64,000 nucleotides of DNA from positions 306,805 through 370,804 of the IMG/VR virus record IMGVR_UViG_3300030385_002649. The stretch is one strand, 5' to 3'. The translations under genes and the position numbers were made by a program. Below are positions 1 to 64,000 of this stretch, piece after piece. Each line of letters starts with the position of its first letter. The first letter of the stretch is position 1. Source of the DNA: a virus. Below the pieces are notes generated by a model. That model was given only the letters and a program-made list of their open reading frames with translations. It made no database searches and was not told the origin of the DNA.

Positions 1-1527
1 GCCATATACTTCTGATTTGTGGAGACCGTGGAGATGCTTGCCTATCATCCCTACTGGCAATTCTTTATCGCCGTGGTAGCCTGGTCTTCTGTCAACCTCG
101 CTTTGTTTCGTTGGCATAAAAGGGTCGATTAAGAAATTGAGACCTTTAATCCCAGTAGGGATCTTGATTACGCTATAGATGTGTCCTGCTGAGCTTTTGT
201 AGGTCAGGCCGGTTTCAGATGGGTCCTTGTCTAATAAGCCTCCTCTTACAGCTTGACTGACGACGTTTGTCACTTGTTTGAAGATTGCGCTGGCTGGCGG
301 GAAAAGCGGCTTGTCTTCAGAAGACCACGGATGCTTCTCTTGATCGTCTTTGCCGAACTTTACTGGCTTCTCTAACCCTATCTTGTCGCCCCGTTCGTCG
401 AACTCGCCTGGAATGTAATCCATAGCGGTGTCCATGTTGAGGACAGCTTCGACATAATAAACGTAAAATTTGCCAAAGTTCACTTTTCCTGGAAGCTCAA
501 GGTCTCTGTGTTGACGGTGAGGAGGAGCACCAGTGAACACCTTTGTATAAGCGTTTCTTGGGATTTTGAAAGTAAGGTTGTCATAGACTGATTCGGCGCT
601 CTTAGGTCCGAGGATCAGTTCTTTAATCGAATAGCCGCCGAGTGCGGTATTTGGAGTGTCGTCTAAGCCAAGTCTTTCAATGACCGCTTCAGCGATATCC
701 GCCTTATATTGGTTTAGGACGATATAGACCACTTCATTATACTGGTACTGCAGCCATTCTGGGGTGCCTTCAGCGCCCTGCCCTTGCCTACCGAAGCTCA
801 TTCTATTTCGTTTAGCAGACTTTCCGACAGGTCGGTCGATAAACGGGGGACGCACTGGGTCTCCGCACACCCAACCAATTTCACCCGAGTTTACTCTGCT
901 TCTTACGGTTTTCTTAGCTGCAAAGCCTCCTGGAGAGTTTGGATCTCCAGTTCCGCCGATTTTCTTATGGCGAGCTAAACACCAAGGGCACTCGTCGATC
1001 TCGTCTGAGTTAGGGCCATGGCGTTGCCAGACTTTTCCCTTATGAGGAGGCCAAAAGCCAGCTTCAGAGCTATATCCGGATTTCCGCCATTCGTTGCCTA
1101 AAATTTCGAATTCTTGCTTAGTGATGTCATCATAAATCCCGACGCCAGACGCGGTTGAGACTAGAGAATTGAGCCTAAGCTGATCTCTTAGTTCCCGCCC
1201 AGTGTCCTCTCCGCCTTCTTCTGCATTTGGGAAGATACCTGGTTTGCAGGTGATGTTGCCTTCTTCGTCTTCGATTTTTTCGCCATACATTAGACCTTCG
1301 AACGTATCGTATTGTACGGAACTTGAACTACTGATGACCCCTGCTTCGATTAGAGTTTCTTTAATAGAATCGAACTCGTTATTGGGAATAACAACTTCGC
1401 ACTCAATTCTGTAGCCTTTACGACTATCTAGACCTCTAGTACCAACCACTACAGCGTAACCGTTTTTGGCGGCTACTTGTTTTGGATCATCTTCAAAAAG
1501 CAATTGACGAATCTCAGAGTCGAGCAT
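1..1527 (-). CDS. Large phage protein, N-terminal 509 aa (cut by window edge)
   Basis: The frame is open from an ATG at 1527 to the left edge, so the C-terminus lies outside. The start follows an AAGG ribosome-binding site just downstream of the 1575-aa gene's stop. I do not recognise the family. A C-P-W-C pair near residue 180 and a later W-V-C-G suggest a small metal site, and the neighbouring 1575-aa protein has a comparable C-D-R-C-W pair. No signal peptide or membrane segment is seen. Its size and position beside other giant unknown proteins fit a virion or virion-associated role, which is inference. Confidence 0.8.
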   Translation of the reverse strand, partial: MLDSEIRQLLFEDDPKQVAAKNGYAVVVGTRGLDSRKGYRIECEVVIPNNEFDSIKETLIEAGVISSSSSVQYDTFEGLMYGEKIEDEEGNITCKPGIFPNAEEGGEDTGRELRDQLRLNSLVSTASGVGIYDDITKQEFEILGNEWRKSGYSSEAGFWPPHKGKVWQRHGPNSDEIDECPWCLARHKKIGGTGDPNSPGGFAAKKTVRSRVNSGEIGWVCGDPVRPPFIDRPVGKSAKRNRMSFGRQGQGAEGTPEWLQYQYNEVVYIVLNQYKADIAEAVIERLGLDDTPNTALGGYSIKELILGPKSAESVYDNLTFKIPRNAYTKVFTGAPPHRQHRDLELPGKVNFGKFYVYYVEAVLNMDTAMDYIPGEFDERGDKIGLEKPVKFGKDDQEKHPWSSEDKPLFPPASAIFKQVTNVVSQAVRGGLLDKDPSETGLTYKSSAGHIYSVIKIPTGIKGLNFLIDPFMPTKQSEVDRRPGYHGDKELPVGMIGKHLHGLHKSEVYG

Positions 1528-1539
1528 ACCTTATATTTA

Positions 1540-4500
1540 TCATCGGTAGAGGTATTCGTTAGTATTGTCTCCAATAATATCGATGATACGTTGTTCGGTT
1601 TGCTCCCGAGACTTGATTTCCTCCAAGAACTCAAGATATTCTTCTTTATCAGAGCGCTTTTTGGTGTCCCAAATGGTTTCCAGTTCTCCAGGATAAACCT
1701 TGATGATTGCTTCCTTAACTAAGTTGTTTGGGTCAAGCTCAACGAGACACATTCCGTCGTCGCATTTTTCGATCATATAACCAAGCAAGCCGTTAAACGA
1801 TGCTTCCTCGTTGATGAACCCCTTGATAGCAACACGACAGAAATCGCCTTCGATACGCCTCATTGGCCTATTATAGCCATCGTTGAGCGTTTCAGGTCTC
1901 GCACCAGTCCACCGTGTTCTCCACTTTGGATCAGCCTTACGCATCGCCGCGCTAAGTTCACGGGCATCTCTGACGTCTTTTCTAGTGAGGGACGTCATGG
2001 TCACAATGCTATAATCTTGGTCTAGCCTTCCAGTTGGGTCTTGGTCCAATTTAGACATTCTAGTTCCGTGTGCCCACATAATCAAGTTGCTGATGGACCT
2101 CATCACCTTGGCGATTCCAATACTAAAGAAGTGTTTTCCTGTCTTAGGGTCAATCGCATCAGTCGAGATTAGAGGAGACTTGATCAGCGCCATCAAGTCC
2201 TCTGAAATGCCAGAATAAAACTGTCTAATTGGCTTAGAGAGTAATTTTTTGTACTTCGGACTAAGCGAAGTTTCGGTATTGATGTAATCGTATACTTTAG
2301 CGATTGGACCGTCGGCTTTCCAGTACTTTCTGAAGTACGGGACGATGAATTTGTGAATCAGAGCGTTCTTGATTCTGTTCTTCTCGGCAGCTGGTTTTCC
2401 AATAGATTCTTTCAAATGACGCTCTGAAAGATTATAGATTTCTTCCAAATCATCAAAGATTCCGGCTACGATACCCTCAGGTAGAGGTCTGAAGTGGAAG
2501 GCCCAGCAACGGTCACAAACAGGGTTCTGAGCGTTTACGACTCTTGGTCCGGTTTTGCTACCACCCGCCGTTTCGGCATCATTTACTAGTTGGTCACGTT
2601 CTTCTGGGTTGACTTCCCCGCTTCGATCCATAGCAGCAATTTTGTCTCGTGCGTCGCCCTCTTGAGGCGAGACCATTTTCCAATCAGTCTTGCCCTCATC
2701 TGTAGAGATTTCTGCAACTCTTCTCGGCAGCTTAGCGTTGTTAGCTGGCAACTTGCTCTGACAATTTTGAGTCATGCCGCCAATCTTAACAGAATACGAA
2801 CACTTGAGGTTCCTCTTAGAAGAGTCGGCCGCTTTAGCTCCAGACACCACTTCAACCATACTGTTAGGGTCGATTACCCATTGGACATCTGGCCCCTTTT
2901 TGGTGTGCATGACCGTGTCGTGATAATAACCATCCCACATTTGGCGGGCCATGTATAAGGCTTTTGTAAATGGAACGTTCTTTAGGCGGTCGATAGTCCA
3001 GCCTTGTTTAGCGATCGCTCTATAAATGCGCAAGGCTTTTTTGACGGCTTTTTTCTTCTGTTCTTCGCTAGCACCGTCCTTGTTGACCGCCATGAAAGCT
3101 TTAGCTATACCCTTTAATGTGAAACCACCTTTTTCTTTTTCGTCTTGCATATAAGGCATGAGGTACTCGGCGACTCTTGCACCACCTGGGCCTTTAAGAC
3201 CAATGTCGGCAGCGACTTCTTCAGGGTTTCTCTCCCAGTCGAAATCTTGGATAGCCCATGGGAATTCTTCTATAACGAGGTTCGGCCCGTCCCACTTTAG
3301 GTCTAGTAGAGCTAGCCCCATTTGGCGACGAGAAGATCCAAACACTTCTTGGAATGACTCGGAGGCAGGAGGAAGTTTAAGCTTTAATGCTTCGGCTGGC
3401 ATTCGAGACTTGCTCTTGTCGTCAAGTTCTTCTTTATAAACGATCCAAGGTTGGAAATCGTTATCCCCAAAGACGCGGGAGTCAGCTGAGATATCGTTTC
3501 TTAGGCTAGTAACGATTTCCAGAGCACTGGCAATACCTTGTTTGCTGTACTCTTCTGGGTTTCCTCTGAAGTTTTTGAACGCTTTCTTTTCAACGTTAGC
3601 ACCGTTGCTATCGATTGGCAAGTAATCACCATTAGCGATTTCTTCTGCTGAATAGATCTCAGCCGAGCCCTCATCAGTCTTCTTGAGAGGCAGTTTCAGG
3701 TTCTTGACTTGTAACTCTTTAGAGTTAAGACTTCGCTTCATCTGGCCTTTGGCTATGACATCAAGCAATTTTAGATGTCTAGTGGCCCTCTTGGCGTATT
3801 CTCTATAAGGCATTCCAACAACGTGACCCACTGCTGGATGGTTGTGACTGTCTAGCTTAGCTTCTTCTGAGGTTGAGTAAACACCATAGACGAGCGGTTC
3901 GTCATACTTGACTTTTTCGCCGGTTTCCTCGTCTACTTGTCCGACTGGGAAGACATCTACCAGGTCAATCTCTGGGTTAGACAACCAACCTTTTTGAGAC
4001 AATTCTGATCTTGTGATTGCGTCAACAGTTGTTGTTTCGTCACCCGCAAGGATGTTAACGTTTACAAGTTCATTAGGGTTGTAACCCATAGATACTAGAT
4101 AAGAATCATGATCGAAGTCCGGGCTAGCAAAGTCATAATTGTTGATATCGAATTCTTTGTCTCGCGTTTCAACTTTAGTATCTCTAGGAGATGGGCGGTT
4201 TAGAGTTCCAAACTTTTTGCTTACCATCTTCTGAGCCGTGAAAAACCTCTTTTTACCCTTCGCTGTTGTGATGGTAGCGCTTAACGTCTTGAGGTCAGCG
4301 GGGCCTCCCGTGAACTTCTTCTCAAGCGGGAGGACTACTCCGATTGGGTCGCCCTTATCGTCGAACGTCGGACGCCCATCATCTAGGACATAAACCATAG
4401 TTGGCATTTGAGAAGCCGAAACGACGAGGTCCTTTGGATCCTCGGATTCCCTAACCTTTTTGTATTCCTCGAACGTTAATTGTTCTTTTCGAAGTTCAGC

Positions 4501-6267
4501 TGACGAAGCTCCGTCTGAACTACCTGGCAGCCCCCAGCCTTCTACTTCGTCAGTGATTACTGGCTCATAATTAGCATAACCATTATCCATCTGAGGCATG
4601 AAATAGTAGACAGTATAGAGTTGGTCGTGAGACTTGGCGACGTCATCTGATCGACCCTGAAGCTTGGCTCCTACATTTTCGTATTCGTCGTATGATTCTG
4701 GCCAAAACTTGCTAAAAATGGCATAAAGAGGGCCGTTAACTCCGAAATTTCTATTCTGATGGTCGTTAGCTGTTCCGATCCACTTAGAAATAAGATTATT
4801 TTCAATCGCTTTAGTAATGTTGCCGTAGACGCCTATAATTCTTTGTGAGATATCTACGAGTATTCTTTCCATGCTGTCAACCTGAGCAGAGGTCTGAGCG
4901 ATTTGTTGTGGAGTAGCTAGTGGTTGCGCGCTTTGATAATCTGCGCCGCCAAGTTGACTTTCTTTCTTTTTTTGGGTAGTTCTTGCTGATACTTCCATCT
5001 CGTTAAGATCATTGAGAAGTGACACGTACTTTTCAATTTGTTTGTCAAACTGAGGAGAATAAGGGATTCTGAAAGGCTGAGCCGGACTATAATTGATGCT
5101 GACGCCGACGCTGCGAGAGTAATTCTCTAAGTCCTTTATCTGCTTCCATACTCCGGTTTCTTCTAGAATTTGTTTTATTTTTCTAACTTCGTCCGCTTCA
5201 ACACCAAACCCTGTCAGACTTTCGTCGTCGATAAGTTCATCGACTTGGAAGACTGGGACCATTTTCTCTGGGACGTTTTTCCTAGCTTGCTTAGCCTGGA
5301 ATTTTACTTTGGTCTTGGCTCTTTGGATTTGTGAAAGAAAACCGCCAATATGTCCCATTCCTACTGCTTTTAGAGCTTTTGGAAGAGCAAATTCGTTACT
5401 CTTCACTCCATCATAATAGCTGCGGAGGCCGTCTTGGATTAGTCCCCAGTTTTGTTGTCTTTTCTGGCTGTATTCTGGTCGGCTGAATCCTGAGATTCCT
5501 TTTTGCGAAACGTTTAGAGCATCGTCTCTAGAGTAAGGCTCCTCGCCACCAACGGTAGAGCCAGGTCCGGTTGCGTCTTGGACTTTTTGGTGAGCATCAT
5601 AATCGTCAGAAGACATGGTGTCTTCTTTTGATCGCCTATTAAATGGGATGATATCTCTGAATGGGTCATCCTCGAAGTCTCCTTGGCTTTCTGGGGCTTT
5701 GACGGGCTCGACTTCTTGGCTTCCGTGTTGGAGACTCGGTGTGGCGAACGCTGAAGTTTGTTCTTTTTCTTCTTCGTCTCCACGAACTCTAGGGCCGTCT
5801 GATTGTGAAACGTCGGAGTCTCCAGCATAGTAATCGTCGATGCTGGTTGATTCTTCGATTTCGTCGAACCATTCTCTAACGGCGTCGAAGGGTTCAGAAG
5901 CTAATTTGAATTTGTCACCTTGTGTTTTGTTTAGAGTGTCTAACAGCCATGGCAGAGCGGTATCGGAGACGTACTCTGTGAGCCGTTCGATTTCGGCGAG
6001 GTCTATGTCCCCTTCTTCGGCGACGTTACTCAGGATCGAAGCGATCTCTTCTGATGGATACTTGCTTAGGAAGCTGTTGAATGACGTTCCCCATCTTTTG
6101 ACATCTTTTTCCAGCAGACTAAAGTCACCACCTTGAGAATCGTCATACTTTGGAAGATCAAAGTGTGGGAATCGGTTGTTTAGTCTTTGAAATTCTAATG
6201 CGAAATCTTCGATTCCTGATCCAGAATCGTCAATCGCTTCGGCTATCACATTGATAATGTTTTTCAT
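1540..6267 (-). CDS. Giant phage protein of unknown function, 1575 aa
   Basis: A single uninterrupted frame. The longest frame opens at 6381, but that start has no ribosome-binding site and would run through the 72-aa gene upstream; the ATG at 6267 has a GAGAG just before it and gives a sensible N-terminus (MKNIINVIAEAIDD). The first 350 residues are acidic and probably helical. Near residue 1250 there is a C-D-R-C-W-A-F-H cluster followed by charged helical sequence. No enzyme motif is recognised. Plausible roles are a structural, internal head or injected protein, as is common for giant unknown proteins of jumbo phages; this is inference. Confidence 0.8.
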   Translation of the reverse strand: MKNIINVIAEAIDDSGSGIEDFALEFQRLNNRFPHFDLPKYDDSQGGDFSLLEKDVKRWGTSFNSFLSKYPSEEIASILSNVAEEGDIDLAEIERLTEYVSDTALPWLLDTLNKTQGDKFKLASEPFDAVREWFDEIEESTSIDDYYAGDSDVSQSDGPRVRGDEEEKEQTSAFATPSLQHGSQEVEPVKAPESQGDFEDDPFRDIIPFNRRSKEDTMSSDDYDAHQKVQDATGPGSTVGGEEPYSRDDALNVSQKGISGFSRPEYSQKRQQNWGLIQDGLRSYYDGVKSNEFALPKALKAVGMGHIGGFLSQIQRAKTKVKFQAKQARKNVPEKMVPVFQVDELIDDESLTGFGVEADEVRKIKQILEETGVWKQIKDLENYSRSVGVSINYSPAQPFRIPYSPQFDKQIEKYVSLLNDLNEMEVSARTTQKKKESQLGGADYQSAQPLATPQQIAQTSAQVDSMERILVDISQRIIGVYGNITKAIENNLISKWIGTANDHQNRNFGVNGPLYAIFSKFWPESYDEYENVGAKLQGRSDDVAKSHDQLYTVYYFMPQMDNGYANYEPVITDEVEGWGLPGSSDGASSAELRKEQLTFEEYKKVRESEDPKDLVVSASQMPTMVYVLDDGRPTFDDKGDPIGVVLPLEKKFTGGPADLKTLSATITTAKGKKRFFTAQKMVSKKFGTLNRPSPRDTKVETRDKEFDINNYDFASPDFDHDSYLVSMGYNPNELVNVNILAGDETTTVDAITRSELSQKGWLSNPEIDLVDVFPVGQVDEETGEKVKYDEPLVYGVYSTSEEAKLDSHNHPAVGHVVGMPYREYAKRATRHLKLLDVIAKGQMKRSLNSKELQVKNLKLPLKKTDEGSAEIYSAEEIANGDYLPIDSNGANVEKKAFKNFRGNPEEYSKQGIASALEIVTSLRNDISADSRVFGDNDFQPWIVYKEELDDKSKSRMPAEALKLKLPPASESFQEVFGSSRRQMGLALLDLKWDGPNLVIEEFPWAIQDFDWERNPEEVAADIGLKGPGGARVAEYLMPYMQDEKEKGGFTLKGIAKAFMAVNKDGASEEQKKKAVKKALRIYRAIAKQGWTIDRLKNVPFTKALYMARQMWDGYYHDTVMHTKKGPDVQWVIDPNSMVEVVSGAKAADSSKRNLKCSYSVKIGGMTQNCQSKLPANNAKLPRRVAEISTDEGKTDWKMVSPQEGDARDKIAAMDRSGEVNPEERDQLVNDAETAGGSKTGPRVVNAQNPVCDRCWAFHFRPLPEGIVAGIFDDLEEIYNLSERHLKESIGKPAAEKNRIKNALIHKFIVPYFRKYWKADGPIAKVYDYINTETSLSPKYKKLLSKPIRQFYSGISEDLMALIKSPLISTDAIDPKTGKHFFSIGIAKVMRSISNLIMWAHGTRMSKLDQDPTGRLDQDYSIVTMTSLTRKDVRDARELSAAMRKADPKWRTRWTGARPETLNDGYNRPMRRIEGDFCRVAIKGFINEEASFNGLLGYMIEKCDDGMCLVELDPNNLVKEAIIKVYPGELETIWDTKKRSDKEEYLEFLEEIKSREQTEQRIIDIIGDNTNEYLYR

Positions 6268-6292
6268 AACACTCTCGTACTGGTTATCTTTG

Positions 6293-6511
6293 CTAGCCCG
6301 TCTGTTGGCCAGACATCCCATTGATATCTTGGACGATCTTAGAAAGTTGTTGCTCTTCGGCTCTAATATCCCTAGAACCATTTGGTCTTAGTTGGCCAGG
6401 ACCAAAGCCAACGTCGATCTGATCAGGGCCTATAATTTGTTTTAGCTCTTTAGCTACTGGGCGGCCCAACTTGTATCTAGTTACCTGGATCCGGGAGGTC
6501 TGGGATTTCAT
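6293..6511 (-). CDS. Small protein coupled to the vWA gene, 72 aa
   Basis: The start overlaps the stop of the vWA gene as ATGA, typical translational coupling in this genome, and the frame ends 25 nt before the 1575-aa gene. The product is mixed charge and soluble, begins MKSQTSRIQVTRYKLGR and has a GFGPGQ turn. The family is not recognised. It probably works with, or is only co-expressed with, the vWA protein. Confidence 0.65.
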   Translation of the reverse strand: MKSQTSRIQVTRYKLGRPVAKELKQIIGPDQIDVGFGPGQLRPNGSRDIRAEEQQLSKIVQDINGMSGQQTG

Positions 6512-7260
6512 CTTCGGTCTTCTGCTTCCTTTATTTTCTCCCTGACGTAAAACCCTCCGCCACCAATTGCTAGAGCGGTCATAAATTGATCTTCCTGAGA
6601 CCCTTTTTGAATATTTCCAATCCCAAGGCAATTGACTTGGATAGGATCAAGTTTAGCTTTAGCCCTTCTGTCCTGCAAATTGAGCAAGTAAGTTTTGTGA
6701 TATCTGAGACGCCATTCGAAAAAGTCCTCGCTTCGCTCTTTACGGACCTTGGCGTTACCTGGAAAAGAAGGCGGGACGTTATCGCTAAACCCGCCGTCGC
6801 TAATAACAACGATGCTGATGCGTTCTCGTTTCTCTTCAAATGCTTGTTTAAGTGCTGGCAGAACACTAGTTCCGCCGCCAAGGTCCAGGCCGTCCAACCA
6901 TTTGTGCGCTTTTTTAAAAGCTACTTGAGATGGCATTCCTGCCCACCCTTTTGGGATTCCTTCTTCGGCGACTCCAGGCCATCTAAGAACTTGGTCATCG
7001 AAAGCAATGAGAGCTATTTCCATTTCATCGATTGGTTGTTTTGCGATCATAGCAAAAGCTGTGAAGGCCCGGTCCAACTTATTTCGGCTCATACTGCCGC
7101 TACAATCATATATGAAGAGCACGTGTTTTTGAAATCTAGTCTTTTGCTGAACGACTTCAATTTCTGTATATTCTTCCTTCTCTTCGTCCGCTAGAGAAAA
7201 AGGGATGAGAAGAGAGAACAGAGTTAGACTAGCAAAAAAGACCTTTAATTTCCGGGACAT
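6508..7260 (-). CDS. Secreted von Willebrand factor A (vWA) domain protein, 250 aa
   Basis: The ATG at 7260 has AGGAG 7 nt upstream; a GTG two codons earlier is less likely. Residues 5-24 form a signal peptide ending in SLA followed by an acidic stretch. The vWA domain starts near residue 47 (HVLFIYDCSGSMS) and keeps the metal-ion adhesion site D52-x-S54-x-S56, a GGGTS threonine loop near 134 and a VISDGG strand near 155. vWA domains bind protein partners through the bound metal. In a phage, an exported vWA protein could act in the periplasm or on the cell surface; the partner is unknown. Confidence 0.85.
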   Translation of the reverse strand: MSRKLKVFFASLTLFSLLIPFSLADEEKEEYTEIEVVQQKTRFQKHVLFIYDCSGSMSRNKLDRAFTAFAMIAKQPIDEMEIALIAFDDQVLRWPGVAEEGIPKGWAGMPSQVAFKKAHKWLDGLDLGGGTSVLPALKQAFEEKRERISIVVISDGGFSDNVPPSFPGNAKVRKERSEDFFEWRLRYHKTYLLNLQDRRAKAKLDPIQVNCLGIGNIQKGSQEDQFMTALAIGGGGFYVREKIKEAEDRR

Positions 7261-7522
7261 TATCACTCCTTGTTAAGATCACATGTTTATTTTTATATCT
7301 TAAGGAGGTATCAATAAACCATTGTAGCTGCTTAAAATTTAAAAAATCTTTAGTAGTCCCATCTTCGAATTCAATTCGATATTGAAACTTACTGCGATTT
7401 TCTAGTTTTCTGACCGCCAAGATAGGCGATAATTTATACGGGGGAGTGGAGTACGGCTTTATAACTCTGGAAGTGACTCTTCTAGCGAATGTTACTTCGA
7501 GTTTTCGTCTTTCTTCGGACAT
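7229..7522 (-). CDS. Hypothetical protein, 97 aa
   Basis: A basic, soluble protein with a central strand-rich part (YRIEFEDGTTKDFLNFKQL). It overlaps the vWA start by 32 nt and the upstream gene by 31 nt, longer overlaps than usual here, so the exact start is uncertain. The family is not recognised. Confidence 0.65.
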   Translation of the reverse strand: MSEERRKLEVTFARRVTSRVIKPYSTPPYKLSPILAVRKLENRSKFQYRIEFEDGTTKDFLNFKQLQWFIDTSLRYKNKHVILTRSDNVPEIKGLFC

Positions 7523-7917
7523 GCCTGGATGCTCATTCCCTTTTCGACCAAGTTTTTAAGCTCGCCTTTTCTGACTGAGTCATAGCGCGCAAATTTTGGA
7601 TTAATTTCTGTATTAGGAGATTTGTGGCCAACCCTAGTTGTAGCGCCAGAAACATTCCAGGTCCAGTCTTGTTCAATGTGGCGATTCTCTATCAAAAGTT
7701 GCACGGCACGGCTAGGGTTGACAGCCCCGGGCCAGAAAACAACTCTTTTGTGCTTAGGAGAAAATCTTCCGCAAGCCAAATAAGTTTCACGTTTAGAATG
7801 GTAAGGCAGCGTTGATTCTAGCTTACATAGCGCTAATTTTTCATTTCTGAGAACGTAAAAAGCCATAGAATCATGGTCGTCTAGCATAGCGTCTGGGGTA
7901 GCGATTGAATCACTCAT
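7492..7917 (-). CDS. Hypothetical protein, 141 aa
   Basis: A soluble protein starting MSDSIATPDAML, 8 nt inside the end of the upstream 62-aa gene. It contains YLACGRF and VVFWPGAVNPSRAVQLL segments, giving a globular look without recognisable catalytic motifs. It belongs to the minus-strand run 8490-6293 and is probably co-transcribed with the vWA gene. Confidence 0.7.
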   Translation of the reverse strand: MSDSIATPDAMLDDHDSMAFYVLRNEKLALCKLESTLPYHSKRETYLACGRFSPKHKRVVFWPGAVNPSRAVQLLIENRHIEQDWTWNVSGATTRVGHKSPNTEINPKFARYDSVRKGELKNLVEKGMSIQACPKKDENSK

Positions 7918-8098
7918 ATTTCACCAAGTCGAGGAGTCTTTCCACAGCTTTGCGGTCCTCTAACTCTTTATCTACAATTGGGAATAATGAGTTTGTTATC
8001 ACTTTAGCCATCCAGTTGTGCTGAGAATAAAACACTCTCTTGCTTTCTGTGTGGTATAAGCGGATTGTTTCGTTTACTTTTTTAAATTCCTTATTCAC
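7910..8098 (-). CDS. Hypothetical protein, 62 aa
   Basis: A short, mostly helical charged protein (MNKEFKKVNETIRLYHTESK). Its start overlaps the stop of the 131-aa gene as ATGA and its stop overlaps the next start by 8 nt, which supports translation. Function unknown. Confidence 0.65.
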   Translation of the reverse strand: MNKEFKKVNETIRLYHTESKRVFYSQHNWMAKVITNSLFPIVDKELEDRKAVERLLDLVKYE

Positions 8099-8490
8099 GA
8101 TCCGGTTCTTTCGGGGATCACCCTATGAACGTTAGCAGTGATGATAGCATACTTAGTATTCAATCCATTCCTTATTAGGGTGATCTCTTGATTTTTAGAT
8201 ACTCCATCGTTCAGCTGTAATTGCTTCCCGTTTCTAAAAGGCGTGTGCGTTTCAAAGTTGGTTCCAGTAATTCCATATGCTTGTTTTATCGTCTTGACGG
8301 ATTCGGAAGGATATGCTTGTTTCTGAATATTAGATCTTTCGTGCACGTTTCCTATCGTGTCTTGGCTCATTGTTTTAATGGACGCCAGTCTGACTGTGGC
8401 AGTCTGATCTCTAAAATCAGTGGGCCGTTTCTCGTCGTCAGACAAAGCATTGACCACTATTATAATAACAAAATCGTTTAAACCTAGCAT
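8095..8490 (-). CDS. Hypothetical protein with hydrophobic N-terminus, 131 aa
   Basis: First gene of the minus-strand run, diverging from the 1309-aa gene across 43 bp. The N-terminus (LNDFVIIIVVNALS) could be a signal peptide or short anchor; the rest is polar and ends near HRVIPERTGS. GAGATG before the start gives only a weak ribosome-binding site. Family not recognised. Confidence 0.65.
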   Translation of the reverse strand: MLGLNDFVIIIVVNALSDDEKRPTDFRDQTATVRLASIKTMSQDTIGNVHERSNIQKQAYPSESVKTIKQAYGITGTNFETHTPFRNGKQLQLNDGVSKNQEITLIRNGLNTKYAIITANVHRVIPERTGS

Positions 8491-8533
8491 CTCTTATCTT
8501 TGAAGCGACAAAAATAAATATGTAGGCAACAAT

Positions 8534-11500
8534 ATGAATCCAAACGACTTCGACGACATCCTAGATTCAGTCCTTAATGAAAAAGGCGGTTACCTTGGAA
8601 AATCAGATTCCAAGAAAAAAGAGTCTGGAAAGAATCCAAGCCATGAACGCTACCAAAAAAGTCCAAAGCGCAAGAAACTAGTAAAAAGCATGACTAGCGA
8701 TTACGACAAGCGTAATCCAAACTCCCGCGATTTGAGAACCAAGAAGAGCACGGCAAAAAGATGGCCAAACGGAGAAACCGCAAAAGAACTGAAATCCAGC
8801 GGCGTCGACGTAGCCGGTAAAAACTGTGCCCGCCCAGGATGTAGCAAACCAGCCGCAGAGCTAGACCACGTTGACCAATCGAAAGCCACTTATACTAGTT
8901 CGGCCATCCCCAAGACACAAAACCTATGCAGGGACCACCACACACAGAAAACCAGAGAAAACGTCAAGAAACACGGGAAAGACGTAAACCAACACGGAAA
9001 AGCCAAGTCAGAAGGATTCGATAGACTGATCGACATGGCCCTAAACGAGGGAGAATTCCCTATGGACCAACACTCCGACGACCCCCTCAATGACAGAAAG
9101 AAAATCCGAAAAACATTCAAGACTAAAGTCGGCAGAAGAAAAGAATACAAGGATAATAGCAAGATTGAGCTAGAACTTTATCGCCACCCAGAAACTCCAA
9201 AAATTCTGATGTCTCCAAAGAAATCAACTGACAGAGAAGCATTCCACGCTGCAGCCAGTGAAGCCGGTAAACACCCAGATTATTATTCTGTCACAGTTTC
9301 AAAAGGCGACAGAGAAGTCGTTTATAAAGGGCCAGTTAGCAACAATACTATTCAAGAAGTCGAAAGTTCAAAAGGATCATCCTACGAGCCAGTAAAAGGA
9401 GGAGACAACGGAACAGGTGCTATCACCATCCTCGATATCCCATCAGGCAAGCCACAATTGTTTAACATAAGCGAAATCAAGGTTGGAGAATATACATTAG
9501 ACCTTTCTGACATCATTAAGATTGATGGTAGAGTGATTGATCCAAAAAGTCTAGAAATCATCGTCGCTACAACAACTAAGCCAAATTGGTTAATAAAGGC
9601 CGAGAGAGAATGGGCTAAAGACTCTGTTTCTAGAATGAGCGCCCATGATCTTGCAGTTCAGAAAACTCAAGAAAAGAAACTGCAACAAATCGCAGCCAGA
9701 AAAAAGGAATCCGTCGACCCGTCGTTGTTTGTGCATGATAAAATGATACAAAGAAAAAGAGCTTTCGAAGCCCTTAAGAGCAAGTATATCACACCTATTA
9801 GGGAACTTGAAAAAGAATTTGGCTTCGCTCCAAACACTCTTGACAACTTTAGCCTAGAGAAATTTAGTGACAAGAGACACGATCCTAGTAAAAACAAGAG
9901 ATACTTTATCGACCTGATTGATCATGATAGCGAAGAATACGAAGAACTTCGAAAGAAAGAAATCGCCAAAACATTGCAATCTTCTGGGAATAGTTCTAAG
10001 TTTAAAGAACTGCTTCTTCCAAGATCTGGTGAGTCTCTCGTAGACTATGAAAATAGAGTCACAAAGATTGAAGGAGTCGCTTCGTCTCGTGGCGGTCGTG
10101 GTGGTAGGAATGACCTAGTCAAGAAAAGAATCGCGATCAACAGTTTGCTTAGAAAGTATAACCCAGTCAAGAGAACAGAAGATGGAGGTCTGCAATGGAT
10201 GAGCTTCGGCCCAGCCCAAGAGCTAACAGGGATCGTTGAAAACATCTATTTGCTGATTCCAAAAAATATGGGCACCGTCACATCCTCTCTGACTGGAGAA
10301 ATGGAAGAATCTAAATTCCCAGAGTGGCTACAGAAAAATGGAGCTTCAAGAATTAAGGGCGGCATAGCTGATCCTAACCAGAGTCTTTATGGTGGCGGCG
10401 CCAAGAAAATCGTTGATCCTAACACGGAAAGGGGCGTTAAGCTAAAGCCTATTGACTTCGTTACTGATGAAGAATTGCAAAGCGCTATTGACAGTTATGG
10501 CAACCCCCACCTCACTGACGGTGATAATGAAGCGGTGCTGAGTAAGACTAAGGTTCTCGATACGTTCGCAATGAAGCCTCAAGAAGAGCGTCTCCCAGTT
10601 AGGAAGAAAGTTCTAAACCGCATCTATCGCGACATCGCCACGGACCAACTTGGGGCCGAACAATTTGCGTCCCTTCCGACAAATGAGAAGAAAGAAGCCC
10701 TGAAAAAGGCTAGAGAGCACGCTAGAGAATTCTGGAACACACCTCGTCCTAACAATAAGAAACCGTTCACAGAGGTTTTCGACGATTTCCTTTACGAAAT
10801 GGAAGTAGAAGGACAATACGCTCAAATTGCTACTAACTCCAAAATGTCTAAGAGAACATGTCCAGAATGTCGAGGGCGAGGCACAATCGCTAACGACGCT
10901 GAAGGAGTCGAGGGAGACACTAAAAAGTGCCCAACTTGTGGCGGCGAAAGGTTTATTGACAGCGGAAAGGCGAAGACTATTGACCCAGAGTTGATGGCAA
11001 CGTTGGTAGGCGACGCTAAGAAGATCCTTAGCCAACTTACGGCTAACAAGAGGCCAACGAAAAATGACGAAGATGCGGTCGTCAATGACTGGGTCGCAGC
11101 TTTGATGAAAGCTCTCCCGAAGGGTTTCCTTGGCTCACAAGACACAGATGGCAATGACGTCATCAAGCACCGAGCTCGCGCAATGCTTCTTAAAGTTCTA
11201 GAATCAGAGCAACGCCTAATGCGTTCATTCAAGACCGAAAGAACACAAGGTAACGAAGACGACACAGAAGGTAGCGTTTGGTTGACAACAACTCACGAGA
11301 CTCCAAAGATTAGCCGGAGGGTTCTGAGCCACCTATCTACAATTCCAAAAGCGAAAGAGATGGTTAGAAAACACATCGCCGAACCGAAGGCTGGGGTAAA
11401 ATGGGGCTTCCAAGCTGGTGGGGCATCTGAAGAAGGCCAAGTAACAATGCCTCATCAGAAATCTAAAACCCCAAGAGTAATGTCTATTAGAGAACTAAGC

Positions 11501-12463
11501 GAAAAATGGGAACGCTACCCAACTTTCATCGAAGTGAGAGCCTTTGCGAACAAGGAAGAACACCTACAATCGATGTTTAGAGACATAGCCAAATACTCCA
11601 GTAAAATGTCCGGATTCGTAGAAAGCCGTATTCACAGCCCGAACATTCTCAATATCCTGCTGGAAGCGTTCGCACAAGGCGGATCAGACGAGATCGATAA
11701 CGCTTTGGAAGAATTCAAACCAAGAGCTGATGAGGTAAGAGGAATCGGGCTTGTAATTGGTGTGGAACGAGAAGAGACTGACGAATTCTACTCCGACCCA
11801 AACCTGCACATGATCAAGAAATTGGCAAAAATTCACAAAGTTGACGCTAAGGACTCGAAAGTTCGCAGTAAGCTGAAGAACTTACTGATTGCTCTACAGT
11901 TAGCAGCTAAAGAAGCTCCAAACGAAGTTGATCCAACGAACGATGATGAAGATCTTCCTAGAATGGACCCAACCAGCGAGCGCGACATCGGTAGAATGTT
12001 GAAACACTGGAAGTCTCTAACACCAAGTTCCCAAAAACGTTTCAAGGGCCTCGCTAAGAACAGCGTAATTCAAGCTAAGAACTCGTCTTCTACGGATACC
12101 ACCAAAGTGAACTACGGTAGACTAGAAGCGACCGTTGCTAAAGAATCTTATACCGTGAAGTACATGGATATAGCGACGGGAAAAGATGGCGTATTGCACT
12201 TTAGCGACGGCCACCAAATGGTGTTCATTGTAGAACCTCTAGGTGAAATCTCCAGAAAAGCTAAAGGCCAATACAGGTCAGAGCTTCGCCAAAAAGGTCA
12301 AGAAGAACTAGATGGGATGGAAACATTCGACATCCCGCGACCTGCATCGGAAACATCCGAGTCGTTTGACCGAGTTGGACAAACCATCCTAGAGATGTTA
12401 TCGCCTAGAATGGATAAAAGAAGATCGGTCGACCCGGAAGACATTGCGTCTTTTATAGACTAA
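8534..12463 (+). CDS. Giant protein with HNH-like and zinc-ribbon motifs, 1309 aa
   Basis: One long plus-strand frame from an ATG preceded by GTAGGCAAC. Residues 98-136 carry an HNH-like cluster: C98-x4-C103, D111-H112, N130, C132 and H135-H136. HNH sites normally bind a metal and cut nucleic acid. Around residues 776-803 two CxxC pairs (CPECRGRG, CPTCGG) resemble a DnaJ-type zinc finger. Short acidic FD-x-hh-x3-L-x-E segments recur near residues 6-15, 163-173 and 1283. The protein is far larger than a homing HNH enzyme, so the domain may be one module of a virion or injected protein. The 3' end overlaps the convergent gene by 4 nt. Confidence 0.8.
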   Translation: MNPNDFDDILDSVLNEKGGYLGKSDSKKKESGKNPSHERYQKSPKRKKLVKSMTSDYDKRNPNSRDLRTKKSTAKRWPNGETAKELKSSGVDVAGKNCARPGCSKPAAELDHVDQSKATYTSSAIPKTQNLCRDHHTQKTRENVKKHGKDVNQHGKAKSEGFDRLIDMALNEGEFPMDQHSDDPLNDRKKIRKTFKTKVGRRKEYKDNSKIELELYRHPETPKILMSPKKSTDREAFHAAASEAGKHPDYYSVTVSKGDREVVYKGPVSNNTIQEVESSKGSSYEPVKGGDNGTGAITILDIPSGKPQLFNISEIKVGEYTLDLSDIIKIDGRVIDPKSLEIIVATTTKPNWLIKAEREWAKDSVSRMSAHDLAVQKTQEKKLQQIAARKKESVDPSLFVHDKMIQRKRAFEALKSKYITPIRELEKEFGFAPNTLDNFSLEKFSDKRHDPSKNKRYFIDLIDHDSEEYEELRKKEIAKTLQSSGNSSKFKELLLPRSGESLVDYENRVTKIEGVASSRGGRGGRNDLVKKRIAINSLLRKYNPVKRTEDGGLQWMSFGPAQELTGIVENIYLLIPKNMGTVTSSLTGEMEESKFPEWLQKNGASRIKGGIADPNQSLYGGGAKKIVDPNTERGVKLKPIDFVTDEELQSAIDSYGNPHLTDGDNEAVLSKTKVLDTFAMKPQEERLPVRKKVLNRIYRDIATDQLGAEQFASLPTNEKKEALKKAREHAREFWNTPRPNNKKPFTEVFDDFLYEMEVEGQYAQIATNSKMSKRTCPECRGRGTIANDAEGVEGDTKKCPTCGGERFIDSGKAKTIDPELMATLVGDAKKILSQLTANKRPTKNDEDAVVNDWVAALMKALPKGFLGSQDTDGNDVIKHRARAMLLKVLESEQRLMRSFKTERTQGNEDDTEGSVWLTTTHETPKISRRVLSHLSTIPKAKEMVRKHIAEPKAGVKWGFQAGGASEEGQVTMPHQKSKTPRVMSIRELSEKWERYPTFIEVRAFANKEEHLQSMFRDIAKYSSKMSGFVESRIHSPNILNILLEAFAQGGSDEIDNALEEFKPRADEVRGIGLVIGVEREETDEFYSDPNLHMIKKLAKIHKVDAKDSKVRSKLKNLLIALQLAAKEAPNEVDPTNDDEDLPRMDPTSERDIGRMLKHWKSLTPSSQKRFKGLAKNSVIQAKNSSSTDTTKVNYGRLEATVAKESYTVKYMDIATGKDGVLHFSDGHQMVFIVEPLGEISRKAKGQYRSELRQKGQEELDGMETFDIPRPASETSESFDRVGQTILEMLSPRMDKRRSVDPEDIASFID

Positions 12464-12804
12464 AGGCCGATAAATTTACCGGCCACGCCCACGATAATAG
12501 AAACAGAGATTTCGGCAGCCTTCTCCCAGAAGGCTTGTACCGATCTAGCTCCGATTGATGCATTTACGAATGACAAATTAGCCATTTGAGCTTCAACGTG
12601 CAAAACAAGATTCGAGACGTCTTCGCCAGCTAATTCTCTAACCCGCAATTTACCCATTAGGGATGCTAAGTTTTCTAGTTGTTCTTTATTGACGTCTTCT
12701 ACTTGTTCCCAGGCGTCTCCTGCGGAGCCTTTGGCAGCTACGAAAATCTGGCTGCCAAATTCTTTTGCCATGTCGCCTAAGGTTTGGTCCCAATTAATAG
12801 CCAT
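12460..12804 (-). CDS. Small protein with hydrophobic C-terminus, 114 aa
   Basis: Starts MAINWDQTLGDM and ends in a glycine/isoleucine-rich hydrophobic stretch (ISVSIIVGVAGKFIGL), with amphipathic helix between. It lies 2 nt after the lipoprotein gene and converges with the 1309-aa gene. Such short amphipathic proteins next to lipoproteins may be lysis or membrane-associated factors, but no motif fixes this. Confidence 0.65.
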   Translation of the reverse strand: MAINWDQTLGDMAKEFGSQIFVAAKGSAGDAWEQVEDVNKEQLENLASLMGKLRVRELAGEDVSNLVLHVEAQMANLSFVNASIGARSVQAFWEKAAEISVSIIVGVAGKFIGL

Positions 12805-12806
12805 TG

Positions 12807-13085
12807 TTACTCCGGGATTTCTGTTTTAACGAATTTTGCGCGGAGGTCAGCCAGGTCTTCATGCTTGAGGGCCTCTTCGATTCTAATCGTCCACGTTTTG
12901 ATCGTATTAAATTTTAATTCTCGTTCGAACTCATCCACAACACTGCTGTATAGTGTTAGTAAATTAGGGGTGGCAGCCTTGTAAGTTTTAATGTCGGCTT
13001 CGACATAGCTGTGGTTCAGGTTTGAGCACCCGATCATGAGCAATAGAAATACCGAAATAATTAATGTTCGCATTGTAGTCTTCAT
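12807..13085 (-). CDS. Small lipoprotein, 92 aa
   Basis: The ATG at 13085 has AGGA upstream and overlaps the previous stop as ATGA, so it is preferred over a start at 13157. The N-terminus is a lipoprotein signal: basic residues, a hydrophobic run and the lipobox L-M-I-G-C at residues 17-21. The mature part is helical and charged. A phage lipoprotein of this size could be an outer-membrane spanin-type lysis factor, although it lacks the usual proline-rich linker and no Rz-like partner is evident. Confidence 0.75.
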   Translation of the reverse strand: MKTTMRTLIISVFLLLMIGCSNLNHSYVEADIKTYKAATPNLLTLYSSVVDEFERELKFNTIKTWTIRIEEALKHEDLADLRAKFVKTEIPE

Positions 13086-13390
13086 GGTTGTTCCTTGTTG
13101 ATTGCATATTTGCATTTCGTAGCGACAGACATGTCGTCTATGTAGGATGTGATCCATTCAAAATCAATTTCAACCTCTTGACTCTTACAGACCTCCTGTA
13201 ATAGCGTAACGACTGTATGCTTTTTGATGGCTCCTTTGTTCTTCTTCATCTCCTTAGACATCGCGAGGACTTCCGCAACTTCCATTTCTTGCATCACTAC
13301 TGTGAAAACGTCTCTTGGTTTAGTCATATCATAGAGTCTTGATAGTTTTTTTGTTTTCACGCCAAACTTAATATCATTATAAAGAATCAT
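13082..13390 (-). CDS. Hypothetical protein, 102 aa
   Basis: A soluble helical protein (FTVVMQEMEVAEVLAMSKEM), coupled as ATGA to the lipoprotein and overlapping the upstream stop by 4 nt. No recognised domain; it belongs to the 13.7-12.5 kb operon. Confidence 0.7.
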   Translation of the reverse strand: MILYNDIKFGVKTKKLSRLYDMTKPRDVFTVVMQEMEVAEVLAMSKEMKKNKGAIKKHTVVTLLQEVCKSQEVEIDFEWITSYIDDMSVATKCKYAINKEQP

Positions 13391-13698
13391 GTTCTGTCCG
13401 TTAAATCTCCGAGTTTCCTTCTAAGAAATAAAGCACGAATTTGCTTGTTATCTATATAGTTCTGAAGCTGACCTAGATTAATTCTAGATTGTTCAATAAT
13501 AAATCTGCGACCGGGGGAAATAGTGACCACTCCGCTGCCCACGAATAACAATGAACCACCAAATCCTGTGACGTCCGTCCCAGTAGCTTCGGTATTTAAT
13601 TCAACTTCTAAGTCGGGCTCAGAAACTCCCAGTTGAACAATGCTTTTGCCTATGTTACAAATGTCTACGACGTCGATTACGGTTTCACTATTTGCCAT
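13387..13698 (-). CDS. Possible virion protein, 103 aa
   Basis: A strand-rich, glycine-containing sequence (GFGGSLLFVGSGVVTISPGRRF) with the look of a beta-structured phage structural protein. It follows the 209-aa virion-like gene after an 80-bp gap holding a strong hairpin. Family not recognised. Confidence 0.65.
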   Translation of the reverse strand: MANSETVIDVVDICNIGKSIVQLGVSEPDLEVELNTEATGTDVTGFGGSLLFVGSGVVTISPGRRFIIEQSRINLGQLQNYIDNKQIRALFLRRKLGDLTDRT

Positions 13699-13707
13699 AT
13701 GTATAGT

Positions 13708-13735
13708 TTTGTAGCCGCCCGAAGGCGGCTACAAA
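13708..13735 (-). terminator. Perfect 12-bp hairpin with tetraloop between two structural-type genes
   Basis: TTTGTAGCCGCC pairs completely with GGCGGCTACAAA around a 4-base loop that reads UUCG in the minus-strand transcript. It sits between the 209-aa and 103-aa minus-strand genes. There is no clear U-tract, so it may be an RNA-end stabiliser or a leaky terminator. Confidence 0.6.
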
Positions 13736-13778
13736 TATTATTGGGCTTAGATGTCGTGTAGAATATAGAGTCTAGGGT

Positions 13779-14408
13779 TTATGCCGAGGCGGCAGAAACC
13801 GTATAGGTGACACGCAAGATGTCACCACTAGTTACAGCTTGGTCGCCGCCACTAAAGAGGGCGTGTGCCCACAAAACAGGAGTGCCATTGACACTTCCCT
13901 TAGTGTCAGCGTCAGTGCCGCCTCCACCAATCGTGCCACCGGCGATGAAAACGCCAGAAACCGTTGCAGAACCCGTAATGTTGTAATCCAAAAGAGAAGG
14001 ATTAACAAGTTGTTGTGTCGTGGTAGCGTTTGGCGACCATTGGTTACGCTCGGTCTCCGAGTATGTGGTAAACTCGGTCCAGCCAGCATGCACAGCATGA
14101 GTATCAGCGGCTGCAAGAGTCGGACCAGGACCAGTGATTAAGCCCAAGGCCCACCCGGCTAGAGTTGTACCATTTCTGAAGTACAAGTTAAGAGTGCTAT
14201 CTAGACCATCGTCGGTCACAGCGTTCTTAGCGGAGTCGGACCACTTTAGTTGACCCTTGGCGTCGTAACATTCTACTTTGAATGTTCCTCCGATGCCAAG
14301 TGCCGATTTGTCTCCCTTATCTGGAGATTGGCTAAAATTATTCATTGGACCCCTTACTACGAAAGCCTCAGCTCGTTGCGAAATTTTCCATGCACCTGAT
14401 GACGTCAT
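13779..14408 (-). CDS. Virion-like beta-rich protein, 209 aa
   Basis: The sequence resembles a common class of phage tail or decoration proteins: an opening strand region (GTFKVECYDAKGQLKWSDSA), then NAVTDDGLDSTLNLYFRNG and a glycine- and threonine-rich C-terminal half. The composition (Gly, Thr, Ser, Ala, few Cys) fits an exposed virion protein. The assignment rests on sequence character and recall, not a search. Confidence 0.65.
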   Translation of the reverse strand: MTSSGAWKISQRAEAFVVRGPMNNFSQSPDKGDKSALGIGGTFKVECYDAKGQLKWSDSAKNAVTDDGLDSTLNLYFRNGTTLAGWALGLITGPGPTLAAADTHAVHAGWTEFTTYSETERNQWSPNATTTQQLVNPSLLDYNITGSATVSGVFIAGGTIGGGGTDADTKGSVNGTPVLWAHALFSGGDQAVTSGDILRVTYTVSAASA

Positions 14409-14423
14409 TCTACTTATATTTTA

Positions 14424-14957
14424 TTAAAGTAATAACCAATTTAAGATGTATCCAACATGAACCGCCAAACTAAAAACCGAGAAACAAATCAAAGTGGACA
14501 TTACAATATCAGAATGATTATCATCAGCCTTAGGGATGAACTTAGTAGACAAGTCCTCCTCAGGAACCTCACAGTACTTGCCCTTTTCGTCACGGCAAAT
14601 CCAACCCATAACACATTGGGTAGAACTCCCTATATCAATCTTACTAGCAACTCTCTTGATCGTTATAAAAGGACCGGCCCCAGTCGTCTTAGTCCAAACT
14701 TTCCTACCATAAAAAACAGCGTCCTCTAACTCCTTCTCCTTATCTCGCTTCTTCAGATGGACTCTAACGTCATTGTGTATGACTTCAATAGCGTTTAAAA
14801 GCTCTTGCTGGTCTATGAGATGTTGGGTTTTCAAATCCTTAATTTCATTCTCTACACGCTCTTGAAATAAATAGTCCGAATTTAGCCAACTTGTAATGTT
14901 GGATCCTAGATTGGTTGTTGCGCCCCAGTGAGATTGCGCAGGATTCATCAATGGCAT
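14424..14957 (-). CDS. Coiled-coil protein with C-terminal membrane segment, 177 aa
   Basis: Residues 30-80 are charged and helical with coiled-coil periodicity, followed by a compact part holding two cysteines (CVMGWICRDEKG), and the last 25 residues form one membrane span (STLICFSVFSLAVHVGYIL). First gene of the leftward run diverging from thymidylate synthase. Confidence 0.7.
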   Translation of the reverse strand: MPLMNPAQSHWGATTNLGSNITSWLNSDYLFQERVENEIKDLKTQHLIDQQELLNAIEVIHNDVRVHLKKRDKEKELEDAVFYGRKVWTKTTGAGPFITIKRVASKIDIGSSTQCVMGWICRDEKGKYCEVPEEDLSTKFIPKADDNHSDIVMSTLICFSVFSLAVHVGYILNWLLL

Positions 14958-14982
14958 GATATGCGTCCCGTATTTAACATGA

Positions 14983-14988
14983 TATAAT
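14983..14988 (+). promoter_or_regulatory. Possible -10 box upstream of thymidylate synthase
   Basis: A TATAAT sequence 10 nt before the thyA start in a short AT-rich divergent spacer. It is so close to the ATG that the transcript would be nearly leaderless, and no good -35 box is visible. Weak evidence. Confidence 0.3.
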
Positions 14989-14998
14989 CGAGGTTTGA

Positions 14999-15829
14999 AT
15001 GGACCAATATCTTAATCTTCTCCGTGGCGTTTTAAATGATGGTTCTAAAAAAGATGACCGCACGGGGACTGGGACGATTTCGGTATTCGGCACCCAAACC
15101 AAGTACGACCTCACAAAAGGCTTTCCACTCGTCACGACCAAAAAGATGCACCTAAAGTCAATCATCCACGAACTTCTATGGATTATATCCGGAGACACCA
15201 ATATCAAGTATCTCCAAGATAATAAGGTCAGAATCTGGAACGAATGGGCAAACGAAAACGGTGATTTGGGCCCTGTCTACGGTAAGCAATTGAGAGCCTT
15301 TGGTAAAATGGATGATCTCGGCCTCACACTTAAAGGCGACACTATTAGCATGCCAGGAGTTGACCAAATTTCTGAAGTTATTAAAAACATTAAAGAAAAC
15401 CCATTAAGTAGGAGGCATATCGTTTCAGCGTGGAACCCAATCGATCTGCCTCGCATGGCTCTTCCCCCGTGTCACATGATATTTCAATTTTACGTAAATG
15501 GCGGCGAGTTAAGTTGCCAAATGTACCAAAGAAGCGCGGACTTATTCTTAGGAGTCCCCTTCAACATTGCTAGTTATGCCCTTCTGACTATGATGGTAGC
15601 TCAAGTCTGTGGCCTAAAGGTTAAAGAATTTGTCCACACAATTGGCGATGCTCATATTTATATGAATCATGTCGACCAGGTAAAATTGCAGCTTAACAGA
15701 GAACCAAAACCACTCCCCAAAATGTTGATCAACCCTGACGTGAAAAATATTGACAGTTTCAAGTATGAAGATTTCACCTTAGAAGAATACGAGTATCATC
15801 CAAGGATTAGTGCTAAAGTAGCGGTATGA
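14999..15829 (+). CDS. thyA: Thymidylate synthase, 276 aa
   Basis: Converts dUMP to dTMP with methylene-tetrahydrofolate, feeding phage DNA synthesis. The family signature is intact: R21 in the dUMP phosphate loop (DRTGTGT), the catalytic C158 in PPCH, the Q-x-Y-Q-R-S-A-D loop ending at D181, N189, and the H219/Y221 pair. The length is close to the roughly 265-280 aa of bacterial ThyA. The adjacent 64-aa gene overlaps its stop as ATGA. Thymidylate synthase is a frequent auxiliary gene in large phages. Confidence 0.97.
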
Positions 15830-16020
15830 GCCGGTTCAAGGAACTCACAAGGGTCGAGCGTGCCGTCAACAACGGAAACGAAGAGGAACTAAACTGGGCC
15901 AAGCAATATTGCGAAATGCGGCTCAGACACGTTCGAATGAAGAAACACCAAAAGCAGTGGGACAACCTGCTCAGCCGGATTCTTCAGAAACGAGCGGAAG
16001 CGGAAGCTGAGGATGACTAG
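15826..16020 (+). CDS. Hypothetical protein coupled to thyA, 64 aa
   Basis: A small, highly charged helical protein ([20 protein letters not shown]) whose start overlaps the thyA stop as ATGA. It ends 4 nt before a convergent minus gene. No recognised domain. Confidence 0.7.
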
Positions 16021-16024
16021 TTCG

Positions 16025-16471
16025 TTATTTAAAATAGTCCATTACGAGGGCTAGACTTCTAGTCAAGAGGGATCTTGCTATCATGTCTTGGCTGACTCCG
16101 CTTTCAGATGATAAAAATTCAAGGAACTCCTTATAGTACGGATGGATCTTGCAGGTTAAGCGTTTAAACTCATCGGGCACTTCCAACATGTTAAGATCAG
16201 CCATCGGGTTATTTGGAATAAACTCAAACCTAAAAGTCGGGCCGGATTCGGTAACGTAAGGGTTAGCTACTGCACAATATCCTGGCACGTTGCCATCTTC
16301 GAAAAATTTAATGACTTCTGCTTTGAATTTGATGTCTGAGATATGATCTCGATAGATGTTGCCGTCTTCTATTAGATGATCATAAAGCTTTCGGATGTCG
16401 TCGACGGTGAACTTTTCTCTTAGTTCTGTATAGGTTTCGATTGAAACTCTAAGTTCTATAGGGATTGGCAT
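16025..16471 (-). CDS. Hypothetical protein, 148 aa
   Basis: A soluble globular protein (IRKLYDHLIEDGNIYRDHI; later VANPYVTESGPTFRFEF). It ends the 17.7-16.0 kb minus-strand operon headed by peptide deformylase. Family not recognised. Confidence 0.7.
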   Translation of the reverse strand: MPIPIELRVSIETYTELREKFTVDDIRKLYDHLIEDGNIYRDHISDIKFKAEVIKFFEDGNVPGYCAVANPYVTESGPTFRFEFIPNNPMADLNMLEVPDEFKRLTCKIHPYYKEFLEFLSSESGVSQDMIARSLLTRSLALVMDYFK

Positions 16472-16473
16472 TT

Positions 16474-16713
16474 TCAGCCTTGATCTTGTTCTTCTTCATC
16501 AACTTCCTTCTTTTGACGCTCTCTGTAAGCCCGATTTGCGTCCCGGTTCCTTTGTCTATACTCCTCTAGGTTATTCTCACGGATTTTCTTCTTTTGAATA
16601 GCGTCACAGGCTTTACAAGATGCTCTCTTGCCGTCCTTACGCCTTTTATCCGCGTTGAACTCTTCCATCGGAAGTTCTTCTTCACACTTTGTACAGGTCT
16701 TTACTTCGATCAT
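16474..16713 (-). CDS. Zinc-ribbon protein, 79 aa
   Basis: The N-terminal half has the phage-typical C-x2-C ... F-x-x-D-K-R-R-K-D-G-K-R-x2-C-K-A-C arrangement (cysteines near residues 7, 10, 33 and 36), followed by a long basic helix. This ribbon is known from the N-terminus of endonuclease VII-like proteins and from stand-alone phage zinc fingers; here the nuclease part is absent, so only metal and probably nucleic-acid binding is suggested. Starts as ATGA with the upstream gene. Confidence 0.75.
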   Translation of the reverse strand: MIEVKTCTKCEEELPMEEFNADKRRKDGKRASCKACDAIQKKKIRENNLEEYRQRNRDANRAYRERQKKEVDEEEQDQG

Positions 16714-17036
16714 TTTCCAGGTGGTCTATGTTTGTATCCAAGGTGGTAGATTGTCCATTGATGGATGATGAACCCTTGGCCGCACGATACTTCTTTCATA
16801 TTAGTTTCGATTGACAATATGATAGAAAACCTAAGCTCTTTATTGAGATCATCCACCTGCTTCTGGCGTTCAGAAGATCTCATAGGGTCAGTCGGATCCG
16901 AACTGCCGACCATCATGGTCTCTACCCATTTTATTTCGGTTGGGTCCCAGTCTGGCATATAATCAATTCTCCTACAGACCGCCTGAACTTTAGAGGTAAT
17001 AGTTTGTTTTTTAAACCAGGCAGCACTAACGGTCAT
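16710..17036 (-). CDS. Hypothetical protein, 108 aa
   Basis: A soluble protein starting MTVSAAWFKKQTITSK, coupled at both ends by 4-nt overlaps in the deformylase operon. It holds an SERQKQVDDLNKELRF helix and a C-terminal IHQWTIYHLGYKHR segment. Function unknown. Confidence 0.7.
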   Translation of the reverse strand: MTVSAAWFKKQTITSKVQAVCRRIDYMPDWDPTEIKWVETMMVGSSDPTDPMRSSERQKQVDDLNKELRFSIILSIETNMKEVSCGQGFIIHQWTIYHLGYKHRPPGK

Positions 17037-17275
17037 AACATGAAGTCATTTAGTTTTGATAGACTGTCGGGATCATAAAGATCAAATTGTTTCAACACCA
17101 ACTCCTCCCCGTCTTTCTTATATGATCCCAAAATGCTTAAACCAGAAATAAGAAAACAAAACCGAGCCCCCAAACGTCCCTTCTTAAACCGCAAAAACTT
17201 GTTATCATCCTTCCCACGCAACAATAGGCCATTTTCAGCCGCTAAAATCTTGATTACTTTACAGGCAGATTGCAT
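17033..17275 (-). CDS. Hypothetical protein, 80 aa
   Basis: A basic small protein (MQSACKVIKILAAENGLLLR) whose start lies 22 nt inside the end of peptide deformylase. No motif recognised. Confidence 0.65.
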   Translation of the reverse strand: MQSACKVIKILAAENGLLLRGKDDNKFLRFKKGRLGARFCFLISGLSILGSYKKDGEELVLKQFDLYDPDSLSKLNDFML

Positions 17276-17730
17276 TTTGCCAAATCGGTTAAGAGTATTC
17301 CCGATAAATGATCATACTCATGTTGGACACAACGAGCCAACATGCCGTCAACTTCCATCTCGAACATCGAGTCATCCAAGTCTTTAGCCTTCACTACGAT
17401 GCGAACGGGTCTCTCAACATCGATCTGAATTCCAGGAAGAGAAAGACAACCCTCGGCTTCAACGCTGGTCTCTTCACTTCTAAAAGTGATCTCAGGATTA
17501 ATAAAAACAAACTCATGCAACTTCAAATGCTCGTCTTTCAGCCCAACAACGAATATTTGGAAATCCCAACCTATCTGAGGCGCTGCTAAACCGCATCCGC
17601 CAGACGCATGCATTAAATCCAACATGTGGATGATACGTTTCTTCTTCCCGCTAGTCAGGATCTTTACTTGTCTCGCTTTCTTTTTTAGGAGACTGTTTGG
17701 GGCAATTATGATTTTGTCGGGTTTTTTCAT
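17254..17730 (-). CDS. def: Peptide deformylase, 158 aa
   Basis: Removes the N-formyl group from nascent proteins. All three family motifs are present: GCGLAAPQIG at 45-54, EGCLS with metal ligand C95, and QHEYDHL with H137, E138 and H141. It is slightly shorter than many bacterial enzymes and lacks a long C-terminal tail, as is usual for phage deformylases (well known from cyanophages, also other large phages). It heads a minus-strand operon of five genes. An ATG at 17730 opens the frame. Confidence 0.95.
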   Translation of the reverse strand: MKKPDKIIIAPNSLLKKKARQVKILTSGKKKRIIHMLDLMHASGGCGLAAPQIGWDFQIFVVGLKDEHLKLHEFVFINPEITFRSEETSVEAEGCLSLPGIQIDVERPVRIVVKAKDLDDSMFEMEVDGMLARCVQHEYDHLSGILLTDLAKCNLPVK

Positions 17731-17774
17731 TGTTGTATTTTATATACATATCTTTGTAAACGTAAACTAGGTGC

Positions 17775-18725
17775 ATGATGGAAAAAACCAGCCGAATACT
17801 CATAGCGGGTGCGAGCGGACTAGTAGGAAGCGCAATCTGCAGATTACTAACCTCAAAAGGTTATCACAATGTTTTAGTGCCACGAAGCGCAGAACTAGAC
17901 TTACGGAACTCAGCTAAAGTTTCCACTTACTTTCACGCATACAAACCAGAATTTGTTTTTCTATGTGCGGCTAAGGTGGGAGGAATCTTAGCGAATAAAC
18001 GTGAACCAGCCTCTTTCATTCTAGACAACTTAAAAATTCAAAATAGCGTTATCGAATGGTCACACAGGGCAAGAGTGGAAAAATTGATCTTCTTAGGAAG
18101 TTCCTGTATCTATCCAAAAGACGCTAAACAGCCCATAAAAGAAGAATACTTGCTAACTGGACAACTTGAAGACACCAATAGAGCTTACGCTATCGCTAAA
18201 ATAGCGGGTATCGAAACATGTCAAGCTTATAACCGCCAATATGGGTGCAATTTCGTCAGTGTTATGCCCACTAACTTGTATGGCCCAAATGACAACTTCA
18301 ACTTAGAGTCTAGTCATCTTCTTCCAGCGCTGATCAGAAAGTTCGAGGAAGCTAAGGCTAACGGACACGCTCCAGTTACCTTATGGGGAACAGGCCAGCC
18401 GTTCAGAGAATTACTGCACGTCGACGACTTAGCCGAGGCCCTTCTCACAATCATGAATCATTATGACGGGCCAGAACCAATAAACGTTGGTTCTGGCACC
18501 GATTTGAGAGTATCACAGATCGCTGAATTAGTTCGGTATGTCGTCGGACACGAAGGCGACATCATCTGGGACAAAGAAAAGCCCGACGGGACGCCTCGGA
18601 AGCTCTTGGAAACATCGAAAATTCGCAGTCTGGGGTGGAAGCCAAGAATAGACCTAGAGGACGGCGTGCGTCATACTTGGGAATGGTGGAACAAAGCCAA
18701 ACAAGAAAACACAGTCAGAATATGA
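17775..18725 (+). CDS. fcl: GDP-L-fucose synthase-like epimerase/reductase, 316 aa
   Basis: A short-chain dehydrogenase/reductase of the GDP-fucose synthase type, which turns GDP-4-keto-6-deoxymannose into GDP-L-fucose with NADPH. It has the Rossmann motif GASGLVG at 12-18, the GSSCIYP segment holding the active-site serine near 109-110, and Y138-x3-K142. The length matches the family (about 310-320 aa). No dehydratase partner (gmd) is in the window, so the substrate may come from the host. Likely role: altering surface sugars or decorating virion components. Adjacent ATGs at 17775 and 17778 are both possible starts. Confidence 0.9.
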   Translation: MMEKTSRILIAGASGLVGSAICRLLTSKGYHNVLVPRSAELDLRNSAKVSTYFHAYKPEFVFLCAAKVGGILANKREPASFILDNLKIQNSVIEWSHRARVEKLIFLGSSCIYPKDAKQPIKEEYLLTGQLEDTNRAYAIAKIAGIETCQAYNRQYGCNFVSVMPTNLYGPNDNFNLESSHLLPALIRKFEEAKANGHAPVTLWGTGQPFRELLHVDDLAEALLTIMNHYDGPEPINVGSGTDLRVSQIAELVRYVVGHEGDIIWDKEKPDGTPRKLLETSKIRSLGWKPRIDLEDGVRHTWEWWNKAKQENTVRI

Positions 18726-19120
18726 CCGAAAGGAAAATCCTTGGCATTCCAGAGTCAGAAATAATCAAGACTTATTTGGGCCCGCTGGCTAAAGATTACG
18801 TTATTCACACTCTCAAGGCTTATAGCCCAAGACAAGGTAAGGTTCTACAAACAAGGATGTATAAACAACTTCCTGATGGCGACGGAGCGCAATTTATAAT
18901 AGCTGTAGCTTGCTCTAGCTCAGGAAAAGTCTATGCAGCGTACCGCACCAATTTAGATGAAGAAAACAACAATGTTGACAATGGGCATTGGGTAGACGTA
19001 AAACGCGAAGTCATTACAATGTATGACCAAGACGGTGAAGAAAAACTCCAAGCATGGGTAACTAATATGGAGTTTAAACACCGAGAGAAATATGGAAAGC
19101 CAGAAGAATCAAGCACTTAA
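18722..19120 (+). CDS. Hypothetical protein, 132 aa
   Basis: The ATG at 18722 overlaps the fcl stop as ATGA, which fixes the start. A soluble alpha/beta-looking protein (QFIIAVACSSSGKVYAAYR, then VKREVITMYDQDGEE) with no recognised family; co-translated with fcl. Confidence 0.75.
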   Translation: MTERKILGIPESEIIKTYLGPLAKDYVIHTLKAYSPRQGKVLQTRMYKQLPDGDGAQFIIAVACSSSGKVYAAYRTNLDEENNNVDNGHWVDVKREVITMYDQDGEEKLQAWVTNMEFKHREKYGKPEESST

Positions 19121-19430
19121 ATTAATAACTCTAGCACTTCTTAGCCTCTTCGATCTCTTTTCAACATTATTTCTCATAAAAACAGGGTTAGCTTATGAGG
19201 CTAACCCATTGATGGCGCAGATTTTAGATAATGGCGACGGATTAGTAGGATTCGTCGCCATTAAGCTTTTGGCGTTCACTTTTCTGGCTTTTCTTTATCC
19301 TCTTGTGAAGACTCCACGGGCTCAGAAGCTTTTGAACGCTGGGTTGAACTTTTCTTTGTTCGTTTATTCTTGCGTTTTTTGTTGGCATTGTTATCTGATA
19401 GACTACGCCATCCGGGCGAGCGGGGCTTAA
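19092..19430 (+). CDS. Polytopic membrane protein, DUF5658-like, 112 aa
   Basis: Three or four hydrophobic segments and the characteristic D-x2-S-T-x5-G-x3-E-A-N-P-L-M pattern (residues about 21-42) recalled from the DUF5658 family. The function of the family is unknown. It overlaps the previous gene by 29 nt and, unusually, overlaps the end of a convergent minus-strand gene by 155 nt. Confidence 0.75.
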   Translation: MESQKNQALKLITLALLSLFDLFSTLFLIKTGLAYEANPLMAQILDNGDGLVGFVAIKLLAFTFLAFLYPLVKTPRAQKLLNAGLNFSLFVYSCVFCWHCYLIDYAIRASGA

Positions 19431-19698
19431 AAGCATCAAGACTAGGCTCGGGTTTAGCGGGGCGCTTGGGGCGCTTGGGGTGTTTCTCTCCTGGCTTTAA
19501 TTTTCCAGAGCCACAACCCTTGCACTTGAAGTTGTTATGAGTCCTGTCGTAAGCCATATACAAATCATCGATTTTAGACCAGTTAATAGCCTCACATTTT
19601 GGACATGACACAATAAAAGCGGACGGACGCTTTCTTTCTACGTCCGTCCACTCGATGACTTTGGACTCTACTTGGGTAAACCCAATCCATAAGAGCAT
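19276..19698 (-). CDS. Zinc-ribbon protein with basic low-complexity tail, 140 aa
   Basis: CPKC near residue 32 and CKGC near residue 59 form a likely four-cysteine zinc ribbon. The C-terminal 65 residues are Lys/Arg/Pro/Ser-rich and lie opposite the plus-strand membrane protein. Either this tail is real and the two genes truly overlap, or the minus frame is partly fortuitous. The start overlaps the upstream stop (TAATG), supporting translation. Confidence 0.65.
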   Translation of the reverse strand: MLLWIGFTQVESKVIEWTDVERKRPSAFIVSCPKCEAINWSKIDDLYMAYDRTHNNFKCKGCGSGKLKPGEKHPKRPKRPAKPEPSLDAFKPRSPGWRSLSDNNANKKRKNKRTKKSSTQRSKASEPVESSQEDKEKPEK

Positions 19699-20123
19699 TA
19701 TATATGACCTATCAGGTACGGATTAGGGTGTGATCCGCCAATAAACGAGTCAAGGACCTCTGGGTCGGACACTTGGAATTTCTTGTTGCCAAAAGCGTGC
19801 CCACCCTTCTGTATCCTGATGTCTCCCAGAATATCGAGCAATTCTGGATCAAGATCCTCGACGCTCACCTCAGGCGTTTCCTCTTCAATACCAAGATCGA
19901 TAGAATCCCCGGCCTTCACCATCGAGGGGTCCATCAACTTCATCGACCCATCATACTTGGAGTCGAGAGTGTCAATACTCAAAACAATCTTTCTGATGAG
20001 TTTCAAAGAGGCAGAAGCTGCGTAGCCTTTAGGGGAATCACCCTTGATCTCGCTCAACACATTCTTTGGGGTGTTGTTGACGATTTGGACAATCTCTCGA
20101 AAAATCTCGTGCGGACGGGTCAT
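19698..20123 (-). CDS. Hypothetical protein, 141 aa
   Basis: A longer frame opens at 20327 inside the metallopeptidase gene, but the ATG at 20123 has AGAGGAA upstream and begins just after that gene's stop, so it is chosen. An acidic soluble protein (TRPHEIFREIVQIVNNTPKN; EEETPEVSVEDLDPELLDIL). No domain recognised. Confidence 0.7.
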   Translation of the reverse strand: MTRPHEIFREIVQIVNNTPKNVLSEIKGDSPKGYAASASLKLIRKIVLSIDTLDSKYDGSMKLMDPSMVKAGDSIDLGIEEETPEVSVEDLDPELLDILGDIRIQKGGHAFGNKKFQVSDPEVLDSFIGGSHPNPYLIGHI

Positions 20124-20154
20124 TTCGGTTTCCTCTCGAAAACCGTAAGATACA

Positions 20155-20826
20155 CTATCGAGAATTTCTTGGGATAAGTTTTGAAATATCCCTAACGCAA
20201 AGTTCACAAAGTTCCGTTGTGTTAACAATCCAGAACATAGTGCATTTCTTATTATTGCAATGTTGAGGTCTTTTTTCGTTAATAGGGCTGCCATCACGGT
20301 GATCCCTGTCGACAAGACCAAGTGCATGACCTATCTCGTGTAACAAGACCTCCGTATTGCCTAGAGCGGTGCGATTCCTAAAGACTACAATTTCACCTCG
20401 CCCACGATGGAAAGCAGCGACCGAGTCTCTATCGTCATTGACAGAATTGTAATTCCCCGGCAAGAACAACATGAAAAGCCTTAAGTTTCTATCGTCCTTA
20501 AGATCGAAGATCCTCCTGTGTCGGACAACTAAGTTTTTTATCTTGTCCGACGGCCATGAATCTCTTGCCGTCATAATTCTTGTTCTTCGGACAATTTTCA
20601 CGTTATCACGATCAACAATACTATAACGATCTAGACAATCAATTAAGGCTTTGATTGAGTCAGAATGAACATCGCATTTTTCAGTTGGTTGGATCTCGAT
20701 GATGACCGAGTCATAAACGGTGTCCTGATCCTTAATACAGACATAATCGGGTCGGACGTTAGCACAACTAGGAACACAAACCAAAAAGAACAAGAACAAC
20801 AAATACTTTAAAAGTGGCATGTCCAT
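20155..20826 (-). CDS. Lipoprotein zinc metallopeptidase, metzincin-like, 223 aa
   Basis: Residues 5-21 form a lipoprotein signal (FLFFLVCVPSC). The catalytic helix is H163-E-x2-H167-x2-G170-x2-D173, the HExxHxxGxxD form found in some metzincins, and C-T-M-F-W about 25 residues later could supply the Met-turn. The predicted product is therefore a membrane-tethered protease outside the cytoplasm, perhaps acting on host envelope proteins or during lysis; the substrate is unknown. Starts at residue 1 or 3 cannot be separated because neither has a strong ribosome-binding site. Confidence 0.85.
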   Translation of the reverse strand: MDMPLLKYLLFLFFLVCVPSCANVRPDYVCIKDQDTVYDSVIIEIQPTEKCDVHSDSIKALIDCLDRYSIVDRDNVKIVRRTRIMTARDSWPSDKIKNLVVRHRRIFDLKDDRNLRLFMLFLPGNYNSVNDDRDSVAAFHRGRGEIVVFRNRTALGNTEVLLHEIGHALGLVDRDHRDGSPINEKRPQHCNNKKCTMFWIVNTTELCELCVRDISKLIPRNSR

Positions 20827-20846
20827 ATTTCTATATTTGTCAATAA

Positions 20847-21479
20847 CTATTCGTTATATGGCAAAGCCAACAGGTCTAGCCCACACAGGTTTTTCCAAAC
20901 CAACAGATAACCAAGACGCCCGAGGATTTGGTCCTCTAGAGAAGCATAAGAGTAGGCTTTTTCAATCAAGCCCATCGCAATTTTATGGTTGATTGTTGTA
21001 CTAAGCTCTAATTGCTCACAAGCTGGCCTTTTAAGATTGGCGGGGATGATGTCCATCTTCTTACTCCCCTTGCCGAAACTTGCAACCAGAACCCTAAGCA
21101 TTATCAAACGTTTCACTTGAGGCGTGACAGCTTTCTGGAAAAAAGCTAAGTATCCTTCGCGCCCTAACTCTCTAATTTTCTCGTTCATAAAATTTTGAAT
21201 TAAATCGTCGCATTTTTTCTCAACACCACCGATATAAGAACCGTTTCTCACAGCATGATAGAGACAAGACAATTTGAAAGGATACAAAATATTAGCGTAA
21301 TTCCCAAAAGGAACTTTAGCAAGGGCATTGTTAGGAACGCCCAGGGCCAGAGCTATCTTGGAAATTGACGTTTCCTCGTTTTTGACACTAACTTCAGAAT
21401 TTACCTTGGTTAGTTCGGTGCTATTCTCTGGCTGTTTGTATTTGGACAACTGATGGAGAATAGACTTATTGTTAGGCAT
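20847..21479 (-). CDS. Hypothetical protein, 210 aa
   Basis: The ATG at 21479, 14 nt after the upstream stop, is preferred to 21533. A helical soluble protein with a polar N-terminal 40 residues and a globular remainder (KIALALGVPNNALAKVPFGN). Family not recognised. Confidence 0.7.
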   Translation of the reverse strand: MPNNKSILHQLSKYKQPENSTELTKVNSEVSVKNEETSISKIALALGVPNNALAKVPFGNYANILYPFKLSCLYHAVRNGSYIGGVEKKCDDLIQNFMNEKIRELGREGYLAFFQKAVTPQVKRLIMLRVLVASFGKGSKKMDIIPANLKRPACEQLELSTTINHKIAMGLIEKAYSYASLEDQILGRLGYLLVWKNLCGLDLLALPYNE

Positions 21480-21492
21480 GAAATAATTACTT

Positions 21493-21924
21493 CTAGATTT
21501 GAAGCCACTTATTCGTCTTGGCCTCGCAATCAATCAACGTCCTTTCAATGATCGTGCTAATACGCGGAATCGGCTCGGCTTTTGCCTTTCTGATTTCGCC
21601 GCCGACGGAATAGTTGTTGCCCCCAGTACTGTTCCAGGTAGTAAATAGCCCGACAGAACCAGTCATTGGTTGGACTGAGGCTATTGAATCAGCCCAAAAA
21701 GAACCACCAGTGCCGCCTTGCAGCCGCACTCCGTTATTACTGAAGGGTGTAAATGTGCCAACTGGAATAACTGGAGTTGTAACGTTATTCACTGGGACTG
21801 GAGAATCATCTCTAATAGATATAGTGACAGTAGAGTCGACTAAAGTGTTTATAACTTCTCGATCTACTTCGCGACTAATTTCATCCGTCGCATTGTTAAT
21901 CGAGGCGAGTATTGGGTTAGTCAT
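21493..21924 (-). CDS. Possible virion protein, 143 aa
   Basis: Serine/threonine/valine-rich sequence with repeated short strands (VTISIRDDSPVPVNNVTTPV, GGTGGSFWADSI). It resembles small phage proteins such as baseplate or head-associated beta proteins. Coupled as ATGA to the upstream ATPase gene. Confidence 0.6.
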   Translation of the reverse strand: MTNPILASINNATDEISREVDREVINTLVDSTVTISIRDDSPVPVNNVTTPVIPVGTFTPFSNNGVRLQGGTGGSFWADSIASVQPMTGSVGLFTTWNSTGGNNYSVGGEIRKAKAEPIPRISTIIERTLIDCEAKTNKWLQI

Positions 21925-22460
21925 TGTTTGTTTATCCTATCTAAAATGAATTCGATTCTATCCTCCACACTCATCAGAGGAACAAAAACAGGCTCGTAGC
22001 CAAAATCCATGTAAGCTAAATTAAGTCTTTCTTGTAGTTCCTTACAATCCTCAATAGTTTCGATCCTACTAGTATCGCTACGAGGATCAAAAGGAGTCAC
22101 TAGGTCTAACAGGAAAACCATGTCGTAAGTTGATTTAGAGCACATGTCAGCAACCAATTTAGGGATTGCTGCGCCATGATGGGCAGCAAACCCATAGCCG
22201 TCATAAGCCCCTCGGTCATAGAAGGTCAAAGCTTTGCTTGTTTGTAGCTCTAGCTCTTGTTGTCGTTGAGAAATGAGCCATTGAAAAGACTCAAAATAAT
22301 GACGTCGCCATTCTAGGTCGCCATTTGGGACTAACGCTTGAATCGCTTCAATGACTTGGATCGCTGCTTCTGGGACAACATTATAGCCTTTTTTGGCCAA
22401 CCCGTCGATTACTGTTGATTTTCCAGAATGAGGAGCGCCGGTAAGAACTATCTTCTTCAT
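21921..22460 (-). CDS. P-loop ATPase/kinase, AAA_28/NadR-like, 179 aa
   Basis: Walker A GAPHSGKST at residues 8-16, an LTFYDRGAYDG strand in the Walker B/lid position and a VFLLDLVTPF strand. This arrangement matches the AAA_28 group of small ATPases related to NadR nicotinamide-ribose kinase and is frequent in phages. The substrate is not evident; NAD-precursor or nucleotide phosphorylation is possible. First gene of a five-gene leftward run. Confidence 0.75.
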   Translation of the reverse strand: MKKIVLTGAPHSGKSTVIDGLAKKGYNVVPEAAIQVIEAIQALVPNGDLEWRRHYFESFQWLISQRQQELELQTSKALTFYDRGAYDGYGFAAHHGAAIPKLVADMCSKSTYDMVFLLDLVTPFDPRSDTSRIETIEDCKELQERLNLAYMDFGYEPVFVPLMSVEDRIEFILDRINKQ

Positions 22461-22588
22461 AAACGTTCAAATACAAGGCGCTCTAGCATTAATTTCATTT
22501 TGGTGTAATATTAGCGCATTCATTAGGACGCAGTGTTTTTTAAACTTTACCAGCCTAATGAAACTAGACAACCATAAACGCTTATGAG

Positions 22589-22886
22589 TTACCACATCAC
22601 GCCTTGGTCTTTAGTGTCTTGTTCTGTGGTAACTCTAAAGTCATGCTCGTACATGTTTTTGAGCTTTTCTAAATGCTCTGCTACGGTCAGCTTGTTTAAT
22701 TGCCACGAGTACCAAAACCGCCGCCTAGGCAAAATTGCTCCCAGCGACCCAACACTCGTTATCCCAGCTATTATTGATTCTGATCACAGTACTTTTCCAC
22801 ATTCGGACAGTTTTGCTAGAGTCTTCCTCATCAGTCTTGAAAGAGGTTTCGGAGGTCGTCTGCTGCGGCTTTTCTTTGTTGGTCAT
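22589..22886 (-). pseudogene. Frameshifted small gene (two overlapping frames)
   Basis: Frame 1 runs from an ATG at 22886 to TAG at 22725 (53 aa, ending NSWDNECWVAGSNFA). The next coherent stretch, LPRRRFWYSWQLNKLTVAEH and on to TAA at 22589, is in a different frame with no start codon of its own. The change lies near a T4 run (CAATTTTGCC). Joined, they would give about 98 aa. This may be a broken gene, a sequencing error or a programmed shift. The C-terminal part reads as normal coding sequence. Confidence 0.55.
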
Positions 22887-23055
22887 GCTTAATAAGCCTA
22901 CTCTTCCATGGCTTACCCGTAGATTTGGGGACCTTAGACTGTACGTCTCCCAAGCTCCAAATAGACTTCAACTTCCTAGGTTTCACAACAACTGGCTGGA
23001 TCGTGATATTAAGTTTATACTCTGGTATGGTTGTGTTACGATCCCAATAACTCAT
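22831..23055 (-). CDS. Hypothetical protein, 74 aa
   Basis: The ATG at 23055 overlaps the upstream stop as ATGA. A basic protein (TIQPVVVKPRKLKSIWSLGD) with a charged C-terminal helix. It overlaps the frameshifted gene by 56 nt. Unknown function. Confidence 0.65.
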   Translation of the reverse strand: MSYWDRNTTIPEYKLNITIQPVVVKPRKLKSIWSLGDVQSKVPKSTGKPWKSRLIKHDQQRKAAADDLRNLFQD

Positions 23056-23450
23056 ACCCAATGATTGATAGCCTCCACAGCTTTGTCTATTGTGGGATAT
23101 TGATCAGTGAAATACTTAATCCAAGGCCCATCGTTTTCCATCGAGAAAGCGAACACTGGAAGCTTCAACACATAAGAAGCGAAGAAAATCTCCATCGGAG
23201 TTCCAGCCATCGGAACATTTGGCAAATACGCCAAAACCCCGTCAGATTTCCTAACTTCCTCAAGATCAGCTTCTACAATCTCCACTTCATTAATGCCTGT
23301 ATAGGGCCTAAGAGTCGGGTCTAGAACACCAAATCCTAAAGCCGCTAACTTTGTGGTTGCTAATTGACGCCAGTGCAAAACTTGGTCGTCCCATTCTTCT
23401 TCTTTGCCAGAATAACAATGCATTGGGCCAGCTAAGTAGATCATCTTCAT
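23052..23450 (-). CDS. Nucleoside 2-deoxyribosyltransferase-like protein, 132 aa
   Basis: Starts KMIYLAGPM, the typical first strand of nucleoside deoxyribosyltransferase-like folds, and continues with an acidic helix (VEADLEEVRKSDGVLAYLPN) and PMAGTPMEIFFASYV, matching the substrate pocket region with its conserved glutamate. These enzymes cleave or exchange the base of deoxynucleosides. In phages they may take part in nucleotide salvage or base modification. The exact reaction cannot be read from sequence. Confidence 0.8.
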   Translation of the reverse strand: MKMIYLAGPMHCYSGKEEEWDDQVLHWRQLATTKLAALGFGVLDPTLRPYTGINEVEIVEADLEEVRKSDGVLAYLPNVPMAGTPMEIFFASYVLKLPVFAFSMENDGPWIKYFTDQYPTIDKAVEAINHWV

Positions 23451-23860
23451 GCATTTAAAATACTAGGATTAACAAATGATAGTTTCTCAAGACCGTCCTT
23501 GTAAACATCTAACACATTGTACTCAGTTTCAAGGACACCCTTACAGATTTCTTGGATTTTTTCGATGCTGTTATCATCAAAGAGAGATACTCTACACAAC
23601 AATGACTCTATATAAGAAGATACAGTGTACTTTGGATCTCTCTTTGGATTGTTAGAATTAAAACTGTGGCCAGGACGCAGAGTAGCAAAAATGAGCATTT
23701 CTTGGTTTTCGCTGAAATAACTAAAGGCGATCTTTTTGCCGCCTTTTTCAACGTTTCCATTGATTACGTGTAGATCCGGCCCATAATTTGGGCTAAAATA
23801 AGTGCTAGGAAACCCAGCTGAACTAAAAATTCCGGCTATTAGTTGTAATTCTGTCATCAT
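23447..23860 (-). CDS. Hypothetical protein, about 137 aa
   Basis: Tandem ATGs at 23860 and 23857 precede TELQLIAGIFSSAG; an upstream start at 23878 is possible, and none has a clear ribosome-binding site. A globular soluble protein with FATLRPGHSFNSNN in the middle. Overlaps the upstream gene by up to 38 nt and couples downstream as ATGA. Confidence 0.65.
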   Translation of the reverse strand: MMTELQLIAGIFSSAGFPSTYFSPNYGPDLHVINGNVEKGGKKIAFSYFSENQEMLIFATLRPGHSFNSNNPKRDPKYTVSSYIESLLCRVSLFDDNSIEKIQEICKGVLETEYNVLDVYKDGLEKLSFVNPSILNA

Positions 23861-24257
23861 CAGGAGCCGACCCCACAATCAATCTATTCTTGATGTTTTT
23901 TAAAAACTCGACGGTTTTCTCGATAGAACCGTCATTATACAAAGAATCCTCAAAAAGCTTCAAAGAATCTAAATACCTAGGGCCGCATTCAGAAACGTTA
24001 GACCAAAATTGATGAAGAACATAAATCTTTAGCGTGCTAGTATGAACCCACAAGTTTAGGTAATGGTCCCATGCGTCATTATACTTGGAAACATAGAACA
24101 TGCTATGGTAGAAATCTCCGGTCTTTTCGCCAACTTGGTCGGCTGACCAGTCGTCCCCTGTTACTGCGTGAAAAGAATCATCTTCGCTAATTGAATAACC
24201 GGAATCGGTGATCATATCCCGAATTAAGTCTAGAACAAATTCACCTTCTCTACTCAT
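23823..24257 (-). CDS. Hypothetical protein, 144 aa
   Basis: An acidic, aromatic-rich globular protein (DMITDSGYSISEDDSFHAV; WDHYLNLWVHTSTLKIYVLH). Overlaps the upstream stop as ATGA. No known family recognised. Confidence 0.7.
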   Translation of the reverse strand: MSREGEFVLDLIRDMITDSGYSISEDDSFHAVTGDDWSADQVGEKTGDFYHSMFYVSKYNDAWDHYLNLWVHTSTLKIYVLHQFWSNVSECGPRYLDSLKLFEDSLYNDGSIEKTVEFLKNIKNRLIVGSAPDDDRITTNSRNF

Positions 24258-24553
24258 TCATTCAATAGTGGGCTTTCCAGCCCTTCCACCTTCATTATCA
24301 TTTTTTCCAGCAACTTCAATTGGACGCGTGCAAGATCGAAACAATCATCGTTGTGGAGGTCAATTATGAGTTCTTCTCCAACCGGCACGGATATTTTCGT
24401 GCCCACCAAATTCATGATCAAGCCATAAGGGCCAGCATAAAATGTATAGATCCCATGATAAAGATGAGAACAAGCAACTTTAAACGTCACTTGCTCAGAG
24501 AGCCAATGTGATATTAACCTGGCCGAATTTGGCAATTTTGGGAGACAAGTCAT
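24254..24553 (-). CDS. Hypothetical protein, 99 aa
   Basis: A small globular protein with a central LVGTKISVPVGEELIIDLH beta hairpin-like segment and a helical C-terminus. Coupled downstream by ATGA. It follows the 31-aa membrane peptide gene after 7 nt. Unknown function. Confidence 0.65.
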   Translation of the reverse strand: MTCLPKLPNSARLISHWLSEQVTFKVACSHLYHGIYTFYAGPYGLIMNLVGTKISVPVGEELIIDLHNDDCFDLARVQLKLLEKMIMKVEGLESPLLNE

Positions 24554-24560
24554 GCCTTAT

Positions 24561-24656
24561 TTAGCTTCCGGACCACTTATCTAGTACGAAAGAGTATAAG
24601 AACGCAACGGCGAAAATGCAAAGAATGACGATTATGATATTCCTATCGGGCGTCAT
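24561..24656 (-). CDS. Single-span membrane peptide, 31 aa
   Basis: A short frame starting inside the last codons of the macro-domain gene (14-nt overlap) encodes MTPDRNIIIVILCIFAVAFL and a brief charged tail: one membrane helix. Position and coupling favour translation; the role is unknown. Confidence 0.55.
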   Translation of the reverse strand: MTPDRNIIIVILCIFAVAFLYSFVLDKWSGS

Positions 24657-25260
24657 GTTGTAAATCCCTAGTCAACTCAGTATAGAGCCGTTGGTGGCGG
24701 TGAGAAGCCTCGGACCAACTTTTCGGAGGTTCTAAACCTTCGATCGCCTCTTTGATAGCTGTCACCATTTGAATAGCACAAACGTCGAAAGGAACTCTAC
24801 CAACACCAGTTCCCATACCAGGAATCGCAATGCTACTAAAACCCTCTCGCATCGCGATTTGTGTTGCAGCTTTAGTAGCAAGATAGGTGTTGACGCTTCT
24901 ATTTCCCAAGATGGTTGGAATTCTCATAGTCGGAGCAGAAATCACAAAAGGGACCTGAGAATCTCCTGTAGAGAGAACCATGGCTTGACCAACTAGAAGC
25001 TCTCCCATCGTTTTTTCGTCAGCGATTCTTTCCTGAAGTCTTTCCTGAAGTCTCCTACCAAATTTCATGGTGATCAGCGCGTCAAGACCTCCATCCATGA
25101 ACCCGAAGCTGTTAGCTGGGCTGACTAGAGCGTCAACTTCTAAATCGAAAATTGATCCATGGTAAGTTTCTACATCGTGATCCGGGGGAAGCATTCCGTC
25201 GATTACTTTCTCCCATGCTGAAATCAGCCCTTGTTGAACGTCAGTTAATACAACTCTCAT
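24643..25260 (-). CDS. Macro-domain protein, 205 aa
   Basis: Macro domains bind ADP-ribose and often remove it from proteins or hydrolyse its derivatives. Key segments are visible: VDALVSPANSFGFMDGGLD near 43-61 (the ADP-ribose pocket with asparagine and GG) and IAIPGMGTGVGRV near 144-156 (phosphate loop). The length fits a stand-alone domain. Phage macro proteins may process NAD-derived signals or reverse ADP-ribosylation used in defence; that role is inference. Co-translated with the zinc-ribbon gene upstream. Confidence 0.85.
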   Translation of the reverse strand: MRVVLTDVQQGLISAWEKVIDGMLPPDHDVETYHGSIFDLEVDALVSPANSFGFMDGGLDALITMKFGRRLQERLQERIADEKTMGELLVGQAMVLSTGDSQVPFVISAPTMRIPTILGNRSVNTYLATKAATQIAMREGFSSIAIPGMGTGVGRVPFDVCAIQMVTAIKEAIEGLEPPKSWSEASHRHQRLYTELTRDLQHDAR

Positions 25261-25466
25261 ATGGATTTTCCTATATCTGGCAGTTTCTTGTAGTCAGTGC
25301 AATAAAAACCATCGCCCTTGAAGATTACGCAGGATCCTTTCCCGATTAGTCTTCTTAATCTTGGTTTTTCGCATTCTGGACAGTCTGTTAGATGGTCTTC
25401 GTTCATTGCTTGGCGAATTTCGAACTCGTGTTTACACTCTTCGCATCTATAATCGTAAGTTGGCAT
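25257..25466 (-). CDS. FmdB-type zinc-ribbon protein, 69 aa
   Basis: MPTYDYRCEECKHEFE is the canonical opening of the FmdB regulatory-protein family, followed by CPEC near residue 35 to complete a four-cysteine ribbon and GKGSCVIFKGDGFYCTDY. Family members are thought to be small regulators. Coupled to both neighbours (TAATG upstream, ATGA downstream). Confidence 0.85.
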   Translation of the reverse strand: MPTYDYRCEECKHEFEIRQAMNEDHLTDCPECEKPRLRRLIGKGSCVIFKGDGFYCTDYKKLPDIGKSI

Positions 25467-26032
25467 TATTTGTTTTCCTCTATGTCGTTTTCGACAGTCT
25501 TTCTGAGGTTCGGTGCTTGGAGTATCAGCTGCATCAGTTTTTCAAAGAAATCTGAAGAAAACGGATCTAAAGGAATGCGTCTCACATAATCCCCGTTTTC
25601 TTCATAAGCAGCCATAGTCATTGTTTTAAAAAAGACAGTGCAATCCGAGCCTCTAATCAACAAAGTCGGAGACACATGAAGGCGTCCGCTATCTGTAAAA
25701 TAATACTCGATCAATTTTTCCAGACTGTAAGGGTCTTCAAAATGACTGATCCTGATTGTGAACCCTTTTTCTTTAAAGGCGAAGTTGATCAAATTAGATA
25801 GTGTTTTCATGACAGTTTCCGTGAGAATGTTTTTAGGTCTACTAGCTGCGTCCGAGTAAATTTTACGGGCTCTAGTGCGCCTAGAAATCCTTCTAGAAAA
25901 CCAAGGTGCGAAATCACTACAGTCGCATCGACATACACGGTCTTTGAGAGGTATATGATACTGACCTTTCTCATGATGCAAATGTCCGCACCGACAAATT
26001 GGGCTCATTAACACGCGACTGTCGTGGCTCAT
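25466..26032 (-). CDS. CRCGH-WYS family member with C-terminal extension, 188 aa
   Basis: First member of the array described from here to 38.1 kb. Family pattern: C-x-C-[GS]-H-x4-H, a variable loop, C-x(2-5)-C-x-C-x2-[FY]-x2-W-[YFH]-S-x2-[IL]. Here C13-R-C15-G-H17 and a CRCDCSDFAPWFSRRI block occupy residues 1-50, followed by a unique globular domain from about residue 76 (MKTLSNLINFAFKEKG). The extension may be a separate gene fused in frame. The Cys/His spacing suggests one zinc ion; the function is unknown. Confidence 0.75.
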   Translation of the reverse strand: MSHDSRVLMSPICRCGHLHHEKGQYHIPLKDRVCRCDCSDFAPWFSRRISRRTRARKIYSDAASRPKNILTETVMKTLSNLINFAFKEKGFTIRISHFEDPYSLEKLIEYYFTDSGRLHVSPTLLIRGSDCTVFFKTMTMAAYEENGDYVRRIPLDPFSSDFFEKLMQLILQAPNLRKTVENDIEENK

Positions 26033-26076
26033 GTCGGTTTTAGATACCAAGAGTAGCTACATTAAAGAGGCATACA

Positions 26077-26643
26077 ATGGAGTTATTCATCATCGGAATT
26101 ACAGCTGGGGTCTTAACTTTTTCGGCAGCGATTTTTCTCATGCTACGCAAGTTTCGAAAAGAAGAAGATCTAGACCCCATTTCTAGAATAGCAAATAAGC
26201 TAGAAGACGTGCATGTTTTTAGGTGTGACAAAAAATGCGGTGGTTTCTGCGGCCTAGAAGAGAAAAAACTTCCACGGTTCGGCCTAGGAGTCAATCCAAC
26301 CCAAGCATACGAATACGCAGATCCTGTAGAACCGATTATTCTAGAAACGCCTGGCGGTAGGAAAATCCCACGGATTAAGCTAGCTAATGGGAAAATTTGT
26401 CACCGAGCTTTGCGCCACGTTGGACAAGACCGTGATGGCACAATCATAACTGAAACCTTAGTTCCTCTAGACAACACTTCAAAAGCTATCAAGCACGTCT
26501 TGACAGAAAAAGTCGTTGAAGAGGATAGGGAAAAGCGCAACGAGGAGAGGAAGCAAAGAGCAAAGGAAAGGGCTGGTTGGGTTACCAAATTGAGTCACCC
26601 CAAGAAGCCAGAAAAAGCCGACGAGAAACCCCCATCAGCTTAG
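26077..26643 (+). CDS. N-terminally anchored cytoplasmic protein, 188 aa
   Basis: Residues 3-23 form a membrane helix (FIIGITAGVLTFSAAIFLM), followed by basic residues and a soluble domain with two Cys motifs (CDKKCGGFCG), then a long charged C-terminal helix rich in Glu, Lys and Arg. It is one of only two plus-strand genes inside the array region. Divergent from the previous gene and convergent, with 62-nt overlap, with the next one. Family unknown. Confidence 0.75.
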   Translation: MELFIIGITAGVLTFSAAIFLMLRKFRKEEDLDPISRIANKLEDVHVFRCDKKCGGFCGLEEKKLPRFGLGVNPTQAYEYADPVEPIILETPGGRKIPRIKLANGKICHRALRHVGQDRDGTIITETLVPLDNTSKAIKHVLTEKVVEEDREKRNEERKQRAKERAGWVTKLSHPKKPEKADEKPPSA

Positions 26644-26806
26644 CAACTTTTCCGCTAGTTTTATAAATGATCGTGCTGTACCATTCTTCAGCATCTCTGC
26701 AGCAACATCCATCAACAAGGCACGGATCGCAATGATCGATAGGAGCATCCTCGTGCAGGTTTAAATGATGGCCACATCTACAGACCCAATCTACATTAAT
26801 CGGCAT
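26582..26806 (-). CDS. CRCGH-WYS family member, 74 aa
   Basis: The ATG at 26806 gives MPINVDWVCRCGHHLNLHED; the second half keeps CLVDGCCCRDAEEWYSTII. The tail beyond WYS overlaps the end of the plus-strand anchored protein. All six probable metal ligands are present, so this is an intact member. Confidence 0.75.
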   Translation of the reverse strand: MPINVDWVCRCGHHLNLHEDAPIDHCDPCLVDGCCCRDAEEWYSTIIYKTSGKVAKLMGVSRRLFLASWGDSIW

Positions 26807-26996
26807 GTTTCGTCCAGTAACTTGGTGAGTATTTGGCCGCAATCCATATATTATCGCTAAACCATCTTCTAAAACCAGTGCAAGAGCATTCATCACTAAT
26901 ACAAGATGAAATCGATCCTGACCATGATCGTTTGCTCTTAGATCGGCTAACGATAAGATGATCACCCCGAAAATGTCCACATCTACACTTCAACAT
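26796..26996 (-). CDS. CRCGH-WYS family member, 66 aa
   Basis: The start at 26996 gives MLKCRCGHFRGDHLIVSR, then a serine-rich loop and CISDECSCTGFRRWFSDNI. Intact Cys/His set. Overlaps the next member's start by 11 nt. Confidence 0.75.
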   Translation of the reverse strand: MLKCRCGHFRGDHLIVSRSKSKRSWSGSISSCISDECSCTGFRRWFSDNIWIAAKYSPSYWTKHAD

Positions 26997-27001
26997 CAAC
27001 C

Positions 27002-27169
27002 CTACCCAAAACGCCGTTTGTCCCACTCCCACCCGTTTTCCCAGATGAGGGTTTCAGAATACCACACTGAGAACTGCTCGCACGGACATCCTTCAATTCT
27101 GCAATAAGCATCGTCGTTGGTATCGATATGGTTCGGAATCTCATGTGAACATCGACAAAGTACTTCCAT
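27002..27169 (-). CDS. CRCGH-WYS family member, 55 aa
   Basis: The ATG at 27169 yields MEVLCRCSHEIPNHIDTN and CRIEGCPCEQFSVWYSETLI. Serine replaces the glycine of CGH. Intact otherwise. Divergent from the MKLSEL gene across 27 bp. Confidence 0.75.
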   Translation of the reverse strand: MEVLCRCSHEIPNHIDTNDDAYCRIEGCPCEQFSVWYSETLIWENGWEWDKRRFG

Positions 27170-27196
27170 ATCGAGTAAGATACGCAAATTTAAAGA

Positions 27197-27451
27197 ATGA
27201 AACTCTCAGAGCTATTCAAAGAAGAAAACTGGGGTTGGGCCGTTAAAGGAGACAAGAAACCTCCTGCTAAACCAAAACCCAAGAAAAAAAAGATGACTCA
27301 AGCCGAAATCGACCAAAGAATAGGAGAAAGACAAGAAGCCTTCTCCAATTCAACATTCCGTGATCGAGACATCGCTGACGAGTTGCTAGAAAAACAAAGA
27401 AAAGCGAACTTAGCCAAAAAGACTAATGCTCGTCGCCGATCTTCGACCTAG
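27197..27451 (+). CDS. Basic lysine-rich protein, 84 aa
   Basis: Begins MKLSELFKEENWGW, then a proline/lysine stretch (KPPAKPKPKKKKMT) and a charged helix. The opening resembles that of the neighbouring 97-aa protein (MKLSHLHESDF). Its composition suggests nucleic-acid or membrane contact. Converges with that gene over 29 nt. Confidence 0.65.
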   Translation: MKLSELFKEENWGWAVKGDKKPPAKPKPKKKKMTQAEIDQRIGERQEAFSNSTFRDRDIADELLEKQRKANLAKKTNARRRSST

Positions 27452-27716
27452 TAGCCTCCCACATTTTTTCAGCTTTAGCCAACCTAACCTGAGCGGAAGC
27501 TAAACGACGATTGTTCTTGGAAATCGCGGTTTTCCAACCCCTAACACCACCACCCCTATCCTTATCGGATTCGAGATCTCTAGTGTCAGCGCCCTGTTCC
27601 GCGCTAGTTAGCCCAGCCCGAAGCTTATCCAATTTATTCAACAACGCTGCTACTTCTGCGCGAGCGTTCATAAATTGAGTGCCAAAATCAGATTCGTGTA
27701 AGTGACTAAGCTTCAT
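27423..27716 (-). CDS. Helical charged protein, 97 aa
   Basis: The ATG at 27716 overlaps the stop of the upstream family member (TGATG). Predicted to be almost entirely helical (EVAALLNKLDKLRAGLTSAE; RLASAQVRLAKAEKMWEA), perhaps a coiled coil. Shares the MKLS-x-L-x-E opening with the plus-strand gene. Function unknown. Confidence 0.7.
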   Translation of the reverse strand: MKLSHLHESDFGTQFMNARAEVAALLNKLDKLRAGLTSAEQGADTRDLESDKDRGGGVRGWKTAISKNNRRLASAQVRLAKAEKMWEATRSKIGDEH

Positions 27717-27868
27717 CAATTTATTTTTTTCTTAACCTCATCCTGATAGTATTGAAGATGGACGTCAAAAGAAATCCAACACTTAAAATGGGTGCAAAAA
27801 CATTTATAACAAGGAAACTTGCTGTCTTGCTCATGGTCTAGAATGTTGTGTCCGCATCTACATTGCAT
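27716..27868 (-). CDS. CRCGH-WYS family member, 50 aa
   Basis: MQCRCGHNILDHEQ then CYKCFCTHFKCWISFDV; WIS replaces WYS. Compact and intact in its Cys/His set. Coupled to the 97-aa gene by TGATG. Confidence 0.75.
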   Translation of the reverse strand: MQCRCGHNILDHEQDSKFPCYKCFCTHFKCWISFDVHLQYYQDEVKKKIN

Positions 27869-27876
27869 ATTTATTA

Positions 27877-28044
27877 TCAACGATTTAAGCACACAATGAA
27901 AAGAGCAATTACTGATACAATTTGTAACACTATAAAAATAACCCTTATGAAGTCGAAACTAAAAACATATTTAGCGTTTCTAGCTAGAAAACTCGTAGGG
28001 TGTAGTTTTTCAGCGTGGAACCATTCTTTGGTAGGAGGCGGCAA
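27877..28044 (-). CDS. Possible single-span membrane peptide, 55 aa (TTG start)
   Basis: An open frame from a TTG at 28044 reads PPPTKEWFHAEKLHP and then a strong hydrophobic helix (VIFIVLQIVSVIALFIVC). It fills the gap between two family genes, and its sequence looks coding, but no ATG is available. The opposite-strand frame here has no support. Confidence 0.4.
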   Translation of the reverse strand: MPPPTKEWFHAEKLHPTSFLARNAKYVFSFDFIRVIFIVLQIVSVIALFIVCLNR

Positions 28045-28054
28045 TGGGAAAATT

Positions 28055-28345
28055 CTAGGCCCTCCAAGCCGATATCAACCAACTACCATCTCCAAGCATT
28101 ATTATTCTCTTGTCGAGGGCTGATATTACCCCACCATGATTTTTAGCTGAGACCTTAAAAGAATGCCAAAGTGAGAAAGAAGAGCACTTACACATCCTCT
28201 CCCGGGCTTCTCCTTCTGTTTTGGCCTCGTCCCAACCCGGGAGCACATGATAACATCTTTCGCTATTTTCTAAGACCCCGGCATGCGACCGCATGGTATG
28301 TCCACACCGGCACCTTGGGATTCCACGCATATCAGAGACTGCCAT
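28055..28345 (-). CDS. CRCGH-WYS family member with long loop, 96 aa
   Basis: AAGGATTAACG precedes the ATG. MAVSDMRGIPRCRCGHTMRS opens the protein; a loop of about 30 residues separates it from RMCKCSSFSLWHSFKVSA, where WHS replaces WYS. Longest loop among intact members. Confidence 0.75.
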   Translation of the reverse strand: MAVSDMRGIPRCRCGHTMRSHAGVLENSERCYHVLPGWDEAKTEGEARERMCKCSSFSLWHSFKVSAKNHGGVISALDKRIIMLGDGSWLISAWRA

Positions 28346-28526
28346 CGTTAATCCTTTTTACAGCTACCCAATTCTGGCGTGATGGATCAGGTGGAGACTG
28401 AGATCGACGCGAGGGAGTTGGAGTTCGTTTCCAGTCATTGATTATCACGCGATGAAACCTTACCCTATAGCTAAACCAGCACTTAGACCAGGCATGCTGC
28501 AAGCGATCTAAACGACACCTACACAT
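28332..28526 (-). CDS. Short-type CRCGH-WYS relative, 64 aa
   Basis: MCRCRLDRLQHAWSKCWFSY keeps the first C-x-C, one His, a single later Cys and WFS, but lacks the second C-x-C. The unusual tail (TPTPSRRSQSPPDPSRQ) is encoded opposite a 40-bp segment nearly identical to 39598-39655, so the tail arose by insertion of foreign sequence. Confidence 0.6.
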   Translation of the reverse strand: MCRCRLDRLQHAWSKCWFSYRVRFHRVIINDWKRTPTPSRRSQSPPDPSRQNWVAVKRINDGSL

Positions 28527-28734
28527 CTAGATTGTGAGGAATATAAGGAGCACAAACGATACCAGTGCTCAACTTAGAATTGCCTTTGTATCCCATCATC
28601 GCATTAGGGTGCTTAATCTGATAGCTAAACCAGCACTTAGAGTTTTCAAAACACCTACAGGACGTCTCATTCGTATGATGATGACGCCTACTATAAATGG
28701 GGTCGGAATAAACGGTCCATCTTCTGCTCAGCAT
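28519..28734 (-). CDS. Degenerate CRCGH-WYS relative, 71 aa
   Basis: Has only a late CRCFENSKCWFSYQIKH block after an unrelated N-terminus. The missing N-terminal CRCH segment lies just upstream in another frame (28691..28759), so this looks like one member split by a frame change. Confidence 0.5.
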   Translation of the reverse strand: MLSRRWTVYSDPIYSRRHHHTNETSCRCFENSKCWFSYQIKHPNAMMGYKGNSKLSTGIVCAPYIPHNLDV

Positions 28735-28759
28735 GGCACCTACAACTAGAGAAAATCAT
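28691..28759 (-). pseudogene. N-terminal remnant of a CRCGH-WYS member, 22 aa
   Basis: MIFSSCRCHAEQKMDR and stop, coupled to the upstream member as TAATG. It supplies the first half that the 28519..28734 frame lacks. Confidence 0.45.
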
Positions 28760-28929
28760 TAAAAAACCCGTGGATAGTTATGTCTAAGATAGATTGTCTT
28801 ACTATGCCACATCGCAAATCTTACACAATCACAATCCGCACATTCATGGTTTGGGAAATCAAGTTCATGTGAGAGCCAATCAGTGTGACCGCAACGACAA
28901 ATTTGGTTTCCGCCTATCGGACCTGACAT
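28759..28929 (-). CDS. CRCGH-WYS family member, 56 aa
   Basis: A textbook member: MSGPIGGNQICRCGHTDWLS, then CADCDCVRFAMWHSKTIYL. All ligands present; WHS in place of WYS. The stop overlaps the next ATG (TAATG). Confidence 0.8.
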   Translation of the reverse strand: MSGPIGGNQICRCGHTDWLSHELDFPNHECADCDCVRFAMWHSKTIYLRHNYPRVF

Positions 28930-29065
28930 TATTCAACCTTCTGAATATTCTAATTATATTGCTAAACCATCTATTGTAAGCAACACAACCACAACCCACG
29001 CACGCTACCCATTTAGTGTTGCCAGGATTGGTGTGAGATCTTACATCGTGTCCACATCTACACAT
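28880..29065 (-). CDS. CRCGH-WYS family member, 61 aa
   Basis: The ATG at 29065, overlapping the metallopeptidase-like gene's last codons, gives MCRCGHDVRSHTN and CVGCGCVAYNRWFSNIIRI. A longer start at 29134 would add a hydrophobic leader, but inside the upstream gene; the short form is preferred. Confidence 0.75.
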   Translation of the reverse strand: MCRCGHDVRSHTNPGNTKWVACVGCGCVAYNRWFSNIIRIFRRLNNVRSDRRKPNLSLRSH

Positions 29066-29477
29066 AAGACCCGAAAGCATAGCTGCGAGCATCAGGAAAA
29101 AAAGACGGATCTTCATGCCACTCTTTGCCATCATAATAGCTCTTTAATTGCTCAGTAGCCCACCCCAAAGCGGCAGGAGTAAAGTTTACTCCAGCAAAAG
29201 ACGCTAGTTCTAAACCGCACCGCCAAGCCTCGGCCTCGAAGAAACAACCATAGGGTTGCTCCGGATAAGAACGCCTAGGATCTAAACAATGACCAAGTTC
29301 ATGATAAAAAGAAATCAATCCTAACTCATCATCCTCATAGACTCCAAGACCAACCCAATCGTCTCCAGCAGAACAAGCAGAGTTTTTGTTAAATTGAGTG
29401 TCCTCAAGCATGTCTACCGACACCCCATGAAGATAAGCTATATAAGCGATATCGTCATACATAAAATTAATCGCCAT
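29058..29477 (-). CDS. Zincin-type metallopeptidase-like protein, 139 aa
   Basis: Contains H59-E60-L-G-H63 in an SFYHELGHCLDP context, the zinc-binding and catalytic motif of zincin peptidases, with FFEAEAWRCG about 20 residues later offering a glutamate third ligand (gluzincin-like spacing). No signal peptide, so it should act in the cytoplasm. It is one of two enzyme-like genes embedded in the array; a role in processing host or array proteins is speculation. Confidence 0.7.
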   Translation of the reverse strand: MAINFMYDDIAYIAYLHGVSVDMLEDTQFNKNSACSAGDDWVGLGVYEDDELGLISFYHELGHCLDPRRSYPEQPYGCFFEAEAWRCGLELASFAGVNFTPAALGWATEQLKSYYDGKEWHEDPSFFPDARSYAFGSYV

Positions 29478-29619
29478 TCACTTCCTTGTTAAAGAGAATT
29501 TCATAACTATACCACGGAAAAAACCTCTCGCAATCGCACCTCTTACACACTGGGTCTCGCCAACTATAATGATTCCGAGAAGAATGGCCACACCGACAAG
29601 GTAAACTAAGTAATTGCAT
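29467..29619 (-). CDS. CRCGH-WYS family member, 50 aa
   Basis: MQLLSLPCRCGHSSRNHYSW and CKRCDCERFFPWYSYEILF: intact. Overlaps the metallopeptidase-like gene's start by 11 nt. Confidence 0.8.
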   Translation of the reverse strand: MQLLSLPCRCGHSSRNHYSWRDPVCKRCDCERFFPWYSYEILFNKEVNGD

Positions 29620-29633
29620 ATCTTCGACAGATC

Positions 29634-29771
29634 CTAATTGCAGTATGACCGTTCAAGTGATAGACAGATCCTACTAGAAAACCAAGTGTTAAATTGACAC
29701 GAGACTTTGTTGTCACCACGGAACCAAGCTGAAGAGTGAGACATCCACGTCCTGCCGCACCGACAAGTCAT
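29634..29771 (-). CDS. Short-type CRCGH-WYS family member, 45 aa
   Basis: MTCRCGRTWMSHSSAW, then a single Cys and WFS (SCQFNTWFSSRI). Arg replaces the motif His and the second C-x-C is reduced to one Cys. Coupled to the HDAC-like gene as ATGA. Confidence 0.7.
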   Translation of the reverse strand: MTCRCGRTWMSHSSAWFRGDNKVSCQFNTWFSSRICLSLERSYCN

Positions 29772-30679
29772 AAAACCTTTAAGCACTCTGCCAAAGTATT
29801 ATGATGGATGTCCAGCACTTTCTGAAGAGGCTCTTGATATCCACCAGCTAGATTCCAAGCAATAGGAATGTCCATTCCCCTCAAGGTTTCAAACACAACC
29901 CGATCACGCTCAATTAATTGCTCAGTCGTCAAGGCACCGAATACCCCCAACATTTCATGACAAGGATCATCACAATGAGGATCAGCGCCAGCTTGAAAGA
30001 GAACAATATCACATCCAGCAAAATCAGAGAGAATCTCAGGAAGAGATAATACCCAGCGTGCACCAGAACCCTTCTTCCAAGAAAAGCTCTGACGTCCACC
30101 CCACATGCCGTCGTGGTAATTAAATCTAATATCACCACCGACAGTATAATGATGAATACGGTTGTCATCAAGCTCTTCCTTTTTTACTAACCACTCAATT
30201 ATCGTATCAGTACCATTACCATAATGATGATCAAGATCAAGGATCCCAACCTTATCGACGGTCTTCAACAACTCAACAGCGGTCACCATCAAGCCATTGA
30301 AAGTACAAAACCCCATCGACCTATCATGGGTCGCATGATGAAAACCACTAGTCGGGCTCATCGCAATAGTCTTATTCTCAAGAGCATATTTAGCAGCAGC
30401 TAAGAAACTCCCACTAGTCCAAGGAAGAGTCTCAGCAATACTCCTCAACTTGTTTCCAAAGCCGTTATTCTTTAGACAATCTAAAATGCCCTCAACGTGT
30501 CGCTTCTCATGAACCGCACAAAACTGCTCTACAGTTACGGGGTCGAAATCGCTAACAACTTCAATGGATTGTTTCTGCTCTAACCATTGCTCAACTAGAA
30601 CTTTTGGCTTTTTAGCACTAGGAGAGAAACTCGTCTCTGCTGTGGTGGCTTGGTTTTCGTTATAGAAGACTTTTAACAT
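29768..30679 (-). CDS. HDAC-like / acetylpolyamine amidohydrolase, 303 aa
   Basis: A zinc-dependent deacetylase fold (arginase-deacetylase superfamily). Family motifs are intact: SPTSGFHHATHDRSMGFCTF with the catalytic His pair, ILDLDHHYGNGT supplying Asp and His zinc ligands, and FQAGADPHCDDP supplying the second Asp. The length suits an acetylpolyamine amidohydrolase or class II-like HDAC. Possible substrates are acetylated polyamines, which help neutralise packaged DNA, or acetylated host proteins. It lies inside the CRCGH-WYS array with the same orientation. Confidence 0.88.
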   Translation of the reverse strand: MLKVFYNENQATTAETSFSPSAKKPKVLVEQWLEQKQSIEVVSDFDPVTVEQFCAVHEKRHVEGILDCLKNNGFGNKLRSIAETLPWTSGSFLAAAKYALENKTIAMSPTSGFHHATHDRSMGFCTFNGLMVTAVELLKTVDKVGILDLDHHYGNGTDTIIEWLVKKEELDDNRIHHYTVGGDIRFNYHDGMWGGRQSFSWKKGSGARWVLSLPEILSDFAGCDIVLFQAGADPHCDDPCHEMLGVFGALTTEQLIERDRVVFETLRGMDIPIAWNLAGGYQEPLQKVLDIHHNTLAECLKVL

Positions 30680-30833
30680 GTGAGTTGCCTTGCATTCTGT
30701 GGGCTAGTTGTGTATAATTTTCTGGATAGTCATAAGTTTTGACGTATTTGGCTACTAAATTGAGCCGAACACTATACCACAGGTTGAACCAATTGCCATC
30801 GGTCCCTCTCAGTTTGTCGCTGCCATCCATCAT
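30660..30833 (-). pseudogene. C-terminal CRCGH-WYS remnant, 57 aa
   Basis: Only the C-terminal signature survives (GNWFNLWYSVRLNLVAKYV); no Cys motif precedes it in frame. It overlaps the HDAC-like start by 20 nt, with tandem ATGs at 30833 and 30830. Whether it is still expressed is unknown. Confidence 0.45.
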
Positions 30834-30885
30834 TGCGATTACCTGTTTTCTTTTGCCATTCTAGATCCTCTACGCCCGGCCGCCC

Positions 30886-31059
30886 TTAGCGCCGCACGCC
30901 TTTTAGAAAACAGCTGCAAACTGACCCAACAATAATTGGGCCAAGCAAGAGGATGAGGATGATAAGATGTCCTATCGGGATAGACGTGGCAGATGGCTGC
31001 AATTCTTCTATCCAATGTCGTTCATACGTTATTGAGCATCTGCATTTACATAGCTTCAA
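30886..31059 (-). CDS. CRC-motif protein with membrane segment, 57 aa (TTG start)
   Basis: A frame from TTG at 31059 reads KLCKCRCSITYERHW and then a hydrophobic helix (LIILILLLGPIIVGSVC). The N-terminus is the family motif; the WYS half is replaced by a membrane span. No ATG is present, so expression is uncertain. Confidence 0.4.
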   Translation of the reverse strand: MKLCKCRCSITYERHWIEELQPSATSIPIGHLIILILLLGPIIVGSVCSCFLKGVRR

Positions 31060-31129
31060 TGAGTTTGCCCATCACATAAGCAAAAGCAGCGACTGCGGCA
31101 ATGGTTATAATAGCTTCTGGCCAACCCAT
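31046..31129 (-). CDS. Single-span membrane peptide, 27 aa
   Basis: MGWPEAIITIAAVAAFAYVM and six further residues: one membrane helix, with an AGGAG just upstream of the ATG. Overlaps the following frame by 14 nt. Function unknown. Confidence 0.5.
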   Translation of the reverse strand: MGWPEAIITIAAVAAFAYVMGKLIEAM

Positions 31130-31142
31130 AACAACTCTCCTG

Positions 31143-31343
31143 TTAAGCGTCAGATACGCCCGAGCGAACCCTTATTCTTTTTAAACTAAGGTCCATGTAC
31201 AACCGACAACTATACCACCTCTTAAAAACCTCACAATGAAACATTTCACACGGAAGAGGAGCATCAATACTAATAATATGACGATGACGGCTTAGGCTGT
31301 GATCGCACCTACAATCATTAAGATGATTTCTAAATATTAGCAC
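31143..31343 (-). CDS. CRCGH-WYS family member, 66 aa (GTG start)
   Basis: CRCDHSLSRHRH, later CEMFHCEVFKRWYSCRLYM. Asp replaces the motif Gly and one Cys of the second pair is lost. The GTG at 31343 overlaps the upstream stop by 7 nt; no ATG lies before the motif. Confidence 0.7.
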   Translation of the reverse strand: MLIFRNHLNDCRCDHSLSRHRHIISIDAPLPCEMFHCEVFKRWYSCRLYMDLSLKRIRVRSGVSDA

Positions 31344-31507
31344 TTAGAAATCCGAAAGTTCAGCCTAATAGCGTCGCTGAGCCAAGGTTTAAATTCGAAA
31401 CAAGAGCACATTCCTACTTTGCAATTCTCATTTCTAGAGAAATAAGAGTGTTCCTTATGAGAAGACCAAAACCCATGGCCACACCTACATATTTCAGATA
31501 AGAACAT
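31337..31507 (-). CDS. CRCGH-WYS family member, 56 aa
   Basis: MFLSEICRCGHGFWSSHKEH, then CKVGMCSCFEFKPWLSDAI, with WLS instead of WYS. Intact ligand set. Confidence 0.75.
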   Translation of the reverse strand: MFLSEICRCGHGFWSSHKEHSYFSRNENCKVGMCSCFEFKPWLSDAIRLNFRISKC

Positions 31508-31653
31508 TTTCCGGTAGCCTCTTTAACGTTTTCAACACCCTCGACCTATTATACCAAATTATACCAGAACGCCACGGCCTAGATATGTGGGACATAAGCC
31601 CATGCCCATGTTCTTCCCATTTCAAGCCACATTTACAACGTGGGAAGTTCATT
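31494..31653 (-). pseudogene. CRCGH-WYS member broken by a one-base shift
   Basis: The first frame reads MNFPRCKCGLK and then leaves the family pattern and stops. From an AAAA run near 31620 the other frame reads WEEHGHGLMSHISRPWRSG and IIWYNRSRVLK, restoring the family-like layout. One extra A in the run explains the break. Confidence 0.6.
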
Positions 31654-31858
31654 CTGGTAGAGGGTCGAATTTAGGAATAATGCTGAGAATGTGCCCGTCG
31701 AAGTCAACAATATCGTCATCGAAACTACTAAGGATCTGAGCATGACGCTCCTCGGTTGACTTCTGAGAGTTTTTCACGATGAGGATCTCTAAACTATACC
31801 AAAATTCGTCGTCAGATCTGAAGAACTTCCTCTTCATAGCATCAAACGGCTCAATCAT
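31649..31858 (-). CDS. Degenerate CRCGH-WYS relative, 69 aa
   Basis: Keeps DEFWYSLEILI but has no cysteines; the acidic C-terminus is unique. Coupled to the upstream 27-aa frame as ATGA. Possibly repurposed. Confidence 0.55.
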   Translation of the reverse strand: MIEPFDAMKRKFFRSDDEFWYSLEILIVKNSQKSTEERHAQILSSFDDDIVDFDGHILSIIPKFDPLPE

Positions 31859-31938
31859 TTAATTGGAGCCTTGACATAAATCAAAAAACTATACCAACAA
31901 ATGTTGTTAGACTTGACGACAGTATCAGAAACGCGCAT
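31855..31938 (-). CDS. C-terminal CRCGH-WYS fragment, 27 aa
   Basis: MRVSDTVVKSNNICWYSFLI and seven more residues: only one Cys and the WYS block remain. Its own ATG and ATGA coupling to the next frame suggest it may still be translated. Confidence 0.45.
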   Translation of the reverse strand: MRVSDTVVKSNNICWYSFLIYVKAPIK

Positions 31939-31939
31939 T

Positions 31940-32017
31940 TTAATCCTTCATAATCATTATCAACATTGCAGAATAACTAACGACAAACACGAAACAAATG
32001 AGCCCAAAAATTGTCAC
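31940..32017 (-). CDS. Single-span membrane peptide, 25 aa (GTG start)
   Basis: The GTG overlaps the upstream stop (GTGA). TIFGLICFVFVVSYSAMLIM is one membrane helix. It separates two family genes. Unknown function. Confidence 0.45.
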   Translation of the reverse strand: MTIFGLICFVFVVSYSAMLIMIMKD

Positions 32018-32190
32018 TTCACTCCTGGCGAAGTATGTTTCGAACGGTGCGCATTCAAGACCTTATGCTTGCTATGAGCATGACCAACCAGATAGCTAAA
32101 CCAACAACCAACTCTGGCTGGCCGACGCTTACCACACTTACAAGGAATTGGTTGCCTGATGAAAGCCTTACAGATGTTTTTGCCATACAC
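32014..32190 (-). CDS. Short-type CRCGH-WYS relative, 58 aa (GTG start)
   Basis: ICKAFIRQPIPCKCGKRRPA, then GCWFSYLVGHAHSKHK: one C-x-C-G and a C-W-F-S, as in the short members near 33.1-33.4 kb. The GTG start shares bases with the upstream stop. Confidence 0.5.
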   Translation of the reverse strand: MYGKNICKAFIRQPIPCKCGKRRPARVGCWFSYLVGHAHSKHKVLNAHRSKHTSPGVK

Positions 32191-32354
32191 TATCCTCTAG
32201 ACTCCCAACGGATGCAATAACTAAACCAACAAGCAGGCAAGGCGCTCAATGGCGTCATTATTGCACGAGCACCATTGATTGCGCATTTGCAATGGTTGTA
32301 AGCTTCAGAATCAAAATCGTTATAAAGCAGCAATGCGCAACAGTGTCTAATCAT
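32190..32354 (-). CDS. Degenerate CRCGH-WYS relative, 54 aa
   Basis: HCCALLLYNDF, a middle CKC, and CWFSYCIRWES at the end. Motif order is kept but spacing is altered. Coupled at the start by TAATG. Confidence 0.55.
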   Translation of the reverse strand: MIRHCCALLLYNDFDSEAYNHCKCAINGARAIMTPLSALPACWFSYCIRWESRG

Positions 32355-32491
32355 TAGGCGTTCTCTTCAGACCCAAAGACAAATCTTTTAAATTTTTTGA
32401 CCCTAGTGCTATACCAACAATCTCCGAACACAATATGGCCGCGACCAGTAGTAAGAATGCAGCACCGACAAAGAACGTCTGGACTCCTCAT
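32354..32491 (-). CDS. Short-type CRCGH-WYS member, 45 aa
   Basis: MRSPDVLCRCCILTTGRGH and DCWYSTRVKKFKRF: C-x-C, a distant His, one later Cys and WYS. Overlaps both neighbours by 1-4 nt. Confidence 0.65.
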   Translation of the reverse strand: MRSPDVLCRCCILTTGRGHIVFGDCWYSTRVKKFKRFVFGSEENA

Positions 32492-32661
32492 ACGCCGCAC
32501 GCTTCTCTTTTAGCCTTTTTAGCTAGTTCTTTAGCACGACCATCATACCTTTTTACCCGCTGATCGTCGCCAACATGATAAGAAAACCACCTATTCCACC
32601 ATTCATAATTGCCGTTGTTCCTAGGGAGTATCATGTCGCCAGTTAGTCGCCAATTATCCAT
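32488..32661 (-). CDS. C-terminal CRCGH-WYS relative, 57 aa
   Basis: NYEWWNRWFSYHVG is the only family trace, followed by a charged helix (KELAKKAKREA). The ATG at 32661 overlaps the upstream member's stop by 8 nt, so the longer frame from 32811 is rejected. Confidence 0.55.
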   Translation of the reverse strand: MDNWRLTGDMILPRNNGNYEWWNRWFSYHVGDDQRVKRYDGRAKELAKKAKREACGV

Positions 32662-32842
32662 GATGCCAAAACCAAATCCTGAAAGAAATCCAACTTCTAA
32701 AATCCACACAGTTGCATTTAGGTGAAATACATTGATAATTGTCGGTGTTCTCATATTGAACCTTATGATAGTCGGAAGCATGGCTACACCGACAGTGAAA
32801 GGAAGAATCAAACCGACGTAGAATTCTTCCTTTCACGTCCAC
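32654..32842 (-). CDS. CRCGH-WYS family member, 62 aa
   Basis: FHCRCSHASDYHKVQY, then CISPKCNCVDFRSWISFRI; Ser replaces Gly and WIS replaces WYS. Intact ligands. Confidence 0.75.
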   Translation of the reverse strand: MDVKGRILRRFDSSFHCRCSHASDYHKVQYENTDNYQCISPKCNCVDFRSWISFRIWFWHHG

Positions 32843-33075
32843 AAATTCATAGCACCGAATTTTTTCATCCGGTGAAGATTGCTATTCCGGACGACTAAAG
32901 ATTTTCTAGCAATAGCGTGAGAGTGCCAAGGCTTAAAGCTTTCGCACTCACAGCCCTCACCCAAACAAGTCCTCATGCCTTCGGTGGTGGTCACCCAATC
33001 ATGTTCAGCTTTTGTAGTATCAAGATAATACCATCTTTTAATGTCAGAGTGACCACACCTACATATCGTAATCAT
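32833..33075 (-). CDS. CRCGH-WYS family member, 80 aa
   Basis: The ATG at 33075 has GGAG 8 nt upstream and overlaps the previous stop as ATGA. MITICRCGHSDIKRWY starts it and CLGEGCECESFKPWHSHAI closes the motif. Long loop, intact. Confidence 0.78.
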   Translation of the reverse strand: MITICRCGHSDIKRWYYLDTTKAEHDWVTTTEGMRTCLGEGCECESFKPWHSHAIARKSLVVRNSNLHRMKKFGAMNLWT

Positions 33076-33203
33076 ACTGTGGCTCCGAGTTTCCATGTGC
33101 GCCAAAAATGTCTGCGACAAATTCTATAGCTAAACCAACATTTAATAGTATAGTGCTGAGTCTCATAAAGATTTGGACATCTGCAGCCCATCATCGTGCT
33201 CAT
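33072..33203 (-). CDS. Short-type CRCGH-WYS member, 43 aa
   Basis: GCRCPNLYETQHYTI and KCWFSYRICRRHF. Nearly identical in its first half to the 47-aa member at 33294..33437 (CRCPNLYETQH), showing recent duplication. ATGA at both ends. Confidence 0.7.
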   Translation of the reverse strand: MSTMMGCRCPNLYETQHYTIKCWFSYRICRRHFWRTWKLGATV

Positions 33204-33310
33204 GGCCACAGCCTCTTCCATATCCCCGTTTGGCGGATCCGATAACTATGCCAACAAAATTTTGTATGGTGTGGCATAAAAACGTAAGAGCACCTACAAA
33301 TTCGGATCAT
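33200..33310 (-). CDS. Short-type CRCGH-WYS member, 36 aa
   Basis: MIRICRCSYVFMPHHTKFCW then HSYRIRQTGIW: the minimal form of the family, with only about 14 residues between C-x-C and C-W-H-S. Confidence 0.65.
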   Translation of the reverse strand: MIRICRCSYVFMPHHTKFCWHSYRIRQTGIWKRLWP

Positions 33311-33437
33311 ATTGGTCCCAAACCCAAATCCTATAGCTATACCAACAACCAGCAAAAGAATGAGCACCTAGTAGTTTGTTTCTAGAGCCAAGTGGCATAT
33401 GTTGAGTCTCATAAAGATTGGGGCATCTACATTCCAT
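33294..33437 (-). CDS. Short-type CRCGH-WYS member, 47 aa
   Basis: MECRCPNLYETQHMP, a loop, and GCWYSYRIWVW. Sister of the 33072..33203 gene. Overlaps the next member by 17 nt. Confidence 0.68.
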   Translation of the reverse strand: MECRCPNLYETQHMPLGSRNKLLGAHSFAGCWYSYRIWVWDQYDPNL

Positions 33438-33766
33438 TATTGTGCACAAACTTCTTCTATGCGGTTCGCAAGAGCCCTCAAATATCCAACTGCCTTTGTG
33501 CTGTCCGCGTCACTGATGATGGTGCAACCTTTATCCTTCAGTCTCTTGATTGACCCCCAGCTCTTCATTGAGCCGCCCATAGCGAACGTGAAAGAGAAAT
33601 CAGTCTTAACAAGATCTCCAGAATTTATGGTGAGATTCTTACCACACAACTTGTTAACATCACCAATTAAGCTCGGATCGTCAACTTCAATGAGAAGCTT
33701 AAGCTTGACAGACCTTTCAACGCTCTCCCACACTTGCTCACTATACCAGGCTCTCATGCGCACCAA
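33437..33766 (-). CDS. Protein fused to a CRCGH-WYS C-terminal remnant, 109 aa
   Basis: Residues 5-14 (RAWYSEQVWE) are the family C-terminus; the rest is a separate globular domain (VKLKLLIEVDDPSLIGDVN; SMKSWGSIKRLKDKGC). The lost CRC half (CRCSHWPNSKVWC) lies just upstream in another frame. A decayed member thus supplied the start of a new gene. Confidence 0.6.
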   Translation of the reverse strand: MVRMRAWYSEQVWESVERSVKLKLLIEVDDPSLIGDVNKLCGKNLTINSGDLVKTDFSFTFAMGGSMKSWGSIKRLKDKGCTIISDADSTKAVGYLRALANRIEEVCAQ

Positions 33767-33857
33767 ACCTTGCTGTTAGGCCAATGACTACATCGACAAT
33801 TAACGCTCGGCTTGGGCGGAGAGTTAGTACTGCAAAAAAATCTTTAGTTCTACTCAT
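33741..33857 (-). pseudogene. Frame-disrupted CRCGH-WYS remnant
   Basis: An ATG at 33857 opens a 38-aa frame without family motifs, while another frame over the same DNA reads NCRCSHWPNSKVWCA and stops. A T7 run near 33835 could be the shift site. The DNA still carries the family's first half. Confidence 0.4.
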
Positions 33858-33987
33858 TAAAAATCCTGTATGAGTACCAACAAGTGCCAGCCCAATGATA
33901 ATAAATTTCGGCTAGCCAAATCGGTCCCATATATGCCGTTTGACATCGACACCGAGGCAGCGCAACGTTGCTAACGGTCTCTTTCAT
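33850..33987 (-). CDS. Short-type CRCGH-WYS member, 45 aa
   Basis: ALPRCRCQTAYMGPIW and GTCWYSYRIFNE. C-x-C without the Gly-His, a single later Cys and WYS. Confidence 0.65.
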   Translation of the reverse strand: MKETVSNVALPRCRCQTAYMGPIWLAEIYYHWAGTCWYSYRIFNE

Positions 33988-34117
33988 AAAGTTTAGACCA
34001 TCTCCTCATCCGCGCAGCCTTTAACTTATTCTCGTTGATAAAATACGAATACCAACACCCATTAGTACGAGCAAAATGGTCCTCGTCCACCTTCCCACAT
34101 CTACAACGAAAGCTCAC
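33971..34117 (-). CDS. Short-type CRCGH-WYS member, 48 aa (GTG start)
   Basis: SFRCRCGKVDEDHF and GCWYSYFINENKLK. The GTG overlaps the upstream TGA (GTGA), the same coupling used elsewhere in the array. Confidence 0.68.
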   Translation of the reverse strand: MSFRCRCGKVDEDHFARTNGCWYSYFINENKLKAARMRRWSKLYERDR

Positions 34118-34203
34118 TGCCACCTCATCACAAAATGATGAAAATGGATTTTATTGCTAAACCACCAATTTCTTCTTCGAACAACGGTGTTAATACAAGC
34201 CAT
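34114..34203 (-). CDS. C-terminal CRCGH-WYS fragment, 29 aa
   Basis: MACINTVVRRRNWWFSNKIH: no Cys pair, only WWFS. Its ATG and its GTGA junction to the next member are intact. Confidence 0.45.
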   Translation of the reverse strand: MACINTVVRRRNWWFSNKIHFHHFVMRWQ

Positions 34204-34321
34204 CTAACAACCTCTCCAAAACAGCGTCGGACCAAACTTGATAACTATACCAATAATTTAAAAAATCATGGCCACGGTCGGAGTGCTCCTTGCCACACCT
34301 ACAAGCTAAGACACCTTCCAT
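34190..34321 (-). CDS. Short-type CRCGH-WYS member, 43 aa
   Basis: MEGVLACRCGKEHSDRGHDF and NYWYSYQVWSDAV. C-x-C-G and His present; the second Cys block is gone. Confidence 0.65.
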   Translation of the reverse strand: MEGVLACRCGKEHSDRGHDFLNYWYSYQVWSDAVLERLLDGLY

Positions 34322-34440
34322 ATCCAACTCACTTTCAATTTATGGATTCTATAACTAAACCAGCAATCGCTTTCGGAACACCAATGATCATAAACAGTTA
34401 GCCATTTTCCTGATCTTCCGCATCTACAGGGAAAACTCAT
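34306..34440 (-). CDS. Short-type CRCGH-WYS member, 44 aa
   Basis: MSFPCRCGRSGKWLTVYDHW, CSESDCWFSYRIHKL. Two later cysteines remain. ATGA coupling upstream. Confidence 0.68.
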   Translation of the reverse strand: MSFPCRCGRSGKWLTVYDHWCSESDCWFSYRIHKLKVSWIWKVS

Positions 34441-34565
34441 CCGATTTTATTCTTGTAAGCGTTTCTTGCGGCTAAATTATGCTTAATTCTAGAACTAAAC
34501 CAGGGTTTATAAACAGGACAATCACACTTCCTACAACAAGCGAAATTGTAATCGTTATTGTCCAT
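34437..34565 (-). CDS. CRCGH-WYS relative lacking the first motif, 42 aa
   Basis: FACCRKCDCPVYKPWFSSRI keeps the whole second Cys block and WFS but has no CRCGH. Coupled downstream as ATGA. Confidence 0.6.
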   Translation of the reverse strand: MDNNDYNFACCRKCDCPVYKPWFSSRIKHNLAARNAYKNKIG

Positions 34566-34818
34566 AATTCCACTTCAAAACAAGAGCGCTATACCACCAC
34601 CTATATTGCTTACGCCCGCAACCACAACGGCACATGCCTAGTCTCCCACTAAAACTTCTTCGCCTTAACCCTTGTGGTGGTTTCCAACTATGTCGGCTAT
34701 CAACATAAATATGACCACTAAACCAAAGCCTATATTGTTGACAATTACAATTGTAGCAATGATAAGTATTAATATGATACCGATGCAAGTTAACGTCATG
34801 CCCACATCTACAGTTCAT
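34555..34818 (-). CDS. Double CRCGH-WYS protein, 87 aa
   Basis: Two family units in one frame: MNCRCGHDVNLHRYH with CYNCNCQQYRLWFSGHI, then MCRCGCGRKQYRWWYSALV. An in-frame fusion of adjacent members or internal duplication. Start overlaps the upstream stop as TAATG. Confidence 0.75.
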   Translation of the reverse strand: MNCRCGHDVNLHRYHINTYHCYNCNCQQYRLWFSGHIYVDSRHSWKPPQGLRRRSFSGRLGMCRCGCGRKQYRWWYSALVLKWNYGQ

Positions 34819-34969
34819 TAAAACCGATACTTTCGATCATGATGAATAAACCTACTAAACCACCAATTGTGATTCCCACATTCGCAACACGACACGGCCA
34901 GATGTGAGTCACGTTATCAACACCGGAGTGAAGGCCAATCGCGTGGCCGCACCTACATCCTCGTCCCAC
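34808..34969 (-). pseudogene. CRCGH-WYS member split by a frameshift
   Basis: A GTG at 34969 begins GRGCRCGHAIGLHSGVDN; this frame then drifts into a hydrophobic stretch. The proper second half (CCECGNHNWWFSRFI) is one frame over and its TAA at 34818 still overlaps the next ATG in the usual TAATG form. That preserved junction marks the second frame as ancestral and the shift as recent. Confidence 0.6.
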
Positions 34970-34972
34970 TCA

Positions 34973-35161
34973 TCATAATCGCTTACCGCAAATGGACGCT
35001 GAATACCACACGCCCTATGCATCACAAGGACACCCGTCAGCTTTACACCGATACTGATAAGAATGAGGAATACTGCCAGCCGCCATATCAAAAGTCGACC
35101 ACACCATGTGAGGGCCAACAGCGTGACCGCAACGACAATCCCTCGCCCAATCAGCACTCAT
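34973..35161 (-). pseudogene. CRCGH-WYS member with an in-frame TAG
   Basis: MSADWARDCRCGHAVGPHMV, a loop and CKADGCPCDA are followed by TAG (35015) and then, in the same frame, GVWYSASICGKRL. The TAG falls where the family has Phe or Tyr, so one base change from TAT or TAC explains it. TAG is used as a normal stop by other genes here, so reassignment is unlikely. Confidence 0.65.
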
Positions 35162-35358
35162 TAGAGAACCTCGCCATAATAAATGCGATCAAGTTTCATT
35201 TTACTAAGCTTTTCCCTAATAATACACTCACTATGCCAAACCCCCCACTCATCACAAGGGCAATCAGAGGCTTGGCAAGCCATACTAATTTCTACACTAA
35301 CAATGCCATCACAACAAATATGATCGCCAACTCCATGATCGCAACGACATTTAGACAT
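35161..35358 (-). CDS. CRCGH-WYS family member, 65 aa
   Basis: MSKCRCDHGVGDHI and CQASDCPCDEWGVWHSECII; Trp in the Phe position. Intact. TAATG junction with the TAG-interrupted member. Confidence 0.78.
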   Translation of the reverse strand: MSKCRCDHGVGDHICCDGIVSVEISMACQASDCPCDEWGVWHSECIIREKLSKMKLDRIYYGEVL

Positions 35359-35551
35359 TTGGTAACGCCTTCGCCAGCCCCGCCAGCCTCTCCCTACAAA
35401 TCCTCAAACTGTACCACCACTTAAATCGAGCACACCGGCAAGACTTTTCCGAGCATAGAGAAGTGGGGGTGGGGCCGTTATAAGAAAGATCGTGGAAACC
35501 CCAATCATGCCCACAACGACACGCGTGTCTAACCACCGAATTATCGATCAT
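35351..35551 (-). CDS. CRCGH-WYS family member, 66 aa
   Basis: VVRHACRCGHDWGFHD and CSEKSCRCARFKWWYSLRI: complete motif set. A basic helix follows. Confidence 0.8.
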   Translation of the reverse strand: MIDNSVVRHACRCGHDWGFHDLSYNGPTPTSLCSEKSCRCARFKWWYSLRICRERLAGLAKALPNV

Positions 35552-35753
35552 AATCCGGCAACCCCCAAAAATTCAACGTCTTATAAATCTTCATACTGTA
35601 CCACCAACCATAACGCTTACAGTCACAAGACGCGCACGCATATGCGGACTGGCCACCAGCATGATGCTGAAACCACTCATGATCACACCTACATTTAGTT
35701 GAACCAGAAAGTCGCGCCATAGGTTTTAAATACCGTGTTGAACGCGAACTCAT
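35541..35753 (-). CDS. CRCGH-WYS family member, 70 aa
   Basis: GSTKCRCDHEWFQHHAGG, then CASCDCKRYGWWYSMKIYK. The ATG at 35753 has GGAA 6 nt upstream; 35720 is an alternative. The longer frame from 35825 lacks support. Confidence 0.75.
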   Translation of the reverse strand: MSSRSTRYLKPMARLSGSTKCRCDHEWFQHHAGGQSAYACASCDCKRYGWWYSMKIYKTLNFWGLPDYDR

Positions 35754-35858
35754 AAAATTTCCGCGATATACTCCTCGAAGCAGTACTGAACGCGTTAAAG
35801 ACCATTTCGAGTCTGATGCCTCCACTTACCCCGCCGCTTCGAGTACCACAAAGACCCA
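35754..35858 (-). pseudogene. Decayed CRCGH-WYS remnant
   Basis: One frame reads LWYSKRRGKWRHQ without a start codon; another carries a 54-aa frame from a GTG near 35858 ending TFWFN. Neither is a convincing gene; the DNA looks like an eroded member. Confidence 0.35.
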
Positions 35859-35930
35859 CTAAACCCTAACTCTCAAGCTGTACCACCACCTTAAATAAAA
35901 GTCCGGATCACAAGACATTGTGCAAGCCAC
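35859..35930 (-). CDS. C-terminal CRCGH-WYS fragment, 23 aa (GTG start)
   Basis: ACTMSCDPDFYLRWWYSLRV: two Cys and WWYS. Very short; may be a remnant rather than an expressed gene. Confidence 0.4.
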   Translation of the reverse strand: MACTMSCDPDFYLRWWYSLRVRV

Positions 35931-36078
35931 GGTCCCACCTTCTCATAGCGTCCGTTTCCATTGCTTTAACCGTTGCTTTAACCGCATCACATTCAATTTT
36001 CTCCCACATCCTAATCCTCTTAAACTTAAAACGAATCCGAAAACTAAACCAAAACACTCGCGTAACGTCACTTCTCAT
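35908..36078 (-). CDS. C-terminal CRCGH-WYS relative, 56 aa
   Basis: MRSDVTRVFWFSFRIRFKFK is the family C-terminus, followed by a helical tail. ATGA coupling to the upstream member. Confidence 0.5.
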   Translation of the reverse strand: MRSDVTRVFWFSFRIRFKFKRIRMWEKIECDAVKATVKAMETDAMRRWDRGLHNVL

Positions 36079-36293
36079 TCGAGATCTCCAAGCAACCTAC
36101 GGCGCTCACTGTTAGCATCTTGCAAAATAATGTTACTATACCAACCATTCCAATAATCACACTTAAGACAAATCACACACTTAACGCCCATGAGTCCACC
36201 TCGATGCAGGAGCTCTCCCTTGTGTGACGAGAAAGCACACCCACACCTACAAGTAAACCAGTTCCACGAAACAGATGGTTTAGCATTAGTCAT
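36075..36293 (-). CDS. CRCGH-WYS family member, 72 aa
   Basis: NWFTCRCGCAFSSHKGE and CVICLKCDYWNGWYSNIIL. Cys replaces the motif His. Coupled at both ends by ATGA. Confidence 0.78.
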   Translation of the reverse strand: MTNAKPSVSWNWFTCRCGCAFSSHKGELLHRGGLMGVKCVICLKCDYWNGWYSNIILQDANSERRRLLGDLE

Positions 36294-36454
36294 ACCAGTT
36301 TGCCATAATAACGCTTCAGATTGCGCTGGATATAAAAAACGCTCTTACTATACCAACTTCTAAAATTGTAACACTTACAAAGCGTACAGTTAGACTCACG
36401 AAGATCTTTAAACTTATGAGAATGCCAATAATGCCCACACCTACAAACCCTCAC
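36290..36454 (-). CDS. CRCGH-WYS family member, 54 aa (GTG start)
   Basis: RVCRCGHYWHSHKF and CTLCKCYNFRSWYSKSVFY: fully intact. GGAGG about 10 nt upstream of the GTG at 36454 supports the start. Confidence 0.78.
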   Translation of the reverse strand: MRVCRCGHYWHSHKFKDLRESNCTLCKCYNFRSWYSKSVFYIQRNLKRYYGKLV

Positions 36455-36532
36455 CGTTAATCGCCTCCCATTCCCTATGCTCCAAACGTCTTTTGTGCTC
36501 CACTAACCTTCTCGCGTACGTGGAAAATTAAA

Positions 36533-36643
36533 TCATCTAATTCTACTACTATACCACGACACATATCTAGGACACCCACAGCGACACTCAACAGCGGAAC
36601 CAACATGCTGAAACCACCCATGTCCACACCTACAAGTCTTCAT
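36533..36643 (-). CDS. Compact CRCGH-WYS family member, 36 aa
   Basis: MKTCRCGHGWFQHV and CRCGCPRYVSWYSSRIR: the whole motif set in only 36 residues, the best minimal example of the family. The next 78 bp hold only a doubtful 20-aa frame. Confidence 0.75.
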   Translation of the reverse strand: MKTCRCGHGWFQHVGSAVECRCGCPRYVSWYSSRIR

Positions 36644-36664
36644 GGGTACCACTCCTCCATCTCC

Positions 36665-36814
36665 CTATGTGCCCCAACTATAACGCCTAGCCCAAACAGA
36701 ACGGCTAAACCAAGACTTAAAAGAATCACAAGTGCCCCAAGACCCATCCTGCTGATGGAACCGCCAAGCATAACCACACCTACAAACCGGAAATCTAAAA
36801 ACCCTATCGCCCAT
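36665..36814 (-). CDS. CRCGH-WYS family member, 49 aa
   Basis: RFPVCRCGYAWRFHQQDG and GTCDSFKSWFSRSVW. Tyr replaces the motif His and the second block has one Cys. Confidence 0.7.
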   Translation of the reverse strand: MGDRVFRFPVCRCGYAWRFHQQDGSWGTCDSFKSWFSRSVWARRYSWGT

Positions 36815-36828
36815 CACAGTCACCGCAC

Positions 36829-37026
36829 CTAACCACCGCGCGTGCTGTTTTTCGTATACCTCGCCTTATTTCTTTGCGATATCTGAATCCCCCTACTATA
36901 CCACGCCTCATGAGACTCACAGTAACATATGTCACAAGCATACAAACCCGTCCCCGCCCCCCGAATCTTGCTATGTTCCCACCACTGATGACTACACCGA
37001 CAATTTCTAAAAGAATGATTACTCAT
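36829..37026 (-). CDS. CRCGH-WYS family member, 65 aa
   Basis: MSNHSFRNCRCSHQWWEHSK and CDICYCESHEAWYSRGI. The ATG at 37026 overlaps the upstream stop (ATGA). Intact. Confidence 0.78.
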   Translation of the reverse strand: MSNHSFRNCRCSHQWWEHSKIRGAGTGLYACDICYCESHEAWYSRGIQISQRNKARYTKNSTRGG

Positions 37027-37142
37027 TCCTGCAGCAAACAAGCCCTCAACCACAACCTAGCCGAGTACCACCTCTTAAAATCACACGGGACCAACTCACG
37101 ATGATGGGTAACAAACCCAAGACTACACCTACAACGACTCAT
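37023..37142 (-). CDS. CRCGH-WYS family member, 39 aa
   Basis: MSRCRCSLGFVTHHRELV, CDFKRWYSARLWL. Second block reduced to one Cys. The frame is open upstream but the ATG just before the motif is chosen. Confidence 0.68.
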   Translation of the reverse strand: MSRCRCSLGFVTHHRELVPCDFKRWYSARLWLRACLLQE

Positions 37143-37179
37143 AACCCCATAAACCTCATCCGCCAACTTAGCACAAGTA

Positions 37180-37350
37180 TCACACTGGCACATCGCACAT
37201 CGCAAGAAGGCAATCCTGATAAAACCACCTCCCAGGACCACGATCCTTATCCCCAAATACTCGATCGATCTGAACCCGATGGCGCTCAAACTCGCGCCCC
37301 CTCTCGATCAAGTCCAAAACATCCGAATAGGGGGAGCTTTTAACCGACAT
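37180..37350 (-). CDS. CRCGH-WYS relative lacking the first motif, 56 aa
   Basis: MSVKSSPYSDVLDLIERG, a charged middle and GPGRWFYQDCLLAMCDVPV. WFY replaces WYS and there is no CRC. Distant or repurposed. Confidence 0.5.
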   Translation of the reverse strand: MSVKSSPYSDVLDLIERGREFERHRVQIDRVFGDKDRGPGRWFYQDCLLAMCDVPV

Positions 37351-37380
37351 ATTGAACCAAAGCCCGAGTTGAACGCGACA

Positions 37381-37551
37381 TTAGGAGTTCCTCCTGCTCG
37401 CCCACAACATAAACCCCACCATTCTAGAATACCAAGACCTAAACTCCCCACACTTACTAGCGCAACCGAGAACACCAGCACACACCCCACCCACGCTCCC
37501 CGGAAGAACATGACAAACCGACTTATGCCCACACCTACACACAACAGCCAT
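37381..37551 (-). CDS. CRCGH-WYS family member, 56 aa
   Basis: GGAGGAGAA directly precedes the ATG. MAVVCRCGHKSVCHVLPG and CASKCGEFRSWYSRMVGF: intact apart from altered spacing in the second block. Confidence 0.75.
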   Translation of the reverse strand: MAVVCRCGHKSVCHVLPGSVGGVCAGVLGCASKCGEFRSWYSRMVGFMLWASRRNS

Positions 37552-37723
37552 TTCTCCTCCTCCTAATCTCCAAGGTCGCCTTCTTCACCCACCACACCTT
37601 ATGACTATACCAACAATGAAGAGTAGGATCCCCATGATAAAGAACATACTCAGACCAACCATGATTACGAGTATTAGTCCAAACATGACCACACCTACAC
37701 AAAATCGGGCGAGATCCTCTCAT
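37535..37723 (-). CDS. Short-type CRCGH-WYS member, 62 aa
   Basis: MRGSRPILCRCGHVWTNTRN and HCWYSHKVWWVKKA. Complete first motif, short second block. Confidence 0.72.
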   Translation of the reverse strand: MRGSRPILCRCGHVWTNTRNHGWSEYVLYHGDPTLHCWYSHKVWWVKKATLEIRRRRNGCCV

Positions 37724-37823
37724 ATATCCTCCTCAAACGAGCTAACCTACTAAACCAACAATTCCTAAGAAAAAGGTTAGTATCCCTCACTGAGTCATGA
37801 TCATAACCACACCTACAAATCAC
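37695..37823 (-). CDS. Short-type CRCGH-WYS member, 42 aa (GTG start)
   Basis: MICRCGYDHDSVRD and NCWFSRLARLRRIYE. GTGA junction with the upstream fragment; overlaps the next start by 29 nt. Confidence 0.65.
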   Translation of the reverse strand: MICRCGYDHDSVRDTNLFLRNCWFSRLARLRRIYERISPDFV

Positions 37824-37906
37824 AAGCCCACCTTGCCAACATGATAACGCTTACACCACCTAATGCGATTACTATACCACACATAGTCCAGCCACAACCT
37901 ACCCAT
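37820..37906 (-). CDS. C-terminal CRCGH-WYS fragment, 28 aa
   Basis: MGRLWLDYVWYSNRIRWCKR and eight further residues. Only the WYS half is left, but the start/stop junctions on both sides remain perfect. Confidence 0.45.
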   Translation of the reverse strand: MGRLWLDYVWYSNRIRWCKRYHVGKVGL

Positions 37907-37980
37907 TAGACAAACCGCGAATTATCAACCCAACCACAACGCCACCAAATATGCCTACTATACCACGCCCTCAACTTCAT
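37906..37980 (-). CDS. C-terminal CRCGH-WYS fragment, 24 aa
   Basis: MKLRAWYSRHIWWRCGWV and six more residues, with TAATG junctions at both ends. Possibly an expressed micropeptide or a remnant. Confidence 0.45.
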   Translation of the reverse strand: MKLRAWYSRHIWWRCGWVDNSRFV

Positions 37981-38138
37981 TAAAAATCCCTCATTATACG
38001 AATAATCCTACTATACCACAAGCTATGCGCCCCACAATGACAACAAGCATACGAGTAAAACTCACCAGCAGTGCTAACCCTAAGCTGAGACGACACAGGA
38101 GCAACAGAAAGCCTATAACACTCACAATTACCCAACAT
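37980..38138 (-). CDS. CRCGH-WYS family member, 52 aa (array end)
   Basis: First gene in transcription order. MLGNCECYRLS at the start and CCHCGAHSLWYSRIIRI at the end. The first motif is C-E-C without Gly-His. Overlaps the upstream 142-aa gene by 11 nt. Confidence 0.6.
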   Translation of the reverse strand: MLGNCECYRLSVAPVSSQLRVSTAGEFYSYACCHCGAHSLWYSRIIRIMRDF

Positions 38139-38556
38139 AAAAAGGAAGACTATTCTTCAAATTAACAAGAGAAGGCCAACGCGTCGTATAAACCAACATG
38201 TTCCGCCTCTGATCGTACCGAACGCGAGTCACCTCCTTAAAACAAAACCTCCCCAAAACCAGTTGCGTCTCAAGAGGATCCAAAGAAAACCACAACACAT
38301 AAGGACCATCCCCACCCTCAACACCCTGGCAAGACGCAATAGTATAAACCTCAGAAAAAGAGTTAAACCACTCAAGAACCCCACAAACCTCCGAATCCAC
38401 ACTCACACTCTTAGGCCGAAACAACACCTGCGAATGAGTAGCATCACCAACCTTAACCCTCATACAAACCTCCAACCCTAAAATACCAACAACTGCACGT
38501 GAGGAACGCACCTCCCGCCACTTCCAAAACTCCTCGCGCCGAAAAACAATATACAT
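38128..38556 (-). CDS. Hypothetical protein heading the array, about 142 aa
   Basis: A globular alpha/beta-looking protein (VYTIASCQGVEGGDGPYVLW; VTRVRYDQRRNMLVYTTR). The ATG at 38556 is chosen over 38628 because the extra residues are low complexity. It is the first gene read leftward from the divergent region. The TIASCQG segment looks like a conserved core, but I cannot name the family. Confidence 0.6.
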   Translation of the reverse strand: MYIVFRREEFWKWREVRSSRAVVGILGLEVCMRVKVGDATHSQVLFRPKSVSVDSEVCGVLEWFNSFSEVYTIASCQGVEGGDGPYVLWFSLDPLETQLVLGRFCFKEVTRVRYDQRRNMLVYTTRWPSLVNLKNSLPFYVG

Positions 38557-38637
38557 GTCACATACTGAACCCCCAAAAAACACACCCCCTCTCAAAAACC
38601 CCCACATGTACGGATAAGGTACACCCACCCCCTATGA

Positions 38638-38668
38638 TTGCGTGATGAACGCGCTAATGTTCTATAAT
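38638..38668 (+). promoter_or_regulatory. Possible sigma70-type promoter, rightward
   Basis: TTGCGT (38638-38643) and TATAAT (38663-38668) with a 19-bp spacer in the divergent region. The spacing is slightly long. It would drive the rightward genes from 38.9 kb. Confidence 0.35.
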
Positions 38669-38689
38669 GAACCTCGCGCCGACTAGCGA

Positions 38690-38840
38690 CCTGCCACCCC
38701 CCATAGGCACCCCGCGTGCCCACATGGCCGTACTCCACATGGCCGGAACCCCTCCCCCCGGGCCCAACCCCCAGAGTAGAACGGGGGTGTCGCCGGGCCC
38801 GCCGCGCGCGGGCGACACACCGGTGGCAGGGGGCATTCTA
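38690..38840. other. GC-rich structured spacer between the two arms
   Basis: About 150 bp, far more GC-rich than the flanks, with nested inverted repeats: CTGCCACC with GGTGGCAG (outer), ACCCCC with GGGGGT, and GTGTCGCC with GGCGACAC (inner), plus CACATGGCCG twice. Open frames exist on both strands, but none has a ribosome-binding site. It lies where gene orientation and base skew flip, so an origin, a regulatory RNA or a recombination junction are candidates. Confidence 0.55.
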
Positions 38841-38849
38841 GCCCGAGCC

Positions 38850-38883
38850 AAGTGGCATGGACCAAGGGGAACCCATGCCACTT
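38850..38883 (+). terminator. Perfect 11-bp terminator-like hairpin
   Basis: AAGTGGCATGG pairs with CCATGCCACTT across a 12-base loop and is followed by TTT. The left arm overlaps the first copy of the AGCCAAGTGG motif. It lies 34 bp before the 124-aa gene, so it may attenuate rightward transcription. Confidence 0.6.
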
Positions 38884-38916
38884 TTTAAACCGTATCCCCA
38901 CAATTGGAGTATTACC

Positions 38917-39291
38917 ATGGCCGTTCAAATGCAAATCAAGATTGGCAAGCCCACCCTCACCCACTTCGCCACGCTGGAGAAGCTCGGGTACGCCCCCACC
39001 CAGGGGGAGGAGACCATCCGTTTCGAGGCCACGAAGGTCCACGCGGAGTTCGACCTCACGGGTGGGGACGTGCTGTCCCGCCTCAAGGCGTGCATCGCTG
39101 CGAAGGAGTGCTTCTCCTACAAGACGCGCTTCACGGTGGAGCGGGAGGGTGAGGCTCAGGTCCTCTTCTGCTTCCCCGCGTGTGCGGCCTTGGACCGGGT
39201 GGCGAAGGGCCTGAGTGCTCTCGTCGCCAAGCCTGTCAAGAAGGGGAAGAAGGTGGCTAAGGCTGCGTTCTCCCTGGACGACCTCGTCTAG
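38917..39291 (+). CDS. SFSxDDL-tail protein A, 124 aa
   Basis: GGAG lies 8 nt before the ATG at 38917; a longer frame from 38857 is less likely. One of three paralogues (also 47353 and 62353) sharing a K-L-G-Y core, an aromatic C-x2-F region, an S-A-L-V-A-K segment and an acidic tail with F-S-x-D-D-L (here AAFSLDDLV). The acidic F/D/L tail recalls the protein-interaction tails of single-strand binding proteins, but no OB fold can be proved. GC-rich, regular codon use suggests high expression. A 10-bp hairpin follows. Confidence 0.8.
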   Translation: MAVQMQIKIGKPTLTHFATLEKLGYAPTQGEETIRFEATKVHAEFDLTGGDVLSRLKACIAAKECFSYKTRFTVEREGEAQVLFCFPACAALDRVAKGLSALVAKPVKKGKKVAKAAFSLDDLV

Positions 39292-39296
39292 TATTT

Positions 39297-39321
39297 GGCC
39301 AGGCCCCCTTAGGGCCTGGCC
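39297..39321 (+). terminator. Hairpin after SFSxDDL protein A
   Basis: GGCCAGGCCC (39297-39306) pairs fully with GGGCCTGGCC (39312-39321) around CCTTA, followed by ATTTA. Strong stem, weak U-tract; probable terminator. Confidence 0.7.
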
Positions 39322-39361
39322 ATTTACCTATGTGTAGTAACAACTTTAGGCTATGGGGTTC

Positions 39362-39420
39362 CTCGTAGCACACCCGGTGAGTGATGATCCGTTTGGTGAT
39401 CCATTCTCGTAGCACACCCG
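39362..39420 (+). repeat. Two 15-bp direct repeats before the zinc-ribbon gene
   Basis: CTCGTAGCACACCCG occurs at 39362-39376 and 39406-39420, 44 bp apart start to start, directly upstream of the ribosome-binding site at 39421. Placement suggests operator sites or a small duplication. Confidence 0.55.
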
Positions 39421-39432
39421 TAGGAGGGATTG

Positions 39433-39678
39433 ATGGATAAGATGGTTGGAGAGTGTTGTGACATGGAGTTGGTGGCTTTGGGGGTGAAGGTCCTGGAGGC
39501 GGTCCCTGGGGAGTGCCCGTGTTGTGGTGACACGGGGACTGTTGAGGTCATCCAGGGTGAGAAGCGTTTCTTGCTTTGTGATGGGTGTCACCAGGAGCAG
39601 GTGGAGGCTGAGATCGACTCCAGGGAGTTGGAGTTGGAGTTGGAGTTGGAGTTCGCTGACGCCTTGGTGGACGACTAG
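39433..39678 (+). CDS. Zinc-ribbon protein with Glu-Leu repeats, 81 aa
   Basis: AGGAGGG precedes the ATG at 39433. CPCC near residue 28 and CDGC near residue 49 give a four-cysteine ribbon; a tandem Glu-Leu stretch encoded by GAGTTG repeats follows near 65-74. A partial copy of its 3' part lies at 28388-28427 inside the array. Likely nucleic-acid binding. Confidence 0.7.
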   Translation: MDKMVGECCDMELVALGVKVLEAVPGECPCCGDTGTVEVIQGEKRFLLCDGCHQEQVEAEIDSRELELELELEFADALVDD

Positions 39679-39727
39679 TTGGTAAACTTAGAATTACCCT
39701 GGGTTCGGAACCCCGCTTCGATTGGCG

Positions 39728-39733
39728 TATAAT
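39728..39733 (+). promoter_or_regulatory. Possible -10 box
   Basis: TATAAT, with TTCGGA 18 bp upstream, in the 108-bp spacer after the zinc-ribbon gene. Could drive the 39.8-40.3 kb genes. Moderate at best. Confidence 0.3.
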
Positions 39734-39786
39734 CAATTGGTCAACTCACTGGCTGGACCATGTTCTCGTTCTTACAGGGCATTATT

Positions 39787-39852
39787 ATGAGCGCGCTAGT
39801 GGATCCCCTGGGTTTTTCACTGGTGGGTTGGCCATTATCACTGGGAGGTTGA
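39787..39852 (+). CDS. Possible 21-aa peptide
   Basis: ATG preceded by AGGGC; encodes MSALVDPLGFSLVGWPLSL and two glycines, hydrophobic. It ends 2 nt before the next GTG start. Too short to be certain. Confidence 0.3.
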   Translation: MSALVDPLGFSLVGWPLSLGG

Positions 39853-39854
39853 CT

Positions 39855-39959
39855 GTGAGTCAGGTTCTTATTTTCGTGGCTCTTTGGGTCATAATGATTG
39901 TCTGCACGAATCGTGCGGCTTTGGCTAAGGCCAGGAGGGGGAGTGATGAAGCTCTTTAA
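39855..39959 (+). CDS. Single-span membrane peptide, 34 aa (GTG start)
   Basis: GGGAGG lies 5 nt before the GTG. SQVLIFVALWVIMIVC is a membrane helix, followed by a basic tail. Overlaps the next gene by 14 nt. One of a dozen such peptides in this window. Confidence 0.6.
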   Translation: MSQVLIFVALWVIMIVCTNRAALAKARRGSDEAL

Positions 39960-40338
39960 GGTGGTGTGGGATTCTAAGGTTCCTAAGTGTCCGAACGCTA
40001 GCGCTGGATCGCTTAAGTGTGATTGTGTCAGCGGGTCGTGCATCAAGGAGGGGTTGGAGGGTCCGATCACGTCCTTGATCACTTGTGATGATTTTCTCTC
40101 GGCGGCGAGGATTATCATGGGTGCGTACAGTGACCACTTGCTCAAGGTCACTAATGTCCAGGAGGTTGCTTGCCCGATTGAGGCGGCGATGCTCGTGCGT
40201 GAGTTGAGGGGGTTGAGTTTCGACTTTCTCAACCCTGATCGTCGGGTGGGCTTGGAGCCAAGTGGTCTCGTGGAGGAGGATAAAGTTTATTTCCCTCCCG
40301 GTTGCGCCTGGGGGAGTGACTCGCCTTCTGTTTCTTAA
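39946..40338 (+). CDS. Cysteine-containing hypothetical protein, 130 aa
   Basis: AGGAGGGGG just before the ATG at 39946 fixes the start. CDCVSGSC near residues 26-33 and other Cys may bind metal; the rest is globular (ITCDDFLSAARIIMGAYSDH). An AGCCAAGTGG copy lies in the coding sequence at 40256. Unknown family. Confidence 0.7.
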   Translation: MKLFKVVWDSKVPKCPNASAGSLKCDCVSGSCIKEGLEGPITSLITCDDFLSAARIIMGAYSDHLLKVTNVQEVACPIEAAMLVRELRGLSFDFLNPDRRVGLEPSGLVEEDKVYFPPGCAWGSDSPSVS

Positions 40339-40407
40339 AACGGGGAAATAAACAGATCCCCTGCCTCCTAATATTCTGAGTTAGGTTCGAATATTAGTGA
40401 AGTAATT

Positions 40408-40490
40408 CTAACATTGGGCTTACCCCCTTAATGTTAGTGAGCCTGACGAGCGCCCCCTAATGTTAGTTGATTTTCTAGTCCTAATGTTAG
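40408..40490. repeat. Cluster of TAATGTTAG repeats
   Basis: TAATGTTAG-type 9- to 10-mers occur at 40429, 40457 and 40481, with an inverted copy (CTAACATTGG) at 40408 and looser AATATTAG versions on both sides. The region is AT-rich and gene-free. Iteron-like spacing (24-28 bp) would suit a replication or regulator binding site. Confidence 0.55.
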
Positions 40491-40512
40491 GGGGGTAACG
40501 CGAATATTGGTG

Positions 40513-41111
40513 CGTGTACATGTGAAGTTCGCGCACGGTATTGTAATAACTCCTTGGTTCCAGAGTGAACAAAGAAAAAACCCAGGAGAACACCGAAACA
40601 CCAGGAACGTGCCCCAGGGTTCAAGCTTAAACTTCTACATACGCGAGAGGCTCCCAGAGCGCGGGAGAGGGAACGGGTTTCACCCCTATTATTTTCGTAT
40701 CGTTTTACATGTCGTTAATTTTCTTTTTTTGGGCCTCCAGTGTTCTGTGGGGTTTTTCTCCCCTTTAGTGTCTTGTTGGTTTCTTTTTTTCTCTCTTTTT
40801 TGTTGGGGGGTGTGTTGTGCGTCGTTTGCTTGTTCGTTTGTTTCTTGTGTTGAGGAGGTTGGGGCGGTGAGGTGAGGTGAGGTGAGGGTGGGATGGGGTG
40901 TGTTTCATCCTTTGATGTGTCTTGGGGTGGGGTTGTTTCCTTTTTCTTCGTAGGTGGGTGTTTTGTCCTTTTTTTGGGTGGGGCATTTGGGGTGTGAGTC
41001 CTTCGTGTTGTCCCTGCGTTTTGGGTTTTGTTTGTTAGGGGGGTTGTGGGGCCTTGTGTGGGGGTTTTGTGCTTTCTCGTGGTTTTTACGTGGTCGTGTA
41101 CATGTGAGGTT
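40513..41111 (+). repeat. 17-bp repeat flanking the G/T-rich tract
   Basis: CGTGTACATGTGA[A/G]GTT appears at 40513-40529 and 41095-41111 with one mismatch. The repeats contain the palindrome TGTACA and bracket most of the skewed block. Confidence 0.5.
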
Positions 41112-41530
41112 GTTTTTGGGTGAGTTGGTGATGTTGTTTTCTTTGGGTGTTGGGGTGGTTGGGTCGTTCCTGATCGTTTTCTTGGGGTTCGTGTTCGACT
41201 TGTAGGGGGAGGGAGGTGTTTGGGGGTTAGCCAAGTGGGTTCGCGTGATCGGGTGTTTTTTTTCTTTCTTGGGGTGTGGGGCGTTGTTGTTGGGGTGACG
41301 TTGTGTAGTGATTCTCCTTTTTTTCTTGTGAAGGGTGGGGTTCCGGGGTTTGAGGAGCTTGTGGTGGGGTTTCTTTATCGTCCGGGTTGGAGGGGTGGTA
41401 TTGTTCTTTGGACGTTTTCTGTTAACCTGGGGTTTGTTTTCTTTGGGTGGTTGGCGTTTTTTTTCTTGTCTGAGTGGTTGAGGGTGGTTGAGGGTGGTTG
41501 AGGGTGGTTGAGGGTGGTTGAGTAGGGTTT
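40690..41530. other. Strand-skewed G/T-rich block without convincing genes
   Basis: For about 840 bp the plus strand is almost all G and T, with short tandem arrays (GGTGA near 40866-40886; AGGGTGGTTG repeated four times at 41481-41520). Plus frames at 40954..41205 (83 aa) and 41220..41501 (93 aa) would be very hydrophobic simply because of base content; minus frames are Lys/Asn/Pro low complexity. G-runs could form quadruplexes. From 40339 to 41570 I see no reliable gene. Confidence 0.6.
41481..41520 (+). repeat. Tandem 10-bp repeat, four copies
   Basis: AGGGTGGTTG repeated exactly four times, with partial units on each side, at the end of the G/T-rich block and 50 bp before the next gene. 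Confidence 0.8.
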
Positions 41531-41570
41531 TGTGCTCTGCTCGGCCCTTGACGTGTACAAGGAGGTGATA

Positions 41571-41768
41571 ATGACTGGCGATGATCCCACGCTCTATGAT
41601 ATTGTTCGGTATCTGGGGCGTAGGCTGCAGTTGGCGACTTCTTTTAAGCTGGCTGGTCACTCGACTGGGTTGGCTGAGGAGGTTGGGCCTCTGCAGTTGG
41701 CGTTCGATGCTCTGGTTCCTCTGATTGAGTCGGAGGAGGCGAGTATGCAGGGTGGTTCGGAGGAGTGA
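41571..41768 (+). CDS. Hypothetical protein, 65 aa
   Basis: AGGAGGTGATA immediately before the ATG at 41571 is a near-perfect ribosome-binding site and overrides a longer frame from 41532. Helical soluble protein (LYDIVRYLGRRLQLATSF). Followed by tRNA-Arg. Confidence 0.7.
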   Translation: MTGDDPTLYDIVRYLGRRLQLATSFKLAGHSTGLAEEVGPLQLAFDALVPLIESEEASMQGGSEE

Positions 41769-41807
41769 CTGCTTAGTTTGTGGGTGTTCTAGAATAACCC
41801 TCGCCTT

Positions 41808-41880
41808 GGTCCCGTAGCTCAATGGATAGAGCAATCGCCTTCTAAGCGATCGGTTGTGGGTTCGAATCCCGCCGGGACTA
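41808..41880 (+). tRNA. tRNA-Arg (UCU)
   Basis: Complete cloverleaf: acceptor GGTCCCG/CGGGACT with A discriminator, D arm GCTC...GAGC, anticodon stem ATCGC/GCGAT with loop CTTCTAA, T arm GTGGG-TTCGAAT-CCCGC. Reads AGA codons, which suits the AT-richer left-arm genes. CCA is not encoded. Confidence 0.95.
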
Positions 41881-41898
41881 TCTGATTGGAGGTGACTT

Positions 41899-42207
41899 AT
41901 GGTGTCGCTACAACATGTGAGGACGCAATCGTTGCGTCATTTTCGGGAGAAGCCTATTGGCAAGAATGGTTACTATTTGACCGTCTTGCTGAAGGGAGTC
42001 CCGGTGGTTCGGGCTGTGATCTCGAAGGGTTTGGCTTTGGCCGTGGTGGCTGAGGTGATGGGTGGTAGGATGAACATGTGTCGTCCCTCGGTCTCGTTCG
42101 GCATGGTGGACAAGTCGTGGTGCAAGATTGGCCCGACCTGTTTGGTGGAGCGTCGTGACTCCGGTGGGGTGGAGAGTTTCTTCGTCGTGACGGTTCTTCC
42201 GGCGTGA
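41899..42207 (+). CDS. Hypothetical protein, 102 aa
   Basis: GGAGG 6 nt before the ATG. Basic N-terminus, then a strand-rich segment (GYYLTVLLKGVPVVRAVISK) and three Cys. Its stop overlaps the next GTG (GTGA). Family unknown. Confidence 0.7.
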   Translation: MVSLQHVRTQSLRHFREKPIGKNGYYLTVLLKGVPVVRAVISKGLALAVVAEVMGGRMNMCRPSVSFGMVDKSWCKIGPTCLVERRDSGGVESFFVVTVLPA

Positions 42208-42596
42208 GTGGGCTGAAGATGGTCCTTCTTGGGGATCTTGAGGTCGGTCGGACTTTCACGACTTGTGGGTCTTTGTTTGAGAAGGTGGGCCTTGGTCCTT
42301 CTGATCAGACGGTGGCGGCGAAGCGGATGGACTCGGGTCGGGAGGTTGTGACGATTTTTCCGGCTGGGGTTGAGGTGGAGGTTTCGCCTCGGTTGGATCA
42401 CTGTATTGGGGAGGCTAATGTCGCTAGTTCGACTGATCCAGTGCGGGTTTTCTGTGTGGATGACGTGGTTCGAAATGCTCTCGACACGGTGACGTTCTTG
42501 AAGGCGCAGAAGAAGAAGATGTCGATACTTCAGATCTATGGGGTGCTTGATGCTCTGTGGGAGAAGACGGCCTCGGCGAGTTTGGTTAAGCGGTAG
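42204..42596 (+). CDS. Hypothetical protein, 130 aa (GTG start)
   Basis: The GTG at 42204 shares bases with the upstream stop. Globular (VGRTFTTCGSLFEKVGLG; REVVTIFPAGVEVEVSPRLD) with a helical C-terminus. No known motif. Confidence 0.68.
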   Translation: MSGLKMVLLGDLEVGRTFTTCGSLFEKVGLGPSDQTVAAKRMDSGREVVTIFPAGVEVEVSPRLDHCIGEANVASSTDPVRVFCVDDVVRNALDTVTFLKAQKKKMSILQIYGVLDALWEKTASASLVKR

Positions 42597-42635
42597 CTGC
42601 TTTAGTGCTGGGGTGCGAATCCTCCCCTTGTCGTC

Positions 42636-42657
42636 TGGGGTCATAGACATTTTTTTA
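42636..42657 (+). terminator. Terminator-like hairpin with T7 tract
   Basis: GTCT and AGAC form a short stem around GGGGTCAT, followed by A and seven T. Short stem, good U-tract. It closes the tRNA-Arg gene group. Confidence 0.5.
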
Positions 42658-42718
42658 AGCCCCCTCATCGTTAGCCAAGTGGGGTGGGTAAACCGTAGGC
42701 TGAATTTGGAGAATTGGT

Positions 42719-43255
42719 ATGATGGATTTCTTGAAGAGCGGTATGGGTTCGTTGGTTGACCTGGCGAAGCGTCAGCAGAACGCTGCTCGTTTGGGCGACA
42801 TGGGTGTGACTCGGATTCGTGCGGCTCGGCTGGTTGCCTTGAACAGCCCGATCATGGTGCCCAAGAAGGGGCTCCTCGACGCGGACGGCAAGGAGATCAA
42901 GTCGGACGAGATGGTCCAGGCTGGCTGGAAGCCGAAGAAGGTCATCGTCGAGCGCTTGGACGCGGACCTCGCCTACCTCGGCGACATCTCGATCTGGGCT
43001 GGTGAGATCGGGATCTCGGTTCCGACGCCGAAGTCGGTCCTGTCGACGGGTGTGATCACCTGCGACGAGGGGCTGACCTGTCCGGAGCTGGTCCTCAACG
43101 AGGCTGAGGGTGACGACCTGATCATCCTCCCGACCCTCGGCGTCCTGGCGTTGGAGGCGTTCGACTCCGGGCTCCAGGTGATCCCGGTGAGTCCTTCCTT
43201 CACGGGTGACGCTGGGGGTTTGTCCCTCTGCCACGTGCGTCGCGTCGTTAAGTAG
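42719..43255 (+). CDS. Hypothetical protein with regular codon use, 178 aa
   Basis: GGAG 9 nt before the ATG. The coding sequence is strongly GC-rich with uniform codon choice, like the SFSxDDL paralogues, suggesting abundant product. Mixed alpha/beta sequence (IMVPKKGLLDADGKEIKSD; GVITCDEGLTCPELVLNE). A hairpin (CTAGCT/AGCTAG) follows. Unknown function, possibly structural. Confidence 0.75.
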   Translation: MMDFLKSGMGSLVDLAKRQQNAARLGDMGVTRIRAARLVALNSPIMVPKKGLLDADGKEIKSDEMVQAGWKPKKVIVERLDADLAYLGDISIWAGEIGISVPTPKSVLSTGVITCDEGLTCPELVLNEAEGDDLIILPTLGVLALEAFDSGLQVIPVSPSFTGDAGGLSLCHVRRVVK

Positions 43256-43417
43256 GGCTTCCTTCGCTAGCTTTGGGATAGCTAGTCATTAAATAATCAT
43301 CTTGGCGAAGCGGCATGGGTTTTTGGACTTGTGTTGCTCCTTTCTCTTTTCTGGAGGATTATTATGAGCTTCTAATGGAAACATTGGGCCTGCTGCTTGT
43401 TGTGGTGGGTTGCTTCC

Positions 43418-43489
43418 GGATCCGTAGCTCAATGGTAGAGCAGTGGCCTTTTAAGCCATGGGTTCAGGGTTCGAGTCCCTGCGGGTCCA
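43418..43489 (+). tRNA. tRNA-Lys (UUU)
   Basis: Acceptor GGATCCG/CGGGTCC with A discriminator, D arm GCTC...GAGC, anticodon stem GTGGC/GCCAT with loop CTTTTAA, T arm CAGGG-TTCGAGT-CCCTG. Reads AAA. The frame overlapping it at 43315..43527 is therefore rejected. Confidence 0.95.
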
Positions 43490-43770
43490 TTTGGTGGCAG
43501 TATTGCGCCGTAGAGTTGATCAGTTAGCGTTGCTTTGGTAATGACGCGGTCGTTATCTTGAGCCAAGTGTGTGGAGTCCTCTCATTTGGGGCGTTGAAGC
43601 ATGCTGGTTGTCGCACGGGGGCTCCAATCCCGCTGATGGGTGGTACCGGGATCCCGGTAGGGTTCTGAGAGAAGATACCGGTTATTGTCAACTCGCCATC
43701 ATTTTTTTTGTTGAACTCATTGTGGGTTCTGCGCTTGTTTTGGGTTTTACATGTACACAGGAAGTGAAGT

Positions 43771-44355
43771 ATGTTGTTGAAGAAGGCTGTCGAGGACCGT
43801 AAGGTTCGAGATGCCACGAAGCAGAGGCACACGGATCGCCAAAAGGAGTTGTTTCTTTTGGCGATCCCGTTGAAGGAGCGAATCCTCGTTTTCTTAGAGG
43901 AGAACTTCTTGGAGTTGGACAGAACACAGTTCAGCTTCCAAAACGGAGATGAGGAAAGGAAAAAGACCTGGGATCGCCTTAGGTCTTGCAGACTTCGAGT
44001 TGACGACGTCGAGGTTGACGTTCGGGATCTCGATTTCAGCGAAGACGGCAGTCCGAAAACTCCTAAGATCGAGAAGAAAACCTATTGGATTGATCTTGAT
44101 CGCCGTCATGGTGATTGGGTGACCCATGAGGTGACTGGGGTTAAGACTTGGGTCCCAGAGAATCGCCTCAGTATCCAGTGTGGGCGCGCCATGTTCTGTA
44201 GGTCATTGCATTTGGTGAACGTCATGAGGGCTATCCTCGGTGATCCGGCTCCAGTGAACTGGACGGGTCAGGTGAAGTCAGCCAGGGCGGCCTTCAACGC
44301 GCTTCCTGAGGATCAGAGGGTGATTCTCATGCGGGAGTTCTTGGCAGCATTGTGA
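43771..44355 (+). CDS. Hypothetical protein, 194 aa
   Basis: AGGAAG upstream of the ATG. Charged helical N-terminus, then a globular part (CRLRVDDVEVDVRDLDFSED; KTYWIDLDRRHGDWV). Its stop codon lies in the 5' arm of a hairpin whose loop is AGCCAAGTGGG. The 280 bp between tRNA-Lys and this gene hold a variant motif copy and no clear gene. Confidence 0.72.
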   Translation: MLLKKAVEDRKVRDATKQRHTDRQKELFLLAIPLKERILVFLEENFLELDRTQFSFQNGDEERKKTWDRLRSCRLRVDDVEVDVRDLDFSEDGSPKTPKIEKKTYWIDLDRRHGDWVTHEVTGVKTWVPENRLSIQCGRAMFCRSLHLVNVMRAILGDPAPVNWTGQVKSARAAFNALPEDQRVILMREFLAAL

Positions 44356-44375
44356 GCCAAGTGGGTGCGATGCTG
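44345..44375 (+). repeat. Hairpin displaying the AGCCAAGTGG loop at a gene end
   Basis: CAGCATTGTG (44345-44354) pairs with TGCGATGCTG (44366-44375) over 10 bp including G-U pairs, leaving AGCCAAGTGGG as the loop. It covers the stop codon of the 194-aa gene and the start of the 26-aa peptide. Confidence 0.6.
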
Positions 44376-44450
44376 GACTTGATTCCAGTTGTTGCTATGG
44401 GGGTGGTTCTCATGGCTTTTGTGTTTTTTATGGCCAGTCGTTACCTTTAG
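44370..44450 (+). CDS. Single-span membrane peptide, 26 aa
   Basis: MLDLIPVVAMGVVLMAFVFF plus a six-residue tail: one membrane helix. Its stop overlaps the ribosome-binding site of the next gene (TAGGAGGG). Confidence 0.55.
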   Translation: MLDLIPVVAMGVVLMAFVFFMASRYL

Positions 44451-44458
44451 GAGGGTTT

Positions 44459-45046
44459 ATGGATTTGGGTCAATTGGCGAAGGTGGCGGGAACGCTTAAC
44501 CTTCTGTATGAGCAACACTTGCAGTTCGGTCAGGACTACGAGGACGCTCTCGTGGAACTCGACGAGTTCGACAAGAAGGGAATCTTGAATGAGATGACCT
44601 TCCCGATGGTTGCTCCTCGGGACTGGTTCGAACAGAAGCGTGATCGGGATGCTGAGTACGGACAACTTCGGGAGGCTTACGGCACCCTGAAGAAGGACTG
44701 GGACTCGGTTAACGCTCGTGCTGACGATTACGAGGAGGACCTTGGTACTCTTCGGGAGCACGCGGAGCGTGTGTCATTGGTCTCGCGGTCGCTCCAGGAC
44801 GCTTTGGCTAGGGCTCGGAACCAGACGGTTCGGGCTACGCTGAAGCTATGGTTGGCTGATGGGCCTCCCCCTGCGGTTGAGGCGGCGTTGCTGGCGGAAC
44901 GTTCGGTCGAGGCTATCAAGTGGGCTTTCCATGAGTACCTCCTCGACTTAGAGTCGGCTAAGAGGTTGATCCGGTCGTATAGTACGGCGCGGGTCGCGGA
45001 TCTTCGGAAGGCGCCTACGGTTCTTCTGACTGTGGCGCAAGTCTAG
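44459..45046 (+). CDS. Coiled-coil protein, 195 aa
   Basis: AGGAGGG 5 nt before the ATG. Long charged helices with heptad character (DYEDALVELDEFDKKG; LREAYGTLKKDWDSVNARAD). Probably soluble and oligomeric. Unknown family. Confidence 0.72.
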   Translation: MDLGQLAKVAGTLNLLYEQHLQFGQDYEDALVELDEFDKKGILNEMTFPMVAPRDWFEQKRDRDAEYGQLREAYGTLKKDWDSVNARADDYEEDLGTLREHAERVSLVSRSLQDALARARNQTVRATLKLWLADGPPPAVEAALLAERSVEAIKWAFHEYLLDLESAKRLIRSYSTARVADLRKAPTVLLTVAQV

Positions 45047-45078
45047 CAGGCTTCCTCTCTGCTAAACGGTTTTTGGTT

Positions 45079-45146
45079 AAGCTTGTGGTCTAATAGTAAG
45101 GCAACCTGTTCGCAGGGTGATCTGGGTGCGATTCCTAGCTGGCTTG
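45079..45146 (+). tRNA. tRNA-like element lacking a normal anticodon arm
   Basis: Acceptor-like AAGCTTG/CTGGCTT (one mismatch), D arm GTCT-AATAGTA-AGGC and T arm CTGGG-TGCGATT-CCTAG are recognisable. The anticodon region is 3-4 nt too short and instead forms CCTG-TTCG-CAGG, a UUCG tetraloop hairpin. A decayed tRNA or a tRNA mimic; I would not assign an amino acid. Confidence 0.5.
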
Positions 45147-45222
45147 TGTCTCTTTCTCAATAATTGGGCGGTTACTGAGAAGGTTAACTTTGTACGCCCT
45201 CGTACTCTCAGGAGTTTTTACC

Positions 45223-45549
45223 ATGAAGAAGCAGAACAACAACCGTCGTGTCAGCCGGACCATTGATGAGATTGATCGGAACGCTCAGCCCGAGCGCGAG
45301 GAGAAGATCCTCGGCAAGGTGGAGCACAAGATGCTCGGCCAGGTCCTCCCGATTCTCGCGGTCATCGACAACGGCGGTGCCTTCCTCGTCGAGCACAAGA
45401 AGTTCGACCGGAGCTACGTCCGAGCGCGCAAGCGCAACGGCGAGTACGTCACCGACCCGAAGGGGAACACCCTCTTCGAGCGCGTCAACGTCTACCGCTA
45501 CGTGAACGAGGAGCGCCTCACGTCGGCTGGTTGGGTCCGGATCAAGTAG
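45223..45549 (+). CDS. Hypothetical protein with regular codon use, 108 aa
   Basis: AGGAG 9 nt before the ATG at 45223. Basic N-terminus (KKQNNNRRVSRTIDEIDR) and a strand-rich body (VLPILAVIDNGGAFLVEHKK). High GC and uniform codons suggest strong expression. A UUCG hairpin terminates the unit. Confidence 0.72.
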   Translation: MKKQNNNRRVSRTIDEIDRNAQPEREEKILGKVEHKMLGQVLPILAVIDNGGAFLVEHKKFDRSYVRARKRNGEYVTDPKGNTLFERVNVYRYVNEERLTSAGWVRIK

Positions 45550-45569
45550 GTCCTCGACCATCGTTCGGT

Positions 45570-45587
45570 CAGCCCCTTCGGGGGCTG
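45570..45587 (+). terminator. UUCG-tetraloop hairpin terminator
   Basis: CAGCCCC-TTCG-GGGGCTG: seven perfect pairs closed by a UUCG tetraloop, 20 nt after the stop of the 108-aa gene. A T4-style terminator or RNA stabiliser. Confidence 0.7.
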
Positions 45588-45620
45588 GCCCTTCATCAAC
45601 CACAAGAGAGAAAAAACACC

Positions 45621-46223
45621 ATGAACTCATTTAACAAGAAAACGAAAGTATCGGCATCGACGGATTATATCAATCGCGTCAATTGGCTCGAACAAAGCAA
45701 CGCAGCTAAGTACGAACGCATCAAGGCCCTTGAGGCGGACAACCTCGAACTTACTGAGATGGCTGCGCGCGGCTGCTCGCCTGATGAGCACAAGATCAAC
45801 GTGTTCATCGGCCAACTCAAGGCCGAGAAGGCAATGTTGCGCAAGGAGTGCGACGACCTCAAGGCTCAGCTTCAAGAGCCCGTAACCCTCGCAATCGAGG
45901 TCGTCAAGCTGAAGTCCTTGCGCATGGACGACGCGAAGCGAAGCGATCTCCTTCGTCAAGAATTCGTGCTTGAGCAACGCAAGGTCCACGCTATCCAGTT
46001 GGCACATCGGGTTGAGAGGCAAGCCCTACTCGCTCAGTTGGAGGTGGCTAAGTGCCAAGCCAAGTCGTCGCCACAGGAGCCCGAGTACGATTCCTCGGTT
46101 CTTAGTGGGGACAACAAGGCTGACATCGCCCTCGCCTCGATCATGGCTGCGACCGGCCAGACCGCCATCCGGTGGATCTCCGTGGCGACCGCTGTGGCTA
46201 GCGGTTTCTACTGCATGGTGTAA
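45621..46223 (+). CDS. Coiled-coil protein with C-terminal membrane anchor, 200 aa
   Basis: The ATG at 45621 follows AAGAGAG. Residues 15-150 are heptad-like (VNWLEQSNAAKYERIKALEA), and the last 25 form a membrane span after GQTAIRWIS. The genes at 61333 and 62834 have the same plan, and the 61333 product shares a Q-T-x-x-R-W-x-x-V/A-A segment at the same place, so the three may be distant paralogues anchored in the inner membrane. Confidence 0.72.
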   Translation: MNSFNKKTKVSASTDYINRVNWLEQSNAAKYERIKALEADNLELTEMAARGCSPDEHKINVFIGQLKAEKAMLRKECDDLKAQLQEPVTLAIEVVKLKSLRMDDAKRSDLLRQEFVLEQRKVHAIQLAHRVERQALLAQLEVAKCQAKSSPQEPEYDSSVLSGDNKADIALASIMAATGQTAIRWISVATAVASGFYCMV

Positions 46224-46224
46224 G

Positions 46225-46542
46225 ATGCACACCAAGCAACTTCTAGCTAAAAAAGAGATCCTCACCGCCTTGACGCAAGCTGTCCTGGCGGGAGTTAACG
46301 TCTCTTGTAACAATTGTGCCAGCCTCACTCCGACTGACATTTGTGTGATGGCTGAGTCTCAAGACAACACTCCAGTTGAAGACTCATTGGCGTTTGCCAC
46401 GGACCGTGAGAACTGGGAGGCGAGTTTTTTCATAGCCAAGCCTCATGAGTTCTTCTGTCCTCAGTTCCGACTTAAGCTTGGTCCTGACGGCGTGATTCCG
46501 CTAGGTTTCCCGGCTCGGTTGCTCCCATTGGCGGAGGGTTAG
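46225..46542 (+). CDS. Hypothetical protein, 105 aa
   Basis: Starts 1 nt after the upstream stop. MHTKQLLAKKEILTALTQAV leads to a CNNC pair and a globular C-terminus (PHEFFCPQFRLKLGPDGVIP). Its TAG stop lies within an AGCCAAGTGG copy. Unknown. Confidence 0.68.
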   Translation: MHTKQLLAKKEILTALTQAVLAGVNVSCNNCASLTPTDICVMAESQDNTPVEDSLAFATDRENWEASFFIAKPHEFFCPQFRLKLGPDGVIPLGFPARLLPLAEG

Positions 46543-46546
46543 CCAA

Positions 46547-46738
46547 GTGGTGCCGCCCGATAAGTTGTTTCCTCCGCCTCCTCGGTATAAAATCCGGGTG
46601 GTTCAACGGAGGACTGGCAGAACGAAAGAAACCGAACTATACGACGGCCCAAAGGCTGCTCGGCTGTACGGAGAACTAGGTGACAAGTTCACCGTTGAGA
46701 AAGGCTACGACGTGAAGGTGATTGATGTTGAACCGTGA
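46547..46738 (+). CDS. Hypothetical protein, 63 aa (GTG start)
   Basis: Tandem GTGs follow the motif copy; GGAGGG 9 nt upstream can serve either. Basic, proline-rich start (PPDKLFPPPPRYKIRVVQRR). Overlaps the next gene by 14 nt. Confidence 0.6.
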   Translation: MVPPDKLFPPPPRYKIRVVQRRTGRTKETELYDGPKAARLYGELGDKFTVEKGYDVKVIDVEP

Positions 46739-47207
46739 ACGATGGTCTGTGGGCATTAACGATGTCTATATGACTGCAACAATCATGAAAGAGGAGGGCC
46801 GGTTCTACTGGTTCTTCTTGGAGTGGGTGTCCGCGTGGGCTGCTCACTTAGTCATGAAAATCCCGGTGATTAAGACCAAGAAGGTCGACGAGGATGGCGA
46901 GCCCTACGAGTTCCTCCAAGACTGGTTTTGGTGTGAGAAGTACACGCTCTTCTTCCAGTGGATTCACGGGAAATATAAGGTTAGCCAATTCAGCGCTGAT
47001 CTTCAAGACGTTCCGAAGACTTGGCATGACTCGGAGCTAGTCGATGATGATCCACCGTTCGAAAAGCCGGGCTTGGTAATCGCTTATGGTCGGTTTTCTG
47101 AGGCGCGACGTCTTGAGCGGTCGGCTAGGCTGAATCGGATGGCCGCTGCTAACGAGGTAATCGGGATGGTCCGCAGTGGACGTCCGTTGCCTGAGATGCC
47201 GTGGTAA
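46725..47207 (+). CDS. Hypothetical protein, 160 aa
   Basis: ATG at 46725 within the end of the previous gene. Aromatic-rich (YWFFLEWVSAWAAHLVMKIP) with one hydrophobic segment, then a charged C-terminus. May associate with membranes. Family unknown. Confidence 0.68.
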   Translation: MLNRERWSVGINDVYMTATIMKEEGRFYWFFLEWVSAWAAHLVMKIPVIKTKKVDEDGEPYEFLQDWFWCEKYTLFFQWIHGKYKVSQFSADLQDVPKTWHDSELVDDDPPFEKPGLVIAYGRFSEARRLERSARLNRMAAANEVIGMVRSGRPLPEMPW

Positions 47208-47289
47208 CGAGGCTGTAGTTTCGGAGGATTTTCAATCCTGTCCTGGCGAACATGGGGTCTTATGATCTCGTGTCCATTTCTTTTTAAGG

Positions 47290-47327
47290 TCCCCGATTCA
47301 CTGGGTCGGTCGGGATAGCCATTTTTT
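47290..47327 (+). terminator. Terminator-like hairpin with T6 tract
   Basis: CCCGA and TCGGG flank TTCACTGGGTCGG, followed within 8 nt by six T. It lies between the 160-aa gene and SFSxDDL protein B. The stretch 47215-47285 before it contains an AGGA-TTTTCAA-TCCT arm resembling a Glu anticodon arm but no full tRNA. Confidence 0.5.
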
Positions 47328-47352
47328 GTAGACCCTAACTTGGAGATTTGTT

Positions 47353-47895
47353 ATGAGTGATGTTGTTATCGGACTGATCATGGTCCAGAAGGCTACCATC
47401 GACGGCGACACTGTGAAGTGGAAAACGTTCAAGCCGACCTCTGGCCACGGTGCTTTCCTGAAGCGCCTCGGCTACACGGTTCGGGACGAGCTGCTCGTCC
47501 AGGACAAGGGTAAGTACCTTCAAGTGGAGTGCGCCGGTTTCGAGGTCGTTCAGGTCGACACTTCGCTCACGGGCGATGCTGGCCTCGAAGAGGTGGCCAA
47601 GCTCAAGAAGGTCATCGCTGAGAAGAAGCTGATCAGCTACCCGAGCCAGAACGGGTCGCAGTTCTCCTTCATGGGGAGCGACGGCACCGTGAACAGCGGC
47701 AAGGCGTCCAAGATGCCTGGCGCTGTTCGGTACCTCGACCGAGTGGTCCCCGGATGCTCGGCCCTGGTCGCCAAGCGGGCTGACAAGCAGAAGACCCGTA
47801 AGGTTGTCGAGTCGACGTTCAGCTTCGACGACCTCTTCAGCGACGACGACGACAAGGACGCCAAGAAGGCCGCTCCCGTCAAGAAGAAGAAGTAA
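47353..47895 (+). CDS. SFSxDDL-tail protein B, 180 aa
   Basis: TTGGAG precedes the ATG. Largest of the three paralogues: RLGYTVRDELLVQDKGKY, VECAGFEVVQVD, KKLISYPSQNGSQF, RYLDRVVPGCSALVAK, then the acidic tail STFSFDDLFSDDDDKD and a terminal lysine run. Uniform GC-rich codons. Role unknown; an abundant protein with a conserved C-terminal docking tail is likely. Confidence 0.8.
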   Translation: MSDVVIGLIMVQKATIDGDTVKWKTFKPTSGHGAFLKRLGYTVRDELLVQDKGKYLQVECAGFEVVQVDTSLTGDAGLEEVAKLKKVIAEKKLISYPSQNGSQFSFMGSDGTVNSGKASKMPGAVRYLDRVVPGCSALVAKRADKQKTRKVVESTFSFDDLFSDDDDKDAKKAAPVKKKK

Positions 47896-47902
47896 GGGTA
47901 TC

Positions 47903-47934
47903 AGAGGACGGGTGGTTTAGGCCGCCCGTCCTCT
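47903..47934 (+). terminator. Strong hairpin after SFSxDDL protein B
   Basis: AGAGGACGGG (47903-47912) pairs perfectly with CCCGTCCTCT (47925-47934). It directly precedes the next ATG, which lacks a ribosome-binding site, so the hairpin probably ends the abundant transcript. Confidence 0.7.
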
Positions 47935-47941
47935 CCCTCTT

Positions 47942-48184
47942 ATGAAGAGACACATGGTGGTTGCTGACGAGGAAGGTGGCGGCATAAGGGGCTATCGAAG
48001 CCAAGTGGTGTTCATGCTCCCCCGTTACATTTCAGACAACCTAAACTCGAAAAGCGTGCGCGCTTACCTAGATATGATGTTGGCGGACAGTCCGCTGTTC
48101 GTGCCTTCGCTTAATGTCGAAGTGATCGAATTCGAGGGGAATATAATCCTTCCTCTTGACGCGTCAGACTGGATCAGCGGATGA
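47942..48184 (+). CDS. Hypothetical protein, 80 aa
   Basis: No clear ribosome-binding site. Acidic C-terminal half (LNVEVIEFEGNIILPLDASD). Contains an AGCCAAGTGG copy read as S-Q-V. Overlaps the next gene as ATGA. Confidence 0.6.
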   Translation: MKRHMVVADEEGGGIRGYRSQVVFMLPRYISDNLNSKSVRAYLDMMLADSPLFVPSLNVEVIEFEGNIILPLDASDWISG

Positions 48185-48426
48185 AGTCACTTCGTTATCT
48201 CCCACGAGAGGAACTCGACAACCTTTGTCAGGCTGTAAGAGAGGAGATCATTCGCAGGGACAAAATAGCCCTCGCGGATTACCCTATCCCGCAGGATATT
48301 CTGGTCATGTATCATCAGGGTGGTAACAAGGTCCAAGCTCTGAGGGCCTTTCGGGACTCCTTGCCAACCCCAAAGCCTAGCTTAAGCGCTCTTAAAGCGA
48401 CGCTAGACACTAGGAGGCCAAGTTAA
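48181..48426 (+). CDS. Hypothetical protein, 81 aa
   Basis: ATGA-coupled. Helical N-terminus (LPREELDNLCQAVREEIIRR), then a proline-rich end. Unknown family. Confidence 0.65.
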   Translation: MKSLRYLPREELDNLCQAVREEIIRRDKIALADYPIPQDILVMYHQGGNKVQALRAFRDSLPTPKPSLSALKATLDTRRPS

Positions 48427-48428
48427 GC

Positions 48429-48626
48429 GTGGCCGGACTTGATCTAATGCACGAAGGGCTGTGCCCGAACTGCGGAAATGTGTTGGTGCGAATACAGGCT
48501 AATCACCCGCGTTGTACTAGCTGTGGGGGCACTGCAACCAAGATCGTCCCCGTGACAGGATTTGCGGCTTCTATGGGATTTGGGTGCAATGGGTGTGAGT
48601 ACTGTCAGCTTCCGAAGGAAGATTAG
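48429..48626 (+). CDS. Zinc-ribbon protein, 65 aa (GTG start)
   Basis: CPNC and CTSCGG form a ribbon (residues about 12-33), and a second C-x2-C-x2-C cluster ends the protein (FGCNGCEYCQL). The GTG at 48429 lies 2 nt after the upstream stop. Likely metal binding. Confidence 0.68.
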   Translation: MAGLDLMHEGLCPNCGNVLVRIQANHPRCTSCGGTATKIVPVTGFAASMGFGCNGCEYCQLPKED

Positions 48627-48739
48627 TCACCGATCCTGGACATGATTAGAAACTGTCCTTAATAACTGATCAGGTGTTTTAGGCTGCGCCTGGTTGGATA
48701 AATCTTAGCCTTTAACTCGTACCTCATGGAGAATTTGAA

Positions 48740-49012
48740 ATGAGAAACCGATTCGAGAAGCAACTTCGTATTCAGCACATCAAGGGCAACCAGAGCGGAA
48801 AGGTCGCACGTGTCGGGCGCCGAGAGGCTGACCGTCTGGTTGGAGAGGGTTCGGCCCGCTTCATCAGCCAGTCCTTGTTCAAGGCTGCTAACGTTGGCAT
48901 CGACATCACTCGCCTCGCCAACTCGCGCGACGACAAGACGATCAAGAAGCAGATCAAGCAGATCACGGCGCAGGCAAAGAAGCAGACCAAGAAGGCTGAG
49001 GCCACCGCATAA
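48740..49012 (+). CDS. Basic helical protein, 90 aa
   Basis: GGAG 9 nt before the ATG. Starts MRNRFEKQLRIQHIKGNQSG and ends in a Lys/Gln-rich helix (KQIKQITAQAKKQTKKAE). GC-rich, regular codons. Possibly nucleic-acid binding. The 113-bp spacer before it holds imperfect hairpins only. Confidence 0.7.
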   Translation: MRNRFEKQLRIQHIKGNQSGKVARVGRREADRLVGEGSARFISQSLFKAANVGIDITRLANSRDDKTIKKQIKQITAQAKKQTKKAEATA

Positions 49013-49299
49013 TGCGACCGAAAGTTCAGTCTGGTGCCAATATTATTCTGTCCATCTTCGGAGGGTGTGCGCTTGGGATGTTGTTGATGACCCTCATCCA
49101 CGATCACAAAGATGAGGCTGAGGCGGAAAAGACCAAGGAACAGAAGCTGTTCAAGGCCGACAGGTGGCGCATGGTAAAGATCAACGAGCGGCCCGTTCAG
49201 TACGTCTACATCCTCAAAGCAGGTAACAGTTGGCTGGTGAAGGACTACGACGGTGGTATTTGCTTCGTTCCTAGCTCGGCCCAATGGAAAGGGCTATGA
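49012..49299 (+). CDS. Single-span membrane protein, 95 aa
   Basis: TAATG coupling. Residues 8-30 form a membrane helix (GANIILSIFGGCALGMLLM), followed by a charged linker and a C-terminal domain (YVYILKAGNSWLVKDYDGG). Unknown role. Confidence 0.7.
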   Translation: MRPKVQSGANIILSIFGGCALGMLLMTLIHDHKDEAEAEKTKEQKLFKADRWRMVKINERPVQYVYILKAGNSWLVKDYDGGICFVPSSAQWKGL

Positions 49300-49322
49300 A
49301 CTACCAAACGCTATTAACCCGA

Positions 49323-49357
49323 GCGGGGTCCAGCCAAGTGGTTGGGCCCCGCCTTTT
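49323..49357 (+). terminator. Terminator hairpin with AGCCAAGTGG loop
   Basis: GCGGGGTCC (49323-49331) pairs with GGGCCCCGC (49344-49352) over nine pairs; the loop is AGCCAAGTGGTT; then C and TTTT. The clearest case of the repeated motif presented as the loop of a terminator. Confidence 0.7.
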
Positions 49358-49371
49358 AAAGGAGAAACCTA

Positions 49372-49584
49372 ATGGCTAAGTATCTCTGTTTTTTGTGTAG
49401 GAAGAAGGCTAAACCAGCTAATTTCTGCTATGGCTGCCTGGTGTTCATCTGTGAGTCATGTGACTTTCCAGGAATCAACATCCCGGACATCGGACATCAC
49501 CCTACTGAGCACACGAAGTGTCCGATGTGTGCTCACACCGACAAGACCACTAACATGCCCTCTTGGACTAAGAAAGAAGATTAG
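49372..49584 (+). CDS. Multi-cysteine zinc-finger protein, 70 aa
   Basis: Cys pairs CFLC, CYGC, CESC and CPMC plus His (HHPTEH) spaced like a small B-box or RING-type finger. GGAG precedes the ATG. Probably binds two zinc ions; partner unknown. Confidence 0.72.
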   Translation: MAKYLCFLCRKKAKPANFCYGCLVFICESCDFPGINIPDIGHHPTEHTKCPMCAHTDKTTNMPSWTKKED

Positions 49585-50117
49585 TGACTCCTAACGAGAA
49601 AAGAACCCGAGGGAAGCTCGGGCGACGTCGGCTCAAGAAGTTGGACGTTGAGGAGAAGCACGAAGTTGTTGCTCTGAGAACGTTCGGTGACGACTCTGAC
49701 GGCGTCGAATACGTGGTGACTGAGCAACTCTCGACTGTCCCGTTCTTCATGCCATTGCCTCGACATTCTCTTCGTGATGAGATGGCTAGGGAGTTGGAGA
49801 GCGTGGAAGCTTTCCTTCAGTCGAAACTCCCATCGTTGAGCCCGACTCTCATTTATGAGGTGATCGAGTCTGACGACTACTTTGTTGGTTATCATGATCG
49901 TTCGTTCGGTTATTATGCTGACAAGAACATAGCGCTGGCGGTCGGCGCTAGAGTGAAGGCCAATCGATATGACGCGTCCGATGACGCTGAAGATCTTTAC
50001 CGTCACAACTCTGACGTTCCAATCATTGTCCGACCAGTAATTGTGAACGAGTATCCTCAAATCGTTTTGAAATGGGACCACTGGTTTGGCAAGTGGTACG
50101 GAAAGGAAACAGCATGA
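49584..50117 (+). CDS. Hypothetical protein, 177 aa (GTG start)
   Basis: The GTG overlaps the upstream TAG. Very basic N-terminus (EKRTRGKLGRRRLKKL), then a globular domain (TVPFFMPLPRHSLRDEMARE). ATGA-coupled to the next gene. Unknown. Confidence 0.68.
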   Translation: MTPNEKRTRGKLGRRRLKKLDVEEKHEVVALRTFGDDSDGVEYVVTEQLSTVPFFMPLPRHSLRDEMARELESVEAFLQSKLPSLSPTLIYEVIESDDYFVGYHDRSFGYYADKNIALAVGARVKANRYDASDDAEDLYRHNSDVPIIVRPVIVNEYPQIVLKWDHWFGKWYGKETA

Positions 50118-50611
50118 GCCTTATCTGGAATGAATACTTAGTTTGGAACTTTAGGCACGCTAACGGGGACCAATTGGATAAATTCAATTCGCTCTTCAAA
50201 CAGTATGATTTAACGCCCTCGTACACGTGTGGTGTGGCGGCCCTCGCGGTCAACCAGTTCGGGGCCAACGTTGGCCATGTGTTTTGGCCCGTCAAGTTTG
50301 GTAAGATCTCGGCGGCTGAGGCGGTTGTCGTTCTTATCAACGGGGCTAGGTTTACAACCGAGACTAGTCTCTTGTTTGATGCGCCTGATGATGTTTGGAA
50401 CTCTAGGTGCGCGGCTGAGATGAAAAGCATCATCCTTGACACGGAGCTTTATTTCGGCGTCGTAGATCTCCGCACTGAGGTCTTGCGCCCGCTGATAACC
50501 AGCCAAGTGGGTGGTCTCGTGGCTCCTCCGGTGAAGGCGGTGTGTATGTGTCCGATTCAGAGTCTCTGGGGACTTGGCCATGACGCGAACTGTCCGGAGA
50601 AAACGCAATGA
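50114..50611 (+). CDS. Hypothetical protein, 165 aa
   Basis: ATGA coupling fixes the start at 50114. Starts MSLIWNEYLVWNFRHANGD; the C-terminus has CMCPIQSLWGLGHDANC with three Cys and one His that might bind metal. Carries an in-frame motif copy (S-Q-V) at 50501. Confidence 0.68.
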   Translation: MSLIWNEYLVWNFRHANGDQLDKFNSLFKQYDLTPSYTCGVAALAVNQFGANVGHVFWPVKFGKISAAEAVVVLINGARFTTETSLLFDAPDDVWNSRCAAEMKSIILDTELYFGVVDLRTEVLRPLITSQVGGLVAPPVKAVCMCPIQSLWGLGHDANCPEKTQ

Positions 50612-51165
50612 GGAGAGCCCAGCCAAACGAGGAGGATAACGAGTTAAAAGGGCTGTTCTACTACTCGCTCGTTTTCTCCTTTTCTGGGGATTCCTTCAAA
50701 GCGGTCTCGCGTGCGGACAGGGAAGTGACAAGGTTGGCTGAGCTAAAACTTCATATCTTGCAAGTTGAGCATGAGTACAGCTGGCCTGATGGGAGTTTGT
50801 GCTTTCTTGTTCGGTCTAAGACGCCTCTGACAATCAAGATGCTGAATGAGGAGGTGTTTATCGAGGATTGGTTGGGTTCTACGGTCAAGGTCTACGGAAT
50901 CACGTCAGTCAATCCTCGTTATGTCCGGATCACTCCTTTGACTTATGAGGAGAGGTTCGAACTTGAGAAGCCAGCATCAATTCGTCTCATCACGAAACGG
51001 TTCGATGAAAGAAACGGTCTAATGTTGAAGTACCGTGAAACTCGGACGAAATGCACGACCTGTAAAAAGGGCAAAAACGCGTGTGAAACTTGTTCAGTCA
51101 TTCTGGCTGAGTGTGAGAAGAAGTTAGCCGAGTGGGAGAGCAGGCCCAGGATCATGGAAGGGTAA
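50608..51165 (+). CDS. Hypothetical protein, 185 aa
   Basis: ATGA-coupled. Strand-rich body (GLFYYSLVFSFSGDSFKAV; GSTVKVYGITSVNPRYVRIT) and a C-terminal Cys cluster CTTCKKGKNACETC. A possible small zinc site at the end. Family unknown. Confidence 0.68.
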   Translation: MRRAQPNEEDNELKGLFYYSLVFSFSGDSFKAVSRADREVTRLAELKLHILQVEHEYSWPDGSLCFLVRSKTPLTIKMLNEEVFIEDWLGSTVKVYGITSVNPRYVRITPLTYEERFELEKPASIRLITKRFDERNGLMLKYRETRTKCTTCKKGKNACETCSVILAECEKKLAEWESRPRIMEG

Positions 51166-51166
51166 A

Positions 51167-51352
51167 ATGGCGACTCCGAATGATAAGCAGATGGTCGATA
51201 CCATCTGCGAAATGCTCAACGATGTTGATGACGATGAGTGGAACGACGCCTATGAGGTCCTCTGGGAGATGTTGAGATTGGTTCGCCCACTTAGTACTGA
51301 TCCCACCAGGTGTTCTAAATTCGAAATCGAAAAGGAAAAGGCGGAGAATTGA
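51167..51352 (+). CDS. Acidic small protein, 61 aa
   Basis: MATPNDKQMVDTICEMLNDV then an acidic stretch and helical tail. 1 nt after the previous stop. Net negative charge could suit a DNA mimic or regulator, without proof. Confidence 0.62.
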   Translation: MATPNDKQMVDTICEMLNDVDDDEWNDAYEVLWEMLRLVRPLSTDPTRCSKFEIEKEKAEN

Positions 51353-51353
51353 A

Positions 51354-51587
51354 ATGAACATTAACCAGGCACTTGAAAAATTGGAAGCATACAAAAAAGT
51401 AATAGGAGGGGAGGCTGAACTTCTTGTTCGTGGTCACCAAGACGGTGACGATTGGGAACTTGTGCATGACGTCGAAATTGTTGTGGCAAAAGAGATAGAA
51501 AAAGTTCCTGGACAGCGCAGGTGGTCTGGTTCGCATACAATTTTTGGTGCTGAAGACCACGGCACCAAATTTGTAACCATTCAATAA
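51354..51587 (+). CDS. Hypothetical protein, 77 aa
   Basis: Helix (INQALEKLEAYKKVIGGEAE) followed by a beta-like segment (WELVHDVEIVVAKEIEKV). Soluble. Starts 1 nt after the upstream stop. The pattern recalls small phage proteins of unknown role. Confidence 0.65.
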   Translation: MNINQALEKLEAYKKVIGGEAELLVRGHQDGDDWELVHDVEIVVAKEIEKVPGQRRWSGSHTIFGAEDHGTKFVTIQ

Positions 51588-51599
51588 GGGAGAAGACGG

Positions 51600-51824
51600 A
51601 TGCTTAGAAACCCGAGTGCTATTGACGATGAGGTTATCGTCAAGCTCAAGAAATTGTTGAGTTCTTACGAAGAGGCGTGTGAAAACATTCTCTATAAGAA
51701 CTTCAACATCACTGAAACAGTGAAAGACATCGAGATTTGTCGCCGAGCGTTGGATTATGCCGAGAACGGTCCCACGTTTAGTGAAACTCTCGACCAATTC
51801 GCAGAATGCGAAAAGAGAACCTGA
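51600..51824 (+). CDS. Helical small protein, 74 aa
   Basis: GGGAGAAGAC before the ATG. All-helical appearance (DEVIVKLKKLLSSYEEACEN). Overlaps the next gene by 1 nt (TGATG). Confidence 0.65.
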   Translation: MLRNPSAIDDEVIVKLKKLLSSYEEACENILYKNFNITETVKDIEICRRALDYAENGPTFSETLDQFAECEKRT

Positions 51825-52288
51825 TGAGTGGCGAATTTGACAAGTACGAGGTCTCCGACACCATGAGTGTCACCACGTGCTGCACATGCGGGGTCGTCTT
51901 CGGACTCCCCAATCACCTGAACCATGCGTTAAGACGCAACGGGAGAGCCTTTTATTGTCCAAATGGGCACGAACTCCATTACACCGATGGCATGAACCTG
52001 GAAGAGTGGGTTGAGCACGGTAGACGTCTAGCGACAGAATTGCGGCAACACAAGCTTGGTGTCAATCAGGCTCGGTTCCAGCGCGATCAGTTGGAAGCTA
52101 AAGTGGTTGAGCTTGAAGCTCTCCATTCTGAGTTGAGAGCAGTCGCACGAGCTGCTCGGAGTCAGTCAGTCGGCTCGACTGCTGTTACTCCCACATGTTG
52201 CGGATTGATCATGGTCACCAACCTGGGCGGTTCTCTCCATTGTCAAAGGAACTGTATGAAGAGCCAGCCAAGTAGTGGGCCCCAGTAA
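51824..52288 (+). CDS. Zinc-finger and coiled-coil protein, 154 aa
   Basis: N-terminal CCTC...FYCPNGH finger (residues about 18-50), central coiled coil (RFQRDQLEAKVVELEALHSE) and a C-terminal Cys-rich part (CCGLIMVTNLGGSLHCQRNC). A variant motif copy lies at 52266, just before the stop. Probably DNA or protein binding. Confidence 0.68.
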   Translation: MSGEFDKYEVSDTMSVTTCCTCGVVFGLPNHLNHALRRNGRAFYCPNGHELHYTDGMNLEEWVEHGRRLATELRQHKLGVNQARFQRDQLEAKVVELEALHSELRAVARAARSQSVGSTAVTPTCCGLIMVTNLGGSLHCQRNCMKSQPSSGPQ

Positions 52289-52334
52289 TGGAGTACCTCC
52301 TATTAGTCGCGTCAGCGATTGAGCAAGGTATAGT

Positions 52335-52559
52335 GTGAGGTCGCGCTGGTCAGCTTCATTCTTTTGTTGGGTTTTGAATCTAGTATTTAAAATTCTCGAA
52401 AGTAATAGGCGCGCTTGCTTCAGTAGGTGTTTTGTGAAGCATCAATTTGAGGTGTGGATGAAGACACGGTTATCTATTATAGCGGCGGCAGGTCAGTCAG
52501 GTCCACCTGCTAAGAACCCTCAGGCTGATCACCGGCCAATCCTTATGAGGATAACATGA
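52335..52559 (+). CDS. Doubtful protein, 74 aa (GTG start)
   Basis: GTG start without a strong ribosome-binding site; hydrophobic N-terminal half (ASFFCWVLNLVFKILES). Its stop is ATGA-coupled to the 48-aa zinc protein, the main reason to keep it. A 16-aa frame (52288..52338) precedes it. Confidence 0.4.
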   Translation: MRSRWSASFFCWVLNLVFKILESNRRACFSRCFVKHQFEVWMKTRLSIIAAAGQSGPPAKNPQADHRPILMRIT

Positions 52560-52702
52560 GCAAGAGTGGACGTTCGGCATTTTGTCGAGTTTGCAAGCGG
52601 GAGGTTGAAGCTAAGCGTAAAGGCTTGGAATTTTTTCCTCCCCCAACTTGTGGTCGGTGTCAACGGGTGCAGAATCAACAAGACGCTAGGAAAAAGAGGT
52701 GA
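52556..52702 (+). CDS. Zinc-ribbon protein, 48 aa
   Basis: FCRVCKREVEAKRKG and CGRCQRVQNQQDARKK: two C-x2-C pairs 20 residues apart in a basic context. ATGA coupling upstream. Likely nucleic-acid binding. Confidence 0.65.
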   Translation: MSKSGRSAFCRVCKREVEAKRKGLEFFPPPTCGRCQRVQNQQDARKKR

Positions 52703-52705
52703 ACT

Positions 52706-52921
52706 ATGCTTGAAGAAGAGGCGAGAGAAATCGTCATGAATCGGATTGCTCACGGTCCGGACACTGTCGAGTACAGCAAGGAAGCGATTGAAGCAGCGGT
52801 CGCTAGAATGATGGGCAAGGAAGTAAAGCCGATCCCTCACGTTGCACCACCCCCGCCCAAGGTGTCGCCTTTCTTGGCACACACCTACGGCCTTCATGAG
52901 AAATACATGCAGGACGGTTGA
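52706..52921 (+). CDS. Hypothetical protein, 71 aa
   Basis: MLEEEAREIVMNRIAHGPDT, then a helix and a proline run (HVAPPPPKVSPFLAHTYG). Starts 3 nt after the zinc-ribbon gene. Unknown. Confidence 0.65.
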   Translation: MLEEEAREIVMNRIAHGPDTVEYSKEAIEAAVARMMGKEVKPIPHVAPPPPKVSPFLAHTYGLHEKYMQDG

Positions 52922-52936
52922 AAAGGAGAACAGTAA

Positions 52937-53434
52937 ATGTTTAGGTTGAGAAACTTTGTCGGGAAGGAAATTTTCTTCGGTTCACACCGTGGAATTTTGA
53001 CAGGATATGACAGACATGTTCTGTACGTCGAATATTACCAAAGGGTAAACGCCGTTGGTAAGCCTAGGACGATCCAACGAGACGTCCTCCATTATTTGTA
53101 TGATGAGAATGGTCAAAAAGTGCTCGACTGGTCAAGGACGACTTTTGGGGCGCAGATGAGCCAAGTGGTTGTCGCGCGTCCTGTTGTTATCTCCCTCGCA
53201 GAGGAACAGCCCTGGCACACTGAGGAGAACAAGATAGAATGCCCGATAGCTCTCGATAAGTGGCTCAAGCGTCACAATCGGAAGAATAAGAAGACTGCTC
53301 GGGAGAAACGGGAAGTCGTCGCCTTAAAGAAGAAAATCGACGGTTTGGTGCCGTACGTCTTCGTCGCGAGCATGGCTGTTTTGCTTCCTCCGATTGTGTG
53401 GTGTTTGCGGCTAGTTGTTGCTGCGCTCATCTGA
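52937..53434 (+). CDS. C-terminally anchored protein, 165 aa
   Basis: Soluble N-terminal domain (GKEIFFGSHRGILTGYDRHV), basic linker and C-terminal membrane segment (YVFVASMAVLLPPIVWCLRL). AAGGAG lies upstream of the ATG. Contains a motif copy at 53159 read S-Q-V and flanked by pairing arms. Confidence 0.7.
   Translation: MFRLRNFVGKEIFFGSHRGILTGYDRHVLYVEYYQRVNAVGKPRTIQRDVLHYLYDENGQKVLDWSRTTFGAQMSQVVVARPVVISLAEEQPWHTEENKIECPIALDKWLKRHNRKNKKTAREKREVVALKKKIDGLVPYVFVASMAVLLPPIVWCLRLVVAALI
53150..53177 (+). repeat. AGCCAAGTGG hairpin inside a coding sequence
   Basis: GCGC-(A)-GATG (53150-53158) pairs with TGTC-GCGC (53170-53177) with one bulged A, exposing AGCCAAGTGGT. Same layout as the gene-end copies, but within a gene. 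Confidence 0.5.
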
Positions 53435-53655
53435 TGATGGTTTTGCCACAAAAGGGAGTGGCCATTTGTAGAATCGTGACGATCTATGCGAAGAACCCAA
53501 CTTTGGGTGATTTGTATTACGTCGAGGATCCTAAGCATGTGCCGCCTCTTCTCAGAAAGATGTGGGAAATGGGTTTCATTCCTCACTGGAAATGGGTATG
53601 CAGGGTTGCGTACAAGGACAAGATCCGGGGTTATATCCCGGTAGGAGACGTGTGA
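53434..53655 (+). CDS. Hypothetical protein, 73 aa
   Basis: TGATG coupling gives the start at 53434. Compact basic protein (AICRIVTIYAKNPTLGDLYY; WKWVCRVAYKDKIRGYIPVG). Unknown. Confidence 0.65.
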   Translation: MMVLPQKGVAICRIVTIYAKNPTLGDLYYVEDPKHVPPLLRKMWEMGFIPHWKWVCRVAYKDKIRGYIPVGDV

Positions 53656-53810
53656 TGATTTTTATTTTGGGATGTCCGATCTGCGTTGCGTTGGGCGTCA
53701 AAGCTGCAGGTGTGTTATTCACTGCTTGCTTGACGATTCTGGTTTGGCTTGGGCTTCATAAGCCGAAGCACGAAGAAGGATGTGAGTGCGATGAGCACAC
53801 AGGGTCTTAA
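53655..53810 (+). CDS. Membrane peptide, 51 aa
   Basis: TGATG coupling at 53655. One or two membrane segments (ILGCPICVALGVKAAGVLF, TACLTILVWLGL) and a polar tail with CECDEH. Unknown function. Confidence 0.6.
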   Translation: MIFILGCPICVALGVKAAGVLFTACLTILVWLGLHKPKHEEGCECDEHTGS

Positions 53811-53904
53811 CACAAAACGGAAGCCTTCTGAAGGGCGGATCACTTGGGAGGTTCCGGTAGACCCCTCCCGCTTTTTGGCCGGTTATAAGGAAATGGTGAA
53901 CTGA
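53791..53904 (+). CDS. Small soluble protein, 37 aa
   Basis: ATG within the end of the membrane peptide gene. STQGLNTKRKPSEGRITWEV and a 16-residue tail. TGATG junction with the next gene supports expression. Confidence 0.55.
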   Translation: MSTQGLNTKRKPSEGRITWEVPVDPSRFLAGYKEMVN

Positions 53905-54113
53905 TGATAGATCGCATTTATCAGGGAACGCTGACTGAAGAACTAACCAATATCTTCCGAGGGAGAGAAGGGTTTGACGCTTCGTCTGATCCTGACGAAA
54001 ACGGAAGGTTTATTGTGCGCTGTTCTACTGTGGCGCATTGGGAAATCATGCAGAAAGAACTGCGAGAACACGTGGAGGAAAGCAATGTTGTCAAAACAAC
54101 AGGTGATTTGTAA
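53904..54113 (+). CDS. Hypothetical protein, 69 aa
   Basis: MIDRIYQGTLTEELTNIFRG; helix-strand-helix look with FIVRCSTVAHWEIMQKELRE. Overlaps the next gene by 29 nt. Unknown. Confidence 0.65.
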   Translation: MIDRIYQGTLTEELTNIFRGREGFDASSDPDENGRFIVRCSTVAHWEIMQKELREHVEESNVVKTTGDL

Positions 54114-54627
54114 GGTCAGGTATGCCGAATACGAACATGAATCTGTCATCAGTAAGAGAAGCAAACCCAACCATTGTCAGCTCGCAACTTGTGTTGAAGG
54201 CGTAAATGGTGGCCCTAGAGCGACGAGGGAGGGGAAGCCCTTCTGTACTGAACACCTTGACCACATGCCTTACTATTGTGAGGTAAGAGGTCGAATCGAG
54301 AGACATGAGAATTACATCGCTAGTGTCAACCTCGGTGGGGTTGACGCAGTTCGGTTGGATGCTGAACTAACTAGGTGGATGATTAGTGAATTGTGGATCA
54401 ACGAGGGCGAACTAAACATCGCTCGGTTCATGCGGGTCTTGATGATTGTGAAAAAAGTTGCTCTGGCTCAGGGTCTTTTTCTTGACAACAAGAAAATCGT
54501 CACTTTCATCCCTGCTAAGAGGATGAAAGGATTAGGAAATTTGAAACTCGTTGACTCTCTTGTGGAGTGTAAGGACATGGAAGAGGTTTTCATGAGGGCC
54601 GAGGAATTGGCAAGTGACCGACATTGA
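54085..54627 (+). CDS. Hypothetical protein with Cys/His N-terminal motif, 180 aa
   Basis: GGAGG before the ATG at 54085. CQLATC...FCTEHL near residues 30-58 looks like a zinc site; the rest is helical (LTRWMISELWINEGELNIAR). Family not recognised. Confidence 0.68.
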   Translation: MLSKQQVICKVRYAEYEHESVISKRSKPNHCQLATCVEGVNGGPRATREGKPFCTEHLDHMPYYCEVRGRIERHENYIASVNLGGVDAVRLDAELTRWMISELWINEGELNIARFMRVLMIVKKVALAQGLFLDNKKIVTFIPAKRMKGLGNLKLVDSLVECKDMEEVFMRAEELASDRH

Positions 54628-54790
54628 TAAGGGGACGCGTGGTCGCTCGCGCCTAGAAAGCCAAGTGGCTGGTGCCCTTCGGTCTTGTATTGACGCACAT
54701 GGGCCGATTACCAAAGCTTATCTTGGTTCGGCTGCAAAACGAGCGGTGGCTGCGGTCGCCGCTTTTATTAAGGAGAGTGAAAATGGCTAA
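54614..54790 (+). CDS. Alanine-rich small protein, 58 aa (GTG start)
   Basis: Open frame from the GTG at 54614, overlapping both neighbours. Reads TDIDKGTRGRSRLESQVAGA and continues into an alanine-rich helix (LGSAAKRAVAAVAAFIKE). The motif copy at 54659 is read S-Q-V here and sits in a bulged 7-bp hairpin (54649-54675). Confidence 0.6.
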   Translation: MTDIDKGTRGRSRLESQVAGALRSCIDAHGPITKAYLGSAAKRAVAAVAAFIKESENG

Positions 54791-55001
54791 AGAGAAAATG
54801 CAAATTGAGGTTCTGATGACCCAATCTCCCGAGATCGAGGTTGGATATCTTGATCTCAACGCTAAGTACGAGGGTCAGAGAAATTCTCAAGAAGTCGTTG
54901 GCAAGCCGCTAGTGCTTGACTTCTCTGACGAAGGACGTCTAATTGGGATTGAATTCCTGAACGCCGACGTTCTACCACAAATCACTGTAGGAGGTGTCTA
55001 A
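54783..55001 (+). CDS. DUF2283-like protein, 72 aa
   Basis: ATG at 54783 after GGAGAGTGAAA. EIEVGYLDLNAKYEG and LVLDFSDEGRLIGIEFLNA match the DUF2283 pattern (strand with Y-x-D, then LDFD-x-x-G-x-x-x-G-I-E-h). Function of the family unknown. Confidence 0.75.
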   Translation: MAKEKMQIEVLMTQSPEIEVGYLDLNAKYEGQRNSQEVVGKPLVLDFSDEGRLIGIEFLNADVLPQITVGGV

Positions 55002-55165
55002 TGTTGCTTTACCTGTTGAAAATGGCCACATATGGTCTGATCGCTGGAGCCATCGGCTTCTACTTCTTCGGTCTTGGAGCGGTCGCTAACTGCGCGTTCG
55101 CTGCGATGACCTGTACGGCCGCATGGGACTTTGGTCGCATGACATTCAAGAAGAAGAAGACCTAG
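55001..55165 (+). CDS. Membrane protein, 54 aa
   Basis: TAATG coupling with GGAGG upstream. Alanine/glycine-rich hydrophobic stretch (YGLIAGAIGFYFFGLGAVAN, ending CAFAAMTC) and a tetra-lysine tail. Unknown. Confidence 0.65.
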   Translation: MLLYLLKMATYGLIAGAIGFYFFGLGAVANCAFAAMTCTAAWDFGRMTFKKKKT

Positions 55166-55201
55166 AGCAAGGAGGGGCCCTAGAAATAGGACCCCAACCC
55201 T

Positions 55202-55381
55202 ATGACCAAAGAATCACTAGTTTCTTACATATGCGATGCTCTAATGGGTGGTCCATACGGAGATATGATCATAGAGGACTATGGGCTAGAAATAGAACAC
55301 GAGCACCCCTCTGATGAATTAAAGTTCGTCTCGTCAACAGAAGGAAAGTCGTCTTTCACGTTGAAAATCACAGAAGATTGA
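55202..55381 (+). CDS. Hypothetical protein, 59 aa
   Basis: Preceded by a hairpin (GGGGCCCTA/TAGGACCCC, one mismatch, 55175-55197), probably the terminator of the previous unit. MTKESLVSYICDALMGGPYG, acidic middle and strand-like end (KSSFTLKITED). Confidence 0.6.
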   Translation: MTKESLVSYICDALMGGPYGDMIIEDYGLEIEHEHPSDELKFVSSTEGKSSFTLKITED

Positions 55382-55388
55382 GAGAATT

Positions 55389-55724
55389 ATGAGTCATGTT
55401 AATTATATTGATTATGACGGACTCCCTTTTAGGTCCGGCTTATATGTCTGGGCGAAGAACACGACTTCCACAGACATGAGGTGGAAAGGAATCATTGTAC
55501 GAGTTGACCACTCTGACACCTCGAACGCTGTTGATACTGTAATCACTGATTGGGAACCGTCCCACGAATCTATGATCATAGGTCGTGCTACGAAGAACGT
55601 ACGGATGTATCTCGCAGTACTGCGTCGCGTCGATAGCCTTGAAAAGTTCAAGAAAAGGCGTGCACTTTTAATGCCATCAGACTTGTTCAACGCTAACTTC
55701 AAGGAGGTGATCAATGAGAGATGA
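55389..55724 (+). CDS. NFKE-tail tandem paralogue 1, 111 aa
   Basis: First of three adjacent related genes. Opens YIDYDGLPFRSGLYVWAKN, has RWKGIIVRV, and ends DLFNANFKEVINER. The shared C-terminal [IL]-F-x2-N-F-K-E is encoded just before the next start and partly supplies its ribosome-binding site (AAGGAGG), which may explain its conservation. Confidence 0.72.
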   Translation: MSHVNYIDYDGLPFRSGLYVWAKNTTSTDMRWKGIIVRVDHSDTSNAVDTVITDWEPSHESMIIGRATKNVRMYLAVLRRVDSLEKFKKRRALLMPSDLFNANFKEVINER

Positions 55725-55992
55725 TGACACGTCAGTCGCCGGAATTGTCTTCCGGTATGACTCGACAAACGGGTCAGCGTGGAATGGTGCGCTGGTCGAA
55801 GGACTCAGAGTTACGTCTGGAATTCTATATGGAATTCTACTGTCCAAGCCTGCGATATTGTTAACCCATCGTAAAGTTGGTGATCAGATCCGTCTTGAAC
55901 GTGGTTTTTGTGTAGAACATGGCCCACCTGCCAAGGAGATAAAGAGGAACAACCTGTTCGACGCCAACTTCAAGGAGGAAAATGATGAGTAA
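55714..55992 (+). CDS. NFKE-tail tandem paralogue 2, 92 aa
   Basis: ATG inside the end of paralogue 1. SVAGIVFRYDSTNGSAWNG, central VTSGILYGILLSKP, end NNLFDANFKEENDE. Most diverged N-terminus of the three. Confidence 0.7.
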   Translation: MRDDDTSVAGIVFRYDSTNGSAWNGALVEGLRVTSGILYGILLSKPAILLTHRKVGDQIRLERGFCVEHGPPAKEIKRNNLFDANFKEENDE

Positions 55993-56284
55993 GCTGGATA
56001 TCGACGGGCTTCCGTTCTTTCCTGACGTGGTGTATGTGTATATCGCTGTAAATTCGCGCAATTGGGATGGTGTTACTTTCAAGGCTCTCCGGATGGATCA
56101 GTACGGGACAATAAACGGTCAACTCTTGACTGTACCAACTCGTAATCCGTTCAATGTCGGTGATGTAGCCTCCATGGACATCCAAAATTGTAGGAGGATT
56201 AAAGACGATAACAAAGTCGTCAAAGTTGAGAACATTTTCGAGAACATTTTCGAGAACATTTTCGAAGTCAACTTCAAGGAGTAG
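55985..56284 (+). CDS. NFKE-tail tandem paralogue 3, 99 aa
   Basis: AGGAGG favours the second of two ATGs (55985). DIDGLPFFPDVVYVYIAVNS matches paralogue 1; the tail contains three copies of a 12-nt unit encoding E-N-I-F before FEVNFKE. Confidence 0.7.
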   Translation: MSKLDIDGLPFFPDVVYVYIAVNSRNWDGVTFKALRMDQYGTINGQLLTVPTRNPFNVGDVASMDIQNCRRIKDDNKVVKVENIFENIFENIFEVNFKE

Positions 56285-56287
56285 GTT

Positions 56288-56545
56288 GTGATTAAAGTCA
56301 CGTTGGTTAAGAACAGAGCTAAGACAAAGGCTGTCGTTCATCTGAAGCGAGGCCAATTGTTTAAGGTGCCTAACGAAGAAAGGGTCTTCCAAAAGATCGG
56401 GTTTTCGAGTGGGGAAAAGAGACCTGATCTTCCTGAGTACTACTCGATGGTGCTGAGCTTGGAAAACGGCGAGGTCTTCATCTGGTCGGACTCCACTCGT
56501 GTCGTCCTTCTCGGTGGCGATTTGAAGTCTTGGGAGATCGAGTGA
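56288..56545 (+). CDS. Hypothetical protein, 85 aa (GTG start)
   Basis: GTG 3 nt after the previous stop. Beta-rich (RAKTKAVVHLKRGQLFKVPN; YYSMVLSLENGEVFIWSD). Stop overlaps the next GTG. Unknown. Confidence 0.65.
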   Translation: MIKVTLVKNRAKTKAVVHLKRGQLFKVPNEERVFQKIGFSSGEKRPDLPEYYSMVLSLENGEVFIWSDSTRVVLLGGDLKSWEIE

Positions 56546-56718
56546 AGGTTGGAAAACAAATCATTAGGATCAACGTTCAGATGATCTTGATGGTTAGAGC
56601 GTTCAAGAAGAAAGATTGGGTCGAGTACGGTACTCGGCTTAACAAGGTGATCTTAGAGCTTGAAGCTCTAAGGATGATGGGTTGCCCAAGTCGCAGCCAA
56701 GTGGAGGTCGAACAGTGA
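56542..56718 (+). CDS. Hypothetical protein, 58 aa (GTG start)
   Basis: GTGA coupling. Basic helical protein (QIIRINVQMILMVRAFKKKD). The end SRSQVEVEQ contains a motif copy (56695) and the stop overlaps another GTG. Confidence 0.62.
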   Translation: MKVGKQIIRINVQMILMVRAFKKKDWVEYGTRLNKVILELEALRMMGCPSRSQVEVEQ

Positions 56719-57002
56719 GTGTCAGAGTCGCGAAAACCAGGATTGTAAGCTTAGCGCCAGTTGGTTATTATGCTGATAACAGTCCTATTTATAAGTTCAA
56801 TACCTCGTTCCCTACGTCGGGTGTTAAGTCTCTCAAGAAGGGGCTTGATAATCTTAGCGATGCCGAGGTTGCAGCTGAAGAGGTGTTGAAGAAGCACACA
56901 AACGACAACTTCCCGTGCGGTATGGGCGAGGTGATCGGCGCTGTGCAAAAGAGTAACGGCAAGTATTATGGTGTCGTCAACCTTTATAGGAGCAAGTCAT
57001 GA
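56715..57002 (+). CDS. Hypothetical protein, 95 aa (GTG start)
   Basis: GTGA coupling. SLAPVGYYADNSPIYKFNTS, then helices and a C-terminal strand (NGKYYGVVNLYRSKS). Unknown. Confidence 0.65.
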   Translation: MSVRVAKTRIVSLAPVGYYADNSPIYKFNTSFPTSGVKSLKKGLDNLSDAEVAAEEVLKKHTNDNFPCGMGEVIGAVQKSNGKYYGVVNLYRSKS

Positions 57003-57220
57003 AGTTTAGTGAGTGGGATAAGCTCGAAGACGGCGAGTTGACCGGAAAGCATCTCGAACAGAAGGAAGAGCACGCAGCTATGGTGCACGAGCAATGCGAG
57101 CGTCACAAGCGTAAGCACATCGACACTAGGTTCAACTACTTAGAAGAGGAAGAGGAGTTCGACCTAGACGTGTTCCTCAACGGCGACTGCGTCGAGGTTG
57201 ACGACGAGGACGAGGAATGA
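56999..57220 (+). CDS. Acidic hypothetical protein, 73 aa
   Basis: ATGA coupling. MKFSEWDKLEDGELTGKHLE, a His/Lys helix and a strongly acidic tail (YLEEEEEFDLDVF; VEVDDEDEE). Unknown. Confidence 0.65.
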   Translation: MKFSEWDKLEDGELTGKHLEQKEEHAAMVHEQCERHKRKHIDTRFNYLEEEEEFDLDVFLNGDCVEVDDEDEE

Positions 57221-57354
57221 TACTTGACGACGATCAACTAAGGGCTTTTTTCATCATTGCTGGAGCCAACTTGGTTGGTATCGCCATGCTCTCGTTGGGC
57301 CTAGTGATCAGCTTTTTGATCGGACTCTTTAGAAAGAAGGACAAGAATGACTAA
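57217..57354 (+). CDS. Single-span membrane peptide, 45 aa
   Basis: ATGA coupling. Acidic start (ILDDDQLRAF), membrane helices (FIIAGANLVGIAMLSLGLVI) and a basic end. Confidence 0.62.
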   Translation: MILDDDQLRAFFIIAGANLVGIAMLSLGLVISFLIGLFRKKDKND

Positions 57355-57601
57355 CGGGCAACTTCTAGAAAGAGTCCGGAAGCACTTGGGTCTACCAACT
57401 CAAGACGGTGAGATTCAAGGCGTTTTCGGCCAAGACCTTCAGCGTCCTCATTTCTTCCTCGCCAAGCTAGGTGAGAAGGTCTTCGAGATTCAGTGTCTTG
57501 AAGTAGACTCAGGAGGTTGGCTAGAGGACCTGAACGTTGAAGTTCCTTGTGAGCTTCACGTGTGTGATGGTTGTCAGAGCCTAACTGTGGTGGAGGAATA
57601 A
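57347..57601 (+). CDS. Hypothetical protein, 84 aa
   Basis: Helix then strands (TNGQLLERVRKHLGLPTQDG; HFFLAKLGEKVFEIQCLEVD) with a C-terminal CDGC. Overlaps the previous gene by 8 nt and abuts the next. Confidence 0.65.
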   Translation: MTNGQLLERVRKHLGLPTQDGEIQGVFGQDLQRPHFFLAKLGEKVFEIQCLEVDSGGWLEDLNVEVPCELHVCDGCQSLTVVEE

Positions 57602-57973
57602 ATGGCTAAGATCATGAAAGGGGATTTAGATTCCCTGCCCTGGCATTTCATGCTTAGAGCAATGAGTGACGAGATGTTCAAGTCTAACGGAGCCCAGCTC
57701 TCCGACGGGCGCGACCATGTTGATGTAGAATTCAAAATCAACGGGGTTGAGCTTGATTTTGAGTCCCTCATCGAGTCCTGGTGGGTAAACAAGAATCGAT
57801 ACATCCTAGAAAAGGCAGAGAAACTTGTCGGCAACAGAATCGAAGAAGCTCTTCTAGACCTGAGAGATGAGATCGGCCTGTTAACTGAGCGAGCGGCTGA
57901 TGCATTAAACGAAGCTTTCTCGGAAGAGATCCGGAAGAGCGGCGACGATGATGTTGGCTCAGCTTCTTCTTGA
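57602..57973 (+). CDS. Hypothetical protein, 123 aa
   Basis: Globular N-terminus (LPWHFMLRAMSDEMFKSNGA) and long C-terminal helix (LTERAADALNEAFSEEIRKS). A 10-bp inverted repeat (TTGGCTCAGC/GCTGAGCCAA) spans its stop. Confidence 0.68.
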   Translation: MAKIMKGDLDSLPWHFMLRAMSDEMFKSNGAQLSDGRDHVDVEFKINGVELDFESLIESWWVNKNRYILEKAEKLVGNRIEEALLDLRDEIGLLTERAADALNEAFSEEIRKSGDDDVGSASS

Positions 57974-57984
57974 GGCTGAGCCAA
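57955..57984 (+). terminator. Perfect 10-bp inverted repeat over a stop codon
   Basis: TTGGCTCAGC and GCTGAGCCAA pair completely around a 10-base loop; the right arm contains the first half of an AGCCAAGTGG copy. An alternative fold would put the motif in a loop instead, so the two structures exclude each other. Confidence 0.5.
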
Positions 57985-58098
57985 GTGGGTGTGGTCACAA
58001 ATTGTGTGGCTGTGGGAGCAGGACTTGCGCTTGTCGCTGCGATTGCTCCCTGCCCATCAACCCCCATGGGGCTTAACCTGGACACCAAAACCTTTTAA
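57985..58098 (+). CDS. Small hydrophobic protein, 37 aa (GTG start)
   Basis: Begins inside the motif copy. VVTNCVAVGAGLALVAAIAP is a membrane helix or signal, followed by CPSTPMGLNLDTKTF. A ribosome-binding site is not obvious. Confidence 0.45.
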   Translation: MGVVTNCVAVGAGLALVAAIAPCPSTPMGLNLDTKTF

Positions 58099-58120
58099 CA
58101 TTCGAAAATACGAGGCTCAA

Positions 58121-58333
58121 ATGCACGGATCTTCCGTTGATTTTGTCGTTCATTACTGTGGGGCTAACGACCCATCTTTCATCCCAATCATCCGAACCGC
58201 CCAAGGACAGGAGCTTTACCGTGGCGACAGGTTTCAAGGGTCTGACGCTTTGGAACAAGCTATGGCCGCTGCTCGAAACGCTTGGGTGACTAACGCCACC
58301 GGGAACATCATCAAGTTTAAGGAAACCGAGTGA
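58121..58333 (+). CDS. Hypothetical protein, 70 aa
   Basis: GAGG before the ATG at 58121 overrides an upstream open frame. HGSSVDFVVHYCGANDPSFI then a helix (DALEQAMAAARNAW). GTGA junction downstream. Confidence 0.65.
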   Translation: MHGSSVDFVVHYCGANDPSFIPIIRTAQGQELYRGDRFQGSDALEQAMAAARNAWVTNATGNIIKFKETE

Positions 58334-58608
58334 AACGAGTTCCTCAACCTGACTACTACGTCTACGGGTGCAGATTTCTTGAAGGCAAGAAATATCTTTA
58401 CTACTGGACAGGAAAGAGATTCTCAACCTCCATAGACGAAGCCAAAATCTTCCCGAGATTCGCTTTGGCCAGTGAGGAAATTTGGAATGGCCCGCTTTGG
58501 GACAACACTGAGTACTTTAAGAACTTAGGCTTCCAAAAGTTCATGCCCAGAGACGTCAACGAGAAGAAGCCAGAATGGTTCGATGGACCAGAAATCAAAA
58601 CGCCATGA
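58330..58608 (+). CDS. Hypothetical protein, 92 aa (GTG start)
   Basis: Aromatic-rich (PDYYVYGCRFLEGKKYLYYW), ends PEWFDGPEIKTP. GTGA/ATGA coupling on both sides. Looks like a compact beta protein of unknown role. Confidence 0.66.
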   Translation: MKRVPQPDYYVYGCRFLEGKKYLYYWTGKRFSTSIDEAKIFPRFALASEEIWNGPLWDNTEYFKNLGFQKFMPRDVNEKKPEWFDGPEIKTP

Positions 58609-59039
58609 TTAGCATTGTAAGGAAGAACCTGCTCACTAGGGTTGGTTATACTCCCTATTGTGTCAACATTGCTTGTGTTGACACAAGCCGGTCTAAGTTC
58701 GATGGGGAACAATTTAAGTGTGAAAGCTGTGACTGGCGTTCCGAGTTCGAGTCTGAGTTCATCAAGAAGTATCTTAAGTTCAAACAAGGCGGCCTGACCC
58801 TAGATGCGTTTGTTGAATGTAGGGATGCGCTGGCCTTAGCGATGGAGTGGCTAGACCCGAAGGACGATATGGAGCTTTCCCGAGATGAGCTAAAATGGTT
58901 AGATGATCGTCTGATGAGAGCTACTATTTTGGCGGATCAATTATCTGAACAAACGCCTAAGACCAACATTCGCATTAGTCCAGTCGAAGGTTTTAACGAC
59001 CTAGACGATTATATGGATTATTCAGGAGGAGTCATATGA
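58605..59039 (+). CDS. Zinc-ribbon-containing protein, 144 aa
   Basis: CVNIAC near residues 19-24 and CESC near 39-42 make a ribbon; the C-terminal part is helical and acidic. ATGA coupling at both ends. Confidence 0.68.
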   Translation: MISIVRKNLLTRVGYTPYCVNIACVDTSRSKFDGEQFKCESCDWRSEFESEFIKKYLKFKQGGLTLDAFVECRDALALAMEWLDPKDDMELSRDELKWLDDRLMRATILADQLSEQTPKTNIRISPVEGFNDLDDYMDYSGGVI

Positions 59040-59143
59040 TTCTTGTTTTCGCAGCCTTTAGCATGTTGGTGATCGCGGTGGTTGCCGTGGTCGGCCATGG
59101 CCTTATCAACTCTTACAAAGACGGGGGTCCAAATGGACGCTAA
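59036..59143 (+). CDS. Single-span membrane peptide, 35 aa
   Basis: ILVFAAFSMLVIAVVAVVGH is one membrane helix; the short tail is polar. ATGA-coupled upstream and overlapping the P-loop gene by 11 nt. Confidence 0.6.
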   Translation: MILVFAAFSMLVIAVVAVVGHGLINSYKDGGPNGR

Positions 59144-59783
59144 GACGACGATCAACATCTGCAGTGCTGATCACTTCTTCACCGAGGGTGGGGCTTACAA
59201 TTTCATCGGGCTTCTCTTGCCTGAGGCACACGCCAAGTGCAAGAAGACGTTCAAGTGCTTCTTGGAGCGCGGAGTTGTCAAGCACCCCGATTTGGAGTGT
59301 TTCGGTATTCCGGAGTACGTGAAGCCGGACATGGCGGTAGCCATCATGGGACCATCTGGAATCGGAAAGTCCACTTTCATCAAGACAGTGATCCCCCAGC
59401 TTTATCCTGGCAAGCGAGTCATTGTCTTGGATAACACGAACGTTTTGATCTCCTCTTTGGCGTGGTACAATGACACGGCTGAGCTGAACGGTGTTCCGTT
59501 CTACATCATCAAGATGATCCCTGAGGGTTGGAAGAATTTCGACATTGACGTGGACGCTGATGGGCGGATTGTTACTGATCATGTTCTGCGGGAATTCATC
59601 AACCTGTGCGTCGAACGGAACGCTCATAACGTGCCTCGCAAGGCCATCGAGCAGATGTTCCTTCAGATGCGACAGAACGAGCCATTCTTCCCGACTAGGT
59701 ACAACTTCAAGCATGTTGTGGTTCGTGACAGCGAGTGGGCCATCGGCATCGACACGTTTGCCCTTGAACCCTTGGCGGCCTAG
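59133..59783 (+). CDS. P-loop kinase-like protein with rearranged motif order, 216 aa
   Basis: GGGGG precedes the ATG at 59133. It has hallmarks of polynucleotide kinase/NEDD4BP2-like (AAA_33) P-loop proteins: CSADHFF (10-16) with G-x-Y-x-F, an E-A-H-x2-C helix (31-36) and VIVLDNTN (96-103). In that family the Walker A loop comes first; here GPSGIGKST (73-81) sits between the A-H helix and the DNTN strand. The C-terminus (residues about 195-216) is VVVRDSEWAIGIDTF-like. The likely activity is nucleotide or nucleic-acid phosphorylation if the fold tolerates the permutation. GC-rich, regular codons. Confidence 0.75.
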   Translation: MDAKTTINICSADHFFTEGGAYNFIGLLLPEAHAKCKKTFKCFLERGVVKHPDLECFGIPEYVKPDMAVAIMGPSGIGKSTFIKTVIPQLYPGKRVIVLDNTNVLISSLAWYNDTAELNGVPFYIIKMIPEGWKNFDIDVDADGRIVTDHVLREFINLCVERNAHNVPRKAIEQMFLQMRQNEPFFPTRYNFKHVVVRDSEWAIGIDTFALEPLAA

Positions 59784-59980
59784 TGAGTAGCCTAAATGTA
59801 ACGGGGGCTCCATGGAAAAAACCGCCGTTACGCTACTGGCCATTCTTTTGGCTCGGTAAGCTATGGTTTAACATCAATTGGTGGTGGTGTAAAGGCATGA
59901 GATATGCTAAGCACATCATTATCCGAGAGGAAGCCGAATATGTCCAAAACTTCGAGAGAAGGAACAACCGAAGGCTTTAA
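59783..59980 (+). CDS. Basic aromatic protein, 65 aa (GTG start)
   Basis: GTG overlapping the previous stop. PLRYWPFFWLGKLWFNINWW is very Trp-rich and may sit at a membrane surface; the C-terminus is charged. Unknown. Confidence 0.55.
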   Translation: MSSLNVTGAPWKKPPLRYWPFFWLGKLWFNINWWWCKGMRYAKHIIIREEAEYVQNFERRNNRRL

Positions 59981-60017
59981 CTGCCCGGAGTATCTGAAGT
60001 CCTTTGGGGTGAAATGA
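59940..60017 (+). CDS. Possible 25-aa peptide
   Basis: ATG inside the previous gene. SKTSREGTTEGFNCPEYLKS and four more residues, ATGA-coupled to the next gene. Small but well placed. Confidence 0.4.
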   Translation: MSKTSREGTTEGFNCPEYLKSFGVK

Positions 60018-60301
60018 AGAAATTTCTCGTTTTTGCCGGGGTTGATTATTCTCCGGCTGGAGGGATCCGTGATCTCATCGGAACGACGGACGACATAGAG
60101 TCAGCTGTTCGGCTGAGTGACGAGGAAGACTTGATCAACGGTGAGGATCTCAAGTACGATTGGGCTCATATCTTTAACGTCGAGACGGGCGAGACTGAGT
60201 GTTATCGGTTTAATGATGGGAAATGGGGCAAAAACGATGTCTGGTTTCCTAATCTTGCAACCTTGGAGAAGGAAAATGCAAAGCTTTTGGGAGAGATTTA
60301 A
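60014..60301 (+). CDS. Hypothetical protein, 95 aa
   Basis: MKKFLVFAGVDYSPAGGIRD, an acidic middle and YRFNDGKWGKNDVWFPN. The pattern (short strand, G-G-x-x-D-x-x-G, EDA-like helix) resembles small phage proteins annotated only as conserved hypotheticals. Confidence 0.68.
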   Translation: MKKFLVFAGVDYSPAGGIRDLIGTTDDIESAVRLSDEEDLINGEDLKYDWAHIFNVETGETECYRFNDGKWGKNDVWFPNLATLEKENAKLLGEI

Positions 60302-60443
60302 GTTTAAGCTACAATTTCAATTGTGGTGGTTAGGCGGTGCATTCAAGCACTTATTGTGCAAGGTACTCAATCATAAGTGGGCGAACTCGCGGCACGGCGA
60401 TCTGCGAAAGTGTACTAGGTGTAAGCTTGCCGAGTTTGTTTAA
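60276..60443 (+). CDS. Small basic protein with C-x2-C, 55 aa
   Basis: GGAGAAGG before the ATG. QSFWERFKFKLQFQLWWLGG then HGDLRKCTRCKLAEFV. Tail may be half of a zinc site. TAATG junction to the next peptide. Confidence 0.58.
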   Translation: MQSFWERFKFKLQFQLWWLGGAFKHLLCKVLNHKWANSRHGDLRKCTRCKLAEFV

Positions 60444-60529
60444 TGGATGGTGATAAGAAGGAAGTGATGGCTCGGATCTTGTGGGTCCTAGGTATGATTC
60501 TTCTTATGGCGCTAACTTCGAAGTTATGA
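60443..60529 (+). CDS. Single-span membrane peptide, 28 aa
   Basis: DGDKKEVMARILWVLGMILL and eight more residues. Its TGA stop is followed directly by GCCAAGTAG, a motif variant, as with the 194-aa gene at 44355. Confidence 0.55.
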   Translation: MDGDKKEVMARILWVLGMILLMALTSKL

Positions 60530-60564
60530 GCCAAGTAGTGGTGTGATGGTGTAGGAGAATAATC

Positions 60565-61047
60565 ATGAAAATTTTTAGGATGGTATCGAATAAAGGATTC
60601 CATTGTGTGATTGGAGATCCAAGCGTTCTAAAGGAAGAAACGAGATTCTGCGAGGAGGAAGAACGGTGCAAACTGGACCCGGGTGGGTTGCTCCACCTTA
60701 AGATTCCCTGGCATGAGTTCGAGGTCCAAGGGGTGAAGTTCGCGATTCAGCTTCATAACGCTGAGTTCTTTGGTCGCAACATGCGGGAGAAGCAATCCGG
60801 CAACCTTTATGGTGATGATCTTGTCGCTTTCTTTAGCGGCGGGAAGGAATTCATCATACCTAAGGGTGTTCATGATGAATTGCTCACAACGTTGAAACAG
60901 TTGAGTAAATCAACCGAGGCGGCTCATATGGAGATGGATGCTGATGACAACGTGCGTCACTTGGAAGAGAACATTGATTTCATCTCGACCAAGAATAAGA
61001 GCGTCGCAGAAATCAATGCGGCTTTGAACAAACCCGCTGGAGAATAG
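60565..61047 (+). CDS. Hypothetical protein, 160 aa
   Basis: AGGAG upstream. Globular (HLKIPWHEFEVQGVKFAIQL) with an acidic helical C-terminus. Abuts the next start. Unknown family. Confidence 0.68.
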   Translation: MKIFRMVSNKGFHCVIGDPSVLKEETRFCEEEERCKLDPGGLLHLKIPWHEFEVQGVKFAIQLHNAEFFGRNMREKQSGNLYGDDLVAFFSGGKEFIIPKGVHDELLTTLKQLSKSTEAAHMEMDADDNVRHLEENIDFISTKNKSVAEINAALNKPAGE

Positions 61048-61266
61048 ATGAAAATCGATAAGACTCAGTATATCGGCTACTTCGTGATGTGGAATGTCTT
61101 ATTCGCGGCGTTAGATCACCTCCATGGCGACCCGATCGAGTGGGGGTCGAACTTCATGCTCGCAGCCTTGCTGCTGAGTGCGTTGATCACCGGGATCTTG
61201 TTAGTAACTAAGACGATTGACCTAATCCAAATCAACTTCGAAAAGAAAACAGATCAACTTCCTTAG
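61048..61266 (+). CDS. Membrane protein, 72 aa
   Basis: Two hydrophobic segments (YIGYFVMWNVLFAALDHL; FMLAALLLSALITGILL) separated by a short polar loop, and a charged tail. Starts immediately after the previous stop. Confidence 0.68.
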   Translation: MKIDKTQYIGYFVMWNVLFAALDHLHGDPIEWGSNFMLAALLLSALITGILLVTKTIDLIQINFEKKTDQLP

Positions 61267-61300
61267 GGCGTTCCTTAGGATAAAATTTTTTCGTAATTTA

Positions 61301-61317
61301 GAAGGTGTTTCACCTTC
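61301..61317 (+). terminator. Perfect 7-bp hairpin before a ribosome-binding site
   Basis: GAAGGTG-TTT-CACCTTC, then GAAAGGAG. It follows the membrane protein gene after a TTTTTT run (61287) and precedes the 319-aa gene; terminator or leader hairpin. Confidence 0.5.
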
Positions 61318-61332
61318 GAAAGGAGACGTTGT

Positions 61333-62292
61333 ATGTCAACGCGACGATTTAGAGTGAAGGACTCGTGGGGGCCAGCTACGGCTGACCGAAAAGAGTTAGC
61401 TCAGGTGCCCGGCATGTACGCCGGGCACACCCTAACGGGCCACGCTTTGTCGGCTAGTGGCAAATCGGTGTGGACTAAGATTGTTGGCGAATCTTGCCGG
61501 ATTCCCGTCGAGTTTGTCGAGTGGGTTCAGGGTGGCACTCTGCTACCGTTAAGCTTTGTCAAGGCAAACGCCGCTATGGGACCTGGGCGCAGCTTGGATA
61601 GCATCGAAGTGGGGGACTATCTTAAATTCTCCATCGACGATGGCAATAGCTGGACCCGTCGGATCACGTCGATTGGCGTGAAGGCTGATGACACCAAGTT
61701 TCTTAGCTTGTACAATGATGACACTGGTTCCTCGTTCTGTGTCCCGGTCAATTTCTTCAGCCAGTGTCTTCACATGTGTGAGGTCTTTAGTGAACAGGAA
61801 TTCCGTTCCTTGAACGATCCTGTCGTTATTGCTCTTAACGCGAAGATCACTAAGCTTGAGCGTTCTGTGGTTCAACACCAACAGGCGTGTGGCACTTGGA
61901 AGGAAGAACTCCGCAAAGCCATCGTCACATCGAAGCATTTCCAAGACGGCAACAACATTCTTCACCGGGCTAATGTGAAGTTTAAGCAGCGTATTGCTGA
62001 GCTTTACATTCTTCACCGGGCTAATGTGAAGTTTAAGCAGCGTATTGCTGAGCTTGAGCTTCTTGACCAGGGCTTCGGTGAGTGCTCGGTGAGTGCTCCG
62101 GTTGCTGTGGCGCCTGCTGTTCCGGTGATGACGGTCGCTCTTGCCTCTGTGCAAGCTTCGGTTCCGATTCGTGCTGAGTCTGCGAAGGAGAACATTGCTG
62201 TTGCTTCTTTCAAGGCTACGGCTTTTCAGACTATTGTTCGCTGGGGTGCCGTTGTGGCCCTTGGCATTGGCGCTCTAGTAGCGTTCGCTTAA
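61333..62292 (+). CDS. Coiled-coil protein with C-terminal membrane anchor, 319 aa
   Basis: AAAGGAG upstream. N-terminal 150 residues contain beta-rich sequence (DYLKFSIDDGNSWTRRITSI), then a coiled coil with an exact 48-nt (16-aa, ILHRANVKFKQRIAEL) tandem duplication, an Ala/Val/Pro linker and a C-terminal membrane span after QTIVRWG. Same plan as the 200-aa gene at 45621. Confidence 0.75.
   Translation: MSTRRFRVKDSWGPATADRKELAQVPGMYAGHTLTGHALSASGKSVWTKIVGESCRIPVEFVEWVQGGTLLPLSFVKANAAMGPGRSLDSIEVGDYLKFSIDDGNSWTRRITSIGVKADDTKFLSLYNDDTGSSFCVPVNFFSQCLHMCEVFSEQEFRSLNDPVVIALNAKITKLERSVVQHQQACGTWKEELRKAIVTSKHFQDGNNILHRANVKFKQRIAELYILHRANVKFKQRIAELELLDQGFGECSVSAPVAVAPAVPVMTVALASVQASVPIRAESAKENIAVASFKATAFQTIVRWGAVVALGIGALVAFA
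61957..62054 (+). repeat. Exact 48-bp tandem duplication inside the 319-aa gene
   Basis: The DNA encoding ILHRANVKFKQRIAEL is present twice without a base change, separated by one codon (TAC). Recent slippage or unequal exchange, in frame. Confidence 0.85.
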
Positions 62293-62299
62293 CTGGATA

Positions 62300-62327
62300 G
62301 AGGGCACAGCCAAGTGGTTGTGTCCTC
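62300..62327 (+). repeat. AGCCAAGTGG hairpin between genes
   Basis: GAGGGCACA pairs with TGTGTCCTC (nine pairs, one G-U) leaving GCCAAGTGGT as the loop. It lies between the 319-aa gene and SFSxDDL protein C; no U-tract follows. Confidence 0.65.
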
Positions 62328-62352
62328 GTCCTCAACTCCATCTGGAGGTTTC

Positions 62353-62772
62353 ATGACTGTTTTGGGATTCATCAAGATCAACAAGAAGACTCAAGGGCAC
62401 GCTGATGTTCTCACTAAGCTGGGCTACACTGTTAACAGTGACGTTCAGCCGGAGCACTTGGTCGTCGAGTGCACTGGATTCGTTGTCCAGGAAATCGACC
62501 TGACCGATCACGCCGCAGCGCTTGACAGCATCAAGGGCTGGATCAAGGAGAAGAAGCTCATCTCCTACAAGAGTAGCTTCAAGGCCAAGAAGAAGGACGG
62601 CAACATCACTGTCCTTCCCGGTGTGCACGGTGCTCGTTACCTGAACCAAGTGGTTCCTGGTATGAGCGCTCTGGTTGCTAAGGAGGATGAGCCCGCCGTT
62701 CTGGCTCAGGCTTCGTTCTCCATGGACGACCTCATTGATGCTGAAGTTGAGGACGATTCCGATTCGGAGTAG
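62353..62772 (+). CDS. SFSxDDL-tail protein C, 139 aa
   Basis: GGAGG 5 nt before the ATG at 62353. Closest to protein B: KLGYTVNSDVQPEHLVVECT, KKLISYKSSFKAKKK, RYLNQVVPGMSALVAK and tail ASFSMDDLIDAEVEDD. GC-rich regular codons. Confidence 0.8.
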   Translation: MTVLGFIKINKKTQGHADVLTKLGYTVNSDVQPEHLVVECTGFVVQEIDLTDHAAALDSIKGWIKEKKLISYKSSFKAKKKDGNITVLPGVHGARYLNQVVPGMSALVAKEDEPAVLAQASFSMDDLIDAEVEDDSDSE

Positions 62773-62833
62773 CCCTCACGTCCTGGGCATGACCTTAAAC
62801 TGCCTTCCCAACCAACAATTTTCGGAGGTGTGA

Positions 62834-63643
62834 ATGTACATCAATATTGAATCAGATGGAAAACCGGTCGCGTCAATTCTTGACCTTTATATCATGGACC
62901 GTTCGTTCTCACTTGGCGGGGTTTTAACAAGCCAAGCGAGAAAAGACCGAGAAGAACAAGGGGTTAGAGCAGGCTTCTGGTTTTCCAAGCTGGAAAATCA
63001 ACACCTTGAACTGCCGTACGAGGTCTGGATCACTCGTCATGAAAACCAGACTCAACTGCTAGTCGGTCTTTTCTCGACGCCTGTTTTGGCTCATATTTTC
63101 TCTGAGATCATTGAGCCTTCGACCAAGATTGGTCAGGACATTGGTGTCGCATCGATCAGGCTCGAAGAGGCAAAGTTTGGCATCTGGGGCTATCCTTCCT
63201 TACAATTGGCGGATGATCTCAGAGGGCTCCCCTTCCGGGATGATGGGCCCATTTCTTTCGACGAAAGTCCTAACCCTAAGGAGGTCACCGTGAGTGACGA
63301 CATGAGTAATTCTATGGATAGCGGCCAATTAGCTGCTGATCCTCAACTCGCCGCTATGGCTAGTCTGGTCTCCCAGACTAACCAGTTCGACGTTCAGATG
63401 CATGCAATTAACGCTCAGTACGAGGGCCAAATGCATGCAGTTGGTGCCCAGCAAGAGATGTATCGGAAGAATGCTCAGTTGCATCTTTCGCATGCGATGT
63501 TGAGCCGAGATTCAGCGGTTGCCCATATCTCTTCTGAAGAGAAGACTATCATTTCCGAGCTTCGGCACGGGACTGGTCGTCTCTTTTTGAAGTGTGCTTC
63601 CGCCTCAGGAGTTATCCTGGGCGCGATTTATCTTCTCGTCTAG
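62834..63643 (+). CDS. C-terminally anchored protein, 269 aa
   Basis: GGAGG upstream. N-terminal soluble domain (GFWFSKLENQHLELPYEVWI), acidic middle, short repeats around QMHAINAQYEGQMHAVGAQ, and a C-terminal membrane segment (ASGVILGAIYLLV). Shares overall plan with the 45621 and 61333 products. Confidence 0.72.
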   Translation: MYINIESDGKPVASILDLYIMDRSFSLGGVLTSQARKDREEQGVRAGFWFSKLENQHLELPYEVWITRHENQTQLLVGLFSTPVLAHIFSEIIEPSTKIGQDIGVASIRLEEAKFGIWGYPSLQLADDLRGLPFRDDGPISFDESPNPKEVTVSDDMSNSMDSGQLAADPQLAAMASLVSQTNQFDVQMHAINAQYEGQMHAVGAQQEMYRKNAQLHLSHAMLSRDSAVAHISSEEKTIISELRHGTGRLFLKCASASGVILGAIYLLV

Positions 63644-63697
63644 GCGTTCCGTCCCGGGCATGACTTTAAACTGCCCATCCCCTTAAAGGAGGGTGAT

Positions 63698-64000
63698 ATG
63701 GAAGACGACGACGACGACGACGACGACTATTATTATTCGTGCGGTGATTGCGGTCATGAAGACTGCATATGTGGTGACGAAGCCGACGAAGCCGACGAAG
63801 CCGACGAAGCCGACGAAGCCGACGAAGCCGACGAAGCCAACGAAGCCAACGAAGCCAACGAAGCCAACGAAGCCAACGAAGCCATTCAAGGAAATGGATG
63901 TAACTGTTCTAGTTGTATTCGACGGCGGGAAGTGTTGGCTGACGAAACAGCAGAAGCTGACGAAACAGCAGAAGCTGACGAAACAGCAGAAGCTGACGAA
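63698..64000 (+). CDS. Acidic tandem-repeat protein, first 101 aa (cut by window edge)
   Basis: AAGGAGG lies 7 nt before the ATG. Eight Asp, three Tyr, a CGDCGHEDCICG cluster, then seven D-E-A and five N-E-A units encoded by a 9-nt repeat, a second CNCSSC cluster, and a hexapeptide repeat (A-D-E-T-A-E) running off the window. Highly acidic, with Cys clusters that may bind metal. Repeat tracts like these change length easily. Confidence 0.75.
   Translation, partial: MEDDDDDDDDYYYSCGDCGHEDCICGDEADEADEADEADEADEADEANEANEANEANEANEAIQGNGCNCSSCIRRREVLADETAEADETAEADETAEADE
63782..63881 (+). repeat. 9-bp tandem repeat, about 11-12 units
   Basis: GCCGACGAA units followed by GCCAACGAA units, in frame within the acidic repeat gene. 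A single D-to-N change separates the two blocks, showing stepwise expansion. A separate 18-bp repeat starts near 63941. Confidence 0.9.

Follow-up and report, generated by a model that had tools for sequence, protein, structure and literature searches.

A sense-strand word repeated along one gene arm of a jumbo phage, with a putative role in elongation control

Why should a giant phage repeat one 10-mer dozens of times, almost always on the coding strand, within a single part of its genome? The 370.8-kb jumbo phage of the T4 superfamily considered here carries such a word, AGCCAAGTGG (extended form AGCCAAGTGGKKG), in the 64-kb window and beyond it. The initial annotation of the window listed 17 copies, all of which proved to be correctly placed and on the plus strand (14 exact, and one-mismatch forms at 43561, 52266 and 60529); every entry was real, but four copies had been overlooked, one exact and three with a single mismatch (Table 1).

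Table 1. Copies of the repeated word in the window, and the gene arm that carries them
Feature	Position	Strand	Context	Remark
Rightward gene arm, part within window	38846..64000	+		gene strand map and motif counts
Exact copy	33386..33395	+	directly 3' of the stop of a 70-aa ORF	absent from initial annotation
Exact copy	38846..38855	+	AAGTGG forms the 5' arm of the terminator-like hairpin at 38850-38883 (AAGTGGCATGG/CCATGCCACTT), then TTTT	
Exact copy	40256..40265	+	within 146-aa ORF	
Exact copy	41229..41238	+	G/T-rich surroundings	
Exact copy	42673..42682	+	36 nt upstream of ATG of 178-aa ORF 42719-43255	
One-mismatch variant AGCCAAGTGT	43561..43570	+	3' of tRNA-Lys gene	
Exact copy	44355..44364	+	overlaps TGA stop of ORF 43771-44355	enclosing stem 10 bp
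Weaker one-mismatch copy AGCCAAGTCG	46058..46067	+		absent from initial annotation
Exact copy	46541..46550	+	overlaps TAG stop of ORF 45970-46542	
Exact copy	47999..48008	+	within ORF 47942-48184	
Exact copy	49332..49341	+	32 nt past stop; tip of long hairpin (GCGGGGTCCAG/TTGGGCCCCGC), then CTTTT	
Exact copy	50501..50510	+	within 179-aa ORF	frame S-Q-V
Weaker one-mismatch copy AGCCGAGTGG	51126..51135	+		absent from initial annotation
Variant AGCCAAGTAG	52266..52275	+	close to 3' end of 160-aa ORF	
Exact copy	53159..53168	+	within 165-aa ORF	frame S-Q-V
Exact copy	54659..54668	+	31 nt past stop	
Exact copy	56695..56704	+	close to gene junction	
Exact copy	57979..57988	+	5 nt past stop; AGCCAA makes up the 3' arm of a hairpin at the gene end	
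Variant AGCCAAGTAG	60529..60538	+	26 nt upstream of ATG of ORF at 60565	
Exact copy	62308..62317	+	15 nt past stop of 319-aa ORF	enclosing stem 8-10 bp
Weaker one-mismatch copy AACCAAGTGG	62644..62653	+		absent from initial annotation

A recognition word confined to one arm

The window contains 15 exact copies, against 0.14 expected from an order-3 Markov model. When one mismatch is allowed there are 21 matches, 21/21 on the plus strand, compared with 3.7 ± 2.1 (largest 11) in dinucleotide shuffles of the window. A count over the whole genome and both strands, which the annotation had proposed as a check, gave 28 exact copies on the plus strand and one on the minus strand, with none for the reversed word; all 28 lie within ~91 kb (genome positions 340190-370804 plus 1-60413), where 0.25 would be expected. 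A weight matrix with consensus AGCCAAGTGGKKG found 46 sense and 2 antisense sites in 131 kb. The annotation had also reasoned that a frequency matching a codon-shuffled control would speak against its proposal; a synonymous-codon shuffle of 96 kb yielded 0.62 copies (maximum 3) against the 28 real ones, and 0.60 against 10 when only ORF-internal copies were considered. Chance and codon usage are ruled out by these controls. Reading as S-Q-V inside genes, described as usual, holds for 11 of the 18 ORF-internal copies, but another 7 read x-P-S-G (none uses the third frame). The word is thus a recognition word at the nucleotide level, present in ~30-45 copies, in the sense orientation only, along one rightward arm of ~100 kb.

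This arm crosses the circular junction, extends to roughly position 80,000 of the genome and makes up about one-quarter of it; nearly all of its genes lie on the same strand as the word, and no ordinary start signals were seen in it. Exact plus-strand copies are confined to it, with none elsewhere in the genome or in the divergent arm. The word resembles a D-arm of tRNA-Gln, and we considered it as part of a tRNA gene, but both tRNAs of the window are located elsewhere; at the Rfam gathering score these two tRNAs were the only matches in the window, with no other family.

Position relative to genes and hairpins

As the annotation had observed, copies cluster at gene ends and also occur inside genes: 10/37 fall between -12 and +25 nt of a stop codon (2.0 expected), and 18/37 lie within genes. 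An unsupervised search for words after stops returned the repeated word as its top result. No comparable link to starts was found, with 6 copies lying 15-80 nt before a start where 3.5 were expected, and some copies are less than 5 nt from one. Neither a second box at fixed spacing nor sigma-70 hexamers at a fixed distance accompany the word.

The word had been described as often forming a hairpin loop that is conserved while the arms vary. Strong stem-loops do enclose the copies at 44355, 49332 and 62308, but most copies have no strong stem or stand in another register. At 53159 and 54659 it is chiefly the word that folds on itself (AGCC-AAGU-GGYU), at 38846 and 57979 it forms part of one hairpin arm, and the copy at 134983 (genome 70983) adjoins a hairpin, such that the register varies among loop, 5' arm, 3' arm and flank. 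The excess pairing stems from a minority of the copies outside genes: of 20 such copies, 3 fold very stably, where 0.42 would be expected. The 18 gene-internal copies show no stem excess over flank-swapped controls (p 0.65). A uniform RNA hairpin with a covarying stem is therefore ruled out as a general rule by the variable register and the stemless majority, and the conserved part of the copies is sequence, not hairpin.

A parallel word in one relative, promoters in others

In the homologous arm of a 395-kb relative, G003, we found a different word, GTNNCAYGTTGG, unrelated to the present one, with 28 sense and 0 antisense copies. Fourteen of these fall just after stops (1.7 expected), there is no link to starts (5 copies against 3.0 expected), GTNNCAYGTTGG was likewise the top word after stops in the unsupervised search, and gene-internal copies again show no stem excess (p 0.22). 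No promoter-type word was seen before starts in the arm of either phage. The arm of the present phage has no excess of sigma-70 promoters (13 sense, 22 antisense, 17 shuffled), and an unsupervised search found no start-linked word in it. That the arm lacks internal promoters is not certain, because promoters of an unfamiliar host type may have escaped notice. A sigma-70 r2 gene is present in G003, and there is none in G000.

The arms of other relatives present a contrasting picture, their repeated sense-strand words being mostly promoters just upstream of starts: of sigma-70 type in XacN1, RAS14 and G016, and a two-box word in G041. These lie 15-80 nt upstream of starts and hardly ever inside genes (4/54, 4/49, 1/33 and 0/28); the start-linked share of the promoter control words was 26/28, 27/33 and 34/49. 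In the unsupervised run on these controls the XacN1 word was recovered as a -10 variant and the RAS14 word just past the -10. Across 46 related records the present phage's word is either missing or no commoner than chance, and scans of viral contigs found no closer relatives holding the arm. Other repeated words were set aside: a small family of paralogous proteins encoded in the left arm accounts, through its codons, for TGTAGGTGTGG and TGGTATAGT, a palindrome in G013 belongs to a terminator cassette, and TCCCTGAA in G014 and TTAAC..GCAACA in G041 are promoter-like.

Readings of the word and comparison with known systems

We suggest, with a probability of roughly 0.4, that the word is a putative orientation-locked elongation-control site analogous to the stoperators of mycobacteriophages. 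The asymmetric site would be recognised by a phage protein, which would halt, or make conditional, the passage of host RNA polymerase beyond gene ends, so that a very long and presumably early transcription unit (its timing being inferred from relatives) could be shut down or metered. Word and binder specificity would evolve lineage by lineage, which may be why G003 has another word under the same rules, and the few strong-hairpin copies would be sites where a stem assists pausing. Copy number and strand bias, independence from codons and stems, the link to stops, the parallel in G003 and the contrast with the promoters of relatives all point in this direction, whereas confinement to one arm, the lack of an integrase and the failure to find a binder (a scan of 20 small proteins yielded none) argue against the likeness to stoperators. 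A broader version of elongation control, in which dozens of identical sense-strand gene-end sites and a fast-evolving phage factor would set stop versus read-on along a ~100-kb arm devoid of internal promoters, with a private word per lineage, is possible but less likely than not.

The main rival is a site read in RNA for antitermination or anti-polarity, where a phage protein on nascent or ribosome-free RNA past stops would keep polymerase moving, for example against Rho, along an arm without internal promoters. Placement just past stops, where RNA is ribosome-free, suits such a reading equally well, and the sense-only orientation, the arm without sigma-70 excess or start-linked word and the strong hairpins at some copies are in keeping with it; known nut and put sites, however, require a fixed hairpin and number few per genome, half of the copies here lie in translated genes, and no gene for a NusG-type protein was found. 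We regard it as a serious but tentative alternative. The annotation had itself proposed an RNA element bound by a phage protein, and although its rule of a conserved loop did not hold, a reader at the RNA level may still be at work, since the word is selected as nucleotides, keeps to the sense strand and is concentrated where genes end. Its other suggestions fared less well: a cleavage or processing site is disfavoured because half of the copies are inside genes, and a packaging signal because ~30-45 strictly sense-oriented copies are confined to one transcription arm. More generally, a signal for replication, recombination or packaging (Chi-like, lagging-strand start or pac) would suit a polar, dispersed 10-mer that falls on one side of a skew turn near 38-40 kb, but is most improbable: the word is missing elsewhere in the genome, the divergent arm included, it is linked to stops, and in both this phage and G003 it is co-extensive with a single gene orientation.

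Two further readings concern transcript ends and starts. Word and hairpin might jointly end transcripts after genes, as terminators or mRNA 3'-end elements; in G003, gene ends that bear the word have more structure than others (-19.8 vs -10.4 kcal/mol, p 9e-5), and T-runs follow the copies at 38846 and 49332, but the same comparison is not significant in the present phage (p 0.19). Stems and T-runs are also missing from most copies, and if transcription ended unconditionally every 1-3 kb, an arm with no sign of internal promoters would fall silent. This is unlikely. Still less probable is a single-box promoter element substituting for the promoters of relatives, as might be expected from the main sense word of related arms; the position of the word relative to starts and genes tells strongly against this reading, there is no second box, and no gene for a beta-type RNA polymerase was found.

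Elongation control by a stoperator-like site invites comparison with systems already described. Stoperators are asymmetric 13-bp sites, more than 20 per genome, which lie in short intergenic spaces in the direction of transcription and are inactive if reversed (PMC9283540); they keep one predominant orientation, and their motifs differ from phage to phage (PMC6550527). Like the stoperators of the cluster A mycobacteriophages L5, TipsytheTRex and Bxb1 (~20-35+ copies), the present word is short, asymmetric, numerous (46 sense sites of AGCCAAGTGGKKG), transcription-oriented both by exact count and by matrix, found near gene boundaries and phage-specific in sequence. Unlike them, it is restricted to one arm and not spread over the genome, half of its copies are in genes despite the stop-linked excess, and some are joined to hairpins. 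Stoperators also belong to temperate phages with an integrase or parABS and are bound by a cognate repressor that arrests elongation, whereas no integrase or repressor was found here; integrase (PF00589) was absent from both the present phage and G003 while all controls were detected, and therefore neither shows a sign of lysogeny, in which stoperators work.

The lambda-type nut sites (boxA/boxB) and HK022 put RNA are likewise sense-strand elements that affect elongation along an extended early operon, as the present word may do, and some of its copies are hairpins; nut and put occur in one or few copies with a fixed hairpin, whereas the word has dozens of copies and no fixed hairpin, and neither a boxA-like partner nor an N-like protein was identified. 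The PeSL (promoter early stem-loop) cassettes of T4-type phages also recur as regulatory units where genes adjoin, in the variable region of these genomes, but contain an early promoter; the present word has no linked promoter and only 10-13 conserved nt. Short repeated words are known from T4-type phages as well, in the GGAG sites near ribosome-binding sites that T4 RegB cuts and in the stability tetraloop CUUCGG, compared with which the present word is longer, stop-linked and stem-independent. The usual view of T4-type phages is that their early genes are driven by numerous strong promoters of host type, a pattern that related jumbo phages indeed display; two phages of one clade seem to have swapped those promoters for sense-oriented, stop-linked words that differ between them. 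If these words control elongation, they would offer a route to a fast-evolving cognate factor, make the expression of ~100 kb of genes in uncultured giant phages testable by a simple reporter, and show that the stoperator principle, or else antitermination, reaches beyond temperate mycobacteriophages into jumbo phages.

Strand, frame and distribution of the word

All 17 copies of the 10-mer listed in the initial annotation are present on the plus strand (14 exact, three with one mismatch), together with one exact (33386) and three one-mismatch copies that had been overlooked. Genome-wide, the exact word occurs 28 times on the plus strand and once on the minus, with none for the reversed control, and all 28 plus copies fall in a single stretch (340,190–370,804 plus 1–60,413). 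An order-3 Markov model predicts 0.25 exact copies in 111 kb, and within-gene synonymous-codon shuffling yields 0.6 (maximum 3). A weight matrix built from the copies lengthened the word to AGCCAAGTGGKKG and found 46 sense versus 2 antisense sites in 131 kb, the background being about 10 per strand across the 240 kb outside. Inside genes, the S-Q-V reading, initially described as usual, is the commonest (11), but x-P-S-G also occurs (7) and the third frame never does; since two frames are used, the word is tolerated by protein sequence, not caused by it.

From about 345 kb, through the end of the record and on to 80 kb, genes are nearly all on the plus strand, and we infer early timing for this arm. 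Copies are dense among its small genes (every 1–1.5 kb at window 38–50 kb) and thinner further along (every 3–6 kb). The 370,804-base record, whose last 64,000 bases form the window, was treated as circular because an 18-base coding repeat continues in phase across the join of its two ends. The phage is a member of the T4 superfamily, as indicated by rIIA, an RNA ligase of the tail-fibre-attachment type, a gp20-type portal, a gp6-type baseplate gene and a gp17-type terminase interrupted by an intein-sized insert; the split family match of the last points to an intein or some other insertion kept in frame. No deposited phage was close, since in the phage collection the top hit for the major capsid protein was 40% identical; uncultured relatives have up to 86–90% of the capsid sequence in common with this phage. 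Together with its RNA ligases and RlaP, the macro-domain protein and the WGR-PARP-like ADP-ribosyltransferase make up a set for ADP-ribosylation and RNA repair.

Coordinates of features (window positions unless stated; L-numbers denote sequence stretches of the phage or its relatives)
Feature	Location	Details
Word at stem tip	44355, 49332, 62308	
Word in 5' arm of hairpin	38846	
Word in 3' arm of hairpin	57979	
Word beside hairpin	134983	Genome position 70983 (134983 counts on past the window end)
G/T-rich stretch	40400–41560	Scant convincing coding sequence; GTGGTTGAGG five times; adjoins sharp skew turn near 38.5 kb
Minus-strand repeats	28500–38100	TGTAGGTGTGG and TGGTATAGT, 10–17 repeats, read as codons C-R-C-G-H and W-Y-S in small paralogous proteins of one family, zinc-finger-like in appearance
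Tandem repeats	63776–64000 and record start	9- and 18-base, in frame, from record end into first base
Large terminase gene	L013:5747–9439 (genome 165747–169439)	1,230-aa frame; family match in split pieces
Macro-domain protein	24643–25260	
WGR-PARP-like ADP-ribosyltransferase	L012:8173–9462	Same phage
Two-box word, relative G041	L251–L270, about 176–292 kb	TTAAC-N15-YGCAACA; 58 sense, 6 antisense; 35–46 nt before starts; at 184–193 kb fused into strong hairpins with common tip CGCAACA
Near-palindromic cassette, relative G013	L105–L115	AAAAAGAGTACTAC..GTAGTACTCTTTTT, about 20 copies; looks like a bidirectional terminator
Two-box word, relative G014	L116–L119, 2.9–65 kb	TCTCCCTGAA-N11-AAAT; 39 sense, 3 antisense; unusual, promoter-like, start-linked only in part

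Placement at gene ends in two phages

The word is missing from the 395-kb relative G003, whose portal is 52% and capsid 86% identical. Unsupervised search found there CCAACATGCCAC (gene-sense form GTNNCAYGTTGG), unrelated in sequence, with 28 sense and no antisense copies in a homologous one-directional arm; the homology is supported by the PARP-type ADP-ribosyltransferase, MoxR-like ATPase, ligases and RlaP common to both arms. With genes of both phages called by our own simple finder, 10 of 37 copies in the present phage (2.0 expected) and 14 of 28 in G003 (1.7 expected) lie within -12 to +25 nt of a stop, bearing out the clustering at gene ends first noted. Unsupervised comparison likewise returned each phage's own word as the most enriched after stops; only these two phages show a stop-linked word.

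A promoter role is unlikely. Starts 15–80 nt downstream of copies are not in excess (6 versus 3.5 expected; 5 versus 3.0 in G003) and neither phage has a conspicuous word ahead of starts, unlike the arms of other relatives, where words repeated on the sense strand behave as promoters: 27/33 (XacN1), 26/28 (RAS14), 34/49 (G016) and 39/54 (G041) lie 15–80 nt before a start, with 0–8% inside genes, the G014 word being intermediate (12/39). Sigma-70 promoters are more numerous in sense than antisense in the XacN1, RAS14 and G016 arms; this excess is absent from the present arm (13 sense, 22 antisense, 17 shuffled) and that of G003 (2, 5 and 5). The method can see promoter words in these phages, because it detected a T4-late-like box before non-arm genes in both (CAAAAATA; CAAATATA).

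Hairpins around the word

The enclosing helix of each copy was scored against random sites and chimeras carrying the 3' flank of another copy. Its mean score exceeds both controls (p 0.002), with few copies responsible. For the 18 copies inside genes it is no different from flank-swapped controls (p 0.65); outside genes, 3 of 20 have exceptionally stable helices (0.42 expected), and the stem register is not fixed. G003 is similar, with no stem effect inside genes, 7 of 21 copies outside very stable (0.84 expected) and a varying register. The proposal that the word is often a hairpin loop therefore holds for strong stems at a few copies outside genes, but not for those within; the sequence is required, the stem optional.

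A possible role in transcription elongation and the stoperator precedent

Judged from sequence, the word is best read as a site acting on transcription elongation, because it is a private, asymmetric, sense-oriented word of 10–13 nt, present in dozens of copies, linked to gene ends and independent of stems, within an arm where no internal promoters are detectable. A site read in RNA, for antitermination or against Rho, would fit almost as well, as placement in the RNA just behind the ribosome suits it; no candidate binding protein emerged among 20 small proteins scanned. A processing site, as initially suggested, is unlikely because half of the copies lie inside genes, and the packaging signal suggested with it is also unlikely, as is a role in replication.

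For such an elongation site, the closest precedent is the stoperator system of cluster A mycobacteriophages. The word was not filed in that family because two features failed: stoperators are spread genome-wide whereas the word is confined to one arm, and they belong to temperate phages whereas a search of the present phage found no integrase. Stoperators, asymmetric 13-mers numbering more than twenty, occupy short spaces between genes, follow the direction of transcription and do not work when turned round (PMC9283540), and their motifs differ phage by phage (PMC6550527).
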